NCBI RefSeq assembly: GCF_001020985.1
Contig: NZ_CP011542.1
Location: forward strand, 3,286,001-3,350,000
Length of the DNA stretch: 64,000 nt
Source: Corynebacterium mustelae
GTDB taxonomy: Bacteria > Actinomycetota > Actinomycetes > Mycobacteriales > Mycobacteriaceae
Direction of reading: 5' to 3'
The translations under genes were made by a program, and so were the position numbers. Position 1 is the stretch's first letter, and each line of letters opens with the position of its first letter. Below the pieces are notes generated by a model, which was not told the DNA's origin, did not search any database, and was given only the letters and a program-made list of their open reading frames with translations. Positions 1 to 64,000 of this stretch are shown piece by piece.

Positions 1-1198
1 CAGAACTCATCAGTTGCAAATAGTCCACCACGATCATGGACAGGTCGTGTTTCTGCTTCAGCTTGCGCGCCTTGGAGCGAATCTCCATCATGGTGAGATT
101 CGCCGAGTCATCAATAAAAATGGGTGCTTGTTCAATCTGCCCGACTCTAGTGGCGAGTTTCGCCCAGTCTTCGTCGGTGAGTCGACCGGCTCGCATGTCA
201 GAAAGCTTTATGTCGGTTTCCGCCGACAGCATGCGCATGACTATTTCGCTTTTCGACATTTCCAAAGAGAAAATTACCGCCGCTTTGTTATGGACGATCG
301 AACACGAGCGGACGAAATCTAATGCCAAGGTTGACTTACCAACACCGGGACGAGCAGCAACGATAATCATTTGCCCGCCGTGCAAACCATTGGTTAAGTT
401 ATCAAGGTCTTGAAATCCAGTTGGTACTCCCTGCGCTAATCCGCCGTGAAGCGCAATAGCGTCTAATTCATCCATGGTCGGTTGAATCAAATCCCGCAGT
501 ACCGCATAGTCTTCGGCGGTGTTCTTTTGGGCAATGGCAAAAACTTGTTGCTGCGCCATGTCGATTACAGCATCTAGTTCGGCACCTTCAGTGCCTTCAT
601 AGCCCAGTTGCACAACGCGGGTACCAGCGTCGACTAGTCGGCGTAAAATGGCTTTCTCCGCCACAATCTCGGCGTAATATCGAGCGTTTGCCGCAGTAGG
701 TACAGAGGAAATAAGGGTGTGGAGGTATGGGGCTCCACCCACTCGCTCCAGATCATTATTGCGATCAAGACGACCAGCAACGATTACCGTATCGATTTCC
801 TTATTATCGGAAAACAGATCAATAATCGCCGTATAGATAAGCTGGTGCGCTGGTCGGAAAAAATCTTCCGGCGAAAGCGACTCGATGATATCAACAACGG
901 TGTTGGGACTAAGCAGCATCGCGCCTAGTACGCCTTGTTCTGCTTCATTGTCGTGGGGAGGCTGCCGATACTCGTCGTAAGCCCGCCGCCCAGAATCATA
1001 CCGATCCCGCTGTTGCGAATACCTAGCACGAGTCATCGGCGGCTCAGCAGGCCCGCTGGGTGGGTTCGGAAGATCGACGCTTGAATAATCTGTTTCCATC
1101 GGCGCGATTGCTGCGGAACCGTCGAAGGCAACGTTGTGGGTAGTGGTCCCCGCATCCGGCGCATCATCGAAGCTTTGCGACGAATAATCGCTGCTCAT
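1..1198 (-). CDS. dnaB: Replicative DNA helicase DnaB, C-terminal part outside window
   Basis: Hexameric replicative helicase that unwinds DNA at the fork. Reading the minus strand gives an Asp/Ser-rich leader, then the N-terminal DnaB domain (PPHDNEAEQGVLGAMLLSP, EDFFRPAHQLIY) and the RecA-like ATPase core with Walker A ARPGVGKSTLALDF, followed by SLEMSKSEIVMRML and the Walker B region MIVVDYLQLMSS at the very edge. The gene runs off at base 1, so about 400 residues are seen and the last part of the core is missing. No intein is seen up to the edge. The start is ATG 1198 behind an AGGA about 9 nt upstream; ATG 1207 in the same frame is an alternative. It belongs to the rpsF-ssb-rplI-dnaB group, but here a GH15 gene separates it from rplI. 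Confidence 0.95.
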   Translation of the reverse strand, partial: MSSDYSSQSFDDAPDAGTTTHNVAFDGSAAIAPMETDYSSVDLPNPPSGPAEPPMTRARYSQQRDRYDSGRRAYDEYRQPPHDNEAEQGVLGAMLLSPNTVVDIIESLSPEDFFRPAHQLIYTAIIDLFSDNKEIDTVIVAGRLDRNNDLERVGGAPYLHTLISSVPTAANARYYAEIVAEKAILRRLVDAGTRVVQLGYEGTEGAELDAVIDMAQQQVFAIAQKNTAEDYAVLRDLIQPTMDELDAIALHGGLAQGVPTGFQDLDNLTNGLHGGQMIIVAARPGVGKSTLALDFVRSCSIVHNKAAVIFSLEMSKSEIVMRMLSAETDIKLSDMRAGRLTDEDWAKLATRVGQIEQAPIFIDDSANLTMMEIRSKARKLKQKHDLSMIVVDYLQLMSS

Positions 1199-1386
1199 CT
1201 CTCGCATTCCTCTCCCCTATAGTTCACCATAAGGTAAGTGAACTTAGTGCCATATACGCACCCTAGGATTCTAGCGCACCAGTCTAATGAAGAAAGCATT
1301 GGCAAAATATACCCGCATAAGTTCCAACTATAAGCAAGCTAGATGTACTGCCGAACCTCAATTGAGTCCCGCCGCTGATGCTGGAA

Positions 1387-3312
1387 TTATTTTTTCATAG
1401 TCTTCGCTTTATTGATCGCCGCGATTGCCCTGATTACGCCGATATGTGAAAACGCTTGCGGATAGTTTCCGGCTAGTCGGCCGTGCTCCGGGTCATATTC
1501 TTCGGCTAAAAACCCTAGATCCGTAGCATAACTTGCCAATTGATCCATTAATTTTTCGGCGTCTTCGATCCGTCCAGCGGCGGCATACTGTTCCACCAGC
1601 CAAAAATTACAGATAAGAAATGGGTACTCGTGCCCGCTCAAACCATCCATCGCCAGGTTTCCGGTACCAGTCGGATCGGTCCTGTATCGATAAATCAGAC
1701 CGTGGCTGTCACCATGAATATCTTTCAGGTTCTGTTCAATGGCGGTGACGGTTCGTTGCATGAGTAGGTCACTAGCGTCAATAAAACCGGTTTGCGGTAT
1801 TTGCAATAAAGATGCGTCGACGGAGCGAGGTTGTCCTTCATAGGTTTGGAGAAAAGTGCCGGTTTTCTCATCAAAACCACGTGAAATTATCTCTTCCCGA
1901 AGCTCAATCCGGCGTCGACGCCACATAGCAACATCAGCATCTTCCGCCAACTCCGGATACGTTTCCACTGCGGTGATACCGGCGTTGAATGCAGCCCACA
2001 TCATCACGCGGCCGTGGGTGAAATAGTGCAATTCGCCCCGCATTTCCCAAATACCGTGGTCGCGTCGTTCAAAGTTCGCATCACAATAATCTAAGAGCTT
2101 CTTTTGCAACCGCCACGAATGCGGGGTTTCCTCAATACCGTATTCCCGTAATTTGGCTAAAACCAACATCAATTCACCCACAACATCAGCTTGATATTGT
2201 TCGACCGCACCATTACCAATCCGTACTGGTAACGAGCGTTCATAGCCAGGAAGGTGCGCAAGGATTCGTTCATCCAAATTGGTTTCACCACGCACGCCAT
2301 ACATGATCCGGAGCTTATCGACGTCCTCGCCGATAACCGCACACAACCAGTCCCGCCAGCGCCGCGCATACCCGGTGGCGTCGACAAGCCCCATGGATTG
2401 GGCAATCAACAATGCCTCGATACTGAAGGCCGAGTCACGCAGCCAGCAATAACGATAATCCCAGTTTCGCTCTCCCCCAAAGTCTTCCGGTAAAGACGCG
2501 GTTGGGGCTGCTAGAACCGCGCCGTTAGCCAAGCATAACGCCTTCAACGCGGTTACTGACTGATTAAGCAAAATCTCCCATTTGCCTGCCATGCCAGAGG
2601 CTGTAGACGATGCTGAAACGTCGGTGGCCGCTTCGACGAAAGTCGCCGCAAGCTTTTTATTGTCCGATTCTGTAGCGGTTAAAACTAATTCCCACCTCTG
2701 CTCGTCACCGGAGCTAAGAGAGAATTCTTCATAGAAATCGCTGGCAATATCGGAAACTAGCGTCGGCAATCGTCCGAAAAACGTGGATTCCAAAATACCG
2801 TCTTCATTAAAAAATTCGTAGACATCAAGTTCATTTTCATGACGCTGCCAGGCAGGACACTGCAAGCCATAATTAATACGAGGCCGTAAATCGTGCTGGA
2901 CGGTAACGTCACCTTCGACACACACGAGTTCGCGGATGATGATACTTGCCCCTGTCTCCGCCACAGCCAAGGTATCGCGCAGCACTGCCACACCGGTTTC
3001 AGTAGTCCAGGTAGTACGCAATACCGGATAGGGAGAGTTGGTTTTCTCATACTCCCATTGGATAGCGGTTGGTTCACTTAAGCTAACGCGCCAGCATCCG
3101 TGGTTGCTTGTCCCCACCAATGCGGCGAAGATGGCTTCGCCGTCTACCTGTGGGCACAGCCAATCAATGCTGCCATACCGTGAGCACAATGCTACAGTGC
3201 GGTGATTGCTAAGCAGGCCGTAATCTTCGAGAGGGACACTTTCGCCTTGCTCGTAGTATCGGGCCACACCATCCAATACGGGATTCATGTATTCTTTTTT
3301 ACCTGAAAACAT
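1387..3312 (-). CDS. Glycoside hydrolase family 15 protein (trehalase/glucoamylase-like)
   Basis: 641-residue cytosolic GH15-type alpha-glucosidase. The N-terminal beta-sandwich begins with EDYGLLSNHRTVALCSRYGSI (residues about 28-48). The (alpha/alpha)6 barrel has the family signature GGERNWDYRYCWLRDSAFS near residue 280 and a late SGHEYPFLICNFWLVEQ segment that supplies a catalytic acidic residue. Actinobacterial members of this length include trehalases such as mycobacterial Rv2402, so trehalose hydrolysis is the best guess, with other alpha-glucans possible. No signal peptide is seen. ATG 3288 (MNPVLDG) is an equally good start; neither has a strong ribosome site. The gene sits alone between the DnaA-box cluster and dnaB, in the same direction as both neighbours. 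Confidence 0.85.
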   Translation of the reverse strand: MFSGKKEYMNPVLDGVARYYEQGESVPLEDYGLLSNHRTVALCSRYGSIDWLCPQVDGEAIFAALVGTSNHGCWRVSLSEPTAIQWEYEKTNSPYPVLRTTWTTETGVAVLRDTLAVAETGASIIIRELVCVEGDVTVQHDLRPRINYGLQCPAWQRHENELDVYEFFNEDGILESTFFGRLPTLVSDIASDFYEEFSLSSGDEQRWELVLTATESDNKKLAATFVEAATDVSASSTASGMAGKWEILLNQSVTALKALCLANGAVLAAPTASLPEDFGGERNWDYRYCWLRDSAFSIEALLIAQSMGLVDATGYARRWRDWLCAVIGEDVDKLRIMYGVRGETNLDERILAHLPGYERSLPVRIGNGAVEQYQADVVGELMLVLAKLREYGIEETPHSWRLQKKLLDYCDANFERRDHGIWEMRGELHYFTHGRVMMWAAFNAGITAVETYPELAEDADVAMWRRRRIELREEIISRGFDEKTGTFLQTYEGQPRSVDASLLQIPQTGFIDASDLLMQRTVTAIEQNLKDIHGDSHGLIYRYRTDPTGTGNLAMDGLSGHEYPFLICNFWLVEQYAAAGRIEDAEKLMDQLASYATDLGFLAEEYDPEHGRLAGNYPQAFSHIGVIRAIAAINKAKTMKK

Positions 3313-3465
3313 CGGACATAAATAGTTACTAAGGATTTTTCCCCAGACTCACTGAGACGAAAACATCTTTATCTGCTTTCACATGAGTTTCAACCCCCAG
3401 GCCGTCACCCATAATCACATTCTCTACCAGATTTTTCCGGCTTAGACAATTCTAAAATCCCCGAG

Positions 3466-3722
3466 TTATCCACAGGCTCTGTGGATAAACCTGTTTATGG
3501 ATGGTGGAATAATGTGAATGCCTGTGGATAACTTTCATCACATCATCAAAAATACCCCAGGTTTATCCCAAAAATGCAGGTTAATCCTAATTTCACCCCT
3601 GTGGATAACTTTCACCATATCCGTGGAAAACACCCACAAGCAGTGCATTTGACAACACGACTTTTGGCAGTTTTTCGATGCTGAAAATCAGAAAGCGTGA
3701 GTTTTCCCACAAGTTATCCACA
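3466..3722. promoter_or_regulatory. Cluster of five perfect DnaA boxes
   Basis: Five exact TTATCCACA boxes lie in 257 bp: plus orientation at 3466-3474 and 3714-3722; minus orientation (TGTGGATAA) at 3480-3488, 3523-3531 and 3600-3608. Related TTATCCCAA sequences occur at 3563-3571 (plus) and 3729-3737 (minus). The boxes fill a 636-bp non-coding stretch between the GH15 gene and rplI. No dnaA or dnaN is in the window, so this is either a DnaA-titration/DnaA-regulated site or an origin-like element. The sequence matches are direct; the role is inferred. Confidence 0.85.
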
Positions 3723-3841
3723 GGAGGCTTGGGATAAAACACAATCGGGGGTGAATCGGTTCAGTTAAACACCATCCAGTAACCAAAAATATTGCACATC
3801 CCTACCGATAAAACTGAAAAGTATATTAACGTTAGAAATAC

Positions 3842-3892
3842 GAACGGACCGGCCACGGCCTGGAAACTAAGGCCAGGCCGGCCGGTCCGTTC
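3842..3892. terminator. Strong hairpin behind rplI
   Basis: A 13-bp perfect outer stem (GAACGGACCGGCC, 3842-3854, pairing with 3880-3892) encloses an inner stem GGCCTGG/CCAGGCC. It lies 56 bp beyond the rplI stop and probably ends the rpsF-ssb-rplI transcript. A smaller hairpin, GGTCCC/GGGACC, sits at 3910-3928. The uridine tract is weak. Confidence 0.75.
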
Positions 3893-3948
3893 AATGCTGT
3901 TGTCGTTGGGTCCCTCACTGCGGGACCGTCGCTGCTTAGCGCCTGTGA

Positions 3949-4401
3949 TTAGGCAGCAACGACCTCGAAGTTCACCGTTGCTGCGATGGTGGAGTGCAGC
4001 TTAACGTTCACCTTGTATGCGCCAGTGGTCTTAACCAAAGACTTAGGCAATTCGATGGAACGCTTGTCCAGGTTCGGGCCACCTGCTGCCTTAACGGCTG
4101 CGGCGATATCCTCAGCAGATACAGAGCCGAAGATCTTACCCTTCTCAGAGGTGCGCACAGAAACCTTCACACCTTCCAGTGCTTCCAGTTGTGCTTTTAC
4201 TTCACGCGCATGGTCGAGGTCGCGGATAGCGCGAGCCTCCTGGGCACGCTTAATGCCCTCAATCTGCTTCTCAGCACCGCGGGAGGCTACGATTGCCAGG
4301 CCGCGTGGAAGCAGGTAATTACGTCCGTAGCCGTCTTTAACCTCAACAATGTCGCCTGCGACACCGAGGTTTTCAACGGCGGCGGTGAGGATCAGCTTCA
4401 T
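3949..4401 (-). CDS. rplI: 50S ribosomal protein L9
   Basis: 150 residues, the normal bacterial L9 length. The N-terminal 23S rRNA-binding domain has the L9 signature [21 protein letters not shown] (residues about 18-38), followed by the long connecting helix ([31 protein letters not shown]) and the C-terminal domain ([14 protein letters not shown]). ATG 4401 follows an AGGCAGGG ribosome site. It is the third gene of the rpsF-ssb-rplI group, 95 bp after ssb. The rpsR gene, often found between ssb and rplI in other bacteria, is absent here, as in corynebacteria. Confidence 0.98.
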
Positions 4402-4496
4402 GATCCCTGCCTTTCGTGGTCTTTAGCACCCAAGGTGACCTGCACCTCGGGAAAGTTTTACATCTGTGTTATTTGGTTACGTTAGGTACACGACTA

Positions 4497-5099
4497 TCAG
4501 AACGGTGGTTCATCGTCGGCACCACCAAATCCACCTGCTGGTGGGGCACTACTCCACGGATCATTTGCAGGCGCAGACTGTTGTTGGACACCACCAAACC
4601 CACCTTGGTTTGCTGGTTGGCCACCGCCAAATCCGCCTTGATTGCCATTAAACCCGCCGGAATTGCCCCCAAAGTTACCGCCAGCGTTGCCGCCGCCGAA
4701 ATTACCACCGCCGCCTTGGTAGCCGCCTTCTCGAGGATTGCGATTGACCTGTGCGGTTGCGTAGCGCAGGGATGGGCCGACTTCTTCGACCTCAAGCTCC
4801 ATAACCGTTCGTTTCTCACCCTCACGGGATTCATACGAACGCTGCCGTAGCCGACCAGTAACAATCACGCGCATTCCCTTAGTAAGGGTCTCGGCGACGT
4901 TCTCGGCGGCTTGACGCCAGATGTTGCAGGAAAGGAACATTGCTTCACCGTCGACCCACTGGCCAGACTGTGAATCGTAGCGACGTGGGGTAGAAGCCAC
5001 ACGGAACGTAGCTACCGCAGCACCCGTTTGGGTAAAGCGAAGCTCGGGGTCGGCAACTACGTTGCCGACGATCGTGATATTGACGTCTCCTTGTGCCAT
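4497..5099 (-). CDS. ssb: Single-stranded DNA-binding protein
   Basis: 200 residues. The N-terminal OB fold covers about residues 1-115 ([52 protein letters not shown]). A long Gly/Asn/Gln-rich linker of GGNFGG-type repeats follows (about residues 125-180), ending in the acidic tip DDEPPF that binds SSB partner proteins. The length and low-complexity linker are typical of actinobacterial SSB. The start ATG 5099 has GAAAGG about 10 nt upstream. It lies 186 bp after rpsF and 95 bp before rplI. Confidence 0.97.
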
Positions 5100-5285
5100 G
5101 TTCGTTAGCCTTTCATCTCTGCTTTAGATTTTTAGGTAATCGGCGCAACAAGAATTGGTGGATTCTTATAACGCTTGAAGGTTTTTGGTTTCAACTAGCA
5201 ACCTTAGTCATTGACACCGACATGAAAATACCCTTTGCTCAAGCTTTCGATATTTTCCCTGCGCAGTGCTCATCCTGACCTAGGT

Positions 5286-5573
5286 TTACTTGTCGTCCCG
5301 CTGAACCTTGGTGCGCAGAACGTTGTCGTTCAGGTTAAGAACACGGTCGAGTTCCTGAACGGTGGCTGGCTCACAGTGCAGATTGACGACAGCATAGATG
5401 CCCTCGTCTTTCTTATTGATTGGGTAGGCCAACCGGCGCTTTGGCCAGATGTCAACCTTTTCCACGGTGCCGTTTTCCTTGCGGACGATCTCTAGGAACT
5501 TGTCCAGGGACGGGGCAACAGTGCGTTCATCCTGGGAAGGATCCAGAATGATCATGACTTCGTAGTGACGCAC
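5286..5573 (-). CDS. rpsF: 30S ribosomal protein S6
   Basis: 95 residues: [23 protein letters not shown]...[26 protein letters not shown], the S6 fold that binds 16S rRNA together with S18. An open frame reaches up to 5585, but a near-perfect AGGAGGTGAT ribosome site occupies 5582-5591. It places GTG 5573 at the right spacing (11 nt after AGGAGG), and the resulting N terminus matches other S6 proteins. The upstream GTG 5585 and ATG 5582 overlap or abut the ribosome site itself. First gene of the rpsF-ssb-rplI group. Confidence 0.96.
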
Positions 5574-5712
5574 GGACCTCATCACCTCCTATGGTCTTGT
5601 ATATAAATCTCGTTTCGGCCACACCCGGAACTGGTTGTGGCAGGAGGGTCGTTGCGTCAGCAACCTGTCAAACATACCCCATCTGCTGCCAAAAGTCGAT
5701 TCTTGTTTGCTC

Positions 5713-5901
5713 TCATCGCGGTTCTACAGAAACAAATACCGCTAGCACCACGGGAATAACCGTAATCAATAGAATAGCTACACTAAACAAACCCCAAATC
5801 AGTTTCGGCGATTTTTTATACATGAAGCTTGCAAAAGACCCGCCAAAGCATAAGAAACCAGCGAACACACTCGCCATGGTAAGAATCGTTGTGCCATCCA
5901 T
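5713..5901 (-). CDS. Small two-span membrane protein, unknown
   Basis: 62 residues with two hydrophobic segments (about residues 8-27, MASVFAGFLCFGGSFASFMY, and 36-56, WGLFSVAILLITVIPVVLAVF) separated by KKSPKL. An AAGGAGA site lies about 13 nt before ATG 5901. It sits between the penicillin-binding protein gene and rpsF on the same strand. The gene call rests on the ribosome site and the coherent topology; no family was recognised. Confidence 0.6.
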   Translation of the reverse strand: MDGTTILTMASVFAGFLCFGGSFASFMYKKSPKLIWGLFSVAILLITVIPVVLAVFVSVEPR

Positions 5902-6169
5902 TGTTGCTGCTAGTTCTCCTTGACTGGGACTGCGACTTCTTTTAATCAGTGTAACCCCGCCAAATAGTATCCTTATCTTTTCGCCAACTCCTAAGTAGAC
6001 CCCACCTGGTACCTAGTAGTGCCCGACGCGATTACAGGGGCGAAAGATGAGCCAAAAAGAGTCCAGCTAGTAGCAAAAAAGATGTGTTGATAGCGCACGA
6101 AACTACCAACACACCTGTCTCAAACATAGTGTTTATTTAGCCGCCAGCCGCACAGCTGTTGACATTTCA

Positions 6170-8290
6170 CTATTCTTCAGTGAGCAACTCGCCCGGAATG
6201 ACAACACCTGGCAGAATTTCTACTCCTTCTTCTGGGAAAGTAACCGCTGGGGGTTGCGGTATTGCTGGTTCAGCTGGCACTTCTACAGGTGGAGCCTCCG
6301 GTTGGAAGTTGTCTATTACTGGTGCCTGCGTGGCGATTACCGGCCCGATTGAGCCGCGACCCTTACTAAACCCAAACGGTTTAGGTGCTGGAAACTCTTC
6401 CAAATCGCGTCCTTCAAGTGCGCCGTCCAGGACACCTTTCCAGATGGTGGCGGGCAGGTCCGCGCCGTACATATTTGCTCCCCATTGGTTAAGTAGCGGG
6501 GAGTTGTCATGGGTGCCAACCCAGACTGCGGTAGCTAATTGTGGTGTCGCACCGATCATCCAAGCGTCTTTGTTCAACCCCGTATCACCAAGTTGGGTAG
6601 TACCGGTTTTAGCGGCGGATTCGCGCCCACCAGCCAGGTCCTTATATCCAGACCAGCCCGCAATCGGCAGCATTGCTTCTAGCACCGTGTTGGCAACATT
6701 GGCAGCCACCCGACGTTCGCCTTCTGTTGCGCCGTGCTGGTACAGGACCTGCCCGTCAGCGGTTTCCACCTTCTCAACGAAGTAGGTGTCGTGCCACACA
6801 CCCTCGTTTGCCAGTGTCGCCAAGGCATGCGCCATGTCGATCGGCCGGGACTGATACTGTCCGAGAATAATACCTTCGAATGGCTGTTCACCGTGCTCGG
6901 TCAATGTTTTCTCAATCCCTGGCAGGGAGCGTGCCATGCCTAGCGCATGCGCCATGTCTGCTGTGTCTTGGGTGGTATTGGCGAGTTCGTCCTGCAACCG
7001 CAAAAATGGGGTATTCAGTGATTGCTTGAGCGCCTCTTTCATGGTGCACGCACCGTTACATCCGCCACCAGGTACGGTGACACCTGGCAGTTGGTACGGC
7101 GCGGTGGAGATGGTTTGGGTGGTAGGGATACCTTGCTGGACTGCGGCTGCAACGCCAAAGACCTTGAAGGTAGAGCCGGTTTGCAGTGGCGCATTGGCGT
7201 AATCCCAGCCGGTTGCTTCTTCACCACCGTAATAGGCGCGTACCGCTCCGGTGCCTGGTTCCACGCTCACAGCTGCGACTCGAATGTTGTCCTGCTGGTT
7301 GCGCATGCTTTCGGTCACTGATTTGGTGGTGGCGTTTTGGGCTTTCATGTCAATGGTGGTGGTTACTCGCAAGCCACGGGTTTCGACATCATCTTGGGTA
7401 ATGCCTAAGGTTTCCAATTCCGCCATAACCTGGTTTTTGATCAAGCCATTGGGACCGGTGGCTTCGGTGTAGGCGCGGTTGAGAGCCGGGTCGGTGGTTT
7501 CGGGATACACAAGACCAGCACGAGTACCCTCGTCGAGCCACCCTTCGGAAACCATACCGTCAAGTACGTAGTTCCAGCGTTCTTCTGCTTCCTCCCGGTT
7601 AGCCCACGGATCCAATTGGGATGGACGCTGAATTGAGGCTGCCAAAACGGCAGCTTGAGCTGCGTTGAGTTCTTGTGCTGGCACGTCGAAGTATGCACGG
7701 GCGGCGGCGTCAATACCATAAGCGTTACGGCCAAAATAGATGGTGTTGAGGTATGCCTCTAGAACTTGTTCTTTGCTCCATTCATTGGCCATTTTGACCG
7801 AATAGACAAGTTCTTTGGCCTTACGTTTATAAGAGTAATCGTTACCAACCACCATGTTTTTCACGTACTGCTGGGTGATGGTTGAGCCACCGCCAGCTGA
7901 GGTGTTGCCAGTGATTTGGCCGATGATGGCGCGGGCGAAACCAGTAAAGGAGAACCCGTTATTGGTGTAAAACTGCCGATCCTCTGCGGCTAGAACCGCA
8001 TTGCGGACGTCTTCTGGTATTTGGTCCAGCGGGACTTCTTGGCGGTTGCCTTCCGCTGGCACAATTCGTGCTAGTTCGGTAGTGGAGTCAGTAGCCATGA
8101 TATGGGACACCTGTTTAGTCACCAGTTCTTCTGGCTCTGGCACATCGGTGACAATATAGGCCACCATGAATGCCAGCAAGGGTGCAACAAACACGGCTAA
8201 CACCACTGCGATGATGCTGCCTTTTATCCAAGAACGCTTACGGTTAGGCGCAGGCGAGCCTTTGGCTTTTTTGCTATTTGTATTTGCCAC
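6170..8290 (-). CDS. Class A penicillin-binding protein (glycosyltransferase-transpeptidase)
   Basis: 706-residue bifunctional peptidoglycan synthase. A cytoplasmic basic tail is followed by one membrane anchor (about residues 23-49). The GT51 domain carries the catalytic Glu in AAEDRQFYTNNGF and the GGSTITQQYVKN motif. The transpeptidase domain carries STFK (nucleophile Ser), SLN (SxN) and KTGT (KTG) in order. The C-terminal tail is rich in Pro and Glu (VEVPAEPAIPQPP). It begins with GTG 8290, directly after the DUF5318 stop codon, so the two genes form one unit, as in Rv0049-Rv0050 (ponA1) of mycobacteria. It probably corresponds to the PBP1b-type enzyme of C. glutamicum near rpsF. Confidence 0.93.
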   Translation of the reverse strand: MANTNSKKAKGSPAPNRKRSWIKGSIIAVVLAVFVAPLLAFMVAYIVTDVPEPEELVTKQVSHIMATDSTTELARIVPAEGNRQEVPLDQIPEDVRNAVLAAEDRQFYTNNGFSFTGFARAIIGQITGNTSAGGGSTITQQYVKNMVVGNDYSYKRKAKELVYSVKMANEWSKEQVLEAYLNTIYFGRNAYGIDAAARAYFDVPAQELNAAQAAVLAASIQRPSQLDPWANREEAEERWNYVLDGMVSEGWLDEGTRAGLVYPETTDPALNRAYTEATGPNGLIKNQVMAELETLGITQDDVETRGLRVTTTIDMKAQNATTKSVTESMRNQQDNIRVAAVSVEPGTGAVRAYYGGEEATGWDYANAPLQTGSTFKVFGVAAAVQQGIPTTQTISTAPYQLPGVTVPGGGCNGACTMKEALKQSLNTPFLRLQDELANTTQDTADMAHALGMARSLPGIEKTLTEHGEQPFEGIILGQYQSRPIDMAHALATLANEGVWHDTYFVEKVETADGQVLYQHGATEGERRVAANVANTVLEAMLPIAGWSGYKDLAGGRESAAKTGTTQLGDTGLNKDAWMIGATPQLATAVWVGTHDNSPLLNQWGANMYGADLPATIWKGVLDGALEGRDLEEFPAPKPFGFSKGRGSIGPVIATQAPVIDNFQPEAPPVEVPAEPAIPQPPAVTFPEEGVEILPGVVIPGELLTEE

Positions 8291-8791
8291 TTACAGTTCT
8301 TCCTCAAAGCGGGCTACACAGTATGGGACTGCGTAGCTTGGTACTTCTTCTACCGCAGACTGGGGTTGCCGCTGTTTGGGAGTATCCCATAGCGTTTGCT
8401 CCAGCTTTTCGACGTCAACAGGTGTTCTCGCCGACGGTGCCGCAATGGCGGCCTGCACCAAGTGGTTCCACTTGCAATTGGTGCATACCTCCACCGTGTG
8501 AACAATAAACTCCCGACCTGAGTTGGCAAAGTTCTGAATCTCCGCCACAGATCGAGCGCTGCCTGATGCATTACCAAGCTGTTCACCATAAACCCACAGC
8601 ACGTTCCGCAAGGTTTCTTCCGCACAGATCGGGCATGGGTTCGCAGCCGATACTCCATGAAACTTTGCTGCGGTGAGCAGCAGAAAATCAGCGTCACACA
8701 CCTGGTCGTGCGACTTACGGCCAGCACGTACCAATTGAAGCGTCTTGGCTCGTGCCAGCCGGTGCGAAACCTGACCATGGAATTCAACCAT
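8291..8791 (-). CDS. DUF5318 family protein
   Basis: 166 residues of unknown function, conserved next to class A PBPs in Corynebacteriales (Rv0049 precedes ponA1). Two Cys pairs, CPICAEE near residue 53 and CTNCKWNH near residue 103, suggest a small zinc-binding fold. FIVHTVEVCTNCKWNHL is the best-conserved part. No membrane segment or signal peptide is seen. Its stop codon abuts the GTG start of the PBP, so translation is likely coupled and a role in wall synthesis is inferred from context only. Confidence 0.85.
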   Translation of the reverse strand: MVEFHGQVSHRLARAKTLQLVRAGRKSHDQVCDADFLLLTAAKFHGVSAANPCPICAEETLRNVLWVYGEQLGNASGSARSVAEIQNFANSGREFIVHTVEVCTNCKWNHLVQAAIAAPSARTPVDVEKLEQTLWDTPKQRQPQSAVEEVPSYAVPYCVARFEEEL

Positions 8792-8970
8792 TCCACAAGT
8801 TTAGCGGCTTAGGCACCTAATACGTAGCTTCCTGACTTGATCACATAGCCACCTGACCGCAACCGGCTACAATGCAACTGTTCATATTGAGCAAAACGGA
8901 AATATAAACCTGCACGCAAACTGCCAAATACATTCCTGCTATAAGCATGAATCGTTAGGTTGCACACAGA

Positions 8971-9456
8971 ATGGATACAATTCAACTCATGAAATCAAAC
9001 GCCCATTGGGAATTAGCAAATCGTATTAGGCCAGCGCTCACTCGGTTATATGTACTTTACTTTCGTATTGCCGAAGCATCCGATCTTACCGGGCCGCAAC
9101 TAACAATTTTAGGCAGACTGGCTGAAGAAGGACCCTGCCGAATTAGCTATATTGCTAAGGTCGAGGGTATCCGAATGCCTACTGCATCAAATGCGTTGCA
9201 TCAATTAGAAGAGCGAGGAATGGTAGAACGCATCCGGGAAGAAGCCGATCGGCGTGGCGTAAAAGTGCAGCTAACCCCGTTTGGCAAGCAAGAGCTTGAA
9301 CGAGTAGGGAACGAACGCACCGATTATTTAGCGCAAATGCTGGCAACCTTACCCGTCGAAAAGCTCGGCGAAGCCGAAAAAGCAGCAGATATCATCACCG
9401 AACTCGCCGAGGCCTACACTGCGGAACTCATGCAGCAACAAGAAGGCAACAACTAA
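8971..9456 (+). CDS. MarR-family transcriptional regulator (MalR-like position)
   Basis: 161 residues. The winged helix-turn-helix runs from about residue 40 to 105: LTGPQLTILGRLAEEGPCRISYIAKVEGIRMPTASNALHQLEERGMVERIREEADRRGVKVQLTPFG, with the typical DxR wing (EADRRG). Helices for dimerisation lie at both ends. The gene precedes a universal stress protein gene, the same neighbourhood as malR in C. glutamicum, a regulator tied to malic enzyme and envelope stress. Orthology is inferred from position and family only. A region of about 180 bp separates it from the divergent DUF5318/PBP unit. Confidence 0.88.
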   Translation: MDTIQLMKSNAHWELANRIRPALTRLYVLYFRIAEASDLTGPQLTILGRLAEEGPCRISYIAKVEGIRMPTASNALHQLEERGMVERIREEADRRGVKVQLTPFGKQELERVGNERTDYLAQMLATLPVEKLGEAEKAADIITELAEAYTAELMQQQEGNN

Positions 9457-9546
9457 ACCTAATTCACCCTAAGGCAACAACTCACCTACTGTTTCCCACG
9501 CTAAACTTTAAACCGACATAACTATCAGAACTATCTGCCACCTCCG

Positions 9547-10512
9547 TTGCCTATGCCCTCAAAAACCCAGTCCACGCCACGGCACCACATGCAACAATTT
9601 CGCATCTTGGTTGCGTGGCAACCCCAGTCCAGCGGCGACGAAGCGCTTGAAGTCGCCGCTTGGGTAGCTCGCACCGCAGATGTCACCATCCAATGTGTCA
9701 CCACATTCTTGCGTCCTTGGCCGTCACCGGCAATGAGCAAACTTGGCTCCACGCATAAAAAATGGTTCAAGAAGGAAACCGAACGTTACACCAAAGCCGT
9801 CGCTGCGAAGCTTAACGACGTCGGCATTGACCGCACCCAATGGGCCGAGCCAGTCGCTGTCATCGCTGATGGCACCTCTGAATCCGTCATGCTCACCCAA
9901 GCCGCCCACGACTTCGGTGCGGACATGATCCTGCTTGGCTCCAAAGCCGCCGCCCCTAAAGGCCGGTTTTTACCTGGCACCACAGCCGACTCCATGCTGC
10001 ACTCTTCGCCTCGGCCACTCCTCCTAGCACCCCGCCTACCCAAACTAGCCAAACGCGGCATCACCCGCGTTAATGTAGCTTTCATTGGCCAAGACACGGA
10101 CGAATCTGCAACAACCACAGCCGCCGAACTCGCCGCCGCATGGGGCGTTCCACTGAGGATTCTCGCCCTCTCACCAGATGGATTCGGGGCACCTCCCGTT
10201 TCAGAATCAATCAAACCATCAATAGACTTAAGTCACGAATGGCGCGAAAACGCATTGGCAATCTTAGACCGACTCCGCAGCAGCGCTCACGCTGCATTTC
10301 CCCACATTGATATCACCTGCGACATAGGCTCCGGCAACGGGTGGCACGGCGCTCTTGACGTACTCAAATGGAAAAAAGGCGACCTACTCTGCTTCGGCTC
10401 CTCCCCCCTCGGTGCCTTTGAACGGGTCTTCATTGGCTCCCAAACTTCCGAAATCCTCCCGCACGTCCAAGTGCCAGTCCTCATGATCCCCACCCGAGGA
10501 AAGGAACAATAA
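9547..10512 (+). CDS. Tandem universal stress protein (UspA family)
   Basis: 321 residues with two Usp domains. Domain 1 starts at FRILVAWQPQSSGDEALEVAAWVA and ends in LGSKAAAPKGRFLPGTTADSMLHSSPRPLLLAPR, which resembles the G-2x-G-9x-G(S/T) nucleotide-binding pattern. Domain 2 starts at ITRVNVAFIGQDTDESATTTAAELA and ends in FGSSPLGAFERVFIGSQTSEILPHVQVPVLMIPT. ATG 9589 (MQQFRILVAW) is a plausible alternative start. The stop overlaps the next start (TAATG), so it is translationally coupled to the SDR gene. Exact role unknown; general stress function is inferred from the family. Confidence 0.88.
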   Translation: MPMPSKTQSTPRHHMQQFRILVAWQPQSSGDEALEVAAWVARTADVTIQCVTTFLRPWPSPAMSKLGSTHKKWFKKETERYTKAVAAKLNDVGIDRTQWAEPVAVIADGTSESVMLTQAAHDFGADMILLGSKAAAPKGRFLPGTTADSMLHSSPRPLLLAPRLPKLAKRGITRVNVAFIGQDTDESATTTAAELAAAWGVPLRILALSPDGFGAPPVSESIKPSIDLSHEWRENALAILDRLRSSAHAAFPHIDITCDIGSGNGWHGALDVLKWKKGDLLCFGSSPLGAFERVFIGSQTSEILPHVQVPVLMIPTRGKEQ

Positions 10513-11168
10513 TGCCCACCGCAGTCATCACTGGCGCCAGCCAAGGCGTAGGCCTCGCCACCACCCGCACCCTTTTAGACGCTGGATACACCGTCTACGC
10601 GCAGTACCGTAGCCAACCCGCCAAACTAAACCACCCCAATCTGCACTGGTGGCACGCCGATTTCGCAAACCCAATAACGGTACCGGATCAGGTGACGTCG
10701 CAAAGCATCAACGCACTGATCCACTGCGCCGGTGTCGCGCAACTTGGCAGCACCCACGACCAGCCCCGGCGCGCCTGGGAACACCACATGGCAATCAATC
10801 TCCACGCCCCGGTCGAACTCACCCAACAGCTACTACCGCAACTTATACGCACCTTAGGGCACGTTATCTACATCAATTCCGGAGCCGGGCACCACACCCA
10901 CCCCATGTGGGGCGCATATTCAGCCAGTAAGCACGCCGCCCGCGCCTGGTGCGAGGCACTCCGACAGGAAGCTCCTGAGATTCGGGTCACTAGCATTTAC
11001 CCCGGCCGGATAGCCACCGAAATGCAACGCGCGATCCGGGCCCAGGAAAATCAAGACTACAATCCCTGCGAGTACATCTCGGCTGATACCATCGCTGGCA
11101 CCATACTCAACGTCTTAAATACACCGACTGATGCCCACATCCCCGACCTCATAATCCGACCAAGGTAA
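10512..11168 (+). CDS. Short-chain dehydrogenase/reductase (SDR)
   Basis: 218 residues, slightly short for a classical SDR. The NAD(P)-binding motif is TGASQGVGLATTRTLL (residues about 6-21), the NxxG-like element is ALIHCAG, and the catalytic residues are Ser in INSGAGHH and YxxxK in YSASKHA. Substrate unknown. It overlaps the Usp gene by 1 nt, and the next gene starts 3 nt after its stop, so three genes (Usp, SDR, membrane protein) form a tight operon. Confidence 0.88.
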   Translation: MPTAVITGASQGVGLATTRTLLDAGYTVYAQYRSQPAKLNHPNLHWWHADFANPITVPDQVTSQSINALIHCAGVAQLGSTHDQPRRAWEHHMAINLHAPVELTQQLLPQLIRTLGHVIYINSGAGHHTHPMWGAYSASKHAARAWCEALRQEAPEIRVTSIYPGRIATEMQRAIRAQENQDYNPCEYISADTIAGTILNVLNTPTDAHIPDLIIRPR

Positions 11169-11171
11169 CTC

Positions 11172-11633
11172 ATGGAACATCCCGAAAACGACCTCAGCTC
11201 CGACGCCGACCAGTCCAATCGGTTCCGTCCACAACCCACCACCTTTGATGAACTGGCCGACACCCCAGACCCGCTTAAAGAAGCTGCTCTTAATAAGAAA
11301 TCAACAAAGCAAGCGATCGCCTGGGCACTACTAACCCCAGTTATCACCGGAATCGTCGCCTACATTCTCGCCTGGGTCGCCCGCATTCAAGGCGGCTCGC
11401 TTTGCGACGACGGGCACGCCACATGGATTTGCTCCCGGCAAGCGGAAATCTGGTGGCCAGCCGCAACCAGCATGGTCCCCATCATCGCCACCATCGGGTG
11501 CGGCGTAATCATGTACCGCAAATACCTCAACTACACTCGCTGGCGGCCATGGATGGGCACATTCTGGTTCCTCGTGCCGTTTGCAATGCTGTGGATGGTC
11601 ACCGTGTTTCAGATGAGCATTGTGGGGCACTAA
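11172..11633 (+). CDS. Conserved corynebacterial membrane protein, unknown
   Basis: 153 residues. An acidic cytoplasmic N terminus of about 45 residues (FDELADTPDPLKEAALNKKS) is followed by three predicted membrane helices, about residues 48-70, 95-114 and 127-148. Two cysteines (CDDG, WICSR) lie in the first external loop and could form a disulfide. It is the last gene of the Usp-SDR unit, 3 nt after the SDR stop. No function is assigned. Confidence 0.75.
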   Translation: MEHPENDLSSDADQSNRFRPQPTTFDELADTPDPLKEAALNKKSTKQAIAWALLTPVITGIVAYILAWVARIQGGSLCDDGHATWICSRQAEIWWPAATSMVPIIATIGCGVIMYRKYLNYTRWRPWMGTFWFLVPFAMLWMVTVFQMSIVGH

Positions 11634-11650
11634 AAGATAGGAATTTTTGC

Positions 11651-13777
11651 ATGTCAGGGTTGCAGGATTCAGCAGGTTTTCATAATTTCGACGCTCCCCT
11701 CGGGAACTGGGACAAAGATCTCTACGATCGCAAAATGTTTCCAACTAAGATCGCAAGATTCTACAAATCTATAAAGACCCAAGATAATTCTGTAGTCATG
11801 GCGATCACCGGCCCCTGGGGGGCAGGGAAAACCAGCATATTACAGGAGATCAAGGCAATCCTTACGCCTCATTACGAGTATCACAACATAGTTTTCAATT
11901 TCACACCTTGGGAGTATAAAGATCTGGAGGCTATGCAAGAGGGATTTTTTAATCTGCTGTCACAGAATCTGCGCTACACTGGTTTTCCCTTACGTTTACG
12001 TGCTGGCAAATTGTTCCAAAAAGCTCGACCAATTCTCGCTTTAGGCGAAGCCCTAGGATATATCCGAATCAGTTCACTTCAACTTGCGTTCCGGCATAAA
12101 CCAGACAGTCAAAAACTACGCAAGTCGATCGGACGCACTCTAAAAAAGAAGAATAGAAATATCTTGGTGATAATCGACGACCTTGATCGTCTTGATTCCC
12201 AAGAGCTGATGGAAGTTTTTAAGCTAATTCGATCTGTTGGCTCTATTCCCCGTATTCATTATCTCCTCAGCTATGACGAGTCTGTGATTTTACAGCTCTT
12301 AGCAAACAGTACTTTCATTAAAGAAATCAATGGCATTGAGGCATCAAATTATCTTGAAAAAATTGTGCAAGTAACTTTCCCTGTTCCGCCATTACGTGAT
12401 GAGCAAATACTGGCAGTTTTTGATGAAAGACTGAAGCTTTTAACGGAGGCTATGAATTTTGAACCAGACCCAACGGAACTCCGAGAACTGGAAATATTCT
12501 TCCGACAATCAATTATTAAACATATAGCAACACCCCGGGATCTCAATCGATTCTTCCTAAGCCTGCAAGCTGAGTTTCCCCGAAGCCCCAAAGAATTCAA
12601 TTTTGCCGACCTAGTAGTTTTAAGTTGGTGTAAACATAGACACCCTCGGTTGCATGAAGCGATAAAATTAAACAAAGAGTGTAATCAAAAATCTGAATGG
12701 CAAAAAGAATTCACAAATCCCAGTACAGCAAACCCAGATTCCTTAGTCCAAATTGCCCGTGACGTATTAGGTTTTTTTGTATGCGGCTAGCATTGGACGA
12801 AATTCAGCCTCAACCATGAAAGGTTTTTCCCCCGAGCACCGAAGAAACGAATTTGCGCCCCAATGTACTTCGACAGGTATTTTTCTGCAGACATTCCTGC
12901 CGAAGACATTAACGACAGTTTTCTCTTGAAAGCAATTGATTCCTTAGAGAAGGAAAAACCCGATGAAAGGCAACGTTTCCACCAAAGGCAACTTATTCAA
13001 TGGATCGAACAGGAACATCCGTACATCGTTGAAAAAATAAATACCCTTATATCGAACAAGCCCAACCTGTCCCAACCATTACTCATTTGGATTATCGAAA
13101 ACCTTCTCCTTTTTGCAGAACACTATTATGCCATCCCTACTATCCTCTACCGGATTTGTTGGCGGTGTTTATGGCATACAGTGGATACTGATTCGAGTGG
13201 ACAGTTCGGTCAATATGTAAAGCAACTTTCCGATGAACCTAAGACATTATGTATCGTCAGTCGATTCAGCGTTCCAAATCTGACTACAACTCCAGATCCA
13301 CCACCTAATAACGCTGAACAATTTCAAAATTCGCTTTGCAATGCGCTATATGAGGCATACCGCAAATTGCATGAACGTACTGATAAGAATGACTTTACGG
13401 ATAAACAATCACGATTTGATGTTTTGTCACGGCTTTGCATTCATAATCAAAATAAAGCTAAAGAATTAATTGATGAGTTAGGTCTATTTACCCAGTGGGA
13501 GATTCTTGATATCGCAACAATTTTCGTCGAGTGCACTATGGCCATTTCCCCAAAAGATGAACTTTATTTTAACGAACAAGTTTTTTCAAAATTATTCAAT
13601 TCTGACCAACTTCAAAAATCATTAGATAAACTTTCTGATGACGATAAACCTAAAGATGAAACAGTAACGTCACTCAGTAGGTTTGAATCAGACGAAGAGT
13701 GGACCAAGAAGCGAAAATTCGTGTTCGAAGAACTGAGAAATATAACGTTTCCTCAATCCCCAGCAAAAAATGATTAG
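11651..13777 (+). pseudogene. KAP-family P-loop NTPase interrupted by an in-frame TAG
   Basis: Starts at ATG 11651 (MSGLQDSAGF) behind AGGA. The first 379 residues carry Walker A TGPWGAGKTSIL, the KAP-typical FNFTPWEY, the Walker B LVIIDDLDRLDSQELMEVFKLIR, and IATPRDLNRF near residue 297. TAG at 12788-12790 stops this frame. The same frame then stays open for 328 residues to 13777, continuing through RICAPMYFDRYFSADIPAED, a segment of the kind found inside intact KAP proteins. Together this makes one protein of about 708 residues broken by a single nonsense codon. The second half could be expressed alone from ATG 12863, but no ribosome site supports that. KAP NTPases are membrane-linked and patchily distributed; several work in phage defence. 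The AT-rich composition and codon use differ from the neighbours, suggesting horizontal acquisition. Confidence 0.8.
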
Positions 13778-13792
13778 GTGATAGTTTTCTGG

Positions 13793-13998
13793 TGTCACTA
13801 ACCAATTTTGATGTCTGGATAACCTCTTTTTGTGTAAAGATGACAGAAAAGTGTCAGGTAGCCCTGCAAAATGACAAATTACACCGAAAATGACACTTTT
13901 TCAGTTTCCTTTTGTAATTTTGTGTCATTTAGTGTCAAATAGCTGTCATTTTATGTAAATTTGTGTAATTTTCACGGTTCCCATGTGTCAAAATGACA
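13793..13998. repeat. Cluster of ten TGTCA/TGACA units
   Basis: Non-coding, AT-rich region behind the KAP gene. TGTCA occurs at 13793, 13852, 13923, 13933, 13944 and 13986; TGACA at 13841, 13872, 13891 and 13994 (start positions). Several copies extend to TGTCATTT or AAATGACA, and the last two form a GTCAAAATGAC dyad. The density is far above chance for a pentamer. It resembles a multi-site operator or iteron-like array; the binding factor is unknown. Confidence 0.65.
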
Positions 13999-14059
13999 AA
14001 AATTCGCTGTTTCCGGTCGGAAAATTTTGTTAGTTAATGCTTTAGGAAGCGGCTGGTGG

Positions 14060-14072
14060 GGCGTCGAAAAGC
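14060..14072 (+). repeat. Copy of the GGCGTCGAMAAGC motif (A variant)
   Basis: Exact GGCGTCGAAAAGC in the non-coding region between the KAP gene and mhpC. It is one of ten exact copies in the window. Confidence 0.7.
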
Positions 14073-14118
14073 TAAGTGTATCGGTGACGTTTGCTTTTGC
14101 TATTTTGGCTCCTCTAGC

Positions 14119-14145
14119 CAAGTGTTCCACTGATTGGAACACTTG
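14119..14145. promoter_or_regulatory. Candidate operator of the mhp operon
   Basis: Perfect inverted repeat CAAGTGTTCC-N7-GGAACACTTG, 105 bp upstream of the mhpC start. Its core GTTCCACT-N4-GGAAC recurs upstream of hcaE at 20137-20153, which points to one shared regulator, most simply the IclR protein encoded between the operons. The dyad is seen directly; the regulator is inferred. Confidence 0.7.
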
Positions 14146-14249
14146 ATAGTAAGCCAAGGTGCAGCACCTTACCATCATGACATAAGCAACCAATCTTTAA
14201 TTTCTGGGGTTTTAGCAGCCCAGTTCTTTGCGGTTCATGAAGGAGGAAA

Positions 14250-15119
14250 ATGTCTGATAAGCAATACACGAGTGTCTGGGATGATCTGGCTGAGGTTGAG
14301 TTCAGCCAAGGATATATAGAGGCAGGGGGATACCGGACTCGTTATCTTCATGCAGGTACTCCTGACAAGCCGACGCTATTTATGCTTCATGGAATCACCG
14401 GACATGCGGAGGCTTATGCCCGCAACTTGGCTGCGCATGCTGAACATTTCAATGTGTATGCTATTGATTTCATCGGGCATGGTTACTCCACCAAACCAGA
14501 GCACCCCCTGGAGATTAAGCACTATGTTGGCCAAGTGTTGGCGATCATGGATGAGCTTGGGGTTGAGAAGGCGTATTTCTCCGGCGAATCCCTTGGCGGT
14601 TGGACTACCGCACGATTGGCTCAGCTTTATCCCGAGCGGGTGGAACGCATTGTGCTTAACACCATGGGCGGCACGATGGCTAACCCACAGGTGATGGAGC
14701 GGTTGTACACCTTATCTATGGAGGCGGCGAAGGATCCTTCCTGGGAGCGGGTGAAAGCCCGGCTGGAGTGGCTTATGGCGGATCCGACAATGGTCACCCC
14801 GGATCTTATCCGCACCCGACAGCGGATTTTTGAACAACCTGATTGGCCGATGGCGTGTGAGATGAATATGGCGTTGCAGAACCTTGAGATCCGCAAGCGT
14901 AATATGCTTTCCGACGACGACCTGCGCGCAATCCAAGCGCCAGCGTTAGTGCTGTGGACAACTAAGGATCCATCTGGTCCGGTAGATGAGGGTCGCCGTA
15001 TTTCAGAATTGATACCAAACGGGCAGTTGGCGGTCATGGAGAATTGTGGTCACTGGCCGCAGTATGAGGACACCGAGACCTTTAATAAGATTCACCTCGA
15101 TTTCTTGCTTAACCGGTAA
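14250..15119 (+). CDS. mhpC: Meta-cleavage product hydrolase (MhpC-like alpha/beta hydrolase)
   Basis: 289 residues. Hydrolyses the C-C bond of the ring-fission product (2-hydroxy-6-oxonona-2,4-dienedioate in the phenylpropionate pathway), giving 2-hydroxypenta-2,4-dienoate and succinate. The alpha/beta-hydrolase fold shows the oxyanion HG motif (LFMLHGITG), the nucleophile Ser114 in GESLGGW, an acid in LWTTKDPSGP and His in ENCGHWPQYED. The start is set by GGAGGAAA right before ATG. First gene of a five-gene operon whose next member is an MhpB-type dioxygenase, which supports this substrate over biphenyl or steroid analogues. Confidence 0.9.
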   Translation: MSDKQYTSVWDDLAEVEFSQGYIEAGGYRTRYLHAGTPDKPTLFMLHGITGHAEAYARNLAAHAEHFNVYAIDFIGHGYSTKPEHPLEIKHYVGQVLAIMDELGVEKAYFSGESLGGWTTARLAQLYPERVERIVLNTMGGTMANPQVMERLYTLSMEAAKDPSWERVKARLEWLMADPTMVTPDLIRTRQRIFEQPDWPMACEMNMALQNLEIRKRNMLSDDDLRAIQAPALVLWTTKDPSGPVDEGRRISELIPNGQLAVMENCGHWPQYEDTETFNKIHLDFLLNR

Positions 15120-15250
15120 CGGTTCTGGCTATTTTGTCTGTCTTTCACCCGAATCATCAGTGTTTTTGGTTGAAAACTGGTGGTTCGGTTTTACCCCTAT
15201 CATTTTTGCTTTGTCGATGTAATCGAAAGCACTATTTTAAGGAAATCATC

Positions 15251-16192
15251 ATGGCTCAATTTGCGCTTTTGGCTATGTCTCATAGCCCGTTGCTTGGGAT
15301 CAATGATCCGGGTGATGAGGTCACGGCCAGCTTAAACGACGCGTTTTCACGCGTTCGTTCTTTTGTCAACGAATTCGACCCGGAATTGATCGTCACGATC
15401 GCCCCGGATCACTATAACGGTTTCTTTTATGATCTAATGCCGCCTTACTGCATTGGGTATGAAGCGTTAAGTGTCGGTGATTACGACTCCATTGAGGGCC
15501 CACTTTCTGTTCCCACCGAGATCAGCGAGGAGATGGCTCAGTTTGTCATTGATAAGGGAATCGATATTGCGATTTCTCGTCGTATGGAGATTGATCACGG
15601 CGCGGTACAGCCCATTGAGTTGTTATACGATTCTCTAACCGCAAAACCTACGGTTCCGGTTTATGTCAATGGCGTTGCCCGTCCGTTTGTTCCCATGGAG
15701 CGGGTTCGGAAAATGGGGCAGGCGATCGGTGAATACTTGGCTGGCCGGGATGAGCGGATTTTATTGATCGCCTCTGGTGGGCTGTCACATGATCCGCCGG
15801 TGCCGCAGTGGGCTACGGCAACTGATGAGCAGCGACAACTTTTGCTTAACGGTCGGCACCCCACGGCGGAGGCACGTAATAATCGGCAGATGAATGTTAT
15901 TAATACTGCGAAAGCGTTCGCGCGGGGCGAGGCGGAAATTTTGGATCTTAACCCGGAGTGGGATCTGAAGTTCATGGAGGATTGCGCCGCCAACGACCCC
16001 ACCTTATTCGACGCGTACCGAGCCGACGATATGGACGAACAGGCTGGTCATTCTTCCCATGAGGTGCGCTCGTGGGTAGCGGCCTTTTCCGCACTTCATA
16101 GTGCAGCGGGCGCGTACTCGGTGGAATTTGAATACTACAAACCCATCCGAGAGTACATTGCTGGGTTTGGCATCATGATTGCCGCCCCTTAA
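15251..16192 (+). CDS. mhpB: 3-(2,3-dihydroxyphenyl)propionate 1,2-dioxygenase
   Basis: 313 residues against 314 in E. coli MhpB, a LigB-type extradiol dioxygenase with Fe(II). It opens the ring of 3-(2,3-dihydroxyphenyl)propionate (or the cinnamate analogue). It shows SHSPLLG at residue 10, the highly conserved APDHYNGFFYDLMPPYCIG (about 50-68), DHGAVQPIEL with a catalytic His near residue 118, and SGGLSHDPPVP near 178. A longer frame reaches upstream, but ATG 15251 after AAGGAAATC gives the family N terminus. It lies 131 bp after mhpC and 78 bp before mhpD. Confidence 0.95.
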   Translation: MAQFALLAMSHSPLLGINDPGDEVTASLNDAFSRVRSFVNEFDPELIVTIAPDHYNGFFYDLMPPYCIGYEALSVGDYDSIEGPLSVPTEISEEMAQFVIDKGIDIAISRRMEIDHGAVQPIELLYDSLTAKPTVPVYVNGVARPFVPMERVRKMGQAIGEYLAGRDERILLIASGGLSHDPPVPQWATATDEQRQLLLNGRHPTAEARNNRQMNVINTAKAFARGEAEILDLNPEWDLKFMEDCAANDPTLFDAYRADDMDEQAGHSSHEVRSWVAAFSALHSAAGAYSVEFEYYKPIREYIAGFGIMIAAP

Positions 16193-16270
16193 TTGACGTA
16201 TTCAGCACTATTGCGGTGGATACCAATGTGATTTCTTATCCACCCAAAAGCCAAGAAAGTATCCACCAGC

Positions 16271-17053
16271 ATGAGTAAAAACGCTGTTTACCACACGATT
16301 GCCGACCAGCTTAAAGGTGCATATGCAACTAGACAGCCAGTAGAACCGCCCCGATTGCTTGTCGACGATTTAGATGTTGCAGGTGCTTACCGTATTCAGC
16401 AATTGCAGGAAGAAGCTTTTGTCGCAGAAGGCCACCGGGTGATTGGCCGCAAAATTGGTTTAACCTCGGTGGCAATGCAACAACAGTTAGGCGTCGATAG
16501 TCCTGACTTCGGGTTTTTCACCGAAAACATGCTCTATGAGGCAGATTCTGATATACCTGTATCGCGATTCATTTCCCCCAAAGTAGAACCAGAGCTGGGG
16601 TTTCGGTTGGGTTCCGACCTAAACCCAGATGCCACGATGGCCGAAGTTGAAGCCGCTATTGATTCCGTTTATCTTGCGGTTGAAATCATTGATTCGCGGG
16701 TACGTGATTGGGATATTCGTCTCGTAGATACCATCGCCGATAACGCCTCCTGTGGTGCCATTATTTTATCGACGGAGCCGGTCGACATTCCTGTTGCTGA
16801 GCTACCTGACGTTCGCGCAACGATGATAATCGACGACGTAGTCGCGGGTGAAGGCGCCGGGTCGGCGGTGATGGGTCATCCGGTCACTCCGATTGTGTGG
16901 TTGGCGCACACGCTTGCTGAGCAAGGAGTTCAGTTGAAAAAAGGCGACATTATCCTATCGGGCAGTTTCTGCGCTGCCGCCCCGGTTGTCCAAGGCCAAT
17001 CGTTATCCGTTGACTACGGTAGTTTCGGCCGCCTCAACGTTCGTTTTGTTTAA
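16271..17053 (+). CDS. mhpD: 2-keto-4-pentenoate hydratase
   Basis: 260 residues (E. coli MhpD 269), fumarylacetoacetase-like fold. Adds water to 2-hydroxypenta-2,4-dienoate to give 4-hydroxy-2-oxovalerate, using a divalent metal. Motifs: IGRKIGLTSVAMQQQLGVDSPDFGFF (about 57-82), PKVEPELGFRLG with metal-binding acidic residues (about 101-112), and LAVEIIDSRV (about 137). ATG 16271 lies downstream of AAGAAAG. Third gene of the mhp operon. Confidence 0.94.
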   Translation: MSKNAVYHTIADQLKGAYATRQPVEPPRLLVDDLDVAGAYRIQQLQEEAFVAEGHRVIGRKIGLTSVAMQQQLGVDSPDFGFFTENMLYEADSDIPVSRFISPKVEPELGFRLGSDLNPDATMAEVEAAIDSVYLAVEIIDSRVRDWDIRLVDTIADNASCGAIILSTEPVDIPVAELPDVRATMIIDDVVAGEGAGSAVMGHPVTPIVWLAHTLAEQGVQLKKGDIILSGSFCAAAPVVQGQSLSVDYGSFGRLNVRFV

Positions 17054-17105
17054 TCTCACCATCGTGCATTCCCTGCTTACCCATTGCCTTGATTAAGGAT
17101 TATCC

Positions 17106-18035
17106 ATGACTTCTAAACTAACCGCTGCCATTATTGGCCCCGGTAACATCGGCACAGATCTGCTGATGAAACTGTTAAAAAACTCCCGCAATATTGAACC
17201 GGTGTACATGATCGGGGTTGATCCCGAATCTGATGGTCTTCGGCGTGCCGAGAAACTCGGAGTGACCGCATCAGCCGGTGGCGTCGATTGGCTGTTGGAG
17301 CAAAAAGATCTCCCTGATTTCGTCTTCGAAGCCACCTCAGCGTATGCGCACAAAGCCAATGCCCCACGATTTGAAGCCGCTGGCATTCGAGCCATCGACC
17401 TCACTCCCGCAGCCGTTGGGCCTTATGTGTGCCCCTCCGTCAATCTTGATACCCTCAGCACGGTAAAAAATGTCAATATGATCACCTGCGGTGGTCAGGC
17501 AACCACACCGATTGTTGCTGCGGTTTCGCGGATTGTCCCGGTCGAATATGCCGAGATCGTCGCTTCTATTTCCTCGCGCTCAGCAGGGCCAGGCACCCGC
17601 GCCAATATTGACGAGTTCATGCAAACCACCTCCGCGGCTTTGGAAAAAGTGGGTGGTGCTCAAACCGGAAAAGCCATCCTGATTCTCAACCCAGTTGAAC
17701 CACCAATGCTCATGCGCAATACCGTTTATTGCTCCCTGCCACCTGAGGCGGCTGAGCCTGGTGAATTGCAGGATCAGATAACAAGCTCGATCATGCACAT
17801 GGTCGAAACTGTGCAATCATACGTCCCCGGGTACCACCTGACAGCTGAGCCGCAATTTGATACCGCCCGTAGAGAGTGGAACGGTTGGGGTCGGGTAACT
17901 GTGCTTATTGAAGTTCGAGGTGCAGCTGACTATTTGCCAGAGTATGCCGGAAATCTCGATATCATCACCGCCGCAGCCGTCGCTACAGCTGATAAATACG
18001 TCGATTTACTGCGTTCAGATTCGGGCAGTGCCTAA
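17106..18035 (+). CDS. mhpF: Acetaldehyde dehydrogenase (acylating)
   Basis: 309 residues. Converts acetaldehyde, channelled from the aldolase MhpE, with NAD+ and CoA to acetyl-CoA. N-terminal Rossmann motif [17 protein letters not shown] (about residues 8-24), catalytic Cys in [20 protein letters not shown] (near residue 126), and [23 protein letters not shown], typical of the family. It precedes mhpE by 15 nt; these two proteins form a channelling complex in characterised systems. Confidence 0.96.
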
Positions 18036-18050
18036 CCCAAGGGAGTAATT

Positions 18051-19052
18051 ATGACTAACATTCGGATCAATGACACCACGTTACGGGATGGTTCACACGC
18101 TATTCGGCATCAATACACCGCAGAACAAGTGCGTGCGGTGGTACGCGCCTTAGACGATGCCAATATCGAAATGATCGAGGTAACCCACGGTGACGGCCTT
18201 GGTGGTTCGTCATTTAATTACGGTTTCTCTAAGGTGAGCGACTTAGAACTTATTGAAGCTGCCGTGGACGAAGCCACAAATGCGAAGATCGCCTGTCTGC
18301 TTCTGCCCGGTCTAGGTACTGTCGCGGATCTTACTGAAGCGCATAAACGCGGCGCTGCGATGGTACGTATTGCCACCCACTGCACTGAAGCGGACGTGTC
18401 CATTAAACATTTTGAGGCTGCCCGAGAAATGGGAATGGAGACTGGTGGTTTTCTGATGCTTTCCCACCGGATTTCGCCTGCTGAACTGGCCGCCCAAGCG
18501 CGAATCATGGTTGATGCAGGTTGCCAATGTGTTTTCGTTGTCGACTCAGCTGGATCACTCATCATGGAGGAAGCGGGCGACCGGGTAGCGGCACTCGTAG
18601 ATGAAATTGGTGACGAAGCCCAAGTTGGATTTCACGGCCACCAAAATTTGTCTTTCGGCGTCACCAATTCGGTTTTGGCGGTTCGCGCTGGTGCTCGTCA
18701 GATAGATGGCTCCTTAGCTGGGCTTGGGGCTGGCGCAGGAAATTCTCCCACAGAGGTGTTAGCTGTCGCGTTCGATCGGCTTGGAATCGAACACGGGGTG
18801 GATTTGCCCGCAATTTTGAGCGCCGCCGAAGACGTACTCAAGCCTATGGTAGAGCGACTTCCCATGATGGATCGTGGTTCGATCGTGCAAGGTCAGATGG
18901 GGGTTTACAATTCCTTCCTATTGCATGCTGAACGCGCTGCGAAGCGTTATGACGTCCCAACCGCCGATATTCTGCGCGAAATCGGTCGACGTGGCTACGT
19001 CGGCGGCCAGGAAGACATGATCATTGATGTTGCTGTCGCATTACGCGGCTAG
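18051..19052 (+). CDS. mhpE: 4-hydroxy-2-oxovalerate aldolase
   Basis: 333 residues. Cleaves 4-hydroxy-2-oxovalerate to pyruvate and acetaldehyde; partner of MhpF. HMGL-like TIM barrel with metal-binding NDTTLRDGSHAIRHQY (about residues 6-21), the HGDGLGGSSFNYGF loop, and the metal-binding HGHQNLSFGVTNS (about 198-210). The C-terminal communication domain ends GRRGYVGGQEDMIIDVA. The ribosome site GGGAG precedes ATG. Last gene of the mhp operon; a hairpin follows 16 bp after the stop. Confidence 0.96.
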   Translation: MTNIRINDTTLRDGSHAIRHQYTAEQVRAVVRALDDANIEMIEVTHGDGLGGSSFNYGFSKVSDLELIEAAVDEATNAKIACLLLPGLGTVADLTEAHKRGAAMVRIATHCTEADVSIKHFEAAREMGMETGGFLMLSHRISPAELAAQARIMVDAGCQCVFVVDSAGSLIMEEAGDRVAALVDEIGDEAQVGFHGHQNLSFGVTNSVLAVRAGARQIDGSLAGLGAGAGNSPTEVLAVAFDRLGIEHGVDLPAILSAAEDVLKPMVERLPMMDRGSIVQGQMGVYNSFLLHAERAAKRYDVPTADILREIGRRGYVGGQEDMIIDVAVALRG

Positions 19053-19068
19053 TGACAATCTTCAGGAC

Positions 19069-19092
19069 AAGTGGGGTGCTACTGCCCCACTT
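19069..19092. terminator. Hairpin between mhpE and the iclR gene
   Basis: AAGTGGGG (19069-19076), an 8-nt loop and CCCCACTT (19085-19092), followed by TT on the plus strand. It serves the plus-strand mhp operon and overlaps the last codons of the convergent regulator gene. Confidence 0.75.
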
Positions 19093-19897
19093 TTCGACGT
19101 TCTTCCTGCGCCCGTTGGAAGGTGATAGCTGCCTTTCCAGCTGCCTTGCAAGTTCGTCGTAAAGCTTGAACGTACATTTCTGGGTTGAAAGTAGCAGTTG
19201 GCCCGCTTACACTCATCGCCGCGATTGGCACGTTATTTCGACCGAAAATCGGCGCAGCAACGCAGGTTAACCCAGGCGTGATCTCCTCCCGATCGTAGGC
19301 AACCCCTTCTACCCGTACTCGCACCAATTCTTCACGCAATTTGTTTGGATCAACGATCGTGTTCTCGGTCCATGAGGTCAATCCTGCCTTAATTACAGAT
19401 TCTGTGCGCTCGTAGTCCCACGCTAGCATCGCTTTACCCACGCCAGTGCAATATGCGGGTGCGCTGCCGCCGATCCGTGACGGCGCTGGTATCCGTTTGA
19501 TCGAAAACAATTTATTAACGTATATCACTTGGGTACCTTGCAAAAAGGCCAAGTGAACAGTTTGCCTAGTCTGTTCAAAAAGCGCCGCTAGATAAGGTGT
19601 CAGCACCTCACCCACGACTTCTTTTTTCAACGAACCCGTCGTATGGGTTAGCTCGAAGCACAGGGGCCCAAGCCGATACACGTCACCGGCTCGCTCAATC
19701 GCCCCATTCGCAACCAAGGTGGCAAGGATACGATGACATGTCGTTTTCGACATCTGAGCCCGACGCGCCAGCTCGCTGACGCCAATCCCATTGGCGTCAT
19801 GATCGCTAAAACAACGCAACAGGCTAAAAGCTTTGTCTACAGCACCGCGATTGTCGATTGGTTTTTCTGCTGCTGGAACTTTTAGTTTGTCAGTCAT
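19079..19897 (-). CDS. IclR-family regulator of the mhp/hca genes
   Basis: 272 residues. N-terminal winged HTH (GVSELARRAQMSKTTCHRILATLVANGAIERAGDVYRLG, about residues 36-74), then the IclR effector domain with PAYCTGVGKAMLAW and GVAYDREEITPGLTCVAAPIFGRN. A frame continues upstream to 20005, but GGAGAGGAG lies 9 nt before ATG 19897 and this start gives the normal IclR length. It is divergent from the hca operon and convergent with the mhp operon, so it is the probable regulator of both. The effector is not visible, but an aromatic acid or pathway intermediate is expected. Confidence 0.9.
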   Translation of the reverse strand: MTDKLKVPAAEKPIDNRGAVDKAFSLLRCFSDHDANGIGVSELARRAQMSKTTCHRILATLVANGAIERAGDVYRLGPLCFELTHTTGSLKKEVVGEVLTPYLAALFEQTRQTVHLAFLQGTQVIYVNKLFSIKRIPAPSRIGGSAPAYCTGVGKAMLAWDYERTESVIKAGLTSWTENTIVDPNKLREELVRVRVEGVAYDREEITPGLTCVAAPIFGRNNVPIAAMSVSGPTATFNPEMYVQALRRTCKAAGKAAITFQRAQEERRKVGQ

Positions 19898-20008
19898 CGG
19901 TAGAAACTCCTCTCCTTCTGGTTGAAAATCCACTTTTAGCATTTTGATTAGTCCGCTGGTTGCGAAAAGAAAACATGCAGTGAAAATAGTTGAATCATCA
20001 ATCAAAAT

Positions 20009-20039
20009 GGTGAACCTGTATTACGCAATGAGGTTCACC
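20009..20039. promoter_or_regulatory. Inverted repeat upstream of the iclR gene
   Basis: GGTGAACCT (20009-20017) and AGGTTCACC (20031-20039) with a 13-nt spacer; flanking AATG/CATT extends the similarity. It lies in the shared region between the divergent regulator and hcaE and is a candidate site for autoregulation. Confidence 0.55.
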
Positions 20040-20136
20040 CATTGGTGATTTATGCGTGTTATGGGCTGAATATTACTTCGGTTTCGACCTGTTATCGCCC
20101 ACGATAACCGCATACCACCTTTGCTTTAATATTTTC

Positions 20137-20153
20137 GTTCCACTCTACGGAAC
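20137..20153. promoter_or_regulatory. Candidate operator of the hca operon
   Basis: GTTCC-N7-GGAAC with the left arm GTTCCACT identical to the core of the dyad before mhpC (14124-14140). It is 141 bp upstream of hcaE. Confidence 0.6.
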
Positions 20154-20293
20154 AATGATTAGAACCTTTTCAGGCGTGACGGCACAGTATAGAGAAACTA
20201 AATGTGAACCAGCCTACAAAAAGGGTTGTGCGTAACACCCAAACCGCAACCCCTAAGGCACCCTCGTCTTTATGTCAACTTTAGGAGAGTTCA

Positions 20294-21682
20294 GTGTCTA
20301 CCCCTGATAACCCAATGCCTCGTGGCGGCCTGACCCGACCACCGAATCTTGATGTCAATCTCGACGTCAGCGGTATGGTCGATCCAGATGGCGGACTCGT
20401 GGATCGCCGTATCTTCTCGGACACTCAGGTCTACCAACAAGAGATGCGCCGCATTTTCGCGCGTAGTTGGTTATTCATCGCCCACGAAGACCAATTTAAA
20501 AAGCCAGGCGACTTCTTCCAGACCTATATGGGCGAAGACCCGGTCATCGCAGTTTTAAACAAAAAGCGCGAAATCCGCGTCCTGCTCAATAACTGTCGCC
20601 ACCGCGGGGCGCGTGTATGCCGGGCAGACATGGGTTCAACCAAAAACTTCACCTGCACCTACCACGGCTGGTCATTTGACCTGGATGGCAATCTGGCAAA
20701 TGTTCCAGCCCAGGAAGCGTACGGTGAAAACTTCAACCCTGCCGATTGGGGCTTGGTTTCCGCTCCTCGTGTGGAAAGCTACAAAGGCTTGATCTTCGCC
20801 AATTGGGACGAAAACGCGGAACCATTGGAGGACACCCTCGGCGACATGCGCTGGTACATCGATGCCTTTATGGATCGCGATCCAGAGGGCACTTGTGTTG
20901 TTGGTGGTGTAACGAAGTGGGTTTTGGAAGGTAACTGGAAACTCGCGGCGGAACAGTTCGCCACGGACTGGTACCACGTGAATATGTCCCACGCCTCCGC
21001 GCTGATGGTGATGTCACCGACTGGTAAAGGCCCTAAGAAAGAAATTGCCATGCGTACCGGACGGCAATACTCCGACGAATACGGCAACGGTGCCGGATTC
21101 CCTGTTCATCCACGCAATAGGTTTGATGCCCAGCCAGTTCATGAGTACTACGACTATGACTTTCTTCGGCAGCGGTTATCCCCTGAACAAGTGATGGGCC
21201 CACTAACCAATGGGCATGCAACTGTCTTCCCCAATTTCTCCTACCTGCCGGTAAACGGCTCTATCCGAGTTTGGCATCCAAAGGGACCTAACAAAATGGA
21301 GGTATGGAGTTGGACGGTATTGGATAAATCAATGCCAGAGGATGTCCGCCACGCGCAGCGGCTCTATAATCTTCGGACTTTCGGCCCGTCTGGCATCTTT
21401 GAGCAGGATGACGGCGAAAACTGGTCTGAATGCCAGGCCAACGCTCATGCATTCATGGTTGGGAATACGGCGCTGAATTACCAAATGGGGCTTGGTGATC
21501 TACGCGAGGAACCTGGTTTCCCTGGCCAAACCTCAAGTCTGTATTCCGATGCCGCAGGCCGTGCCGTGTATCGCCGGTGGCGGAAGTTGATGGCCACCCC
21601 AGCCTGGCACGAGTTGCGCAACGCAGATGAAGACTCAAAAAATCCGAACTCTGACTGTAACGGAGGATGCACTCATGACTGA
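20294..21682 (+). CDS. hcaE: Rieske ring-hydroxylating dioxygenase, alpha subunit (HcaE-like)
   Basis: 462 residues. Catalytic subunit that adds O2 to an aromatic acid to form a cis-dihydrodiol; 3-phenylpropionate/cinnamate is inferred from the neighbouring mhp genes. The Rieske [2Fe-2S] centre is CRHRGARVC...CTYHGW (CxH-17-CxxH, residues about 97-119). The mononuclear iron site is the D-x2-H-x4-H in ATDWYHVNMSHAS near residue 225, with a further acidic ligand expected later. The C terminus ends in an unusual DCNGGCTHD tail. The next gene overlaps by 8 nt. Biphenyl- or cumate-type specificity cannot be excluded from sequence alone. Confidence 0.9.
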   Translation: MSTPDNPMPRGGLTRPPNLDVNLDVSGMVDPDGGLVDRRIFSDTQVYQQEMRRIFARSWLFIAHEDQFKKPGDFFQTYMGEDPVIAVLNKKREIRVLLNNCRHRGARVCRADMGSTKNFTCTYHGWSFDLDGNLANVPAQEAYGENFNPADWGLVSAPRVESYKGLIFANWDENAEPLEDTLGDMRWYIDAFMDRDPEGTCVVGGVTKWVLEGNWKLAAEQFATDWYHVNMSHASALMVMSPTGKGPKKEIAMRTGRQYSDEYGNGAGFPVHPRNRFDAQPVHEYYDYDFLRQRLSPEQVMGPLTNGHATVFPNFSYLPVNGSIRVWHPKGPNKMEVWSWTVLDKSMPEDVRHAQRLYNLRTFGPSGIFEQDDGENWSECQANAHAFMVGNTALNYQMGLGDLREEPGFPGQTSSLYSDAAGRAVYRRWRKLMATPAWHELRNADEDSKNPNSDCNGGCTHD

Positions 21683-22025
21683 CCCGGTAAAAGTTGCCCA
21701 TGTGGATGACATTGAGCAAGAAGAAGGCGCTGTCTTCGAATCAGATGTCACTGGATATGACGCACCGATCGCCGTGTTTCGAACTGAAGACGACGAATTT
21801 TTCGCTCTTGATGATGTCTGCACCCATGGTGATGCATCGCTCGCGGACGGCTGGGTTGAGGGCACGGAAGTTGAATGCCCTATGCATTCCGGAAAGTTCT
21901 GTCTGAAGTCCGGCAAGGTTTTGTGCATGCCGGCGGTTGACGATACCAACACCCATAAGGTTGAGGTTCGCGGCGATGAAATCTGGTTGTATCCGGGAAC
22001 CCCATCGGAGGCTGGCGATGATTAA
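21675..22025 (+). CDS. hcaC: Rieske-type ferredoxin of the dioxygenase (HcaC-like)
   Basis: 116 residues. Shuttles electrons from the reductase to the alpha subunit. Rieske ligands CTHGDASL (CTH) and CPMHSGKFC (CxxH) lie near residues 45-70, the ferredoxin-type pattern. ATG 21675 overlaps the hcaE stop by 8 nt and its own stop overlaps the reductase start by 8 nt, so the three proteins are translationally coupled. An upstream in-frame extension exists but lies inside hcaE. Confidence 0.92.
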   Translation: MTDPVKVAHVDDIEQEEGAVFESDVTGYDAPIAVFRTEDDEFFALDDVCTHGDASLADGWVEGTEVECPMHSGKFCLKSGKVLCMPAVDDTNTHKVEVRGDEIWLYPGTPSEAGDD

Positions 22026-23226
22026 CACTGTCATCATTGGTGGTGGAATTGGTGGGTTCACTCTGGCACGTGAACTACGTTCGCTGAACGAAGAGGTTTC
22101 CATCGCAATCATTGATCCCGAAGGATTGCCGTACGACCGACCACCGTTAAGTAAAGAAATTCTGAATGGAGCGAAAACCACCGAGCAAATTTTGCTCGCA
22201 CCAGCCGAATTTTACGAAGAAAAAGCCATTGAGATTATCACCGGCCATGCCGTCAGTGTTGACGCTGATGCCCGTGTGGTAACCCTTGAAGATGGCCGCA
22301 CCATCGAATATGAGAACCTTGTTCTAGCGACCGGTGGTTTAGCTCGTAGCCTGCCAACACCGGGGTTTGATGATCCAGATGTGCGAGTTCTGCGTACCGC
22401 TGCCAACGCCCTTGATCTTAAAGCGGCCCTTGTTCCTGGCAGCCGACTTGCTATCATTGGCGCTGGATTAATTGGAGCTGAAGTCGCGTCTTCTGCCCAC
22501 GAACTCGGTGCTGAGGTAACGCTGATTGACCCACAACCAGTGGCATTAATCCCAGCGGTTGGTGATGAGATTGCTCAGCGCCTGCATTCCTTGCATGCGG
22601 CAAACGGTGTTGAATTTGTCAACGGTGTTGTTACCCGCATCGACCGGGATGGCGCTGATTTTATCTTGCATGTCGACGATCACGCCGAGATTACGGCGGA
22701 TCACGTCTTGATCGCGGTTGGCATTGTTCCAGAAGAAAAACTCGCCCGCAGTGCCAGGCTAGATTGCGACAATGGGGTTTTGGTTGATGCTTCCCAACAA
22801 ACCTCACACCCGCATATCTGGGCAATTGGTGACTGCGCCCGGCACCGCAATCCTGATGGATCTTTAGAACGCCGCCATGAGCACTGGGAATCTGCTGTTT
22901 GCGATGCACAAATTGCCGCAGCGGCTATTAATCACTCGGAGCTTCCTACCCGAAATTCGTCGTGGTTTTGGACTGATCGTTACAACGTCCATGTTGAAGG
23001 TGTGGGTTCCATGTCTGTTAAAGGCACCACCATCATTCGCCCCGATGCCACGGGTCAACCACAGGTTGCATTTCGCATGAACGAGGACGGCACGATGGCG
23101 GGTTGCGCGGCGATAGATGCCGGAATGGCCGTCCGCGCAGCTCGCCGAATCATCGACCAGAAAATTGTGGTCGACCAGGAGAAACTGGCAGATCCAACCG
23201 TCAATCTAAAGAAGCTAGCCCGTTAG
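22018..23226 (+). CDS. hcaD: Ferredoxin-NAD(+) reductase of the dioxygenase (HcaD-like)
   Basis: 402 residues (E. coli HcaD 400). FAD-binding GGGIGGFTLARELR at the N terminus, PYDRPPLSKEIL typical of this reductase class, an NADH-binding Rossmann motif IIGAGLIGAEVASSAHELGAEVTLID (about residues 146-171), and the second FAD contact VLVDASQQTSHPHIWAIGDCAR. Passes electrons from NADH to the Rieske ferredoxin. ATG 22018 is the start because the longer frame lies inside the ferredoxin gene. Confidence 0.93.
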   Translation: MINTVIIGGGIGGFTLARELRSLNEEVSIAIIDPEGLPYDRPPLSKEILNGAKTTEQILLAPAEFYEEKAIEIITGHAVSVDADARVVTLEDGRTIEYENLVLATGGLARSLPTPGFDDPDVRVLRTAANALDLKAALVPGSRLAIIGAGLIGAEVASSAHELGAEVTLIDPQPVALIPAVGDEIAQRLHSLHAANGVEFVNGVVTRIDRDGADFILHVDDHAEITADHVLIAVGIVPEEKLARSARLDCDNGVLVDASQQTSHPHIWAIGDCARHRNPDGSLERRHEHWESAVCDAQIAAAAINHSELPTRNSSWFWTDRYNVHVEGVGSMSVKGTTIIRPDATGQPQVAFRMNEDGTMAGCAAIDAGMAVRAARRIIDQKIVVDQEKLADPTVNLKKLAR

Positions 23227-23244
23227 ATAAGGGGTGAGAGAAAA

Positions 23245-23805
23245 ATGACCGACTACTTACGACGTGAAGACATCACGGTTGGCGATCGTGTCAACAGTGA
23301 AATCTACTATGAGATTCAAAACCTCTATTACGACGAGGCGGATCTTTTAGACGAAGGCCGCTACGTCGACTGGCTCGAACGTTTCGACGATGACCTATAT
23401 TACTGGTCCCCTACTCGAACCAATCGGTTGCGCAGGCAGCAAGCGCTTGCCATCGCAGCCCCAGACGAAGCCGCATTTTACGACGAGACAAAGGACTCGT
23501 TGGCGTGGCGAATCCGCCGGTTTGATTCTGGAATGGCCTGGGCTGAAGATCCCCCATCACGAACCCGCCATCTCATTACTAATCTTTCCGTGCGTCATGC
23601 CGAAGACCCAAACGGAAACCAACTTCTTGAGGTGCGCTCGAACTTTCTAGTGTGGCGCACCCGGCTGGAAAACGAACGCGATATTTTTGCTGGCACCCGC
23701 ACCGATCTTCTGCGGAAAACAGACGCTGGATACAAGATTTTCGATCGGCGCATCCTTCTGGATATCAACGTCCTGCCCTCCAAAAACATCTCGACTTTCT
23801 TTTAG
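23245..23805 (+). CDS. hcaF: Ring-hydroxylating dioxygenase, beta subunit (HcaF-like)
   Basis: 186 residues, SnoaL/NTF2-like fold that builds the alpha3-beta3 hexamer. Family features: EIQNLYYDEADLLDEGRYVDWLERFDDDLYYWSPTRTNR near the N terminus, RHLITNLSVRHAEDPNGNQLLEVRSNFLVWRTRLE in the middle, and the C terminus RRILLDINVLPSKNISTFF. It has no catalytic residues of its own. The AGGAGG ribosome site of the next gene overlaps its stop codon. Confidence 0.92.
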   Translation: MTDYLRREDITVGDRVNSEIYYEIQNLYYDEADLLDEGRYVDWLERFDDDLYYWSPTRTNRLRRQQALAIAAPDEAAFYDETKDSLAWRIRRFDSGMAWAEDPPSRTRHLITNLSVRHAEDPNGNQLLEVRSNFLVWRTRLENERDIFAGTRTDLLRKTDAGYKIFDRRILLDINVLPSKNISTFF

Positions 23806-23817
23806 GAGGTGCCCGAC

Positions 23818-24633
23818 ATGATTGCAGGCCAAACTGTCTTCATCACGGGAGCTGGATCTGGTCTCGGCGCTGCGCTGAGTCGTCGGTTCGTTAAGGAGGG
23901 AGCCAACGTTGCCTTGGTCGACGTCGACCAGGAACGCGCCCGCACTATTGCCCAAGAACTCGACCCGGACAAAGTCCTTGCACTCGGCGCAGACGTTCGG
24001 GATCCCGCCGCCTTACATGCTGCTGTCAGCGCAACACTAGAAAAATTCAATCAACTAGATACTGTCATTCCCAATGCCGGAATCTGGGATTATAACCGCT
24101 CAGTTACTCGCCACAACGGCAATGAGTTGTCGCAAATCTTTGACGAAATTTTCTCAATAAACGTCAAAGGTTACCTTCTTACTGTTGAAGCAACGTGGCG
24201 GGAATTGGTAAAAACCCGAGGTTCTATCATCATGACATTGTCTAATGCCGCGTTCTACGCCGCTGGTGGCGGACCAATTTACACCGCCAGCAAATTCGCG
24301 GACCGTGGACTGATGCTGGAGTTTGCCTACGAACTAGCACCCAAAGTTCGAGTCAACGGAGTTGCGGTTGGCGGGATGCGCACAGATTTACGGGGCCCGG
24401 CCTCCATCGGGTTGGAAACTCGTAGTTTTTCCGATTCGCTTGATCGGTGGCAGGGATCCAACCCATATATTCCGCTTCACGATATTTCAACAGACCCTGC
24501 TGCTTTTACTGGCCCATTCGTGATGCTTGCTAGCCCTACCAATGCCGGAAATATTACCGGCGCCATTATTAACGCAGATGGCGGAATTGCCGCTCGTGGA
24601 TTCCGAACTGCCGCTGGAGGTGATGAATTGTGA
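23818..24633 (+). CDS. hcaB: cis-Dihydrodiol dehydrogenase (HcaB-like SDR)
   Basis: 271 residues (HcaB 270). Rearomatises the cis-dihydrodiol to the catechol (2,3-dihydroxyphenylpropionate) with reduction of NAD+. Motifs: TGAGSGLGAALSRRF, the NAD-selecting Asp in VALVDVDQER, NAGIWDYN, Ser in TLSNAAFYAAGG and YTASKFA. ATG 23818 is chosen because AGGAGG (23804-23809) is correctly spaced for it; GTG 23809 lies on the ribosome site. Its stop overlaps the ligase start (GTGA). Confidence 0.92.
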   Translation: MIAGQTVFITGAGSGLGAALSRRFVKEGANVALVDVDQERARTIAQELDPDKVLALGADVRDPAALHAAVSATLEKFNQLDTVIPNAGIWDYNRSVTRHNGNELSQIFDEIFSINVKGYLLTVEATWRELVKTRGSIIMTLSNAAFYAAGGGPIYTASKFADRGLMLEFAYELAPKVRVNGVAVGGMRTDLRGPASIGLETRSFSDSLDRWQGSNPYIPLHDISTDPAAFTGPFVMLASPTNAGNITGAIINADGGIAARGFRTAAGGDEL

Positions 24634-26231
24634 TTGTTCAAGGTGTTTCACACACTGCCGATAAAGTCGACATTAATCCGTGCTCGCAAATTACGCGGCA
24701 TGCTAAATATCAACCTAATCTCGTCGCGCTGAATTACGAAGGCGACGAAATTACCTATGCTGAACTCAAAGACACCATCATGCGGTGGGCGCAGCACCTC
24801 GACGAAGCTGGCGTCCGCCAAGGTGATCGTGTTGCTTATTTGGGAATGAATTCGCAGTCCTTCGTGTTCACCATGCTGGCCGCATGGTGGCTAGGAGCAA
24901 CCTTCATGCCGTTTAATTTCCGGTTATCCGCCCCGGAAATTTCGCAATTACTTATGCAAGGCACCCCGCACACCATCGTTGTCGAAGGCCCCTACCTGCC
25001 CCAAGCCAAACATATTTATGGAATCGAACGGCACCATGTTGTCGTGGTCGATGACGACACCCACGCTCCTGTCGACGGTCGAGTTCCTCTCTATTGGCAA
25101 GCTACATCCACTATGGCACCGGCTGGTGATACCCAGTTAAAACCGCGCCCCATGTCCATGACGGATCTTGCGCTTTTGCTATTCACATCGGGTACAACCG
25201 GGCTACCCAAGGGCGTGCAACTAACCTTCGGTAATCTGTGGTGGAATTCCATCAATGTGGACACGATGGTCGACAGCCGACCAGGCGATGTAACCCTAGC
25301 TACCGCACCTTTGTTCCACGTCGGTGCACTTAATTCCTTCGCCATCCGTGCACTGGTTCGCGCCAACACACTGTTGATCCATCGCCACTTTGAGCCGGAA
25401 CGAGTATTGGCTGACATCGAGCAGCATCAAATTGGATCTACATTCATGGTTCCGGCCCAATTAGAAGCGCTGTATAACCATCCACACTTTGCAACTGCGA
25501 AACTCGATTCCATGCGCGCCACCATTTGTGCAGGTGCCCCAGTTCCGCCTGTGCTGATTAGGCGATACATGGAGAAGGGGATCAATGTGCAACAAGCGTG
25601 GGGCCTTACTGAAACCGCCCCGTTTGCAACCTACCTCCCGCCTCATATGACGGATCAAAAAGCGGGATCCTGCGGTATCCCCATGCCTTACACTGAGGTT
25701 CGACTCATCGACCCGGATTCGGGCGAAGAAGTCAAAGAACCCGGTGTCACCGGCGAACTGTGGGTGCGAGGCCCAAATGTTGCCACAGGTTATTGGAATA
25801 ATCCTGAGGTAACACAAAAGTCCTACACCGCAGGGTGGTTCCATTCCGGTGATTTAGGGCACCGAGACGACGACGGCTACTACTATATTGTGGATCGCCT
25901 GAAAGACATGATTATCACCGGTGGTGAAAACGTATACCCTGCTGAGGTTGAACGAGTCATCGCTGAATTCGATGGTGTACGTGGAAACGCAGTTATCGGT
26001 CTGCCGGATGAGAAGTGGGGTGAAATCGTCATCTCGGTGATTCAGCCCGATCCAGGAGCTGAAATCACCATTGATCTGCTTCGAGAACACTGCGAACGTC
26101 ATCTTGCACGCTATAAACTCCCGAAGAAACTGATTCTTGTTGAAGAAATCATCCGAAATTCGGCCGGAAAGATCGACAAGCTAGCCATCAAACAGATGGT
26201 GCGCGAGATGTTGGACGAGGAGGCATCATAA
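24630..26231 (+). CDS. Acyl-CoA synthetase of the aromatic-acid cluster
   Basis: 533 residues, class I adenylate-forming enzyme. AMP-binding P-loop LLFTSGTTGLPKGVQLTFGN (about residues 184-203), GLTETAPFATY, the adenosine-binding YYIVDRLKDMIITGGENVYPAEVE, and the catalytic Lys in NSAGKIDK near the C terminus. The likely substrate is a phenylpropenoid/phenylpropionate or another acid of the pathway; this is inferred from the operon. Its presence is odd because the HcaE-MhpE route acts on free acids. It may start a parallel side-chain beta-oxidation or prepare other substrates. It overlaps hcaB by 4 nt and the next gene by 1 nt. Confidence 0.88.
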   Translation: MIVQGVSHTADKVDINPCSQITRHAKYQPNLVALNYEGDEITYAELKDTIMRWAQHLDEAGVRQGDRVAYLGMNSQSFVFTMLAAWWLGATFMPFNFRLSAPEISQLLMQGTPHTIVVEGPYLPQAKHIYGIERHHVVVVDDDTHAPVDGRVPLYWQATSTMAPAGDTQLKPRPMSMTDLALLLFTSGTTGLPKGVQLTFGNLWWNSINVDTMVDSRPGDVTLATAPLFHVGALNSFAIRALVRANTLLIHRHFEPERVLADIEQHQIGSTFMVPAQLEALYNHPHFATAKLDSMRATICAGAPVPPVLIRRYMEKGINVQQAWGLTETAPFATYLPPHMTDQKAGSCGIPMPYTEVRLIDPDSGEEVKEPGVTGELWVRGPNVATGYWNNPEVTQKSYTAGWFHSGDLGHRDDDGYYYIVDRLKDMIITGGENVYPAEVERVIAEFDGVRGNAVIGLPDEKWGEIVISVIQPDPGAEITIDLLREHCERHLARYKLPKKLILVEEIIRNSAGKIDKLAIKQMVREMLDEEAS

Positions 26232-26551
26232 TGCACGCCATCCCGATCGAGTCCTCTCCCCTACGTCATACCTATCCTTATGGGAAAAACGACCTAGAAC
26301 TGCCGTTTGGCACTGCGAAAGAAATGCAGCTGGAGGTCGCGGAGATTTTCGCCAACCACCCGGACTGCCGTCGGATCGTGGTAGCCGTTGAGGAGGGCGA
26401 TGTAGACGCAATCAGTGAATGCGAACAAGCTGGACTGCGTTATGTCCTAGATGTCCAGCTACGCGACGGTAAAGACCTATCACTTATGGTCGCTGAACCT
26501 GATTGGGTAACCGAAATGAGCGAAGAAATTGAAGGGCTGAAACTGACATGA
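26231..26551 (+). CDS. Small GNAT-like protein of the hca operon, unknown
   Basis: 106 residues, coupled to the ligase (TAATG) and to the thioesterase (ATGA). The part from CRRIVVAVEEGDVDAISECEQAGLRYVLDVQL to DLSLMVAEPDW resembles the end of an acetyltransferase (GNAT) fold, but the protein is too short for a full domain and no acetyl-CoA loop is visible. Its fixed place between a CoA ligase and a thioesterase suggests a CoA-ester-related or regulatory role, for example control of the ligase. The function is unassigned. Confidence 0.75.
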   Translation: MHAIPIESSPLRHTYPYGKNDLELPFGTAKEMQLEVAEIFANHPDCRRIVVAVEEGDVDAISECEQAGLRYVLDVQLRDGKDLSLMVAEPDWVTEMSEEIEGLKLT

Positions 26552-26964
26552 ATTTTAAGGAACAATGGGAGAATTTTTATTCCCGAGTCGATGATGTCGC
26601 CATCACGTTAAAGCTATACCCAATCTCAGGTGACAAAGAACACGTCAAGGTAGGCATGCCATTGCATAAGGCAATCACTCAACCTGCTGGGATGTTCTCA
26701 GCCCCATCCCTTTTCGGCCTTGCCGACATCACCGGCACATGGCTGGCAATGCAACAAGTAGAACCTGGTACTTTCCCCTTGGCGGTAAGTTCCTCGGTTA
26801 ACGTTGTTTCCAATAAGAAATCTGGCGACGCAGTTGCCACCGCGCATATCGTTCGCGCCGGAAGAACAATCATTGTTACTGATACGACCGTTGTATCCTC
26901 AGAAGATGATTCGGTTCTAGCAAAAGTGGTAACTACTTACACCGTCCCGCCTCGCAAGAACTAG
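26548..26964 (+). CDS. Hotdog-fold thioesterase (PaaI-like)
   Basis: 138 residues of the PaaI/acyl-CoA thioesterase family: PAGMFSAPSLFGLADITGTWLAMQQV (about residues 48-73) contains the hotdog helix, then SSVNVVSNKKSGDAVATAHIVRAGRTIIVTDTTV. It may hydrolyse dead-end aromatic or acyl-CoA esters made by the upstream ligase; this is inferred. Last gene of the hca operon, overlapping the GNAT-like gene by 4 nt and followed by a strong terminator. Confidence 0.85.
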   Translation: MNFKEQWENFYSRVDDVAITLKLYPISGDKEHVKVGMPLHKAITQPAGMFSAPSLFGLADITGTWLAMQQVEPGTFPLAVSSSVNVVSNKKSGDAVATAHIVRAGRTIIVTDTTVVSSEDDSVLAKVVTTYTVPPRKN

Positions 26965-26978
26965 GTTTTAGCCTATTC

Positions 26979-27020
26979 AATATCCGTCCCATAAAGCTGC
27001 TTTCAGCTGGGACGGATATT
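26979..27020 (+). terminator. Terminator of the hca operon
   Basis: A 13-bp perfect stem AATATCCGTCCCA (26979-26991) pairs with TGGGACGGATATT (27008-27020). An inner AGCTG/CAGCT stem lies within it, and TGTGTTTTCT follows. Confidence 0.88.
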
Positions 27021-27206
27021 TGTGTTTTCTACAAAAATTTTTCTCACATCTCACTGCATTTACCTTATCCACCATGCAATAAAGCTGCATTTCACATGCC
27101 TTTTTATTCTCGTGCCATTGGGTGGAACGACTTTCCTGTTCGGGCGGGCATAGGCATTACCCTCTCATTAACCATGTCGCCTAGATCACACTTTTAAGGA
27201 TGTGTC

Positions 27207-28631
27207 ATGTCTGCTCAATCGCAAGATTTAGAACTGAGTCCGCACGGCCCTGCCAGTGGGTCTACCGTTATCGTTGGTAACGACGACCCCAAAGAGCGCC
27301 GTCGCGCGGTTTTGTCCAGCTTCCTTGGTTCCACCGTTGAATACTACGATTTCTTGCTGTATGCCGCCGCCGCTGGCCTCGTATTCCCCCAGCTATTCTT
27401 CGGCAATCTCTCCCCCACCATGGGCACGACATTGTCCTTCGCCATCCTTTTGATCGGCTATATTTCGCGTCCCATTGGCTCCATGGCCTTTGGTCACTTC
27501 GGCGATAAATATGGCCGCAAGAATGTTTTGGTTATCACCCTTTTGACCATGGGTATCGTGTCGGTAGCTATTGGGCTAATGCCTTCCGCCCAGTCCATCG
27601 GTGTAGCCGCGCCCATCATGCTGGTTGTGCTTCGCACAATTCAAGGACTCGCCGTCGGCGGCGAGTGGGCTGGTGCAACACTGATGGCAATGGAGCATTC
27701 AAAGGAAGAAAATAAAGGTTTTGGTGCCTCTCTAGCTATCGCTGGCGGCCCGGCTGGCGCTGTACTTTCCACCTTGGTTCTGTCGATTTTCTCTGTCATT
27801 TCTGGAGACAACTTTGCCAATCCAGAGCGTTATTTCGTCACTGACTGGGGCTGGCGGGTTCCATTCTTGTTCTCCGCTGGCATCGTTATCTTCGGCCTTT
27901 ACTTAAGGTCACGTGTTACTGAATCACCAGAATTCGAAGCTGCCCGGCAACGTGGCGATGTCCATACTGGTGTGCCGCTGGTGAAAATGCTGAAGGATTC
28001 TCCGAAGGAGCTAGTTTTGGGTTCCCTTGCGGGTATGGCGGGCTTATTCGTTCAAGGACTCCAGGCATCGTTCATGGTTCCATATATCGTCAAAGCCACT
28101 GCGGAAACTGATGCACCTATTTCTCGTGCTGATGGCTTGATGATGGTCACCATTGGTTCTGTTATAGCGGTATTTGTCATGCCATTCCTGGCCTTTTTAT
28201 CCGACAGATTCGGTCGCCGCCGGGTCATGTTAGCGGGTGGAATTGTCTCTGTCGCTGGCCTATGGATCGTAATCAACATGATCGAAACTGGAAATCCGGG
28301 CTTGATTTGGGCCGGTCTCATATTGATGGTTTCTGTGGTTCAGCCAGCCCAATTCGGGCCGATCGGTGCCTTCCTATCCGAGAAATTCGATGCCGCCCAC
28401 AGGTACACTGGCGCGGGAATTTCATTCCAGGTTGCCTCAATTCTGGGCGCTGGCACTGCTCCGCTTATCGCCAACCGCATTGTTACTGAAGCCTCTGGGC
28501 TAACTCCCGTGGCTATCTATGCAACTGTGTTGTTCCTTATTTCATCCGCAGCGATTTGGCTCTCGAAGGAAACCGCTCATATAGAAACTCACGAGGAACG
28601 TTTCCAAGAAACTTCCGTGTTCAAGGCATAA
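27207..28631 (+). CDS. MFS transporter, metabolite:H+ symporter (MHS) type
   Basis: 474 residues with 12 predicted helices. Family marks: SSFLGSTVEYYDFLLYAAAAGLVFPQLFF at helix 1, GHFGDKYGRKNVLVITL after helix 2, RTIQGLAVGGEWAGATLMAMEH around helix 4, and FLSDRFGRRRVMLAGG in the second half. MHS proteins bring organic acids in with protons. It follows the hca operon terminator and has its own ribosome site (AAGGATG), so import of the aromatic acid substrate is the likely role. A GGAA-N5-TTCC element lies about 85 bp upstream. Confidence 0.88.
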   Translation: MSAQSQDLELSPHGPASGSTVIVGNDDPKERRRAVLSSFLGSTVEYYDFLLYAAAAGLVFPQLFFGNLSPTMGTTLSFAILLIGYISRPIGSMAFGHFGDKYGRKNVLVITLLTMGIVSVAIGLMPSAQSIGVAAPIMLVVLRTIQGLAVGGEWAGATLMAMEHSKEENKGFGASLAIAGGPAGAVLSTLVLSIFSVISGDNFANPERYFVTDWGWRVPFLFSAGIVIFGLYLRSRVTESPEFEAARQRGDVHTGVPLVKMLKDSPKELVLGSLAGMAGLFVQGLQASFMVPYIVKATAETDAPISRADGLMMVTIGSVIAVFVMPFLAFLSDRFGRRRVMLAGGIVSVAGLWIVINMIETGNPGLIWAGLILMVSVVQPAQFGPIGAFLSEKFDAAHRYTGAGISFQVASILGAGTAPLIANRIVTEASGLTPVAIYATVLFLISSAAIWLSKETAHIETHEERFQETSVFKA

Positions 28632-28638
28632 TTTTAGC

Positions 28639-28699
28639 CATTGCTTTTCGACGCCTGATGCTGCAGACTACCCTACCCGGTCGGCGTCGAAAAGCAATG
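28639..28699. terminator. Inverted pair of the GGCGTCGAAAAGC motif between convergent genes
   Basis: CATTGCTTTTCGACGCC (28639-28655) and its exact reverse complement (28683-28699) form a 17-bp stem with a 27-nt loop. Each arm contains one copy of the recurrent 13-mer. The pair starts 7 bp after the transporter stop and covers the end of the convergent gene, so it can act as a bidirectional terminator. Confidence 0.75.
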
Positions 28700-29075
28700 A
28701 GAAATCCCCATAGCAAATCTGCACGTTGGTGTGGTTAATCGCCTCAATCGCAGCCTCTATACTGGGCAATTCCACCCACCACGAATGGTCACCCATAGTA
28801 ACAGCGGCACAAAGTGTGACTTTTCTACAGCTCATTTCGTTAATCACTGGCCACCACAGCTTAGCCTGTTGATGTGTTAATGCAGCTATCAACAGGCCAT
28901 GTAACCCTACGGCCACTTCCCCACCCTGTTGTGCATGTAATTCCACTTCCAAACACACAGCTTTGCGTTCTGCAACCTTTAATACACGGCGAACACGCCA
29001 ACTGGTTATCGGTATGTTTTTTCGTACTAGCGGGTACCGTTTCGCGTCGCTGGATTCTGAAATAGAAATCTTCAC
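28668..29075 (-). CDS. Unknown protein, 135 residues
   Basis: No family recognised. Features: basic N terminus (VKISISESSDAKRYPLVRKNIPITSWRVRRVLKV), a hydrophobic middle (GEVAVGLHGLLIAALTHQQAKLWWPV) and a Trp/Cys-containing end (SCRKVTLCAAVTMGDHSWWVELPS). No signal peptide. GTG 29075 is preferred over GTG 29084 because AGAAGG lies 8 nt before it and overlaps the earlier codon. Divergent from the unknown gene at 29156; the two may share a promoter region. Confidence 0.55.
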   Translation of the reverse strand: MKISISESSDAKRYPLVRKNIPITSWRVRRVLKVAERKAVCLEVELHAQQGGEVAVGLHGLLIAALTHQQAKLWWPVINEMSCRKVTLCAAVTMGDHSWWVELPSIEAAIEAINHTNVQICYGDFSLLFDADRVG

Positions 29076-29155
29076 GTTTTGCACCTTCTACACGTAAATA
29101 TTATGTAGTGTTTTTCAGTGTCCACTTAAAAGCAGAATATCTAAGGAAAACATAT

Positions 29156-29473
29156 ATGGCACCGATCATTTGCCATGAGGGGCAAACCGTTGCCGCAGTT
29201 GAACAGTTTCTAACGCAGATGGATCTTCACGCATTTATGCGTTCAGTGGCGGTAGAGGTCAATGACGCTTGTTATTGCCAATCCGATTACGTCCCGACAG
29301 AAAAAGACCACAACGAATTAGCTGCAGATCTCCAGATTGAAAAGATTGAAGCCTGGCCCGAGGATGTTGTTTTTATCATTCTCTCGCCTACCTTCCTACC
29401 CGACATGTACATGTCCGTTCAGGTCATGCTAGTCGACGCCACCGCCTGGGAGCTAGAGATCCACGCGAAGTAA
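29156..29473 (+). CDS. Unknown small acidic protein, 105 residues
   Basis: Soluble acidic protein (MAPIICHEGQTVAAVEQFLTQ...), no family recognised. TAAGGAAAA lies 7 nt before ATG 29156, which sets this start; the frame itself opens at 29108. The C-terminal half alternates hydrophobic strands (EDVVFIILSPTFLPDMYMSVQVMLVDATAWELEIHAK). It is convergent with trhO, and a copy of the 13-mer motif lies 13 bp behind its stop. Confidence 0.6.
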   Translation: MAPIICHEGQTVAAVEQFLTQMDLHAFMRSVAVEVNDACYCQSDYVPTEKDHNELAADLQIEKIEAWPEDVVFIILSPTFLPDMYMSVQVMLVDATAWELEIHAK

Positions 29474-29486
29474 ACCGCGCCGTGGC

Positions 29487-29499
29487 GGCGTCGACAAGC
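29487..29499 (+). repeat. Copy of the GGCGTCGAMAAGC motif
   Basis: Exact GGCGTCGACAAGC in the 32-bp gap between the convergent genes ending at 29473 and 29506. Confidence 0.7.
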
Positions 29500-29505
29500 A
29501 GTGCA

Positions 29506-30429
29506 TTACACCGCTGCGGCCTGCGCAACCGCGATGCATTCTTCGCGTCCACAGTGTCGGGTTGCAACGTTTTCGTAGCAGTCAGGGCACATCAGCACCA
29601 AGTCCCGACAGTGATCCTCGTTAATGCAGTGCTCAAACTTATTGGTGGGGTTACCGCATTTGCAATGCCCTAGTTGGATAAAACCGGGATCATCAACACC
29701 AGCGCCAAATTCCATATGCATCCGGCGGTCGAAAACATACAGCGAACCTTCCCACAACCCATCATTGCCATATTTTTCGCCGTAACGCACAATGCCACCG
29801 TCGATCTGATAAACCTCTTTAAAACCCCGGTTTAACATCAGCGAGGATAAGATCTCACACCGAATTCCACCCGTGCAATAAGAAACAACGGGCTTATCCT
29901 TCATCCAATCGTATTTGCCGGATTCCAGTTCCCGAATGAAATCGTGAGTGGTGCGAACATCAGGCACAATGGCATTTTTAAACTTGCCAATTTCTGCCTC
30001 CATAGCATTGCGGCCGTCGAAGAACACAACCTCATCGCCGCGCTCGGCCACCAATTGGTTCACTTCCTCCGGCTTAAGATGAACCCCGCCACCAATCACG
30101 CCTTTTTCATCCACCTTCAACTCCCCCGGCGCGCCGAACGCCACGATCTCGTCACGTACTTTGACACTGAGCTTAGGGAAGTCCTCGGCCCCGCCTTCCG
30201 ACCATTTAAATTCGGTACCCCTAAACCCTGGGTATTCCCGGAATTTCCGGATGTATTTTTTACAGGCCTCCATAGAGCCACCAACCGTGCCATTGATGCC
30301 GTGTTCTGAAATGAGAATACGGCCCTTAAGTCCCAGAAGTTCGCACAGTTCACGCTGCCAGAGCATTACTGCTTTGGGGTCAGAAATCGGGGTGAATTTG
30401 TAGTAAAGGAGGATTTTGCCAACGGTCAT
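29506..30429 (-). CDS. trhO: tRNA uridine(34) hydroxylase (rhodanese-domain, YceA/TrhO family)
   Basis: 307 residues. Makes 5-hydroxyuridine at the wobble position of tRNAs. N-terminal acylphosphatase-like domain ([47 protein letters not shown]), then a rhodanese domain with [17 protein letters not shown] and the active-site Cys in [12 protein letters not shown] (about residue 182). The Cys-rich C terminus ([35 protein letters not shown]) is typical of the longer members. Starts at ATG 30429. Confidence 0.92.
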
Positions 30430-30533
30430 GATTGTTAGCCTAGTGCGCTGATATTAAAGTGCCTAACCGGCGGATTGCACAACAGCATGAATGTGTTCCC
30501 CTTGCCTTAGCTTGTTTTCACATACGATAATAT

Positions 30534-31278
30534 TTACCAAGTCATGTTGGGGCGATGTTCAAGACAGTCTGTGCTGGTTTCAGGGCGAGTGATCGAATAA
30601 CCTAGCTGTTCCAAAGTTTCTGCAGCAACTTCCGGCGCATCGCGCACAGCGGCCCTTAGTTGGGTATCAAGCCAAAGTTTTTTTAAAATCGCGGAGCCTA
30701 TTTTCCCAACCATGTAAGCCGACAAAACCGCATTCACGAATGATGAAATAAAGAAAATCTTCTAGACAAGGACGAAATCTCTGCCCACCAACAGGCATGT
30801 GCACTTTTTCCAGGTGCCCTTTTTTCTTGGGGTCTTTCGTATCGGCAAAATTACGCATGAGAGCAGGGCTTATTATTCCCGCGACACCGGTGTAGTGAAT
30901 ATGAGCTTTAGGAGCGCTCGTATTTTTACGTGAATACTCGAATCGGATTCCAGGTGCAGTGTGAACTCGCAGTTCGAATTTGCTTTCTGAGACAGCCAAA
31001 TATTCTCCTGTTTGGTCTGTGCACATTTCGTATCTCACGATTATTTTAAACAAATCGCTGTATCCCCCAGTTTACTCCCGAAAGTCAGCGACTTTAGATT
31101 GTCCATTAACTGGATGCGCGAGCGGAACCGCAAACTCTCCCACCCAGATTCCCTTATCTTCGTTGTGGACTATGTTTCTAGATTCTTGATCGATAATGCT
31201 TTCATCTACCGGTAAGGCAGCGCATATCGTATCCCAAACCTGCTGGAAAAAACGTTCAACCTCGCCCTGAAAGCCCAT
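30534..31278 (-). pseudogene. Decayed gene of unknown function (one stop, one frameshift)
   Basis: ATG 31278 opens a frame reading MGFQGEVERFFQQVWDTI... that meets TAA at 31074-31072 (after VADFRE). The same frame continues TGGYSDLFKIIVRYEM...KGHLEKVHMPVGGQRFRPCLEDFLYFIIRECGFVGLHGWENRLRDFKK. In a run of seven A near 30680 the reading must lose one base to go on as LWLDTQLRAAVRDAPEVAAETLEQLGYSITRPE, ending at 30534. Without these two lesions the product would be about 245 residues. The HLEKVHMPVGG-RFRPCLEDFL part looks conserved, but I cannot name the family. A 70-residue gene lies 5 nt upstream. Confidence 0.65.
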
Positions 31279-31283
31279 TTGAG

Positions 31284-31496
31284 CTACTCACCCAGTAGCA
31301 TTTCGACCCGGCGGAGTTCGTCATACAGCTTTCGTTCCGCAACGGAAAGCAATCCCAGCGATGCAAGATCGTTCAAATCACTTCGCGTCATCGGCGCGCC
31401 TTCTACCTTGCTGTATTCAGAAGTTAATTCCTTTATGAGGCGCTGTTTTTGGTGTGCCAATTCAGCATTATTAGTTCGCTTAAATTCGAGCTTCAT
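31284..31496 (-). CDS. Small helical protein upstream of the decayed gene, unknown
   Basis: 70 residues, charged and probably all-helical (MKLEFKRTNNAELAHQKQRLIKEL, then SVAERKLYDELRRVEMLLGE). AAGGAGT lies just before ATG 31496. Its stop is 5 nt before the start of the decayed gene, so the two were one operon. The small-plus-larger layout resembles toxin-antitoxin or accessory pairs, but no family supports that. Confidence 0.55.
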   Translation of the reverse strand: MKLEFKRTNNAELAHQKQRLIKELTSEYSKVEGAPMTRSDLNDLASLGLLSVAERKLYDELRRVEMLLGE

Positions 31497-31604
31497 ATCT
31501 TACTCCTTTCCTTATCCCAGGTCTCTTATCATACATTATGACAGCTATCCTAACCCGAATACCTATCAAATGATTGTTCTAATTATCGCAGCATGAGAAC
31601 TGCA

Positions 31605-32606
31605 TTATTCCCGTGTAACCAGCTTGCCGGTTTTAGGTGGCATACCATATTCGTTTATTTCATCGCCTAGATTGACGTAGGCTTCGCCGTGCTGGAATTT
31701 CCGCATGAAAGTATCGCCTTCGCGCTGGATGTCACTTTCGATTTCTCCCAAATCTATGTCAGGAAATAACGGAATTCCATTGTATTTGTCATGCCCTGTC
31801 GCACTGACTGCGATGTCGCGGTGGGGCAGGAATACCCAGGCTGAAGCAAGCGCAAGCCGAAGATGGTGAGTGTAGTTTTTGGTCGACCCGGGAACCCGTG
31901 CGATGATTAAGCCATCGTCGTCCATGGCTGCCACTTGGTCCAGACAGTGATCGATACTGAGCCAGCCGTCACCGGAACTGCCCCAACCTAACCAACATTC
32001 CTCGTAGCCACCGCCGTAGCGGGAGTGGCGGTGCCATCTTCCTTCCTGCAGGCGTGATTCCGCGATGTTAGGGACGAGAATTTTTCCGTGTGCGTTAAGG
32101 TCAGTTCCTGCCTGGTTGATGATGGTTTCCAAGCCGGCGCGAGTTTGTTCCATGTCTAGGCCGTGCCCATAGTAGTCTTCCCACACATCGTTATCCGCCA
32201 TGACGCCATCGAAGGGACTGTCCGCTATTTCAGATACGACATTGCTAACCCACGCTTCTTGGTAGGTAGGATTCCACACTTGTTGCTGAATATGACCACC
32301 ATATCCTGCCCAATCGGCAACCCCGGCCGTGGTGCCTAGCTCAGCAGCTTGGTTGGGGCTAATGCCCGAAGAAAACACCGGGCCGGGTTCGTAGTCCCGA
32401 ACGGAGGACAGGCACTTGTAGGCAAGCACGGTCATTGCTGGGTCGGCTTCTTTAAGCTTCGTGGCAATCTGCGTTTCCCAGGGTTGAAGGATGGCAACCC
32501 GAAAGTTTCCAACTGCACGTTTAAGCTGCCAGTCGGAAATAGGGTATCCGTATCGAATCCACGCCAGTCGGGGGCGCGGTTTAGGCTCGTTGATAGCCAC
32601 CACCAC
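31605..32606 (-). CDS. Putative glycoside hydrolase (GHL15/PelA-hydrolase-like)
   Basis: About 333 residues with a TIM-barrel look: RPRLAWIRYGYPISDWQLKRAVGNFRVAILQPWE at the start, DGVMADNDVWEDYYGHGLD with clustered acidic residues in the middle, then GKILVPNIAES and YEECWLGWG. It resembles the hypothetical glycosyl hydrolase family GHL15 (DUF4015/GH114-like), which acts on exopolysaccharide. The start is one of three GTG codons (32606, 32603, 32600) overlapping the end of pelF by about 20 nt; a longer frame lies inside pelF. It probably trims or releases the polymer made by PelF/PelG. Confidence 0.7.
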   Translation of the reverse strand: MVVAINEPKPRPRLAWIRYGYPISDWQLKRAVGNFRVAILQPWETQIATKLKEADPAMTVLAYKCLSSVRDYEPGPVFSSGISPNQAAELGTTAGVADWAGYGGHIQQQVWNPTYQEAWVSNVVSEIADSPFDGVMADNDVWEDYYGHGLDMEQTRAGLETIINQAGTDLNAHGKILVPNIAESRLQEGRWHRHSRYGGGYEECWLGWGSSGDGWLSIDHCLDQVAAMDDDGLIIARVPGSTKNYTHHLRLALASAWVFLPHRDIAVSATGHDKYNGIPLFPDIDLGEIESDIQREGDTFMRKFQHGEAYVNLGDEINEYGMPPKTGKLVTRE

Positions 32607-34275
32607 CAGAGTTCTTCTTAAATTGGTGTTGCCTAGGATACTTATCCCACACCCACTCGGCAATGTCGTGAATGTCCTCCGGTCCGCGTGCCAGGTCAGC
32701 GGTGCGGACCCCACCAGTACCAGCCCCCAGCCGTCGATAGATCGCATTGTAGCGTGCCATCACCTGCGGCATGAGGAAGATGGTTTTGATCCGTTCCAGG
32801 GCATTGTGGTGCCATTCGAGATACATATCAGGATTTTGGGTTAGCCGAACCATCATTTCAGCTAGCCCTTGACTGTCGCCTGGTTGCACTAGGTCACCGC
32901 AGGGGTAAATGTCATTGCCGTTCTCATCAGTTAACACATCAGTGACAAGCTGATCCATCCCGCCAACTAGCGTTCCAATAACAGGTAGGCCGATCACCAT
33001 GGATTCCAAAACGACGATGGGTTGACCTTCGTTAAAGCTGGACAAAACCAACGCGTCGTAATCGTGAAGAACGTCGCGGACGTTCACGGTGCCACGTAGT
33101 ACCACCCGGTCTTCAAGATCAAGTTCTTTAATATGCGCTAAACAGCGTTGGTAGTACTTAGGAAGGTGATCGGTGGGCCCAAGGACGTCAACTTTGATGT
33201 TGTCGTAACCGTTGTCTTTGAGAATTTTGACTGCGTCGATGAGCTCGATGATGCCTTTGATTGGCACAACCCGGGCGATGCAGGCAAACCGCCAGATCGC
33301 TTTGGTATCAAGGTTGGCATTTGCTTCTTTTCGACGGTTCCTGGGGTACTCAAATTCCTCCCACACAATTCCATTGGGCAGAATTTCCGATTTAGATCGA
33401 TCACCAGCAAGGTCTTGGGCTTCGATGACCGCTTGCGGATACAAGTAGGTGATGTGCTCCGCCTCGGTGTAGAGCATGGCCCCTAATTCAACCCACCATC
33501 TGGACCAGAATCGTTCGAAGGTGTTGGTGGCCAACTCGCGGGGCGAATTCATGGTCACTGGTAGGTTCATGTCACGTTGGAGTAAATCGTTGACCGTGTC
33601 ACGCACATAGAGGTTGTGTTCAGTGAGGAAGAACTTGCCACCGTTTTGGATGGCTGCTGTCGCGCCCACCAACGAAGCATATCCGGTGGTATGTGCGTGG
33701 TACACCTTAGCTGGGGGATTGATGCGATCAAGGAGGGTATAGGCAAGTGAAAAGAAATCGCGAATAAGCCAGAATAATTCACCTAGCGTGATGTCTTCGG
33801 TATCGCCTGCAGCTTCAACTGCAGCGCGCATGAGATCCCGGTGACTAAGCACAGACCATAGGCGCCATTTGCGGGACTGTGGATTCATAGCGTCGTCGTA
33901 AAGCCTGCGCATTGGGACATAATCACCCGCAATGGTGGATCTGATGGCGTCGACAAGCTGTTTTACCTGTTTGGAAGATACTGGATCGTTACATGCTTGT
34001 TTGAAATCATCGATGGTTTCCTCCAACGAGAGGTACATCATGTCTACCCATTTCACGTTGTCAGGGACACCGTAGAGATCCTCATTGGGAGATTTGGAAT
34101 CCCATGCAATGTGCAAAATGCCGAAACTTAAGTCAGGGTTGTGGGTGATGATGTCGTGCACCACCGCCGACACGCCACCCTTGAGAAATGGGTATGTTGA
34201 TTCCATCACGATGGCGACGTCCACTGTTTCAAGTGGTTTGTCTTCGCCAGGGAAACGATAAATGGTTGCGCTCAC
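32581..34275 (-). CDS. pelF: PelF-like glycosyltransferase
   Basis: 564 residues. The N-terminal DUF3492 region (VDVAIVMESTYPFLKGGVSAVVHDIITHNPDLSFGILHI) is the PelF hallmark, followed by the GT4 GT-B domain: KVYHAHTTGYASLVGATAA, FACIARVVPIKGIIELIDAV and the nucleotide-sugar-binding SSFNEGQPIVVLESMVIGLPVIGTLVGG with the EX7E pattern. PelF polymerises N-acetylhexosamine in Pel polysaccharide. GTG 34275 overlaps the pelG stop by 4 nt (GTGA). Confidence 0.88.
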   Translation of the reverse strand: MSATIYRFPGEDKPLETVDVAIVMESTYPFLKGGVSAVVHDIITHNPDLSFGILHIAWDSKSPNEDLYGVPDNVKWVDMMYLSLEETIDDFKQACNDPVSSKQVKQLVDAIRSTIAGDYVPMRRLYDDAMNPQSRKWRLWSVLSHRDLMRAAVEAAGDTEDITLGELFWLIRDFFSLAYTLLDRINPPAKVYHAHTTGYASLVGATAAIQNGGKFFLTEHNLYVRDTVNDLLQRDMNLPVTMNSPRELATNTFERFWSRWWVELGAMLYTEAEHITYLYPQAVIEAQDLAGDRSKSEILPNGIVWEEFEYPRNRRKEANANLDTKAIWRFACIARVVPIKGIIELIDAVKILKDNGYDNIKVDVLGPTDHLPKYYQRCLAHIKELDLEDRVVLRGTVNVRDVLHDYDALVLSSFNEGQPIVVLESMVIGLPVIGTLVGGMDQLVTDVLTDENGNDIYPCGDLVQPGDSQGLAEMMVRLTQNPDMYLEWHHNALERIKTIFLMPQVMARYNAIYRRLGAGTGGVRTADLARGPEDIHDIAEWVWDKYPRQHQFKKNSGGGGYQRA

Positions 34276-35654
34276 CAAGCCACCGCCTTTTGCCAGAAGA
34301 GTTCATATGGGGCATCTGCGACGCAAGCAATGACGCGTCGCACTGCAAGGATTGCCGCTATTGCGGAAAACACCATCGCGATAATGAGTGCTACAACTTG
34401 GTTAAATAGCACAAACCCCATTGCAACAAACAAAACATACACACCGCCGCACATAGCTGCGTCAAAGGTACGCTGCATTTGGGATAGTTGCATTGTTCCC
34501 AAATACAAGCTCAAAAGCATGGGCGGAAGTAAGAACAATAACAAGCTTTCAAGGTTATGTTGCAACCCTAGCGCTGGGCTAAGCAGCATAACCCCTAGAC
34601 CGGTAACTGTACTGACACAAATAGTCCCAACCGCGGACAGCGCTAGGTTGCGTTGCGCGATAACAATATCAGTATCAAGTTTATTGAGCGGAGTTTCGTT
34701 GACGCCTCGGATGAGACGCTGGAAACTGCTTTCTAACACGGGATACTGAGTAGTGTAGTACATTGCCAACGCCACAACGATGGGAACGAGGGCGACGTAT
34801 ACCATGAAAATATCGATCTCAGTTGGGTGCAATGCGATTAAAAAGAACTTATCTGCCCACAACACGCTGCCGATAAGAAAACCGTAGATTGTCTGTATCA
34901 ACGCCAATTTTGGATCCATCTGCATCGGACGAAACAGCCCAGTTAACTGCCGCCCCATCAACATCAACTGCGGAATCACGCCCATCAACGGCACCACGAA
35001 CCATAGATGTGGGAATAGGAACAAACCTGCGGCATAAGCAAACCAGCCAGCGAAAACGAAGCTGAATCGGCGAGTTTCCTGTGCGGGAATAAGTGAGTGG
35101 GCGAAGATCAGGTTTGATAGCAAACCTACGATATAAAGCCAAATCTTATCGAAACCCCATCCGGTAATTCCGGACATAACGGTGGTAAAAAACACCAAAG
35201 GGATCAACGACACCACAGTCACGGTTGGCCACAGTCTGGCAAAAGCTTTATAGAAGACAGGACGATCGTCACGGCTATAGCGCACCAATGGCTCATACAC
35301 CGGCATCACTGCCGCACTACTGGCCCATGGCACGGTCACTGCGACCATCAAGACAATGATTATCTGCTGCCCAAGCTGCTGTAAAATGATGGGAAATACG
35401 ATCATCAACAACGCGGTGGGGGACATGTTCACCAACATTTGCCAGGGTTTACCTTGGGAAAACACCCCAATGGCCACGATAATTAACAGCACGATGCCAA
35501 GAATTACCGGCACAGTGGTGTCTGCCCCTGAGGTATTCGACGCGCTGGTGCTTAACCAGCCCCATACCGCGGCCATGGCAGCCATCGACACAATTGTGAT
35601 GGCCGCGTAGGCACCTAGCGGTAATCGAATAAGTGGGCGTTGTTGTGTTGACAC
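34272..35654 (-). CDS. pelG: PelG-like polysaccharide transporter
   Basis: 460 residues (PelG about 456), with about 12 predicted membrane helices and a MATE/MOP flippase-like layout: ILQQLGQQIIIVLMVAV, SSAAVMPVYEPLVRYSRDDRPVFYKAFA, FLIGSVLWADKFFLIAL and YYTTQYPVLESSFQRLIRG. It moves the PelF product across the membrane. GTG 35654 follows GAGGAGAATATT. First gene of pelG-pelF-hydrolase. Other Pel proteins (PelA, PelB, PelC, PelD, PelE) are not seen nearby. Confidence 0.85.
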   Translation of the reverse strand: MSTQQRPLIRLPLGAYAAITIVSMAAMAAVWGWLSTSASNTSGADTTVPVILGIVLLIIVAIGVFSQGKPWQMLVNMSPTALLMIVFPIILQQLGQQIIIVLMVAVTVPWASSAAVMPVYEPLVRYSRDDRPVFYKAFARLWPTVTVVSLIPLVFFTTVMSGITGWGFDKIWLYIVGLLSNLIFAHSLIPAQETRRFSFVFAGWFAYAAGLFLFPHLWFVVPLMGVIPQLMLMGRQLTGLFRPMQMDPKLALIQTIYGFLIGSVLWADKFFLIALHPTEIDIFMVYVALVPIVVALAMYYTTQYPVLESSFQRLIRGVNETPLNKLDTDIVIAQRNLALSAVGTICVSTVTGLGVMLLSPALGLQHNLESLLLFLLPPMLLSLYLGTMQLSQMQRTFDAAMCGGVYVLFVAMGFVLFNQVVALIIAMVFSAIAAILAVRRVIACVADAPYELFWQKAVAW

Positions 35655-36306
35655 AATATTCTCCTCATAAAAACAAGAAGCGCCAAACGACGGCTAAATG
35701 CATATAAAAATCTTTGCTTAATTGGCAAAAGTTACCGTTTTGCAATTTTTTTAATTACGGCTTCCTGTCAAAAATTATAACAATGAGCTGCGGATTCACG
35801 ACATTAGCTGCTGGACAATAGGGATTAATGCAAAGATTTCAGCAAACGGAAAATATGGAAAAACTAAGAAAAATCCCGCAACCTCGCATGCGTTCACCCG
35901 TATGTGATTAGCCCCTCATCGACACGCCGACTACCCCCACACCCTAACCCCGCCTGAGCCGCTCTGGGTAGCCAAAAGATACTTTAGTGCCGGTCATATC
36001 CCGATTCTGCGGCCACTAGACATTCTAAAGCCTTAGGCGACGACCGTACAGTGATTTTTCCCATGTTCTACAACTAGTATGCAGAAATCATGATTTTAAA
36101 TCCGTTGTAATGCCAAAAAATTCAATCGGTAAACTTACTAAAGGAGAAATTTGTTTAAAATACTTATAAATTCGTCTTTTTAATCGATCGGTTAATTAAG
36201 TTGTAATAGTTTTATTCACGTTTTGGGAGCGCACATCTCTTTAAAAACTGGCTCCGCAATTCCTGCCGTTCCCACAAAGCCAATCAACCCGCTACACTTA
36301 ACCACC
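35655..36306. other. 652-bp non-coding region between pelG and nei2
   Basis: AT-rich divergent promoter region. An imperfect dyad, TTGGCAAAAG-N4-CGTTTTGCAA, lies at about 35720-35743, within 90 bp of the pelG start, and could regulate it. Nothing that looks coding was found. Confidence 0.5.
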
Positions 36307-37113
36307 ATGCCCGAAGGCCATGTCATTCACCGTCTTGCTCGCGATCTCAACACAGCGTTTTCACATACGATTCCTGCTGTTAGTTCGCCTCAAGGGCGGT
36401 TTGCTACCGAAGCTGCACGTCTCGACGGCAGCGCTTATGACACCGCGACTGCTGTAGGCAAGCACTTATTTGTCGCCTTCAAAAACTCCTCACCTTTTCA
36501 TATCGTCCATATTCACCTTGGGCTTATTGGAAGCTTTCGCTTCGGCAGTCCTGACGATGTCACAGGGATAATCCGGCTACGGATAGCCACCGACACCATT
36601 GCGGCTGATCTACGGGGGCCACAGTGGTGTCGACTAATAACGGAGGAAGAACAGCAAGCAGCCGTCGCAAAGCTGGGGGCTGATCCACTACGAGCAGACG
36701 CGGATCCCACCGCTGTGTTTGAGCGGATAGGACGGTCATCGAAAAGCATAGCTGCGCTACTAATGGACCAATCTCTTTTCCCAGGTGTTGGCAATATTTA
36801 TCGTGCGGAAACCCTATTCCGATTAGGCATTAATCCTTCGCTTCCGGGCCGTGATTGCACACAGCTGCCGGAAATCTGGGCGGATTTAGTTGAACTCATG
36901 GCCGATGGGGTAGACACCGGCCGTATTGATACCGTGCGACCCGAACACACTCCGGAGGCGATGGGGCGGCCGCCTCGTAAAGATGACCACGGTGGAGAGG
37001 TATATGTCTACCGTCGGGCGGGACAACCGTGTTACGTTTGCGGGACCCCTATAGCGGCCACCGAGCTAGCTGGTCGGAATCTTTTTTGGTGCCCTAACTG
37101 TCAGAAAGGGTAA
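36307..37113 (+). CDS. nei: Endonuclease VIII-type DNA glycosylase (Fpg/Nei family)
   Basis: 268 residues. Removes oxidised pyrimidines; the N-terminal Pro2 is the catalytic nucleophile and Glu3 follows (MPEGHVIHRLARDLN, the Nei2 pattern of actinobacteria). The H2TH region is SIAALLMDQSLFPGVGNIYRAETLFRLGINP, and a C-terminal zinc finger CYVCG...CPNC is complete. The frame opens earlier (36223), but the protein must begin at ATG 36307 for Pro2 to be N-terminal. Confidence 0.94.
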   Translation: MPEGHVIHRLARDLNTAFSHTIPAVSSPQGRFATEAARLDGSAYDTATAVGKHLFVAFKNSSPFHIVHIHLGLIGSFRFGSPDDVTGIIRLRIATDTIAADLRGPQWCRLITEEEQQAAVAKLGADPLRADADPTAVFERIGRSSKSIAALLMDQSLFPGVGNIYRAETLFRLGINPSLPGRDCTQLPEIWADLVELMADGVDTGRIDTVRPEHTPEAMGRPPRKDDHGGEVYVYRRAGQPCYVCGTPIAATELAGRNLFWCPNCQKG

Positions 37114-37132
37114 TCGCAGTAGGCTAGAAAGT

Positions 37133-38656
37133 ATGCCTTCTCTGCTTCATACTGCCTATTCCGTTTCCGCCATTCGTACCGCCGAACAACCAATTGTCGC
37201 CGCCGCTGAACGTATTAAACCAGATGGACTCATGCAGCAAGCAGCACGCGCAGTCGCCGATGTTGCACTTAGCCTTTTATCCGGGGTCAACACACCTCGA
37301 GTGCTAGTTCTAGCCGGTTCTGGTGGCAACGGCGGTGACGGATTGTATGCAGGCGCATTTCTCGCCGAAGCTGGCATTGCGGTCGAAGCGATAGCTACTA
37401 GCGCATCCGGGACCACCTTACCGCGCGCCACCGAAGCTTTCACAAAAGCTGGGGGAGTGCTTGTCGACGCTCCCACTGCACCGGCGCAGTTAGTCATCGA
37501 TGCTATCGCGGGGCTTGGGCTTTCTGCTGGTCTCGCGCCCGAGTTAGCGGAGACAGTGTCTCATATGGTCTCACGAGGAGCGAAGGTGCTCGCAGTTGAT
37601 GTCCCAAGCGGCATTTCTCCTGATACGGGTGACCCGCTTGGGCCACACATTACAGCCGATGTGACTGTTACTTTCGGGGCACTGCGGTTTGCCCACACAG
37701 TTTCAGCAAGTTGCGGTGATGTGGTTGTGGCTGATATCGGAATCGCTGAATCATTGCACACAATGAATGGGCCTCGAGTGTATGCATACCGCGCAGTACC
37801 AGCAGATCATTCATGGCCCGATACGGTCACCCCGCTTCCAGCTATTCCCGCGATTAATTCGATGGAACCGCGACCAACGGATCATAAATACAGTGGGGGA
37901 GTGGTGGGCCTGTTAGCAGGCAGTGAGCTTTACCCTGGTGCGGGCGTCCTATGTGTTGCAGGTGCAGTGCGCGCAACCCCAGCCATGGTTCGCTACGTTG
38001 GTGCAGCACGTGAATTTGTATTGCATGCAATTCCTGAAGTGATCGCCAGCAGTCTCGCCACCGCCGGCAAAGTCCAGGCATGGGTAGCAGGACCTGGTGG
38101 GGCAACGGAGTCTGAATTACTTGATCTGATTCGCCGTCCGATTCCGCTGCTTATCGACGCCGATGGTATTCGTCTATTAGCAAAAAGCACTCACCTTATC
38201 GATGCCCTTCGCCAACGGGAACACCCAACAGTCCTTACTCCGCACGACGGAGAGTTTGCCACCTTAGTTGCCGCAATTGGTATCCCAGAAGCGGCAACCG
38301 CAAATCGCCTAGCTGCATGCCATGAGGCGGCTCAGGCACTGGGAGCGATCATTGTGCTCAAGGGACGCCGCACCCTAATTGCCCCACCACACGGGCCGAT
38401 AACCAGCATTGATGCTGGACATTCATGGTCAGCAACTCCTGGTAGTGGTGACGTCCTGGCTGGCGTAATGGGCGCATGGATTGCCCGATACGCCGCTCAA
38501 GACAAGCCATTGGCGGAAGCAATTGCCATCGCGGTTCATCTATGCGCCGATGCCGCCTGGCTGTCTGCCCAAACCAACTTCGGTGCAGCCCCAACATCAG
38601 CTTCCCGGATCGCTGATGCTATCCCGGCAGCCACCGCCCGGCTAAGCAATAAGTAG
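37133..38656 (+). CDS. nnr: Bifunctional NAD(P)HX epimerase/dehydratase
   Basis: 507 residues. Repairs hydrated NAD(P)H. N-terminal YjeF_N epimerase domain (VLVLAGSGGNGGDGLYAGAFLAEAG, VIDAIAGLGLS, LAVDVPSGISPDTGD) and C-terminal ADP/ATP-dependent dehydratase domain (KYSGGVVGLLAGSELYPGAGVLC, AGPGG, LTPHDGEFATL, IIVLKGRRTLIA, ATPGSGDVLAGVMGAWIA). The GSGD motif is intact. Starts 19 nt after nei2 and is probably co-transcribed with it. Confidence 0.95.
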   Translation: MPSLLHTAYSVSAIRTAEQPIVAAAERIKPDGLMQQAARAVADVALSLLSGVNTPRVLVLAGSGGNGGDGLYAGAFLAEAGIAVEAIATSASGTTLPRATEAFTKAGGVLVDAPTAPAQLVIDAIAGLGLSAGLAPELAETVSHMVSRGAKVLAVDVPSGISPDTGDPLGPHITADVTVTFGALRFAHTVSASCGDVVVADIGIAESLHTMNGPRVYAYRAVPADHSWPDTVTPLPAIPAINSMEPRPTDHKYSGGVVGLLAGSELYPGAGVLCVAGAVRATPAMVRYVGAAREFVLHAIPEVIASSLATAGKVQAWVAGPGGATESELLDLIRRPIPLLIDADGIRLLAKSTHLIDALRQREHPTVLTPHDGEFATLVAAIGIPEAATANRLAACHEAAQALGAIIVLKGRRTLIAPPHGPITSIDAGHSWSATPGSGDVLAGVMGAWIARYAAQDKPLAEAIAIAVHLCADAAWLSAQTNFGAAPTSASRIADAIPAATARLSNK

Positions 38657-39199
38657 CCGTCGCCATTTAATGCCTCGTTTCCCATCGCATTTTATCATGC
38701 CCTGCTAATGAATTTAGATAGACAAATGCGTCTAGCGCGTGATCCTATCAGGTCAGAATTAAAGAATGCGAGACTTAAAAAAGAGCAGGTATTAAAAATC
38801 GTGTAATAGAAAAACGTTTTGCAAAAAGAGAAAAGATTGTGACAAAAATTGTTGACCAAAAACCGGGAACCGAAATTCTAGCATGCACAATCACTGGCAT
38901 CACATAAGCCACAGAAATCCCAACGGACTGCTTATATTTACCGCAATTTCTTAATTCGCCAAAAATTTTATCAGCTATTTTTCGACGCTATTGGCACACA
39001 ATCCAGACAAGCGGGATCGTCACCCCAACAATGTCAAATTCTTAAATTCATTCATGGAAACTTTTTTATAGATAATATTCAAAAAAGATGAAGATTTATG
39101 GCATTTTGATTATGAAACTAGCTACAGATTTACAACTTCCAATAACTGAATTTTATATCAGATTTATTCTATGGTTTTCACGTCGGTCGTAATTCTTTT
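38657..39199. other. 543-bp AT-rich non-coding region
   Basis: Lies between nnr and the convergent vanZ-like gene. A 33-codon frame from ATG 38708 (MNLDRQMRLARDPIRSELK...) has no ribosome site and is not called. Composition is unlike the flanking genes and may be remnant DNA; no repeat or clear terminator was found. Confidence 0.4.
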
Positions 39200-39790
39200 T
39201 TATCGCCATGGGATACCCGCCCACCGCATGACGCTAGCTATCCGCGGCGCGTCGCCAAGTTCTTCGCCGTAAGAAACAATAACTCCAAAAACTACAGCGG
39301 CCGCTAATGCAATCCAACACCATAAACGATAGCGCTGCGGACCAGCCGCTACCGCCAAGCCAACACCAATAATGGTTCCAAGAGTATTGCACCATAAGTC
39401 GTCTATGTCCGAACGGCCAAGGGCAAAAACATATTGGGCGGTTTCTATAATCAAGCTAAACCCAGCGCCAACTACGATGCTCACCAGGGCCAGCCGCGCC
39501 CGTGACCAGGTAGAAAGTCGATTACTTTGGTGTAAAACGACGAAAACCAATAAGCCAAACGGGATGAATAACAAGATATTTCCGACGGTTTCGAACACCG
39601 GGGCAAACCAATTCTTTGAATTGAGGATCATATCAAACGGTTGCCATTCAATTTTCCGCACCCGCTGCCGCTCGGGTAACCACAGGTAACCTATTCGGTA
39701 AAACGCCTTTAGCATGGTCAACGCGAGAATGACCAGTGTGGTAACGCCTAACGCAGTTAATGTCAACGTCTTATCTTTAAGAAAATTCAT
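39200..39790 (-). CDS. VanZ-like membrane protein
   Basis: 196 residues with about five membrane segments. The VanZ-like core is WQPFDMILNSKNWFAPVFETVGNILLFIPFGLLVFVVL...SIVVGAGFSLIIETAQYVFALGRSDIDDLWCNTLGTIIGVGLA, containing the NILLFIPFG, ETAQ and DxxDxxxNTLG elements. Named after a teicoplanin-resistance protein, but most members have no known role. It stands alone between nnr (convergent) and leuS (same strand, upstream). Confidence 0.85.
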   Translation of the reverse strand: MNFLKDKTLTLTALGVTTLVILALTMLKAFYRIGYLWLPERQRVRKIEWQPFDMILNSKNWFAPVFETVGNILLFIPFGLLVFVVLHQSNRLSTWSRARLALVSIVVGAGFSLIIETAQYVFALGRSDIDDLWCNTLGTIIGVGLAVAAGPQRYRLWCWIALAAAVVFGVIVSYGEELGDAPRIASVMRWAGIPWR

Positions 39791-39900
39791 GCCCAGAGTT
39801 TACAGCCGGATTCCATATCTATCAGCATCCCTGCGCACAGCGTTTCCAAGGCTCCCCGAAACCCCAAACGATCATTATCCACCGTAATTCCGACTGATTG

Positions 39901-39938
39901 CAAGCACCCCGTGGAACTGGGTCGACACGGGGTGCTTG
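39901..39938. terminator. Hairpin behind leuS
   Basis: CAAGCACCCCGTG (39901-39913) pairs perfectly with CACGGGGTGCTTG (39926-39938), with a 12-nt loop, 38 bp beyond the leuS stop. There is no clear T run on either side. Confidence 0.72.
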
Positions 39939-39976
39939 GTGTGTAACAACTTAGGCGGGTACGGCTGGGCTGTTGG

Positions 39977-42829
39977 TTATTTCACTACCAAATTCACCAT
40001 ACGCCCAGGTACAACAATGTGCTTAACAACGGTCTTGCCATTTGTGTGCACCTGAATTGTTTCGTTTGCCAGCGCAGCAGCAACAATCTCATCTTCACTG
40101 GCGGAAGTGGCAACCATGATTCGACCCCGGACTTTACCGTTGATCTGAACAGGCAATTCGATTTCATCATCAACAAGCCATTTTTCATCAAAAGTAGGGA
40201 AGGGTTCGAAAGTAATGGTTTCCGTATTCCCAAGCCGCTGCCATAGTTCTTCAGCGATGTGAGGCGCAACTGGGGCAATCATTTGCACCAATGGGCTAAC
40301 CGCATCTTGCGGGGCCCCGGCAGGGAATTGTTTGGTTAGGTAATTGACGTATTCAATCCCTTTGGCAACCACTGTGTTGAGGCGTAAATTAGCATAATCG
40401 TCCCGAATACCAGCGATAGCCCGGTGTAGTGCTTTGTTGGTGGCGTCGTCAAGCGGAGCATCAGTAACCGCCAACTCGCCAGTGTCCTCGGTAACAACCA
40501 GACGCCACAATCGCTGTAAGAAGCGCTGCGCGCCCACAACATCCTTGGTCGCCCACGGCCGAGAAGTATCCAATGGCCCCATCGCCATTTCGTAGACACG
40601 CAAGGTATCAGCACCAAAACCATCGCAAATTTCGTCCGGCGACACGGAATTCTTCAGCGATTTACCCATCTTGCCGTATTCTTGGGTAACTTCTTCACCG
40701 TTGTAGTAGAACTTTCCGTCTTTTTCTTCCACCTCAGCAGCGGGAACGTAGACACCACGCGAATCAGTATAAGCAAATGCCTGAATATAACCCTGGTTAT
40801 ACAACCGCCGATAAGGCTCACGGGAAGAGACAAAACCCAGATCAAACAGTACCTTGTGCCAGAACCGGGAATACAGGAGGTGTAAAACGGCATGCTCCAC
40901 GCCACCCACATACAGATCGACACCGCCACTGTCACCGTCGAATTGCGGGCCGGTCCAGTATTTTTCGTTTTCCGGATCGCAGAATTTTTCTGAATTCAAC
41001 GGATCGATGTAACGCAGCTGGTACCAGGAGGAACCCGCCCACTGCGGCATGACATTGGTGTCGCGCCGATATTTTTGCGCCCCATTACCCAAATCGAGTT
41101 CTACTTCCACCCAATCAGTGGCTTTTGCTAGCGGCGGTTGCGGTTCGGAATCTTTGTCTTCCGGGTCAAAGGCCACCGGCTTGTAGTCTTCAACCTCTGG
41201 CAACACTACTGGCAGCATGGATTCTGGTAGAGCGTGCGCGACACCATCGGAGTCGTAAACTACTGGGAATGGTTCACCCCAATACCGTTGCCGGGCAAAA
41301 AGCCAGTCGCGCAATTTGTATTGGATTTTCTCGGCACCAAGGCCACGGGTGACTAACCAATCAATAGTGGCATTCACTGCGGTCGGAGTATCCATACCGT
41401 TTAGGTCCAACCCATCATCATTGGCCGAGTTAATATGCGGCGCATCACCAATGAATGGTTCATTGGTGACATCGCTTTCCAAAACCTGCAGGATTGGCAG
41501 GCCAAAGATAGTTGCAAATTCAAAATCGCGACTGTCGTGGGCAGGAACTGCCATAATGGCACCGGTGCCGTAGCCGGTCAAGACATAATCGGCGATGAAT
41601 ACCGGAATTTCTGCGCCATTAACTGGATTGACGGCGTATGCCCCGAGGAAAACACCAGTTTTATCCTTATTTTCCTGCCGCTCAACGTCGCTCTTTGCCG
41701 CAATAGCTGCACGATAGGCCGCAACTGCTTCGGCAGGAGTTGCGCAATTATAGGTCCAAGAGGGGTTTATGCCTTCATAGTTTCCGGTTCCACCCGCGAC
41801 AAGGGCGTCGACAAGCTCGTGTTCAGGTGCAAGAACCATATAGCTAGCACCGAACAAGGTGTCCGGACGGGTGGTAAATACCGTCAGTTTTTGCCCTTGA
41901 CATAAGAAGTCAACCTCAGCGCCGCGGGATCGACCGATCCAATTGCGCTGCATATTCTTCACTTTGTCCGGCCAATCCAGCAGCTCTAAATCGTCGATAA
42001 GCCGATCGCCGTACGCGGTAATCCGCATCATCCACTGGCTCAGTTTCTTACGGAATACTGGGAAGTTTCCGCGTTCTGATTTTCCATCTGCGGTTACTTC
42101 TTCGTTTGCCAAAACCGTACCCAAGCCTGGGCACCAATTCACCATGGAATGGGATTGATAAACCAGGCGGTAGTGATCAATCACCTTCGCCTGTTGCACG
42201 CGGTCCAAAGCTGCAAAGTCTGATGTTCCAAACTCTTCTACTAAATCCTCTGGAATGTTCCGAGCTCCGGATTCCAGCAGTGGTTTGAGTTCGTCAATCC
42301 GCCGTGCTTTTTGGGATTCTTCATCGAACCACGCATTGAAAATTTGCAGGAAGATCCACTGCGTCCACCGGTAAAATTCCTCATCGGTTGTCGCGATGGC
42401 ACGTCTTTTATCGTGTCCCAACCCAAGCCGATTTAATTGCCGCTCCATGTTATCAATGGATTCTTGCGTTTTTACCGCTGGATGGGTGCCGGTCTGAATG
42501 GCGTATTGTTCGGCTGGTAGGCCGAATGCGTCATAGCCTAAGGTGTGCAGAACATTCTTGCCCAACATTCGATTAAAGCGGGCATAGACATCCGTAGCGA
42601 TATATCCAAGCGGGTGACCAACATGCAGCCCTGCACCAGACGGGAACGGGAACATATCCTGCACAAAGAGCTTTTCGTTAGGTACGTCATTTCCGTCGGC
42701 TAGGGTCCCTACCGGGTTTGGCGCCTGGAAGGTGCCATTTTCCCGCCAGAAGGTTTGCCATTTTTCCTCGATAGACCCGGCCAGTTCCGGAGTATATCGA
42801 TGTATTGGTGTCTCGCTCGGATTCGTCAT
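39977..42829 (-). CDS. leuS: Leucyl-tRNA synthetase
   Basis: 950 residues, class Ia synthetase charging tRNA-Leu. HIGH-type motif [14 protein letters not shown] near residue 70; the CP1 editing domain includes [22 protein letters not shown] and [14 protein letters not shown] with the editing Asp; KMSKS-type [15 protein letters not shown] near residue 695; C-terminal anticodon-binding part ending [13 protein letters not shown]...[11 protein letters not shown]. Starts at ATG 42829 without an obvious strong ribosome site. It contains a copy of the 13-mer motif at 41804-41816. Confidence 0.98.
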
Positions 42830-42893
42830 GGATAAACAGTGTAGTACGCGAGACTTGCGCCTGGGTATTTGGTTGCAACCGTGGTCGAGCCGC

Positions 42894-43703
42894 TTAGAAG
42901 ATTAGTGAGAATTGTTCGCCAATTTTAGTTGTTTCCGCAATGCACGCGCTTATCAGTCGCCTACTGATATGGGGTTTACGTCCCGGTTTATCCAGTACTG
43001 TTTCCTCGATTTCGCAATCTAGCTTCAGCGGTTGTGGGGAACTACCAAGCATTCCGGCGACTGTCTTTAACAATTCGTCATCGGCGTAGACGGCGTAGGA
43101 TGTGTTTTCAATAAGTAGAAACACGGTGTCCGATGAGTCTTTAAAACCGTCGAAAATGTACGTTCCATTTATAACGTTGACGTATTTTTTCTCCGTCTTG
43201 AATTCTGTGACCAAGTTCTGGGCATGGTCGGGATTACCGGTATAGTTTTTAGTTTCTTGCGCTTGCTGTCGAATCTCCACTTCGAAAGTATTGCGCTTTT
43301 TACTCAAGATTCGCGCCGCGTGTGCCAGAGGCTGCTGGGCAGCATGCGGCAGGTCGGTCAAGTTTTGACCCGGATCAAATAGCGTGTCCAATACAGTACA
43401 GAGCGCTTGATCATCAATGTCTCGAACAGCGAAATCCATTTCGATGTCGGTTGGACGTTTGGGCCTAGGGGCAGCAGCTAAGCGAAAACCTTGTTCAACC
43501 GGGCTTAGGATGAGTGGACGTCCGCAGGAACCAGTGGCCCCGGCGGCTGCGGCAGAAGCTTTTGCGGTGGCGGAAGCCGCGTTGGAGATATTGGCAACTA
43601 GTGCTGCAAATTCACGCGCATTGAGGGGTTTTCCGCTTGTGGCTTTAAAAACGGCTTCAGCTCGCTCCGGATCACGAGGGGCTGGATTGTTAGCGGTTTC
43701 CAT
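42894..43703 (-). CDS. Unknown protein, 269 residues
   Basis: No family recognised. The N terminus is Ala-rich ([25 protein letters not shown], about residues 37-61) and could be a flexible or helical arm. The rest is soluble ([66 protein letters not shown]). No signal peptide. ATG 43703 is preferred; GTG 43706 is adjacent. It lies upstream of leuS on the same strand with a 64-bp gap. Confidence 0.6.
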
Positions 43704-44094
43704 CACGTAACCTAGCGTCCTTTCACATCGTACCTTTGATGCCTAGAAAGTCTAATGCACGCGTGCCTTAGGACGTATCCGGCAGACATCAGGTACGGTT
43801 TAATACATCCCATAATAGATATAACTTATAAGACGTGAAAGGCGGCCAAATGAAAGTATCACACTTGATTTGGGAAAATTTCCTGTCAAATTTAATCACA
43901 TATGCAAGAAATGCCTATTATTGACTTAACAACAAGTAAGTTTTCCACAATATTAATTGCACAAATAACAAAGGTTGTTTTAAGGTTTTAGGGTGTGTAA
44001 TTAAAATTTCCGCTTTATAACCAACTAGGCGTGTGGTTTTCACTCGTTTCCGATAACCGAAGTCCACACTACTTGCCGCCAGAAAGGTGACGAT
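43704..44094. other. 391-bp divergent intergenic region
   Basis: AT-rich promoter region between two unknown genes. A 24-codon frame (ATG 43850 to TGA 43924, MKVSHLIWENF...) has AAGG 7 nt before it and an AT-rich -10-like element upstream, so it could be a leader peptide; evidence is thin. A TTTTCCACA near-match to a DnaA box sits at about 43941-43949. Confidence 0.4.
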
Positions 44095-44544
44095 ATGTTA
44101 CTGCATACGCACAACGACACCGCTATAGCCGGTGGTGGCCCAGTGAAGACTCGATCCTTCACCGCAACCATCCGGTCACTTTTTCGGAGCTTTAAAACTG
44201 GAGAATTTACCGAGGCGGACCAGGCAGAACACATCGAATCATTCCACGGACTTTTTGAAAACGATCGGTTCTGGGTGCTGCGACACTTGCCAGAGGACAC
44301 CGACACCTGGCTTGAAGAAGCCATAGCCCGCGAGATCCTCAACGGTGGACACCCCGGCCGGTTAGAAGGCGAGGTAGCCGAAATGGCGGATCGTTGTTTC
44401 CGCGCAATCGGCAATGGTGGTACGGCAGCGCGCGCATCCATGATTCGGTTGTGGGATAACGACAGTCGACTTGATTTTTATCGCAAGGAAATCACCGAAT
44501 ACCGCCCCCGCATCGCGGAGATTTCCAAAACTGAACCCATTTAA
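44095..44544 (+). CDS. Unknown protein, 149 residues
   Basis: Soluble, no family recognised. Contains TFTATIRSLFRSFKTGEFTEADQAEHIESFHGLFENDRFWVLRHLPEDTDTWLEEAIAREI-like helical regions rich in Glu and Arg, and ends FYRKEITEYRPRIAEISKTEPI. GAAAGGTGACGAT precedes ATG 44095. It is convergent with the ABC ATPase gene, overlapping its stop by 4 nt. Confidence 0.6.
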   Translation: MLLHTHNDTAIAGGGPVKTRSFTATIRSLFRSFKTGEFTEADQAEHIESFHGLFENDRFWVLRHLPEDTDTWLEEAIAREILNGGHPGRLEGEVAEMADRCFRAIGNGGTAARASMIRLWDNDSRLDFYRKEITEYRPRIAEISKTEPI

Positions 44545-45302
44545 TTCTGTATCGATAATGTACCGTCAAGCATCTTCGCAACGGTATCGGCCACCGCTAA
44601 TTGGCTGCGGTCATGGGTAATCAATAGGGTCGCAAGCTGGAATTCGTCGGTCACGGTGCGCAGCAACTCTACAATTTCCTGCGATAACCTGTGGTCAAGC
44701 GCCGACGTAGGCTCGTCGGCAAGCAAAACCGCAGGCGAACCCATCAATGCCCGCGCGATATTCACCCGTTGTCGCTGACCGCCGGACAGTTTTGTTGCCT
44801 TACGATCCCCGTAGCCAGGCAACCCAACCGCCGCTAACAATTCATCAGCGCGGGCTTTCCGCTTCTTAAGTTCTCGGCCCCGCAACCCACGAATATGATC
44901 GGTAACCAATAACTGCTCCCTCACCGTCAGCGAGGCTAACATATTAGGGGATTGGAATACGATTCCAATTTTCTCACGGCGTAATCGCGCCAATGAATCG
45001 TCACCATATGCGGTTATATCCTGGCCTTGAAGCAGCACCGTACCTGATGTTGGGCGCAACAACGTAGCCGCCACCGATAAAAACGTGGATTTTCCGGAAC
45101 CAGATTCGCCCACCAACGCGGTTAGCGTTCCTGGCTGCAAAGCCAAACTAACGTGATTTAATGCCGTAACTTGTTGGTCGCCATCAGGAAAGACCATGCT
45201 GACATCGCGCAGTTCCATAGCCGCCGCTGTGGCGTCATATAAAGCCGTAGACGCGACCATGTGCCGTGGCTGGGGATGAGTTGAGTGTGTAATGGTAGTC
45301 AA
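44541..45302 (-). CDS. hrtA: ABC transporter ATPase (HrtA-like, haem export)
   Basis: 253 residues. Walker A GESGSGKSTFL, Q-loop FQSPNMLASLTVREQLL, signature LSGGQRQRVNIARALMG, Walker B VLLADEPTSALD and H-loop LLITHDRSQ, the MacB/LolD-like subclass. TTG 45302 is chosen as start because AGGAGAAAGAAA places a perfectly spaced ribosome site; the frame itself opens at 45344. Downstream partner of the permease, 82 bp after it. The hrtBA-chrSA divergent layout matches corynebacterial haem-detoxification loci; haem as substrate is inferred from that layout. Confidence 0.72.
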   Translation of the reverse strand: MTTITHSTHPQPRHMVASTALYDATAAAMELRDVSMVFPDGDQQVTALNHVSLALQPGTLTALVGESGSGKSTFLSVAATLLRPTSGTVLLQGQDITAYGDDSLARLRREKIGIVFQSPNMLASLTVREQLLVTDHIRGLRGRELKKRKARADELLAAVGLPGYGDRKATKLSGGQRQRVNIARALMGSPAVLLADEPTSALDHRLSQEIVELLRTVTDEFQLATLLITHDRSQLAVADTVAKMLDGTLSIQN

Positions 45303-45384
45303 TTTCTTTCTCCTGAAATAACTGGCACGAGATAAAAGCGCCATCGGGATGTAACAGATTAAGGGGATACAAGGGGTAGTGAGG

Positions 45385-46488
45385 TTATTGCGTTGCGTTC
45401 AATGCTTCCAGCGGATCAACTTTCGTCACCGTTCGCACCGCCACCAAAGACCCCACAATGCCCAAGACACAAACCCCCACAGCGGGCAACACCACGGTTG
45501 CGGTATCAAACGCAACGGGCACGGTACCGGTTCCGCTGATAACCGAGCCTAGGGCCCAAGCCAAACCAGCGCCGATGCTGGCACCGAGCAAAAGGATAAT
45601 GGCGGATTGCGTTAACGCGTCTATCAATACATAGCGTTTCGACGCCCCCATCGCCCGTAAAATTGCGATATCGCGGGACCGCTGCAAGGTCCACACACTT
45701 AAAAACGCGATCGTAACCAGCGCAGAAATGCCGTATAAGAATCCTTGCATCGCCTGCAACGACCCTTGTTCGCTACTGTAGGCGGCCAATCCCTTAAAAG
45801 AATCTGGAAGATCTGTGACAATAGCGTTCGTTTGTCGTGTCGCTTGCGCAATATCCTCCCCACCCCAGATGCCGGCATCAGCGCGCACAAGCAATACTGT
45901 GCCAACCGCATCTGTATGGCTGATCTCCTGCCAGGTTGTGGTGTCTACCCACACAACGGGGGAGTGGGCATAGTAATTATCAGAAGCATTGTCTGAATCC
46001 GCGAGTACCGCACTCACAGAAACTTCTTGACCACCAATGGTGATCTCATCGCCGACACCTACCGCCAAATCCTCGGCCAGTGAGACCGGAAGCGCAGCAC
46101 CGTAAGAAATCACACCCCCTGGGATCACCGCATTTTCTGGCAAGCCAAGAACGGCGGCGGGATGTGCCGCGGAGCCTGATTCAATGCGGCTTTGCATCGC
46201 ACCCAAGGGTTGTACTTGGGTGATGCCTTCTACATCCCGCCACGTATTCCACGCAGTCAACGAAACGGAGGAGTTACTGAATGAGACCTCTGGTTCAGCA
46301 ACCTCAGTTGGTGCCATAAACACCACCCGATCTGGCGCCAGCGACTCCAATGCTCCGGTGTTCTGCCGACCAAGCCCATTAGTAAGGCCGGTAAGCATGA
46401 CAATAAGCAATGTAATAAGAACGGTTACGCTACCAATGAGCGCAAACCTTCCACCAGCGCCACGAATCTCTCTTACACTTAGAAACAC
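45385..46488 (-). CDS. hrtB: ABC transporter permease, FtsX/MacB fold (HrtB-like)
   Basis: 367 residues. One N-terminal membrane helix (FALIGSVTVLITLLIVMLTGLTNGLG), a large extracytoplasmic domain (about residues 40-230), then three helices (ALVTIAFLSVWTL; ILLLGASIGAGLAWALGSV; VVLPAVGVCVLGIVGSLVAVRTV), and the conserved cytoplasmic link QRSRDIAILRAMGASKRYVLIDA. GTG 46488 follows AAGGAAA. Forms an exporter with the following ATPase. Confidence 0.78.
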   Translation of the reverse strand: MFLSVREIRGAGGRFALIGSVTVLITLLIVMLTGLTNGLGRQNTGALESLAPDRVVFMAPTEVAEPEVSFSNSSVSLTAWNTWRDVEGITQVQPLGAMQSRIESGSAAHPAAVLGLPENAVIPGGVISYGAALPVSLAEDLAVGVGDEITIGGQEVSVSAVLADSDNASDNYYAHSPVVWVDTTTWQEISHTDAVGTVLLVRADAGIWGGEDIAQATRQTNAIVTDLPDSFKGLAAYSSEQGSLQAMQGFLYGISALVTIAFLSVWTLQRSRDIAILRAMGASKRYVLIDALTQSAIILLLGASIGAGLAWALGSVISGTGTVPVAFDTATVVLPAVGVCVLGIVGSLVAVRTVTKVDPLEALNATQ

Positions 46489-46582
46489 AGTGAACTTTCC
46501 TTAACTTTTTCGTTTTCATCAACTACCCTCCAGCTAACCCGTAACCTGCGACGATTCCATCACCTAGCGACTTGAAAGTTCC

Positions 46583-46643
46583 GTCAACCACTCGGTTGAC
46601 AGGCACTCAATACCTGTCTGTACCCGCCTACACCCATCTGTAG
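46583..46643. promoter_or_regulatory. Tandem dyads between the exporter and the two-component genes
   Basis: Three successive inverted repeats in the 160-bp divergent region: GTCAACC-N4-GGTTGAC (46583-46600), GACAGG-N9-CCTGTC (46598-46618) and CTACA-N6-TGTAG (46628-46643). They are candidate binding sites for the response regulator encoded next door. Confidence 0.6.
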
Positions 46644-46648
46644 AACGA

Positions 46649-48013
46649 ATGCGCTTACTCACCAACCCACGCCACTTACCCACCTCGCCAAACCAACACG
46701 AAGCGATTAGCGTAAGTGATGTGACCTCACGTCGATTCGATTCCCACACCGGATTATCAACACCGGAACAATCCGACTCACCGCTGCGCAGGATCTTGGT
46801 GCTCCTTCGGGTAGGCCTACACGTGTCCTTCGCGTTTTTCCTCTGCCTTGGTGCCATCCAAACCCCCGCCGACAGAAAACAACCACTCTCTGCCCACTAC
46901 ACCCTCATCATGTTGGGGCTGGTCGGTGTGTTAGCCGCCGTCTATCTCGTGGGTACAACATGGGAGAAACGCGCAGTTGCCAATAATGGCAATCCTGCCT
47001 TTCGGGCCCAATCCACACTTGCATCGTGCTGGCTGATCCTGGTGACAGCGTTATGGGTAGCGTTGGTCGCAGTATCACCTTCGTTTGTATGGCTGCTATT
47101 TCCGCTGGCATTTATTTATCTACACGTCATTCCGCTGCCCATTAATCTCCTAGCCGTCGCGCTGGGCTGGGCTTTTGCCGCCTTTATCCCCATGTACATG
47201 GCACCGGAAACATGGACTCCCTCAGCCGCGGTGGGACCAGGTATCGGCTCCATCTTCGCCACCGTCGTGTACTTCACCTACCAAGCACTAGGCCGCGAAA
47301 TTGACCGCCAAACGCAACTATCCCAACAACTCATCGCCGCCCAGCAGGAACTCGCCGAAAAAGAACACCAAGCAGGTCGACTGGAGGAACGGGAGCGGCT
47401 GAGTAGAGAAATCCACGACACCGTCGCCCAAGGATTAAGCTCAATCCTGTTGCTTTCGCGGGCCGCCCAGAATGAGCTCATGCACGGCGACACCGACACC
47501 GCCCGCGAACAATTGCACACAATACATGAGCAGGCTGGGGCGTCGTTAAGCGAAGCACGCCGCTTCGTCCGCGACCTCGCCTCTCCAGATCTCAGCGACC
47601 CACTACCACAGGCATTGCAACGCGTTGTGGCACGCGCTAGCACCCGCGACACCGCACTAGGCATCGACCGGGATTACAGCCTGGAAGTGCTCGGTGACGA
47701 AACCCACCCAGTACCCGAACCCGTTTCCCGCGCAGTCATCCGCGTCGTTCAAGAAGCAATAAACAATATCCACAAACATTCAACCGCAACCAAAGCGGTG
47801 ATTACAGTAGGAATCTGGGAAGAAGAAATAAGCATCGACGTCATGGACAACGGCCACATCGATCACAGCCCAACCCCAGGCTTCGGCATCACCGGTCTGA
47901 AAAAACGCATAGCTGACTTGGGTGGTAATTTGACGGTAGAGTTTGGGCTAAACGACGGTGAAGCTGTGGCGCTGACGTGCCGCATCCCGCTAACAAGTAG
48001 GAGAGACGACTAA
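46649..48013 (+). CDS. chrS: Sensor histidine kinase (ChrS-like, NarL family)
   Basis: 454 residues. An N-terminal cytoplasmic part of about 45 residues is followed by about six membrane helices (residues about 48-210) with very short loops. A coiled coil (ALGREIDRQTQLSQQLIAAQQELAEKEHQAGRLEERERLS) leads to the HisKA_3 phospho-acceptor His in SREIHDTVAQGLSSILLLSR, then the ATPase domain with VVQEAINNIHKHSTA, DVMDNG and GFGITGLKKRI. A sensor buried in the membrane fits haem sensing as in ChrS. The start is uncertain, as no strong ribosome site precedes ATG 46649. Confidence 0.78.
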   Translation: MRLLTNPRHLPTSPNQHEAISVSDVTSRRFDSHTGLSTPEQSDSPLRRILVLLRVGLHVSFAFFLCLGAIQTPADRKQPLSAHYTLIMLGLVGVLAAVYLVGTTWEKRAVANNGNPAFRAQSTLASCWLILVTALWVALVAVSPSFVWLLFPLAFIYLHVIPLPINLLAVALGWAFAAFIPMYMAPETWTPSAAVGPGIGSIFATVVYFTYQALGREIDRQTQLSQQLIAAQQELAEKEHQAGRLEERERLSREIHDTVAQGLSSILLLSRAAQNELMHGDTDTAREQLHTIHEQAGASLSEARRFVRDLASPDLSDPLPQALQRVVARASTRDTALGIDRDYSLEVLGDETHPVPEPVSRAVIRVVQEAINNIHKHSTATKAVITVGIWEEEISIDVMDNGHIDHSPTPGFGITGLKKRIADLGGNLTVEFGLNDGEAVALTCRIPLTSRRDD

Positions 48014-48637
48014 ATGACTCCCATTCGCGTCATGCTTATCGACGACCACCCCGTCGTCCGCGCCGGGTTGCGCGCAATCTTAAATAGTTTTCCCGACATC
48101 ACCGTTGCTGCCGAGGCATCCAGTGGTAAGGACATCACCGCCGCCTCGCTTGTCGACGCCGCCATTGATGTCGTCGTCACCGATATTCAAATGCCCGACA
48201 TTGACGGCATCACCCTGACAAAAATTCTCGCCCAGGATAAAACCGCACCCCCGGTGCTCATTCTCACCACCTACGACACCGAAGCGGACATCGTCGCCGC
48301 AGTGGAAGCAGGGGCAATGGGGTACTTGCTCAAAGATGCCCCTGAGAACGTCTTACATGACGCCGTCATCGCCACAGCCAACCGGGAACGCACCCTTGCA
48401 CCTGGCGTGGCTACCGCATTAATGAACCGGATCTCCAAACCCCGAGAAGCGCTTTCAGCGCGGGAAATCGAAATCCTCCAGGAATTGGAATCGGGGGCAA
48501 GCAATCGACAACTAGCCGCCAAGTTGTTCATTTCTGAGGCAACAGTCAAAACCCACCTGGTGCACATCTACTCAAAACTCGGGGTGGATAACCGCACTGC
48601 CGCCATCACTGCCGCACGGCAACAACGGCTGATTTAA
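48014..48637 (+). CDS. chrA: Response regulator (ChrA-like, NarL/LuxR family)
   Basis: 207 residues. Receiver domain with acidic pocket DDHP (residues 10-13), phospho-acceptor Asp in VVVTDIQMPDIDG (near residue 57), switch Thr in ILTTYDT and Lys in YLLKDAPE. C-terminal LuxR-type HTH: LSAREIEILQELESGASNRQLAAKLFISEATVKTHLVHIYSKLGVDNRTAAI. It directly follows the kinase, which suggests a kinase-regulator pair controlling the divergent exporter. Confidence 0.85.
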   Translation: MTPIRVMLIDDHPVVRAGLRAILNSFPDITVAAEASSGKDITAASLVDAAIDVVVTDIQMPDIDGITLTKILAQDKTAPPVLILTTYDTEADIVAAVEAGAMGYLLKDAPENVLHDAVIATANRERTLAPGVATALMNRISKPREALSAREIEILQELESGASNRQLAAKLFISEATVKTHLVHIYSKLGVDNRTAAITAARQQRLI

Positions 48638-48950
48638 CTTTTCAGTTTTCTCGCTAAAAAATGCCTGTGGAATTCTGACCTGTGTTTTTCTTAGAACTAG
48701 TGGGCATTGCAACGCGAAGCGCGTGGATAATCCATCAGCATAATTTTTGCTAAAGAAAACATATGTTTAGAAGGCTTTCCGCGCGCTATGGCGGTCCCAT
48801 CTCAAAAGCTTAGATTTTAAAATGAGACCACTATACTTTTCGGGCCCACCCGTCTGTATTTGACGCCCATGCGTGAGGGGAGGGGGCCGGGGTACATGAA
48901 GCGGTTCTGACGCCGAAAATGCTGAAGAAAAACGCATATATAGAAAACTA
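48638..48950. other. Non-coding region between the response regulator and the bacteriocin promoter
   Basis: Holds a hairpin-forming sequence at 48793-48829 (GGTCCCATCTCAAAA against TTTTAAAATGAGACC, three mismatches that become G-U pairs on the minus strand). A run of G/C (GAGGGGAGGGGGCCGGGG) follows near 48875. No coding frame is seen. Confidence 0.45.
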
Positions 48951-48978
48951 TTGACCTGCTTAAGCTCCTAGGTATAGT
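48951..48978 (+). promoter_or_regulatory. Promoter of the bacteriocin operon
   Basis: TTGACC (48951-48956), a 16-bp spacer and TATAGT (48973-48978) form a good sigma-70-type promoter. It is followed by a leader of about 115 nt before the first bacteriocin gene. Confidence 0.65.
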
Positions 48979-49102
48979 ATGCGCTACAAGCACTTAGCTT
49001 GAAATGCTAAAGGTCAGACAGGTTAATTGGTCTTACCATCTTAGGCAGGGTTGAGTGCGAGCCCCTTGTCAGATATGCATAAGGTAAAGAAGTTTGAATA
49101 TT

Positions 49103-49393
49103 ATGCGTATTAAAACGAAAAAGCCAGCAGGCACTAGCTTAACAACCCCCTTGCTCACCGAAATAGGTGTAGCTTCAGCGGAGCCTCGCGATGGCGGCTG
49201 GTGGGATCACGGAAACTCCGGTGGACGAGTGTGGTCAAACTACTGGCATCCAGACTGGAATCACGGTGCATCGGTTTCGGGTCATACCTCGGTCGACTCT
49301 GGTTGTGTTTCGCCTAACCAATGGGCACATGCGCAAACGAGATCTAAGTGGCTTCCATGGAGTATAGATGGCTCTTATTATAGGTTCTGCTAG
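49103..49393 (+). CDS. Lactococcin-972-family bacteriocin precursor (peptide 1)
   Basis: 96 residues. The mature region matches the lactococcin 972 pattern: DGGWWDHGNSGGRVWSNYWH, then HGASVSGHTSVDSGCV, PNQWAHAQT and SYYRFC. Lactococcin 972 blocks septum formation by binding lipid II. The leader ends in VASAEP, a fair signal-peptidase site, but its core (KKPAGTSLTTPLLTEIG) is only weakly hydrophobic, unlike peptide 2. Two cysteines (DSGC and the C-terminal Cys) match peptide 2. ATG 49103 is preferred over the upstream TTG 49094. First gene of a four-gene locus. Confidence 0.85.
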   Translation: MRIKTKKPAGTSLTTPLLTEIGVASAEPRDGGWWDHGNSGGRVWSNYWHPDWNHGASVSGHTSVDSGCVSPNQWAHAQTRSKWLPWSIDGSYYRFC

Positions 49394-49401
49394 ATTGGTC
49401 C

Positions 49402-51501
49402 ATGCCCGTCATGCAGACTTTTAGGGTATCCGCTATGGATACGACCTCCGATAAGACTCGTCGTTCGGGATCCAATTCTGGGACCGCGCTTATCCGCTGT
49501 GCTTTGGTTATGGCTGTGCTGGTGGGCGCGGTTCTCAGCTACTGGTCTAGCGCTACACTTGAGCAGGTCATGATGCCTGGCACTAATGCTGCTATTCGGG
49601 TGCAAACTTTTGCTAAAGATGGCAGTGATCCAGCGGTCATTGTGACTGATTTGAATGATCTCGCGCGTTCTTCGGGTGGAACGATCTATGTTAATATTCC
49701 GCACCCTGAAGGCAAGACCGTTTATGCTGCGGGAACACGGACGGATGATTGGATTGCACACGGCTACACCGGTATCTTTGGCTCTCCGTCGATTACGGTC
49801 GCGGAGTTATCACAGCTACCTCATGGTGATTACCGGCAAATTCTAGAACTTACTGGTGGTCGGGATTTCTATGGCGAGGTTTCTGCGTATCTTACCGAAC
49901 ATGGAGCCCAACATGAGTTCATGGTTTTCCAACCGTGGACGTTGTTTACAGGAGCCGCTGCGTTAGGTGATTTAACCAAGCTATTGGTGGGGTTTTGTGT
50001 GGCGTTGTGTGTGATTGGTGTGATGTTGAATTCTCACGCAGATGCTGTGCGCAGGCTGCATGGGTATGGCATCTGGAAAAGCGCAATACACGAGTTAAAA
50101 CGTGCCGCTGGTTGGGCAGCACCTATTATGGTGGCGCTGGTGGTTGTGGGGACCGTTGTCTTGGGGTTGTCGACCAATGTATATTCAGCAATTCAGTTGG
50201 CGATATTTAACGCATTGCTTATTGGTGGGTCATTGGCGGTGTGCGTTGGTTCCATTGTTTTATCGTTAGTTGGGTTGCGTCAATTATCGATTGTGTCGTT
50301 ACTAGCAGGGAAACTACCGGGGAAAACGGTGCTCGCTGGGGTGTATGCCATTCGTGTCGGTGCTGGCGTTATGGCGTTGGTGATGCTGATTGCAGCAGTA
50401 AATCACAGTACTGAATGGTTGAGACAACACAGCGAAGTGCAACGGTGGGCAAACGCAGGCGAAGCATACGCGCTGGAATTAAGTGGTGCGCGAAGTGCGG
50501 ATGATCTTTTAGCGTCTGGTCGAGACATGGCGACAAAGCTGCGGGAGATTTCTACCGAACACCGCCTGTTATACGCGCAATATAACTATCGAGGTTCCAT
50601 GCCGACAAGTGGCTTGGATCGTGATGTGATGGTGTATAACGAAACAGCAGCACGTCAATCACTATCGGGTCCGTTGCGAGACGCATTTATAAACGCCCCA
50701 CATGATGGCCAACTGCTATGGCTGCAGCCGGATAATCTGCCAAAAGAAACGAATATTGCAATGTTGCAGCAATTGTCTAATGAGAGCATACAGGTTGACG
50801 GGGAATGGGAGACGGTGATTTATCCGGCAGGAAGTTCTCAGGCTTTCACCTGGGAGACTAGCTTTGATGAATGGATTAATCCTGCTGAAACTCCTGACCC
50901 GATTGTTGCGGTTTTCCCCGACGACAACATTCCTGTTAATGATCGTAATTTGACAGCGGCGTTGACGCAATCTGATGTGATGCTTACTGATTATGCTGAT
51001 TATCAACGCCTTCAATCGGATGAGCAGGTGGGGAGTTTTATTCGCTCGGCTGATAATGTTGCCAGCAAGTGGGCGTCGAATCATCAACAAATGAGCCGGA
51101 ACACGTGGGTGTATCTGGGTGGATTTGTTGCGGGAGTGTTATTGAGTTTTATTGCCGCGCTAGCATTGTTGTACAGCTGTTTGCGGGTGTTGCATCAGCG
51201 TTTGCGTGCTTCCTATATACATGGGGTGTGGCCACGGGGGATCATGTGGGGGATTGCCGGTGCGGAAATCATGACGCTGATTGTTTATCTCGCATTCTTG
51301 TGGAATAGGGGTGCTCTTGTACGTGGATGGACCAATGGCCCAATGGCTGGTGCGGCCGAACCTTCGCTCATGGCGTTATTCAGTGTCCCAACTGCTGCTT
51401 GGTGGTTTGCTGTTGTCTTATCAATTGTTCTTTCGTTGCCGGTCACCGCGCTGTGGTTGCGTCGCTACAGTATCAACCAACTAATCCACACAAGAAAGTA
51501 G
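49402..51501 (+). CDS. Bacteriocin-associated integral membrane protein (lactococcin-972 type)
   Basis: 699 residues. N-terminal helix (IRCALVMAVLVGAVLSYWSS), an extracytoplasmic part, a group of about four helices (residues about 180-330), a second external domain (residues about 340-560), and three C-terminal helices (LGGFVAGVLLSFIAALALLYSCL onward). This is the layout of the roughly seven-span protein that accompanies lactococcin-972-type peptides and, with the ABC ATPase, gives export or immunity. Starts 9 nt after the peptide 1 stop; ATG 49435 is a possible alternative. Confidence 0.8.
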   Translation: MPVMQTFRVSAMDTTSDKTRRSGSNSGTALIRCALVMAVLVGAVLSYWSSATLEQVMMPGTNAAIRVQTFAKDGSDPAVIVTDLNDLARSSGGTIYVNIPHPEGKTVYAAGTRTDDWIAHGYTGIFGSPSITVAELSQLPHGDYRQILELTGGRDFYGEVSAYLTEHGAQHEFMVFQPWTLFTGAAALGDLTKLLVGFCVALCVIGVMLNSHADAVRRLHGYGIWKSAIHELKRAAGWAAPIMVALVVVGTVVLGLSTNVYSAIQLAIFNALLIGGSLAVCVGSIVLSLVGLRQLSIVSLLAGKLPGKTVLAGVYAIRVGAGVMALVMLIAAVNHSTEWLRQHSEVQRWANAGEAYALELSGARSADDLLASGRDMATKLREISTEHRLLYAQYNYRGSMPTSGLDRDVMVYNETAARQSLSGPLRDAFINAPHDGQLLWLQPDNLPKETNIAMLQQLSNESIQVDGEWETVIYPAGSSQAFTWETSFDEWINPAETPDPIVAVFPDDNIPVNDRNLTAALTQSDVMLTDYADYQRLQSDEQVGSFIRSADNVASKWASNHQQMSRNTWVYLGGFVAGVLLSFIAALALLYSCLRVLHQRLRASYIHGVWPRGIMWGIAGAEIMTLIVYLAFLWNRGALVRGWTNGPMAGAAEPSLMALFSVPTAAWWFAVVLSIVLSLPVTALWLRRYSINQLIHTRK

Positions 51502-51504
51502 AAC

Positions 51505-52152
51505 ATGGTGGAAAGAATCAAAGCAGTGGGTGTGACCAAGCAGGTGGGGCCAAAGTCTCATGCACGCACCTTGTGGAAAGATCTTGATCTTGAGGTGAAT
51601 TCTGGTGAAATGGTGTGCATCACCGGCGCGTCGGGGAGCGGGAAAAGTACCCTATTGAATTGCTTGGGATTATTGGACACAGTGGAGGCTGGCACAATTT
51701 CGTTGAATGGTACCAATGTTACGGGCGCGTCGGAACGCGCGCGCATGCGCATGCGACGGGAGAACATTGGGTATCTGTTTCAAGACTACGCGCTGATTGA
51801 TAACGACACAGTCGAGCAAAATGTGAAGATCGCGCGGACTACTAAAAACAAAAATGCGTTAAGTGTTGAGGATGCGTTGGAAGCTGTTGGTTTGGGAGGC
51901 CGCGGTTCCGAGCAAGTTTTCCAGTTCAGTGGTGGTGAGCAGCAGCGCGTGGCGATGGCCCGGTTATTGGTGCGAAAACCCAGCATTGTATTGGCGGATG
52001 AACCAACAGCGTCGTTGGATCGTAGGAATGCAGCCATAATTTTAGGGCATTTACGTAACCTGGCGCACGAGGGCGCAGCGGTAGTGGTGGTGAGCCATGA
52101 CCCGTGGGTTATTGAACAATGCAGTAGAACGAAGGAGTTGAAAACAGCATGA
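51505..52152 (+). CDS. Bacteriocin ABC transporter ATPase (lactococcin-972 type)
   Basis: 215 residues. Walker A GASGSGKSTLLNCLG, Q-loop YLFQDYALIDNDTVEQNV, signature FSGGEQQRVAMARLLV, Walker B IVLADEPTASLD, H-loop VVVVSHD. YLFQDYALID is typical of the lactococcin-972 ATPase group. It partners the preceding membrane protein (gap 3 nt) and overlaps the second peptide gene by 4 nt (ATGA). Confidence 0.9.
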   Translation: MVERIKAVGVTKQVGPKSHARTLWKDLDLEVNSGEMVCITGASGSGKSTLLNCLGLLDTVEAGTISLNGTNVTGASERARMRMRRENIGYLFQDYALIDNDTVEQNVKIARTTKNKNALSVEDALEAVGLGGRGSEQVFQFSGGEQQRVAMARLLVRKPSIVLADEPTASLDRRNAAIILGHLRNLAHEGAAVVVVSHDPWVIEQCSRTKELKTA

Positions 52153-52469
52153 AAGCCAAGAAAATCGCAGCGGTTGTAGTCGCGATGGTCGTCATTATCG
52201 GCGGTGGTGGCTACGCATCGGCGGAACGAAAGAACATAGGTTCACACACCATTACCCCACCTGAAGGTGGCGAGTGGGATTATGGCGCTTCAGGTGGTCG
52301 AACATGGTCAAACTTCCTGCATGATAAGCCACATGCCACGAGTGTTCACGGTCATGAATTTCACGACAGTGGTTGCGTTAAGGGTGGGCAGTGGGCGAGA
52401 GCGCAAGCCTCTCAACGGTGGATGCCATTCGTGAGAGACGAACAATCACGACGCCTATGCGAGGACTAA
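52149..52469 (+). CDS. Lactococcin-972-family bacteriocin precursor (peptide 2)
   Basis: 106 residues. A clear Sec signal peptide, MKAKKIAAVVVAMVVIIGGGGYASA, then a mature part EGGEWDYGASGGRTWSNFLH...HATSVHGHEFHDSGCVKGGQWARAQ and a C-terminal RRLCED. It shares with peptide 1 the GG-W-G-SGG-WSN core, the H-SV-GH segment and the Cys pair (DSGC and near the end). Translationally coupled to the ATPase gene. Whether it is a second toxin or a modified partner is not visible. Confidence 0.85.
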   Translation: MKAKKIAAVVVAMVVIIGGGGYASAERKNIGSHTITPPEGGEWDYGASGGRTWSNFLHDKPHATSVHGHEFHDSGCVKGGQWARAQASQRWMPFVRDEQSRRLCED

Positions 52470-52534
52470 TTGTGCGCAACTAAACACCACGCCGAACCTC
52501 GCCCCATGAGACGCAGGGGTGAGGTGATGCAGGT

Positions 52535-52547
52535 GGCGTCGACAAGC
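52535..52547 (+). repeat. Copy of the GGCGTCGAMAAGC motif
   Basis: Exact GGCGTCGACAAGC in the 96-bp gap between the convergent bacteriocin operon and the unknown gene ending at 52566. Confidence 0.7.
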
Positions 52548-52565
52548 GAAAACAGCGTTCGCGGT

Positions 52566-53378
52566 TTACCAGAAAAACTCCCACACACCTTCGTACTGCA
52601 CTTGCTCAAAGTAGAAGTCGAACCCTGTGGTGTTTCCGTCAGCGGTGGAGCCAAAAACGAATTGTTCCATCGCCATGTAAACGTCGTCTACATCGCTGTC
52701 GATCGGCGGATTCTGTAACTCCAGCCCTTCTGGCGACAGATGGGTGACTGCGGCCCCAAAACGTTGTTCCCAACTGGCCAACACCGCAGTAAATTCTGCT
52801 GGTGTAAGCGCCGGAACGTTTGTTGGTCGCCACTGTAAGGTCATGGGAACCTCGGCGGGACGGGCCACCTGAACTACCAGGAAATCTTCACCTGTGTAAA
52901 ACTCCCCGCGTTCGGAAAAATTCGTTGTGAATTCATGGTTGGTAGCGAAGAAATTGCGGTAGTCCAGCTCCGTGTCTAACGTGTATTCCGCCAACCCGGC
53001 AACCTTGAACGCACCATCGGCAAACCGTGCCGTGAAAAGCTCACCCACCTCAATCGATTGATAATCGCTAACCGGGGGCGTAACTGTGGCAGGTGCGAAA
53101 TCTCTCACACTAATTGGCCACCAACCATCCCGGTGGAAATTGCCAATCAAGTCAATCGCAAAGCGGGAGAACTCCCCATTACTCGCCTCAGCGACCGTGG
53201 CGGGCACCCGTAGCGCAATGGGATTTCCGGTCTCGGAACTGGCAACCGGAATGTAGCCGAAGCCATTGGCGTCTAGCACTGGCATTAATTCGGTTATGGG
53301 ACGCGGTGCTAGGCATTCAAGCACCACCCCTTCAGCCTCCGCCAACTTCCGACGAGAAAATAACTTCCATAATGACAT
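52566..53378 (-). CDS. Unknown protein, 270 residues
   Basis: No family recognised. Soluble, acidic, Phe/Trp-rich; begins MSLWKLFSRRKLAEAEG and ends in an aromatic stretch FDFYFEQVQYEGVWEFFW. Other distinctive parts are LDANGFGYIPVASSETGNPIALRVPATVAEA and VVQVARPAEVPMTLQWRPTNVPALTPAEFTAV. ATG 53378 is preferred, with GAAGG 11-12 nt upstream; the frame opens at 53447. It is convergent with the bacteriocin operon; a link to it is not supported. Confidence 0.6.
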   Translation of the reverse strand: MSLWKLFSRRKLAEAEGVVLECLAPRPITELMPVLDANGFGYIPVASSETGNPIALRVPATVAEASNGEFSRFAIDLIGNFHRDGWWPISVRDFAPATVTPPVSDYQSIEVGELFTARFADGAFKVAGLAEYTLDTELDYRNFFATNHEFTTNFSERGEFYTGEDFLVVQVARPAEVPMTLQWRPTNVPALTPAEFTAVLASWEQRFGAAVTHLSPEGLELQNPPIDSDVDDVYMAMEQFVFGSTADGNTTGFDFYFEQVQYEGVWEFFW

Positions 53379-53454
53379 GGCACCACATACCTTCAGCCGA
53401 GTTCCCAATTCAACCAGTCTCAATGCTAAAGCATGCTGCCATGCCAATAGTGCA

Positions 53455-54483
53455 TTAGCGGAACACCACCGTCCCGATAGTCACCCCACCAGCGGTAATC
53501 TGTTGCTCACCCGTCACCCCGGCGACCTGCCCGATCTCCCGGCGCGCCATGCTGTCGATGCCGACGTTATGCGCGGTGGATACTTCCGCCGTCACCGCCC
53601 ATTTTCCATCGCCACGTGGTTCCAGCCACGGGTTAGCTATCGCCACTTCCACGGCATTGTATTTCGCCGTTGCGGTCACAGTGCCCCGATAACGCATAAT
53701 ACCGTCGCCCGCATCATCGGCCTTGCTGAAGGTCACGCGATTGCCGGTTTTCGCCGCACCACGGGTCGGGTTGATGCCGCCTTTCATAGCGCCGGTGATG
53801 GCGCTAAGCCTAGTGGCGTCGAAATCCAAGTCGGGGCTTGCCGGTTTGGGGGTATTAGGACCTGGTTCCGCGCTATAGGGGATAGGGATATAAATTTCCT
53901 CAGCCTGGTTGATAGAACCAGCCGCGGCATACACGTAGATTCCCCAGTTATTTCCCGGCGTGTGTTCTGGCGGATCAACCACGACGCGAGCGGTGAAACT
54001 TCCGTCGGCGTTCATCGGCTGTGCAACTCGGGCAATCGAGCGCCGGAAATCTACCGGCGCGGTGGGGATCGCTTCGAGGGTGCCCGCTGGCATCACCCAG
54101 GCCATGCGATCGTGTGGGTGTTTTCGGTTAGCTTCCGGGGCGCCTTCACTCGGTTTCCAGTGATCCGGCAAGCCGGTGTACATGACAAACACGCCATTTG
54201 GCACCCCAGGTGGTACTGGTATAGCGAAACCGCCGCGGTTTGCCCCTGGGTCGAACCCGGTGCCATGCACCAAGAGCGTGTCGCCGCGGTGAACTGGGCC
54301 GGTGACCGGGTTACCGGCCGCATCGGTCACAGTGACCTTGGGATGTGCTTGAACCGAGGATTTCGGTAGTGCTGGGTGATTATCGGGAATGGTAGGTATC
54401 GCCACCGCCGCCGTACCAAACGACGCGCTCAGTACAGCTGTTGCAGCGGCAATTGACAGGAGGAAGGCACGCGAAAACTTCAT
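53455..54483 (-). CDS. Secreted protein, possibly HtaA-like C-terminal domain
   Basis: 342 residues from ATG 54483. Sec signal peptide MKFSRAFLLSIAAATAVLSA... ending near TAAVA. The first half has an Ig-like look (HPKVTVTDAAGNPVTGPVHRGDTLLVHGTGFDPGANRGGFAIPV); the second half (RYRGTVTATAKYNAVEVAIANPWLEP.GDGKWAVTAEV) resembles the beta-rich HtaA haem-binding module of corynebacteria, a weak match. No C-terminal anchor or sorting signal is seen. The frame extends to 54531, but the signal peptide fixes the start. Confidence 0.65.
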   Translation of the reverse strand: MKFSRAFLLSIAAATAVLSASFGTAAVAIPTIPDNHPALPKSSVQAHPKVTVTDAAGNPVTGPVHRGDTLLVHGTGFDPGANRGGFAIPVPPGVPNGVFVMYTGLPDHWKPSEGAPEANRKHPHDRMAWVMPAGTLEAIPTAPVDFRRSIARVAQPMNADGSFTARVVVDPPEHTPGNNWGIYVYAAAGSINQAEEIYIPIPYSAEPGPNTPKPASPDLDFDATRLSAITGAMKGGINPTRGAAKTGNRVTFSKADDAGDGIMRYRGTVTATAKYNAVEVAIANPWLEPRGDGKWAVTAEVSTAHNVGIDSMARREIGQVAGVTGEQQITAGGVTIGTVVFR

Positions 54484-54544
54484 ACTTTTAGGGTAGCCTT
54501 TACTCACCGTTGCCGATATGGGGTGCGGCACGTTTCACAACTTC

Positions 54545-54557
54545 GCTTGTCGACGCC
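54545..54557 (-). repeat. Copy of the GGCGTCGAMAAGC motif
   Basis: Exact GCTTGTCGACGCC on the plus strand, 16 bp behind the fic stop (on the minus strand), between fic and the secreted-protein gene. Confidence 0.7.
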
Positions 54558-54572
54558 CCATCGCCGAAGTGG

Positions 54573-55802
54573 TTACACCAGTCCTAGATATTTCCGCCCA
54601 TGATCCGACAATTTAAACCGCTTCGGCTTCGTCGCAGTCGCTTCCACCACACCTTCTTGTTCCAACTCTTGTAGGTAACGGCGGGTTTGTTGCTCGCTTT
54701 TTTTAATCATCTCCGCAAGGTCTTTAAGGATCACGCCTCCTGCCGAACCGAATATCGATTCTTGCCCAAGAATAAACAATATATCGATAGTGTGCTTACG
54801 CATTTTGCTGGAATTATCTTGCTCAAGCTCCCGCAGCTTGTCTTCCAGCTGATCCATGCGTTCTTTATAATCGCGTAGTTGTTGGGTCACTTTGCGCTGG
54901 GCAGCCTCGATGAGTTCAAGCAGGTCAAGAACAAATGGCGTAACCTCGCCGTAGTTAAGCGACTCTTCAACTTCCATAAACGCTTTGTAATATTTGTTTT
55001 TCTGCTTATTAATAACCTGCGATAGCGATAACGCAGTGGGAATAGACAGCAGGTGCGTAAGGCTGAGCCCGAACATGAACCTACCGACCCGGCCATTGCC
55101 TTCATAAAACGGATGGATATACTCGAACATGAAATGTGAAACGATCGCCGCAATTAATTGAGGCACCTTTTGATCCGCCATAACGGTGAACATGACGTTC
55201 ACTGCGTCGATGATTGTCGATTCTGGGGTTAAGCCACTGTGAACTTTCTCGTTGCTTCCATCGAAAATGTGGACCGGTTCATTCCGAAAAAGCTCGCCAT
55301 CGAGCTGATCTTCGTCAGCTATTTCCCCGGCCAACAGGTCGTCGTAAAGCGCACGTAGCTCTGTTGCCGTTTCTGGCAGACGTAGTTTGCCATCGGCAAT
55401 CCCCAGATATAGCCGCGCCATTTCCAAAAACCGTCGGTTCTTGGGTGATGTGCTGCCCTTGATCGCAGCGATCGCCTCGCCAATCTCCTGCCTGGTTGAA
55501 CGTACTCCCTCAATATCGTTTGTGGCAACGATTTCGTCCATGATGAGGTTCTCCGCCCACGACCGCTGTGCGACCCGTGGCAGCCCACCCCATAGGGCAA
55601 AATTCTCTAATTCGTGGTGCACGATGCGCTCGATGCTGCGCGTCATGGTCGGTGTGACTAGACAGAACAACTGGTGCTCTCCGACTGTAAAATCCCAGTT
55701 GAGTGCGGATTCGGAATGAAACCGCGCGCGGTAAAGCGCCAGGGCCGTGTCCTTATCGGACGCGTGAAACTGCTGTTTAAGCGTACGATACTTTTTCGCC
55801 AC
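54573..55802 (-). CDS. Fic family protein with C-terminal winged helix
   Basis: 409 residues. Fic enzymes transfer AMP or another nucleotide part to target hydroxyls. The Fic core HPFYEGNGRVGRF (near residue 235) carries all HPFx(D/E)GNGRxxR residues. An inhibitory-helix match TNDIEG ([S/T]xxxE[G/N]) lies upstream, near residue 95, as in class II Fic proteins. A coiled-coil stretch (QLRDYKERMDQLEDKLRELEQDN) precedes a winged-helix domain (GGVILKDLAEMIKKSEQQTRRYLQELEQEGVVEATATKPKRFKLSDHG), which could bind the repeats just upstream. GTG 55802 is the start. It may act alone as a self-controlled toxin-like enzyme; this is inferred. Confidence 0.9.
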   Translation of the reverse strand: MAKKYRTLKQQFHASDKDTALALYRARFHSESALNWDFTVGEHQLFCLVTPTMTRSIERIVHHELENFALWGGLPRVAQRSWAENLIMDEIVATNDIEGVRSTRQEIGEAIAAIKGSTSPKNRRFLEMARLYLGIADGKLRLPETATELRALYDDLLAGEIADEDQLDGELFRNEPVHIFDGSNEKVHSGLTPESTIIDAVNVMFTVMADQKVPQLIAAIVSHFMFEYIHPFYEGNGRVGRFMFGLSLTHLLSIPTALSLSQVINKQKNKYYKAFMEVEESLNYGEVTPFVLDLLELIEAAQRKVTQQLRDYKERMDQLEDKLRELEQDNSSKMRKHTIDILFILGQESIFGSAGGVILKDLAEMIKKSEQQTRRYLQELEQEGVVEATATKPKRFKLSDHGRKYLGLV

Positions 55803-55825
55803 AGCTCCTGCCTAACCTAAGTCAT

Positions 55826-55953
55826 CAGAATCGGCATTTTTGATAATCTTTCTCCCCAAACCCTAACAAAGATTATCAAAAATGGCGGTTTTGACAATCT
55901 TTGGGTGCGAAGCGAGCCCTAAATTACCAGAATCGGGGTTTTTGATAAGTTTT
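55826..55953. promoter_or_regulatory. Four-copy TTTTTGATAA operator-like array upstream of fic
   Basis: A perfect 17-bp inverted repeat, CATTTTTGATAATCTTT (55835-55851) against 55868-55884 with a 16-nt loop, plus a third partial copy (GGTTTTGACAATCTTT, 55887-55902) and a fourth (TTTTTGATAAGTTTT, 55939-55953). Copies one and four share the longer prefix CAGAATCGG. The array starts 24 bp from the fic start and lies between it and the divergent DsbA-like gene. Confidence 0.75.
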
Positions 55954-56021
55954 AAGGTTTCAGTCGGTGCTTTGCTTCTGCTGGGCGGAATCTTTTCTTG
56001 TAGTTATTCGTTGGTGGTTAC

Positions 56022-56663
56022 ATGAACATTGATATTTGGTCTGATTACGTATGCCCATTTTGCTGGGTAGGGAAGCGAAATTTGGAAATCGCATTGCGTG
56101 AATTTGAACATGCTGATGCGGTGACCATTACCTGGCACCCATTTGAGTTGGACCCACACGCGCCGACCGAGGTAACCGGCACGTTGGTGGAGAAAATAGC
56201 ACAAAAATACAACCTATCACTTGAGCAATCCTTGGCCACCCAAAAAGGACTGCAAGCGAAAGCCAAGGCAGTTGGATTGGATTTTAATTACGAAGAAGCC
56301 AAGGCCACCAATACGTTCGATGCACACCGGCTTAGTTTCTTGGCCAGTAAGTTTTCGCTTGCCGACGTCTTCGACGACGCAGCGAAAAAGGCATACTTCA
56401 CAGATGGGAAATCGCTTGCCCATCACGACACTTTGGTCGAACTTGCCACAAGTGTTGGATTACCTAAAGAAGAAGTCCTAAACGTACTAGCCTCGGATGC
56501 ATATTCCGATGAGGTTCGACAATCGGAAGAGACCGCCCACAGGTTAGGAGTGACCGGCGTTCCGTTTTACGTGTTTAACAATACAATCGCGGTTAGCGGC
56601 GCCCAGCCACCCGGGGTGTTTGTAGAAGCATTGCGGCAGGCTTGGGCGGCTGGGGAACCTTAA
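56022..56663 (+). CDS. DsbA-family oxidoreductase (FrnE-like)
   Basis: 213 residues, cytosolic thioredoxin-fold protein of the FrnE/2-hydroxychromene-2-carboxylate isomerase-like group. The active-site motif CPFC lies in DIWSDYVCPFCWVGKRNLE (residues 4-22). The inserted helical domain (NTFDAHRLSFLASKFSLADVFDDAAKKAYFTDGKSL) and the cis-Pro region TGVPFYVFNNTIAVSGAQPP are typical. No signal peptide. Likely a disulfide reductase/isomerase in stress or maturation. Confidence 0.9.
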   Translation: MNIDIWSDYVCPFCWVGKRNLEIALREFEHADAVTITWHPFELDPHAPTEVTGTLVEKIAQKYNLSLEQSLATQKGLQAKAKAVGLDFNYEEAKATNTFDAHRLSFLASKFSLADVFDDAAKKAYFTDGKSLAHHDTLVELATSVGLPKEEVLNVLASDAYSDEVRQSEETAHRLGVTGVPFYVFNNTIAVSGAQPPGVFVEALRQAWAAGEP

Positions 56664-56680
56664 TCTCACCACTAATTCAA

Positions 56681-57910
56681 CTATTCTTTATCATCGTTAC
56701 GCTTTTTTCGAGTCTGCTTTTCTGGAACAATGAGTTTGGGTTCTACTCGTTTCATAAATTGCGCAAAATGGGGAACAGTAAATGCTGTAACCCCATAGGA
56801 CGGTGTATATAACAGTCCCATATCAATAAGCTGTTTGCGTACTGATGCCACGTTGATTACTTCCCGTCCCATTACATGCGCAACGGCAGCAGAGGATTGC
56901 GGTTCAGACCCCAATTCGGCCATCGCCCGCAAATAGGCTCGCTGAAGCACGGTGCATCGATCAAGCCTGACACGAAAAAATGAAGAATCTAGTTTATTTT
57001 CATACCTATCACAAGCATTATCCACATCTTCACTTGTTATCGGTGACTGTTCCGCTTGCAGCCATATTGCTGAACCGATTTCTTGAAGAAAATAGGGATA
57101 CCCTTCCGTAATACTGATTGCCTTGTCCAAAGCATTATCGTCAATCTCCACATCTTCTTCACGTGCTGGATCGACAAGCGCTTTTTTAGAATCTTGCTCT
57201 TTAAGCGAACCTATTTCTATAAAAACAAATAAACGCTCCGCATAAGATTTTGCGTCACCTAACAGTTCAGCAATCTGCGGCAATCCGGCACCAACCATCG
57301 TGACAGGCAACTTTCGTTGAACCGTCTTGTGCAACGCCGTAATTAGTGCTTCTAATTGTGCCCTAGTCAAAAATTGAATCTCGTCAATAAGTAAGACCAC
57401 ACCCCGTTCTTTTTCTTTCGCAGCTTCACCTACTGCAATCAAAACCTCAGTTAGGTCTTGGCTCATAATGTTGGTGTCCGCACGACCTTCAAGGGGTTCT
57501 ACATCCAGCCCTAGCGATAATGAACCTTCTGGGTTTACTGTGACACTAAATGAACTTAAGATCGCCGCTAGGCGTTTCACTTTTCCCGACCATTTCGACT
57601 TTGGCGAAAGCTCAAATAGACACTCTCTTATTTTATATAGGAAAGTAGTTTTAAACGCTTGATCGTCATGTTTAACCGCCTCAATTTCCAATACAACCCA
57701 GTCTTTTTTGAGGGCGCGGTCTCTGAACTCGCTGAGCAAAACAGTCTTGCCGACTCCTCGCAAGCCAGTGATAATCATTGATTGAGCAGTTCTGCCCTTT
57801 TCGAGACGCCCAAGCAATAGGTCGAATTTTTCTACTTGTTCATCACGCCCAACAACTACCGGAGGTTGCGCGCCAGCGTTAGGCGTATAGGGGTTATTCA
57901 AAGCATCCAT
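56681..57910 (-). CDS. AAA ATP-binding protein behind a long dyad
   Basis: 409 residues, STAND/archaeal-ATPase-like P-loop protein. VVGRDEQVEKFDLLLGRLEKG, Walker A ITGLRGVGKTVLLSEF, Walker B VVLLIDEIQFL, sensor-like PVTMVGAGLPQIAELLG, and the family element ITEGYPYFLQEIGSAIW. The C terminus holds a winged-helix-like region (SAAVAHVMGREVINVASVRKQLIDMGLLYTP). It ends in a basic tail, KQTRKKRNDDKE. The ATG is only 6 bp from a perfect 61-bp dyad and has no ribosome site, so it is probably leaderless. Function unknown; such ATPases are often mobile or accessory. Confidence 0.85.
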   Translation of the reverse strand: MDALNNPYTPNAGAQPPVVVGRDEQVEKFDLLLGRLEKGRTAQSMIITGLRGVGKTVLLSEFRDRALKKDWVVLEIEAVKHDDQAFKTTFLYKIRECLFELSPKSKWSGKVKRLAAILSSFSVTVNPEGSLSLGLDVEPLEGRADTNIMSQDLTEVLIAVGEAAKEKERGVVLLIDEIQFLTRAQLEALITALHKTVQRKLPVTMVGAGLPQIAELLGDAKSYAERLFVFIEIGSLKEQDSKKALVDPAREEDVEIDDNALDKAISITEGYPYFLQEIGSAIWLQAEQSPITSEDVDNACDRYENKLDSSFFRVRLDRCTVLQRAYLRAMAELGSEPQSSAAVAHVMGREVINVASVRKQLIDMGLLYTPSYGVTAFTVPHFAQFMKRVEPKLIVPEKQTRKKRNDDKE

Positions 57911-57916
57911 AGTGCA

Positions 57917-57977
57917 AGTTTAGCAAGTTTAGTGAAGTTTAGTTGAAATAACTAAACTTCACTAAACTTGCTAAACT
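57917..57977. repeat. Perfect 28-bp inverted repeat with internal AAGTTTAG units
   Basis: The left arm (57917-57944) and right arm (57950-57977) are exact reverse complements with a 5-nt loop (GAAAT). The left half holds three AAGTTTAG units spaced 9-10 bp, mirrored on the right, six in all. It lies between the DUF1846 gene and the ATPase gene, 6 bp from the ATPase ATG. It could be an autoregulatory operator or a transcript hairpin ending the upstream gene. Confidence 0.85.
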
Positions 57978-57994
57978 AATGGCAACTACCCGCT

Positions 57995-59488
57995 TTACCG
58001 TTTCTGATACAGCGATTTCCGTTGGAACTTAGGGTCTGAAGTAACCAGAATTCCTAAATTCCGGAAAATTGTTTCATCAACGGAACCAAGAATGGTGGTG
58101 GTGTGCACGTCGCAGCCACGTAGCTGTTTTAGTTGGTCCAATGCACGTTTGGCTTCATCACTGGTTCCTGCGGAGACGGAAAGTGCGATCAGCACCTCAT
58201 CGGTGTGCAGCCTGGGGTTCCTACTTCCTAGATGCTGCGTTTTTAAGGTCTGGATCGGCTCGATGGAGGCGGGGGAGAGCAAATGAACGCTGTCATCAAT
58301 TCCAGCCAAATGCTTTAATGCGTTAAGCAGCATCGCTGCCGAACAGCCCAAAAGTTCAGATGTGCGTCCGGTAATGATGGTGCCATCGGCAAGCTCAATG
58401 GCGGAACCAGGTTCACCAGTTTCGATTTCCCGTTGCCTGGCAGGTGCAATCACCCGTCGCTTATCCGGAGTGATTCCGGCCTTGGCCATCACCACCGCCG
58501 CGCGGTCAGACTGGGTGGAATCGCAGCCATCCCGGGCCTCGTCGACAAGCGCCTTGAAATAACGTCGAATAATCTCTTGATTAGCTGCTTCCCGGCATAC
58601 ATCATCATCGATAATGCATAGTCCCGCCATGTTCACACCCATATCGGTGGGGGATTGGTACGGAGTGGTGCCAGTGAGCCGCTCTAACAACGTTTTCAGT
58701 AGTGGGAAGGCTTCAACATCGCGGTTGTAATTGACGGTGTGTTCGCCATGTGCGGTGAGGTGGAAATGGTCGATCACGTTGGCATCGTTAAGGTCGACGG
58801 TCGCCGCTTCATACGCCAAGTTCACCGGGTGTTCTAGCGGTAAATTCCACACCGGAAAAGTCTCAAATTTGGCATACCCAGCCTGCACCCCGCGTTTATG
58901 CTCGTGATAAACCTGGGATAAACACGTGGCTAGCTTTCCAGAACCAGGTCCCGGCGCGGTCACCACCACCAGATCACGGGTTGTCTCGGCATATTCGTTA
59001 AGACCTAATCCCTCCTCAGACACGATCAGATCCATGTTGGTGGGGTAACCAGGAATTACGTGATGCCGGGCAACTGTGAGCCCCAAACGTTCTAGCCGCT
59101 GTTTGAAGGCAGTGGCCAGTCGGTTGTCGTCCTCCATCTGAGTGAGCACAATGTGCTCCACCAGAAACCCCCGCGCCCGAAACACGTCGACGAGCCGCAA
59201 CACATCGTCCTCATAAGTAATGCCAAGGTCCGCGCGCATTTTTTGTCGCTCGAGATCCTTGGCATTGATACAGATGAGGATTTCTACTTCATCCCGGATT
59301 TGCTCCAACATGGCAATTTTGTTGTCCGGGGTGAATCCGGGGAGAACCCGGGAGGCGTGCATGTCGTCGAAAAGCTTGCCGCCCATTTCTAGATACAGTT
59401 TTCCACCGATCTCTTCGCGGCGGGTTTTGATGTGTCGAGACTGCATCTCGATGTACTTATCACGGTCAAAGCCAATCGTTTTTACCAT
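57995..59488 (-). CDS. DUF1846 (UPF0371) family protein
   Basis: 497 residues, the usual length of this family of unknown function. Recognisable parts: [47 protein letters not shown] (residues 5-51), [48 protein letters not shown] (a P-loop-like segment) and [14 protein letters not shown]. Starts at ATG 59488. It has a GTCGACAAGC copy at 58541-58550. Confidence 0.93.
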
Positions 59489-59600
59489 GGACCTTTATTA
59501 AACCAGATTGAGACGCACTCACTCAATATGACACGGCTAACCAGGAAAGACGCGCAGTTGACCACACTTTTCTAGTTGTGTCTCTGTTAGGGTTTTACGC

Positions 59601-59972
59601 ATGAATCGTGAATTGAGTGTTGCGGAGAACGCGGTCTTAGAACAGATTATTCGCCATGCCCCACCATCGATGCCAAACGAGATCACCGTTTCCTCTAAAC
59701 AGCGCGACTATCTGATTCAATTACTTCCGTTTCTTAGAGTTACTGGCACCTGTGGCTGTGGTTACTGTCCATCTGTATATCTCCATCCCACTGGTGACTG
59801 GCCAAAGCCTGTGGAAACTTGTAGCTACGTTTTGGACTCATGGACGGAGGATGATCCGGCGATGGTGATGCTGTTTATTGAAAATGGCATACCAACGTTT
59901 TTAGAAGTTGCGCCTTTTGGCGATTTCTCGGTGTCGTTGCCAGACCCGGACGCATTACGGTTTGATTTTTAA
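59601..59972 (+). CDS. Unknown protein, 123 residues
   Basis: Soluble acidic protein without a recognised family. A Cys/Gly cluster, GTCGCGYCPSVYLHP (residues about 48-62), could bind a metal, followed by WTEDDPAMVMLFIENGIPTFLEVAPFGDFSVSLPDPDALRFDF. A GTTAGGGT sequence lies near ATG 59601. Divergent from the DUF1846 gene. Confidence 0.6.
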   Translation: MNRELSVAENAVLEQIIRHAPPSMPNEITVSSKQRDYLIQLLPFLRVTGTCGCGYCPSVYLHPTGDWPKPVETCSYVLDSWTEDDPAMVMLFIENGIPTFLEVAPFGDFSVSLPDPDALRFDF

Positions 59973-60242
59973 GACCCTGTAGCTTTGAGGTTCCTGCCAC
60001 ACTCGAAACTTTTGCGTTAGCACAGCTTAATTAGGGAAACCGCTACCGGGAAGATGCGGTACACATCACATAATTATTTGCCCCTTATACGGAATAAAAC
60101 AAAATCGCCCCGCTGTTGCACCAAGTGTGAAGCCGCCGAGCCTCAGCACCCATAGCATTGTAGCACATAAGCAGCACGGCTGAGGGGCAGGCTCGCCGAC
60201 TTTAACGTTGACTTAAGTTTCCCGAAACGGAAAGGACACCTC

Positions 60243-61076
60243 ATGCGCTCTATGAAGACCCTACTTACCCTCGGTGTGGCTGCCGCTGTCATCGCCAGCC
60301 CAACCCAGGCTCTTGCCCAATCGGCGCAGCACCCTATCACTTCCACTTACTCAAACAACGTTTGCAGCATTAACGTCCATAAGGAAAATGAGAAAGCTGC
60401 GCACTGGTTTGGTTACGACATGGCTGTTGACCAGTTCGTTTTCCGCAAGATCGCGTTGGAAAACTCTGATTTCCGCACATTCGTCCAAACCTACAAGGAC
60501 GCCCCTGCCCAGTCGGAAGCTGCTGTTAAGGCATACGATGGCATCAAGAACATCCTGCGCACCAACTATGGCTTCGAGGATAACGACATGGTCAGTGCCA
60601 TCCACATCATCCAAGGAAACTTCGACTACGTCTTAAACGGCACCGGCGACATCGCAGGTGGGATCACCACCCCAGTCTCATTCAGCCCGGAACAGGCAAA
60701 ACAAGCCCTAGCTGCTGATAACTTCCTGCAACGCTTCACCAAACACACCCCTGTTAACCCTGCAGATGTACAGTCAAGCGCTTTCAGTGAGGGTTACAAC
60801 GCCCTTCGGGAACAGCGCGCTGCAGAACGCAACGAGTTCTTGCAAACCTTGAAAACCGAAGCATCCGCAGCATTGCGGGCATGTGCCGAAATGAAGAACT
60901 ATCCAGAATCAGCCCCACGCGATGGGGAAAAGCCTCAGGCACCTGAGAAGAAGGGTGGATTGGGTGTAGGTGCCATCATCGGCATCGTTGCTGGTGTGCT
61001 TGCAGCAATTGCAGGTCTCATTGCTCTTACATTCCCGCTACTTAAACCCACCCTTGATCGTCTCATCCGTTTCTAA
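60243..61076 (+). CDS. Secreted, C-terminally membrane-anchored protein, unknown
   Basis: 277 residues. Signal peptide MRSMKTLLTLGVAAAVIASPTQALA, a mostly helical extracytoplasmic domain with one Cys near each end (NNVCSINVHK, LRACAEM), a Pro/Glu/Lys linker (PRDGEKPQAPEKKG), and one C-terminal helix (VGAIIGIVAGVLAAIAGLIALTFPLL) with a basic end. This tail-anchored layout is common among corynebacterial surface proteins; no LPxTG motif. GGAAAGGA precedes ATG. No function assigned. Confidence 0.75.
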   Translation: MRSMKTLLTLGVAAAVIASPTQALAQSAQHPITSTYSNNVCSINVHKENEKAAHWFGYDMAVDQFVFRKIALENSDFRTFVQTYKDAPAQSEAAVKAYDGIKNILRTNYGFEDNDMVSAIHIIQGNFDYVLNGTGDIAGGITTPVSFSPEQAKQALAADNFLQRFTKHTPVNPADVQSSAFSEGYNALREQRAAERNEFLQTLKTEASAALRACAEMKNYPESAPRDGEKPQAPEKKGGLGVGAIIGIVAGVLAAIAGLIALTFPLLKPTLDRLIRF

Positions 61077-61121
61077 AGTGCCAAAAGGTACCGTGTAATC
61101 TTCCCAGAATCTAGGCGGAAT

Positions 61122-61172
61122 AAAGCCCTGCTCTTCATTTCCATAGAATGTCGTGATAAAGAGCAGGGCTTT
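61122..61172. terminator. Bidirectional terminator between convergent genes
   Basis: AAAGCCCTGCTCTT (61122-61135) pairs exactly with AAGAGCAGGGCTTT (61159-61172), and TT follows on the plus strand. It lies between the surface-protein gene and the symporter gene. Confidence 0.85.
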
Positions 61173-61236
61173 TCCCATGATTTATATGTGCAATTTTGTG
61201 GAACTGGGTAACAGGTGCCGTCAACACACTACGACG

Positions 61237-62481
61237 TTAAGCGGGATCAATTTCCCCACCGGAGATAGCCACAGCGAGGCCAAGATCGTCAGCGTCGTCA
61301 AGCTCATTGCGCACGATATTGCCCTTGGCAAACTTATCCACAACCAGTGCAATTGCGCCGTCGCCGGTGACGTTGCAGGCGGTGCCGAAGGAGTCGATCG
61401 CAATATAAGCAGCGATCATGAGCGCCACTTGGTCGTCGGTGAAGCCCAGATTAGCGGAAAGCAAACCCACGGCAGCCATGATCGCACCACCTGGAACGCC
61501 AGGGGCGGCAACCATCGTTACACCTAGCATGAGAATAAAACCAAGCGCTGTGGGTAGTGGCAGCGCCATGCCATCCATAAACATAATGGCAGAGGCAAAC
61601 AGCGTGATCTTCATCATCGAACCGGAAAGGTGAATCGTGGCGCAGAGTGGAATGACGAAAACAGCAACGGATTGCGAAACACCGTTCTTGCGGGCCGATT
61701 CGTAGGTGACCGGGATTGTTGCTGCGGATGAGGATGTGCCCAGAGCCGTGAAATAGGCGGGCATCATGTTCTTCAGCGATTTCAGTGGGTTACAGCCCGT
61801 GATGAGCCCAGCGAGCAGGTATTGCAGCAGCAAAAGCGCGAATGAGCCGATAATCGCAAGAAGTAGAACTTTGGCGAATGCAGAAAGCACGTTGGTTAGA
61901 TTGCCGTTCATGCCCAGCGATAAGAAAAGACCAAAAATGTAAATCGGAAGTAGCGGGACGATGAATTTAACGATCACTTTCATTACTACCCGGCGTAGAT
62001 CCGCAACACCGCCATACAAGGTGTCAGATTTAACGGTGGTCATCGCCACGCCAACCACGAAAGCCAGCACCAACGCGGTCATAACCGGCATGGGGGCGGG
62101 CATATCGACCGAAATATAAGGCGACAGTTCGCCTTCGGAAATATCGGCAACGGAAATTTTTTCTTGGCCATTCAGAAGCCACGGATAAATAAGCACCGCC
62201 GCACCCCAGGACACGAGTCCCGCAAAAACAGCGGAACCGTAGGCTATACCTGTGGTGACAGCCAACCATTTACCAGCACCCCGACCCAAACCTGCGATGG
62301 CTGGGGTAATGAGGGCGAAGATGAGCACTGGTACGAAGAAACCCAGGAAGTTGCCGAATAAGCCGTTAAAGGTGACGAACACCCTGGCGAGCTGTTCGGG
62401 GAAGAAGCTGCAGATGATGCCGAGAATGATCGCAATGATGATCTTAAAAAGCAGCGACGATGTCAGCTAGCGTAGATTCAT
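61237..62481 (-). pseudogene. Dicarboxylate/amino acid:cation symporter (DAACS) with TAG at codon 5
   Basis: From ATG 62481 the frame reads M-N-L-R-TAG (62469-62467) and then stays open to 61237. After the stop it reads LTSSLLFKIIIAIILGIICSFFPEQLARVFVTFNGLFGNFLGFF, the normal first helix of a DAACS transporter. The rest is intact, with serine-rich TSSSAATIPVT and a late SFGTACNVTGDGAIALVVDKF. With or without codon 5 the length (about 409-414) is normal. The first standard in-frame start after the TAG is GTG 62382, which would remove helix 1. CTG 62466 directly follows the TAG and could serve in reinitiation. The gene is either a very recent loss or is rescued by reinitiation or suppression. 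Confidence 0.75.
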
Positions 62482-62714
62482 GAGTATTCCAAATCTATGT
62501 AGGGGACATAAGCACTAAGATAAGGATGCGACCAGTGCATCTCACTGCGCTTTCCTTGGTGGTTTACTGATAGTGGAATCGATAAACCTGTTAAACCCTA
62601 ATCTAGCGTGTTAGGAAGTTAATTCATATTTTTCCAACTGTTGCATATATCGCATAAAAGTAGTTGGGCAACAAGAATCGTCGTTTTGCCATACAGGTGG
62701 CTAGAGTAATCACC

Positions 62715-63230
62715 ATGACTGTTGTTGGAACGCTGCTTGCCATCTTCGCCGTCGCTTTGCTGATTATTGGAGCCTTGGCTTGGTCACGGCGCTTACCGGG
62801 CAATAAGTACATTGGGGTGCGTGTTACGGAAGTCCGTAAATCCAAGGAAAATTGGGATACTGCCCACCAGTTCGCTGGCCCGTTATGGGTAGCTGCCGGA
62901 GTGGCATTAGCTGTGGCTTCCGTACCGCCGTTTAGTGGCATTTCCTGGTTGTTAATCATCACGGTCATTGGGGTTATCGCGGCTGTGTATTTCGTCGGGC
63001 TGGGGGCGTCACTGGCAACGCGTGCCGCAGGGGTGATGGGGCGAGAAGACAGCCAAGAGGGTGGTTGTTGCGGCGGTACGCCTGAACAGACACCATCACC
63101 CAAGGAAGAAATGCCGTGCGAAATTACCGGCGACTGCGATCCCGGCGCATGCTCTGGTGCTGGTATCTGTGGTGGTCATGACATCGATATTGCCGCTTTA
63201 CGACGCGCAGCGAAGTCTGCGGACGGTTAA
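62715..63230 (+). CDS. SdpI-family membrane protein with Cys-rich tail
   Basis: 171 residues from ATG 62715. Three membrane helices (VVGTLLAIFAVALLIIGALAW; GPLWVAAGVALAVASV; ISWLLIITVIGVIAAVYFVGLG) with the SdpI signature GNKYIGVRVTEVRKSKENWDTAHQFAGPLWV between the first two. SdpI proteins confer immunity to the SdpC toxin in Bacillus; most relatives have no known role. The C-terminal tail holds seven Cys (GGCCGG, MPCEITGDCDPGACSGAGICGGHD), suggesting metal binding. The frame opens at 62664, but the signal-like helix and family N terminus fit ATG 62715. Confidence 0.8.
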   Translation: MTVVGTLLAIFAVALLIIGALAWSRRLPGNKYIGVRVTEVRKSKENWDTAHQFAGPLWVAAGVALAVASVPPFSGISWLLIITVIGVIAAVYFVGLGASLATRAAGVMGREDSQEGGCCGGTPEQTPSPKEEMPCEITGDCDPGACSGAGICGGHDIDIAALRRAAKSADG

Positions 63231-63318
63231 AATTTCTGGTTTTAGGTTCTCATGTCGGACTCATGTGTAAGAATCATTGTGAATTGATCCGTGGGATCGG
63301 CAAAGGAGCACTGCCGTT

Positions 63319-64000
63319 ATGGCTACAAAGGACTGGACTCCAGTTATTTCGCTTTTCGACGAACTAGGGTGGCGGAAAGCGAAAATGAAGCAGGTGGCGG
63401 CCCTGCCATTGGGCACCGCGGAGCAACACAAGCTAGCCAAACGGTTATTAAGTAGCGGGCAGCTTCCCACCAAAAATGGCGCGAACCCGTTGATGTTGTC
63501 GTTATTTGCCCTCCGGTTGGGGGTCGCACCGAAGCGGGTCGTGCAATTACTACGGCGGTATAATTCTCGGGGCGATCATCGATTAGTTGCACAGTGTGTG
63601 GCAGAACACGACGCAGAATACGCCACTGGTTTTATCGACGAAGCGGCACGATCAAATGGCATTGAGGGTTCCCGGTTGTATGTGGATAGTGATTTCAATG
63701 CCGCTAGTTTCTTCATTCTTACCCAGTACTTTCCTGAAATCCCGATCCCATCGCACGAAAACTATCTTTATACCTGGTCTTTTCTTGCCGCTCACGCGCT
63801 GAAGGTCCCCGAAGGTGGCGTCAGCAGTTCTAGGGATAGCAATCCCACACTCGATGAAATTGTGCCTACTCTTCGTGAGCATTTGCATGCTTGCTTTGCC
63901 GGTGGGCTCGATATGTGGGGCATGATCGGACACGTGGCGTTGCGGGCGTTACACCGAAACGAAGTGGAACGGGAAAAGGTAGTTGCCGCCGCTTTTTATT
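63319..64000 (+). CDS. Unknown protein, cut by the window end
   Basis: ATG 63319 follows AAAGGAGCA. The frame is open for 227 codons to the window end: MATKDWTPVISLFDELGWRK... It is soluble and probably helical, with Arg/Leu-rich segments such as MLSLFALRLGVAPKRVVQLLRRYNSRGDHRLVAQ and HLHACFAGGLDMWGMIGHVALRALHRNEVEREKVVAAAF. It somewhat resembles large actinobacterial repeat-helix proteins of unknown function, but I cannot name the family. Confidence 0.7.
   Translation, partial: MATKDWTPVISLFDELGWRKAKMKQVAALPLGTAEQHKLAKRLLSSGQLPTKNGANPLMLSLFALRLGVAPKRVVQLLRRYNSRGDHRLVAQCVAEHDAEYATGFIDEAARSNGIEGSRLYVDSDFNAASFFILTQYFPEIPIPSHENYLYTWSFLAAHALKVPEGGVSSSRDSNPTLDEIVPTLREHLHACFAGGLDMWGMIGHVALRALHRNEVEREKVVAAAFY

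Follow-up and report, generated by a model that had tools for sequence, protein, structure and literature searches.

Core sites and their placement in the window

The 64-kb window, i.e. the whole stretch of DNA that was analysed, contains genes for GH15, glycosyltransferase, YjeF-type, Fic-domain and DUF1846 proteins, an MFS transporter, a histidine kinase and a response regulator, as well as gene 39977-42829(-), which we take to be leuS-like. A short word recurs within and between these genes (Table 1). The earlier note had described it as a 13-mer, GGCGTCGAMAAGC, and the positions given there for ten exact copies and seven additional 10-mer cores were right. Allowing up to two mismatches, GGCGTCGAMAAGC had 35 matches in the window, whereas 100 dinucleotide-shuffled sequences gave 3.4 (sd 1.85) and never more than 9, and the excess reached beyond the window, with 162 + 165 copies genome-wide versus 0 + 4 for the reversed control. 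While the repeat itself is real, the 13-mer proved too long as well as too narrow: the true unit is the bipartite core CGTCG-N2-AAGC, of which the 13-mer is one flavour whose leading two G's are merely preferred and whose two central bases are a spacer. Outside the 11-base core only weak preferences were observed. There are 36 copies of CGTCGNNAAGC within the window. The recurrent motif is confirmed and is larger in extent than first noted.

Table 1. Core sites and exact 13-mers in the window, with their state in the aligned genomes G197, G051 and G109
Feature	Position	Strand	Spacer	Location	Aligned genomes
Core	1172..1182	-	CA	gene 2-1207(-)	
Core	2313..2323	-	AT	GH15 gene 1387-3312(-)	G197 keeps core, spacer AC
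13-mer	2377..2389	+		GH15 gene 1387-3312(-)	core 2379-2389 kept in G197
Core	8404..8414	-	AA	in gene	kept in G197
Core	9354..9364	+	AA	in gene	kept in G197
Core	9810..9820	-	TT	in gene	kept in G197
Core	10696..10706	+	CA	in gene	
Core	11399..11409	-	CA	in gene	
13-mer	14060..14072	+		intergenic, 284 bases behind a gene's 3' end	G197 keeps core, spacer TA
Core	14906..14916	-	GA	in gene	
Core	16357..16367	-	AC	in gene	kept in G197
Core	19155..19165	+	TA	in gene	G197 spacer CA
13-mer	28643..28655	-		intergenic, 11 b past stop of MFS transporter gene 27207-28631; inverted partner 28683	
13-mer	28683..28695	+		end of weakly scored ORF without Pfam match; hairpin-capable with 28643	
13-mer	29487..29499	+		between convergent genes, directly past stop codon	kept in G197
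Core	33894..33904	+	TA	glycosyltransferase gene 32581-34275(-)	kept in G197
13-mer	33946..33958	+		glycosyltransferase gene 32581-34275(-)	core kept in G197
Core	36663..36673	+	CA	in gene	
Core	37459..37469	-	AC	YjeF-type gene 37133-38656	kept in G197
Core	38149..38159	-	AT	YjeF-type gene 37133-38656	kept in G197, 1 mismatch in G109
Core	40444..40454	+	TC	leuS-like gene 39977-42829(-)	intact in G197, G051, G109
13-mer	41804..41816	+		leuS-like gene 39977-42829(-)	core intact in G197, G109, not G051
Core	41992..42002	+	AT	leuS-like gene 39977-42829(-)	1 mismatch in G197
Core	44714..44724	+	GC	in gene	
Core	47541..47551	+	TT	histidine kinase gene	intact in G197, G051
Core	48034..48044	-	AT	response regulator gene	intact in G197, G051
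13-mer	48148..48160	-		response regulator gene	core intact in G197, not G051
13-mer	52535..52547	+		intergenic, 18 b past 3' end of gene 52566-53378(-)	
13-mer	54545..54557	-		intergenic, directly past stop of Fic-domain gene 54573-55802(-)	
Core	55340..55350	+	TA	Fic-domain gene 54573-55802(-)	
Core	56357..56367	-	GC	in gene	
Core	58540..58550	+	AC	DUF1846 gene 57995-59488(-)	intact in G109, not G051
Core	59365..59375	+	AA	DUF1846 gene 57995-59488(-)	intact in G051, G109
Core	61293..61303	+	TC	in gene	mismatches: 1 in G109, 3 in G051
Core	63195..63205	-	TA	in gene	
Core	63351..63361	-	AA	in gene	

The claim that six of the ten 13-mers are non-coding held approximately: the gene calls leave five intergenic (14060, 28643, 29487, 52535 and 54545), four of them within about 20 bases of a gene's 3' end. 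The preference for gene ends is likewise real but modest, as 160 of 199 core copies were located inside genes. Core density was 0.40/kb in genes, 0.67/kb between co-directional genes and 1.4/kb between convergent genes (10 copies), while between divergent genes it was 0.08/kb (1 copy). The inverted pair 28643/28683, described as terminator-like, can indeed form a hairpin but is untypical of the motif: gaps of 120 bp or less between neighbours occurred at chance level (10 of 179, 5.5% expected). A few further inverted pairs can form hairpins (at L019, L028 and L030). An RNA-level element, such as a transcription terminator, an RNA decay site or a translation-linked motif, could explain why copies are in excess where genes converge and after stop codons, and would also fit these few pairs. 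It is already disfavoured and appears highly improbable, given the predominance of copies inside genes, the chance frequency of close pairs, the sense to antisense ratio of 14:14 among copies between co-directional genes and an Rfam search of the window that returned nothing at gathering thresholds. The intrinsic terminator element in particular was rejected, since inverted pairs or stems by stop codons are not a feature of most copies.

Abundance, foreign DNA and replication polarity

The own genome contains 1,682 core copies compared to 87 for the reversed control. Abundance extends to other Corynebacterium genomes, 171 of 242 carrying 195-1,964 copies each, while the other 71 stay below 140 and 65 of these do not reach twice control; in the 30 other genera sampled, core counts were near control. 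The consensus is abnormally sharp, with 200 perfect copies (2.3 expected) versus 83 singly mismatched ones (51.5 expected by chance).

Plasmids and prophages were nearly devoid of the word. No copy was present in the 79,867 b read (of 82,672 b) of the own genome's plasmid contigs, and in 14 further carriers the 19 small contigs that could be read held six core words in 337 kb, compared with about 112 expected from the density of each genome itself. Two prophages lie within stretches of 33.4 and 45.5 kb that lack the motif, the exception being three sites between the integrase and head genes of the first. That codon or dinucleotide usage, or a mutational bias, generates the word as a by-product might be suspected from the 84 of 160 coding copies that share one antisense frame reading Leu-(Phe/Val/Ile)-Asp. 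This explanation is hardly credible and was refuted by two tests: synonymous shuffles that keep protein and codon usage yielded 11.6 coding copies versus 159 observed, and the almost copy-free plasmids and prophages have similar GC. Moreover, intergenic DNA is denser in copies than genes, 67 of 79 L(F/V/I)D triplets with G on both flanks are written CTT..GAC, and the GC of carriers ranged from 0.51 to 0.66 in the sampled stretches.

No orientation bias was observed in either replichore of the own genome (right, 40 plus and 52 minus; left, 55 plus and 53 minus). If replication is taken to start at base 1 and to end near 1.7 Mb, the point at which GC skew switches sign across the sampled stretches, 93 leading and 107 lagging copies were counted in 464 kb, and the 171 carrier genomes together have 92,100 forward and 91,999 reverse copies (~184,000 sites). 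This absence of replication polarity disfavours KOPS and Chi, as had been argued from the window. A recombination hotspot of the Chi kind, recognised by enzymes of the AdnAB/RecBCD type, would fit a short, very abundant word within genes, and self-marking would explain its absence from foreign DNA. However, a signal read on one strand, such as Chi, should be polar, whereas the strands are equal here, and the 5-2-4 structure is longer than any Chi word known to us, which leaves this explanation improbable.

Conservation, spacer dialects and losses

Sites were conserved between relatives, with 19 of 21 and 19 of 26 kept at 83.7% identity versus 23.7% of control windows. Conservation between the sister species G234 and G184 was only moderate (8 of 12 and 5 of 7 versus about 30%). 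Aligned sites in G197, G051 and G109 displayed substitutions and zero gaps, the numbers being small and one G109 site that differs at all 11 positions being probably misaligned. A mobile repeat of the REP or MITE type was rejected on the weak preferences past 11 bases and the lack of gaps counted at sites. G184 and G234 prefer different spacers at about equal density, and the motif was lost among close relatives, with at least two to three changes in 30 genomes.

All 20 sampled 20-kb stretches carried sites (4-15 each), and a macrodomain pattern was absent in this sample. The spacing was slightly more even than random (gap CV 0.85 versus 0.95 ± 0.06 simulated, with 3.75% of simulations as low).

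Competence genes and the uptake-sequence reading

ComEA, ComEC and pilin genes had been proposed as worth a search, and the own genome matched ComEC, DprA, Flp, TadA and prepilin peptidase, while all nine proteins scanned for ComEA matched, with ComEA present in four other carriers. ComEC was found in 241 and TadA in 239 of the 242 genus genomes, and among 80 genomes tested Flp was present in 79, prepilin peptidase in 79 and DprA in 80. What is directly observed is the sequence pattern together with its distribution and conservation, and that the genes for the machinery are there. All six gene families occurred in carriers as well as non-carriers and none separated the two classes. The ComEC match is split in two pieces in carriers G014, G091 and G229, and therefore intact ComEC may be missing there. 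No motif receptor was found among the six families tested, nor any counterpart of ComP, a minor pilin of Neisseria, and no report of natural transformation in Corynebacterium was recognisable among the literature matches listed.

Two proteobacterial families are on record as having uptake sequences (PMC7811141, PMC1939737), and the reason for their existence is debated. Among the closest known systems is the Pasteurellaceae uptake signal sequence (USS), AAGTGCGGT / ACAAGCGGT (PMC2346458); the Corynebacterium word is unrelated to it in sequence, is bipartite with a free 2-base spacer, has a putative uptake role and resides in a host with Flp/Tad pilus genes. The Neisseriaceae DUS, ATGCCGTCTGAA and its dialects, is likewise unrelated in sequence, but PMC2397512 indicates a likeness in that DUS too are abundant, restricted to the core genome and missing from genes acquired recently, and PMC3630211 one between DUS dialects and the spacer dialects; close pairs of the Corynebacterium word occur only as often as chance predicts. 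Neisseria reads DUS with ComP, according to PMC3868556. Redfield et al. 2006 describe perfect copies outnumbering singly mismatched ones as a peculiarity common to USS and DUS, in contrast to regulator sites, and the sharp consensus counts for a USS/DUS-like reading (PMC1626085). Transformation in Micrococcus luteus, which is also an actinobacterium, uses Flp pili together with ComEA/ComEC, and the ComEA, ComEC and Flp/Tad pilus genes of that species are common to Corynebacterium, though the available portion of that article mentions no uptake sequence comparable to the Corynebacterium word (PMC6370729).

The core shows the genomic hallmarks of uptake sequences, and we consider it probable that CGTCG-N2-AAGC represents a DNA-uptake-sequence system in an actinobacterium. 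The reading proposed in the earlier note is supported in part: the likeness holds for abundance, sharp consensus, lack of polarity and gaps, near-absence from plasmids and prophages and dialects. A surface DNA receptor, most likely belonging to the Flp/Tad pilus or being a ComEA-type protein, would bind double-stranded DNA bearing the word, which would enter via ComEC and be recombined into the chromosome by DprA and RecA. Imported alleles with an intact word would displace those without it, and because of this replacement copies would build up wherever the core chromosome tolerates them, i.e. at synonymous positions and gene ends, while DNA arriving other than by homologous replacement (plasmids, prophages) would remain word-free. 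Loss of the receptor or of competence would let a species drift to background, and a changed receptor would shift the spacer preference and give rise to dialects. Receptor binding, uptake bias and drive are what we infer in this scheme.

The Corynebacterium host has a mycomembrane. An independently evolved, genus-wide self-DNA recognition in Actinobacteria, based on a bipartite uptake word that most Corynebacterium species would carry with species-specific spacer dialects and that is read at the mycomembrane surface by a Flp/Tad-pilus- or ComEA-linked receptor, seems to us slightly favoured. Uptake sequences would then have arisen a third time, besides the cases in Pasteurellaceae and Neisseriaceae, and for the first time in bacteria of Gram-positive type. 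Corynebacterium would be naturally transformable now or recently, many of its species would be predicted to swap chromosomal DNA by transformation, and laboratory strains would gain a practical way of receiving DNA. The roughly 170 carrier and 70 non-carrier species, the dialects and the losses in close relatives would offer a comparative test of drive versus mate recognition.

A less probable competitor is that the word is bound inside the cell by a protein acting across the chromosome, be it as a nucleoid organiser, as a segregation factor or through a self-marker for a defence system. Selection would then keep a site roughly every 2 kb along the host's own chromosome, plasmids and phages simply being without sites. 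The orientation-neutral, nearly chromosome-confined word, its presence in every sampled stretch at slightly more even spacing than random and its rarity between divergent genes fit such a protein, and with competence genes equal in both classes another gene could set the difference. On the other hand, the consensus is far sharper than intracellular regulators usually show, as judged from PMC1626085, and no macrodomain pattern was apparent in the sample. Losses in close relatives as well as spacer dialects would be unusual for an essential organiser, and the motif-free prophages argue against the self-marker version. Should the uptake reading prove wrong, an unexplained word that occurs ~184,000 times across 171 genomes would still need a cause. 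HIP1 of cyanobacteria, whose role is unknown, is likewise a very abundant chromosomal word; it is a palindromic octamer, whereas the Corynebacterium word is non-palindromic and bipartite.

The repeated word and its distribution in Corynebacterium

All ten positions at which the earlier note had placed an exact 13-mer in the window were correct, and the genome-wide count that it had proposed as a check yielded 162 forward and 165 reverse copies compared with four of the reversed pattern. The window lies at 3,286,001-3,350,000 of a 3.39 Mb chromosome; the genome of 3.47 Mb also contains two additional contigs of 39.9 and 42.8 kb. Statistics for this genome were obtained from 464 kb (the window and 20 stretches of 20 kb), with gene positions assigned by a simple gene caller. 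In this sample CGTCGAAAAGC was found in 96 copies versus 0.62 expected under an order-3 Markov model, while CGTCGACAAGC and CGTCGATAAGC occurred 44 and 25 times, respectively. Variants of CGTCGAAAAGC with one base altered in CGTCG or AAGC (nine positions) were represented by 0-5 copies each. The two spacer bases were free except that the second disfavoured G, and only weak preferences were apparent for GG ahead of the core and A after AAGC. Since CGTCG and AAGC are constant and the middle bases free, the unit is CGTCG-N2-AAGC, and the 13-mer with its weakly preferred leading GG was rejected as the unit. This core was present 36 times in the window and 238 times in the 464 kb. Perfect copies with a spacer of the class [AT][ACT] numbered 200 versus 2.3 expected; copies of the same spacer class with one mismatch within the nine fixed positions numbered 83 versus 51.5 expected, so the excess of near-misses was small. 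Redfield et al. (PMC1626085) describe perfect copies outnumbering singly mismatched ones as a peculiarity common to USS and DUS, the uptake sequences of Pasteurellaceae and Neisseriaceae, in contrast to the binding sites of regulators.

The 13-mer count was rejected as a divider of carriers and non-carriers, as genome G184 contained only 21 13-mers yet had a normal density of cores with another spacer, and the genus was therefore recounted with the core. CGTCGNNAAGC occurred 195-1,964 times in 171 of the 242 genus genomes (carriers) and fewer than 140 times in the other 71 (non-carriers), with strand totals of 92,100 forward and 91,999 reverse over all carriers. The non-carriers averaged 61.5 copies versus 64.2 for the reversed pattern in the same genomes (control); 65 of them stayed under twofold and six reached 2.2 to 4.3 times control, the highest ratio being 115 versus 27 in G170. 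Counts below their own control were observed in 42 of these 71 genomes, and G058 had only eight core words versus 61; avoidance is a possible reason for such low counts, as is composition. In 30 further genera sampled from the family, counts were near or below control, and the highest ratio noticed among them was 373 versus 143 (G338). Among 80 loci listed by a contig scan, seven belonged to Corynebacterium, of which C. urinipleomorphum, MSK041 and two MAG loci contained the word and C. variabile, C. urealyticum and one MAG locus did not. A weak test of eight non-carriers (40 kb each) revealed no other dominant word.

The spacers differed between genomes, with AA, AC and AT in C. mustelae, GC and GA in G184, AC as the commonest in G234 and mainly AT in C. 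urinipleomorphum. In a tree of 30 leuS-like proteins G184 and G234 formed a fully supported pair. As these sisters have near-equal core densities (0.49 and 0.54 per kb, respectively) and different spacers, dialects can change quickly. The carrier/non-carrier pattern required at least three changes on this tree, and well supported branches force two of these. Tree rows were classed by 13-mer count (20 or more as rich), in agreement with the core-count classes for 30 of 30; one row (G069) was in the wrong reading frame and had a very long branch. Among the seven poor rows, G113 was at background level (51 versus 101 in the control), and G178, G139, G114, G008, G103 and G231 had 101-134 cores, which exceeds their controls 1.8- to 3.6-fold. 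A second over-represented 11-mer, CCGTAGGCGTC, was noticed in G234 (stretches L249-L259), with 16 copies in 172 kb versus 0.3 expected.

Placement, conservation and exclusion from mobile DNA

With the origin set at base 1 and the terminus near 1.7 Mb, the right replichore held 40 plus and 52 minus copies and the left 55 and 53, and Chi and KOPS were rejected on these counts. Sites per 20 kb ranged from 4 to 15 (variance/mean 0.73), and the coefficient of variation of the gaps was 0.85 versus 0.95 simulated, a value equally low in 3.75% of simulations. Only 10 of 179 neighbour gaps measured 120 bp or less, which matches chance, so hairpin-forming inverted pairs such as the one in the window, which had been described as terminator-like, are not typical.

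Gene placement of the 199 sites with spacer [AT][ACT], based on simple gene calls, assigned 160 to genes, 28 to co-directional (41.6 kb), 10 to convergent (7.0 kb) and one to divergent (12.0 kb) intergenic DNA. Terminators and other RNA elements were rejected, as most copies are genic and close pairs are at chance level. One antisense frame, coding Leu-(Phe/Val/Ile)-Asp, accounted for 84 of the 160 genic copies. When synonymous codons of 424 genes were shuffled 40 times with protein, codon use and next base kept, 4.8 sense copies (maximum 10) remained versus 58 real ones and 6.8 antisense copies (maximum 13) versus 101. A codon or dinucleotide artefact was rejected, since the shuffle abolishes most copies and intergenic copies require no codons.

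In G197, the closest genome found (94% identity in the leuS-like protein, 83.7% in DNA over 43 kb), 19 of 21 C. mustelae sites were intact, and 19 of 26 G197 sites were intact in C. mustelae, while 23.7% of all windows in these alignments retain the same nine positions. At about 72% identity, 4 of 12 sites were intact in G051 and 4 of 7 in G109; for the sister pair G234/G184 the values were 8 of 12 and 5 of 7 versus a background of about 30%. The core was retained while spacer bases varied between aligned relatives. No gaps were counted at the aligned sites of C. mustelae and G197, and a mobile repeat was rejected on this basis and on the weakness of sequence preferences outside the 11 bases.

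The C. mustelae plasmid contigs contained no site in 79,867 of their 82,672 bases, compared with about 34 expected from the density of 200 sites per 464 kb. Similarly, the core densities of 14 other carriers, each taken for its own contigs, predict about 112 core words in the 337 kb of their 19 readable small contigs; six were counted, three of them on one G031 contig. This full-core count supersedes one for the narrower spacer class, in which three sites were counted versus about 79 predicted by a scaled estimate. Five integrase-family matches were detected in C. mustelae, four of them chromosomal. We take the highest-scoring chromosomal pair to be XerC/XerD, and 180 kb adjoining the other two were analysed. 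Two long motif-free gaps were found, against a mean spacing of about 2 kb between sites, and all ten scanned proteins of both gap regions matched phage families of the kinds tabulated. Because three sites sit between the integrase and head genes of the first prophage, its edge is indistinct.

Coordinates of features in C. mustelae
Feature	Stretches	Position	Content
Prophage 1	L264-L266	chromosome, ~228.5-267 kb	integrase, terminase, portal, head and tail genes; mostly without the motif
Prophage 2	L268-L270	chromosome, ~901-945 kb	integrase, terminase, portal, head and tail genes; mostly without the motif
Motif-free gap		chromosome, 233,819-267,205	
Motif-free gap		chromosome, 899,400-944,854	
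Inverted pair		window, 28643/28683	
Bacteriocin locus (perhaps)		window, 49402-52469	

The main rival to uptake is that an intracellular protein marks the chromosome. Uptake is favoured, short of proof, by the sharp consensus, the absence of polarity, the spacer dialects, the loss of the word in close relatives and its exclusion from integrated prophages.

Competence genes and the uptake reading

The word has the testable genomic hallmarks of USS/DUS, and preferential uptake, the property that defines them, is predicted. ComEC was detected in 241 and TadA in 239 (232 above cut-off) of the 242 genus genomes. In 80 of these (40 carriers and 40 non-carriers), DprA was found in all, Flp pilin in 79 (absent in non-carrier G156) and prepilin peptidase in 79, 78 of them above cut-off (absent in non-carrier G128). 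ComEA with SLBB and helix-hairpin-helix domains was present in all nine scanned of ten comEC loci (four carrier and five non-carrier), the gene caller giving none in G214. The Tad cluster was recovered by tblastn in four carriers and five non-carriers, with no TadE match in G012, a shortened TadC in G128 and, in carrier G124, a CpaE split in two; the TadF query matched none of the nine loci, carriers included, and is probably bad. Low-count genome G123 had an in-frame stop in ComEC, and carriers G014, G091 and G229 each had two separate ComEC matches, reflecting broken genes or assembly errors.

Thus ComEC, TadA, Flp, prepilin peptidase, DprA and ComEA all failed to track the motif, and this failure to separate carriers from non-carriers leaves the chief gap in the case for uptake. 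Either the receptor is a protein outside the tested families or specificity is set by sequence differences. According to PMC6370729, transformation of the actinobacterium Micrococcus luteus rests on a gene set that is also present here. The USS/DUS and pilus background comes from this and related papers (PMC1626085, PMC2397512, PMC1939737, PMC12616744, PMC2346458, PMC7811141, PMC3630211, PMC3868556). Among the matches listed for open PubMed Central, no earlier report in Corynebacterium was recognisable from titles and abstract starts.

Other repeats and loci

In 80 kb of G109 (L141-L144, C1:2700001-2780000) the palindrome TTCACGTGAA, which we take to be parS-like, was present about 45 times; G051 had about eight copies in 80 kb. 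Chromosomes usually carry a handful of parS sites, and the G109 count is far higher. Even with two mismatches allowed, the 16-base parS consensus was not matched in the window. The window contained four copies, both strands counted, of the presumably DnaA-box-like AGTTATCCACAGG. In a k-mer count of the C. mustelae chromosome sample (within L031-L050), the CRISPR-like repeat GAACATCCCCGCTCACGCGGGGAAAAC was represented about 23 times. The tabulated locus in the window, perhaps for a bacteriocin, consists of a Lactococcin-972-type bacteriocin ORF (Pfam E 8.7e-08) preceded by a 699-aa protein, whose only match, to a membrane protein, is weak and below threshold, and by a 215-aa ORF.
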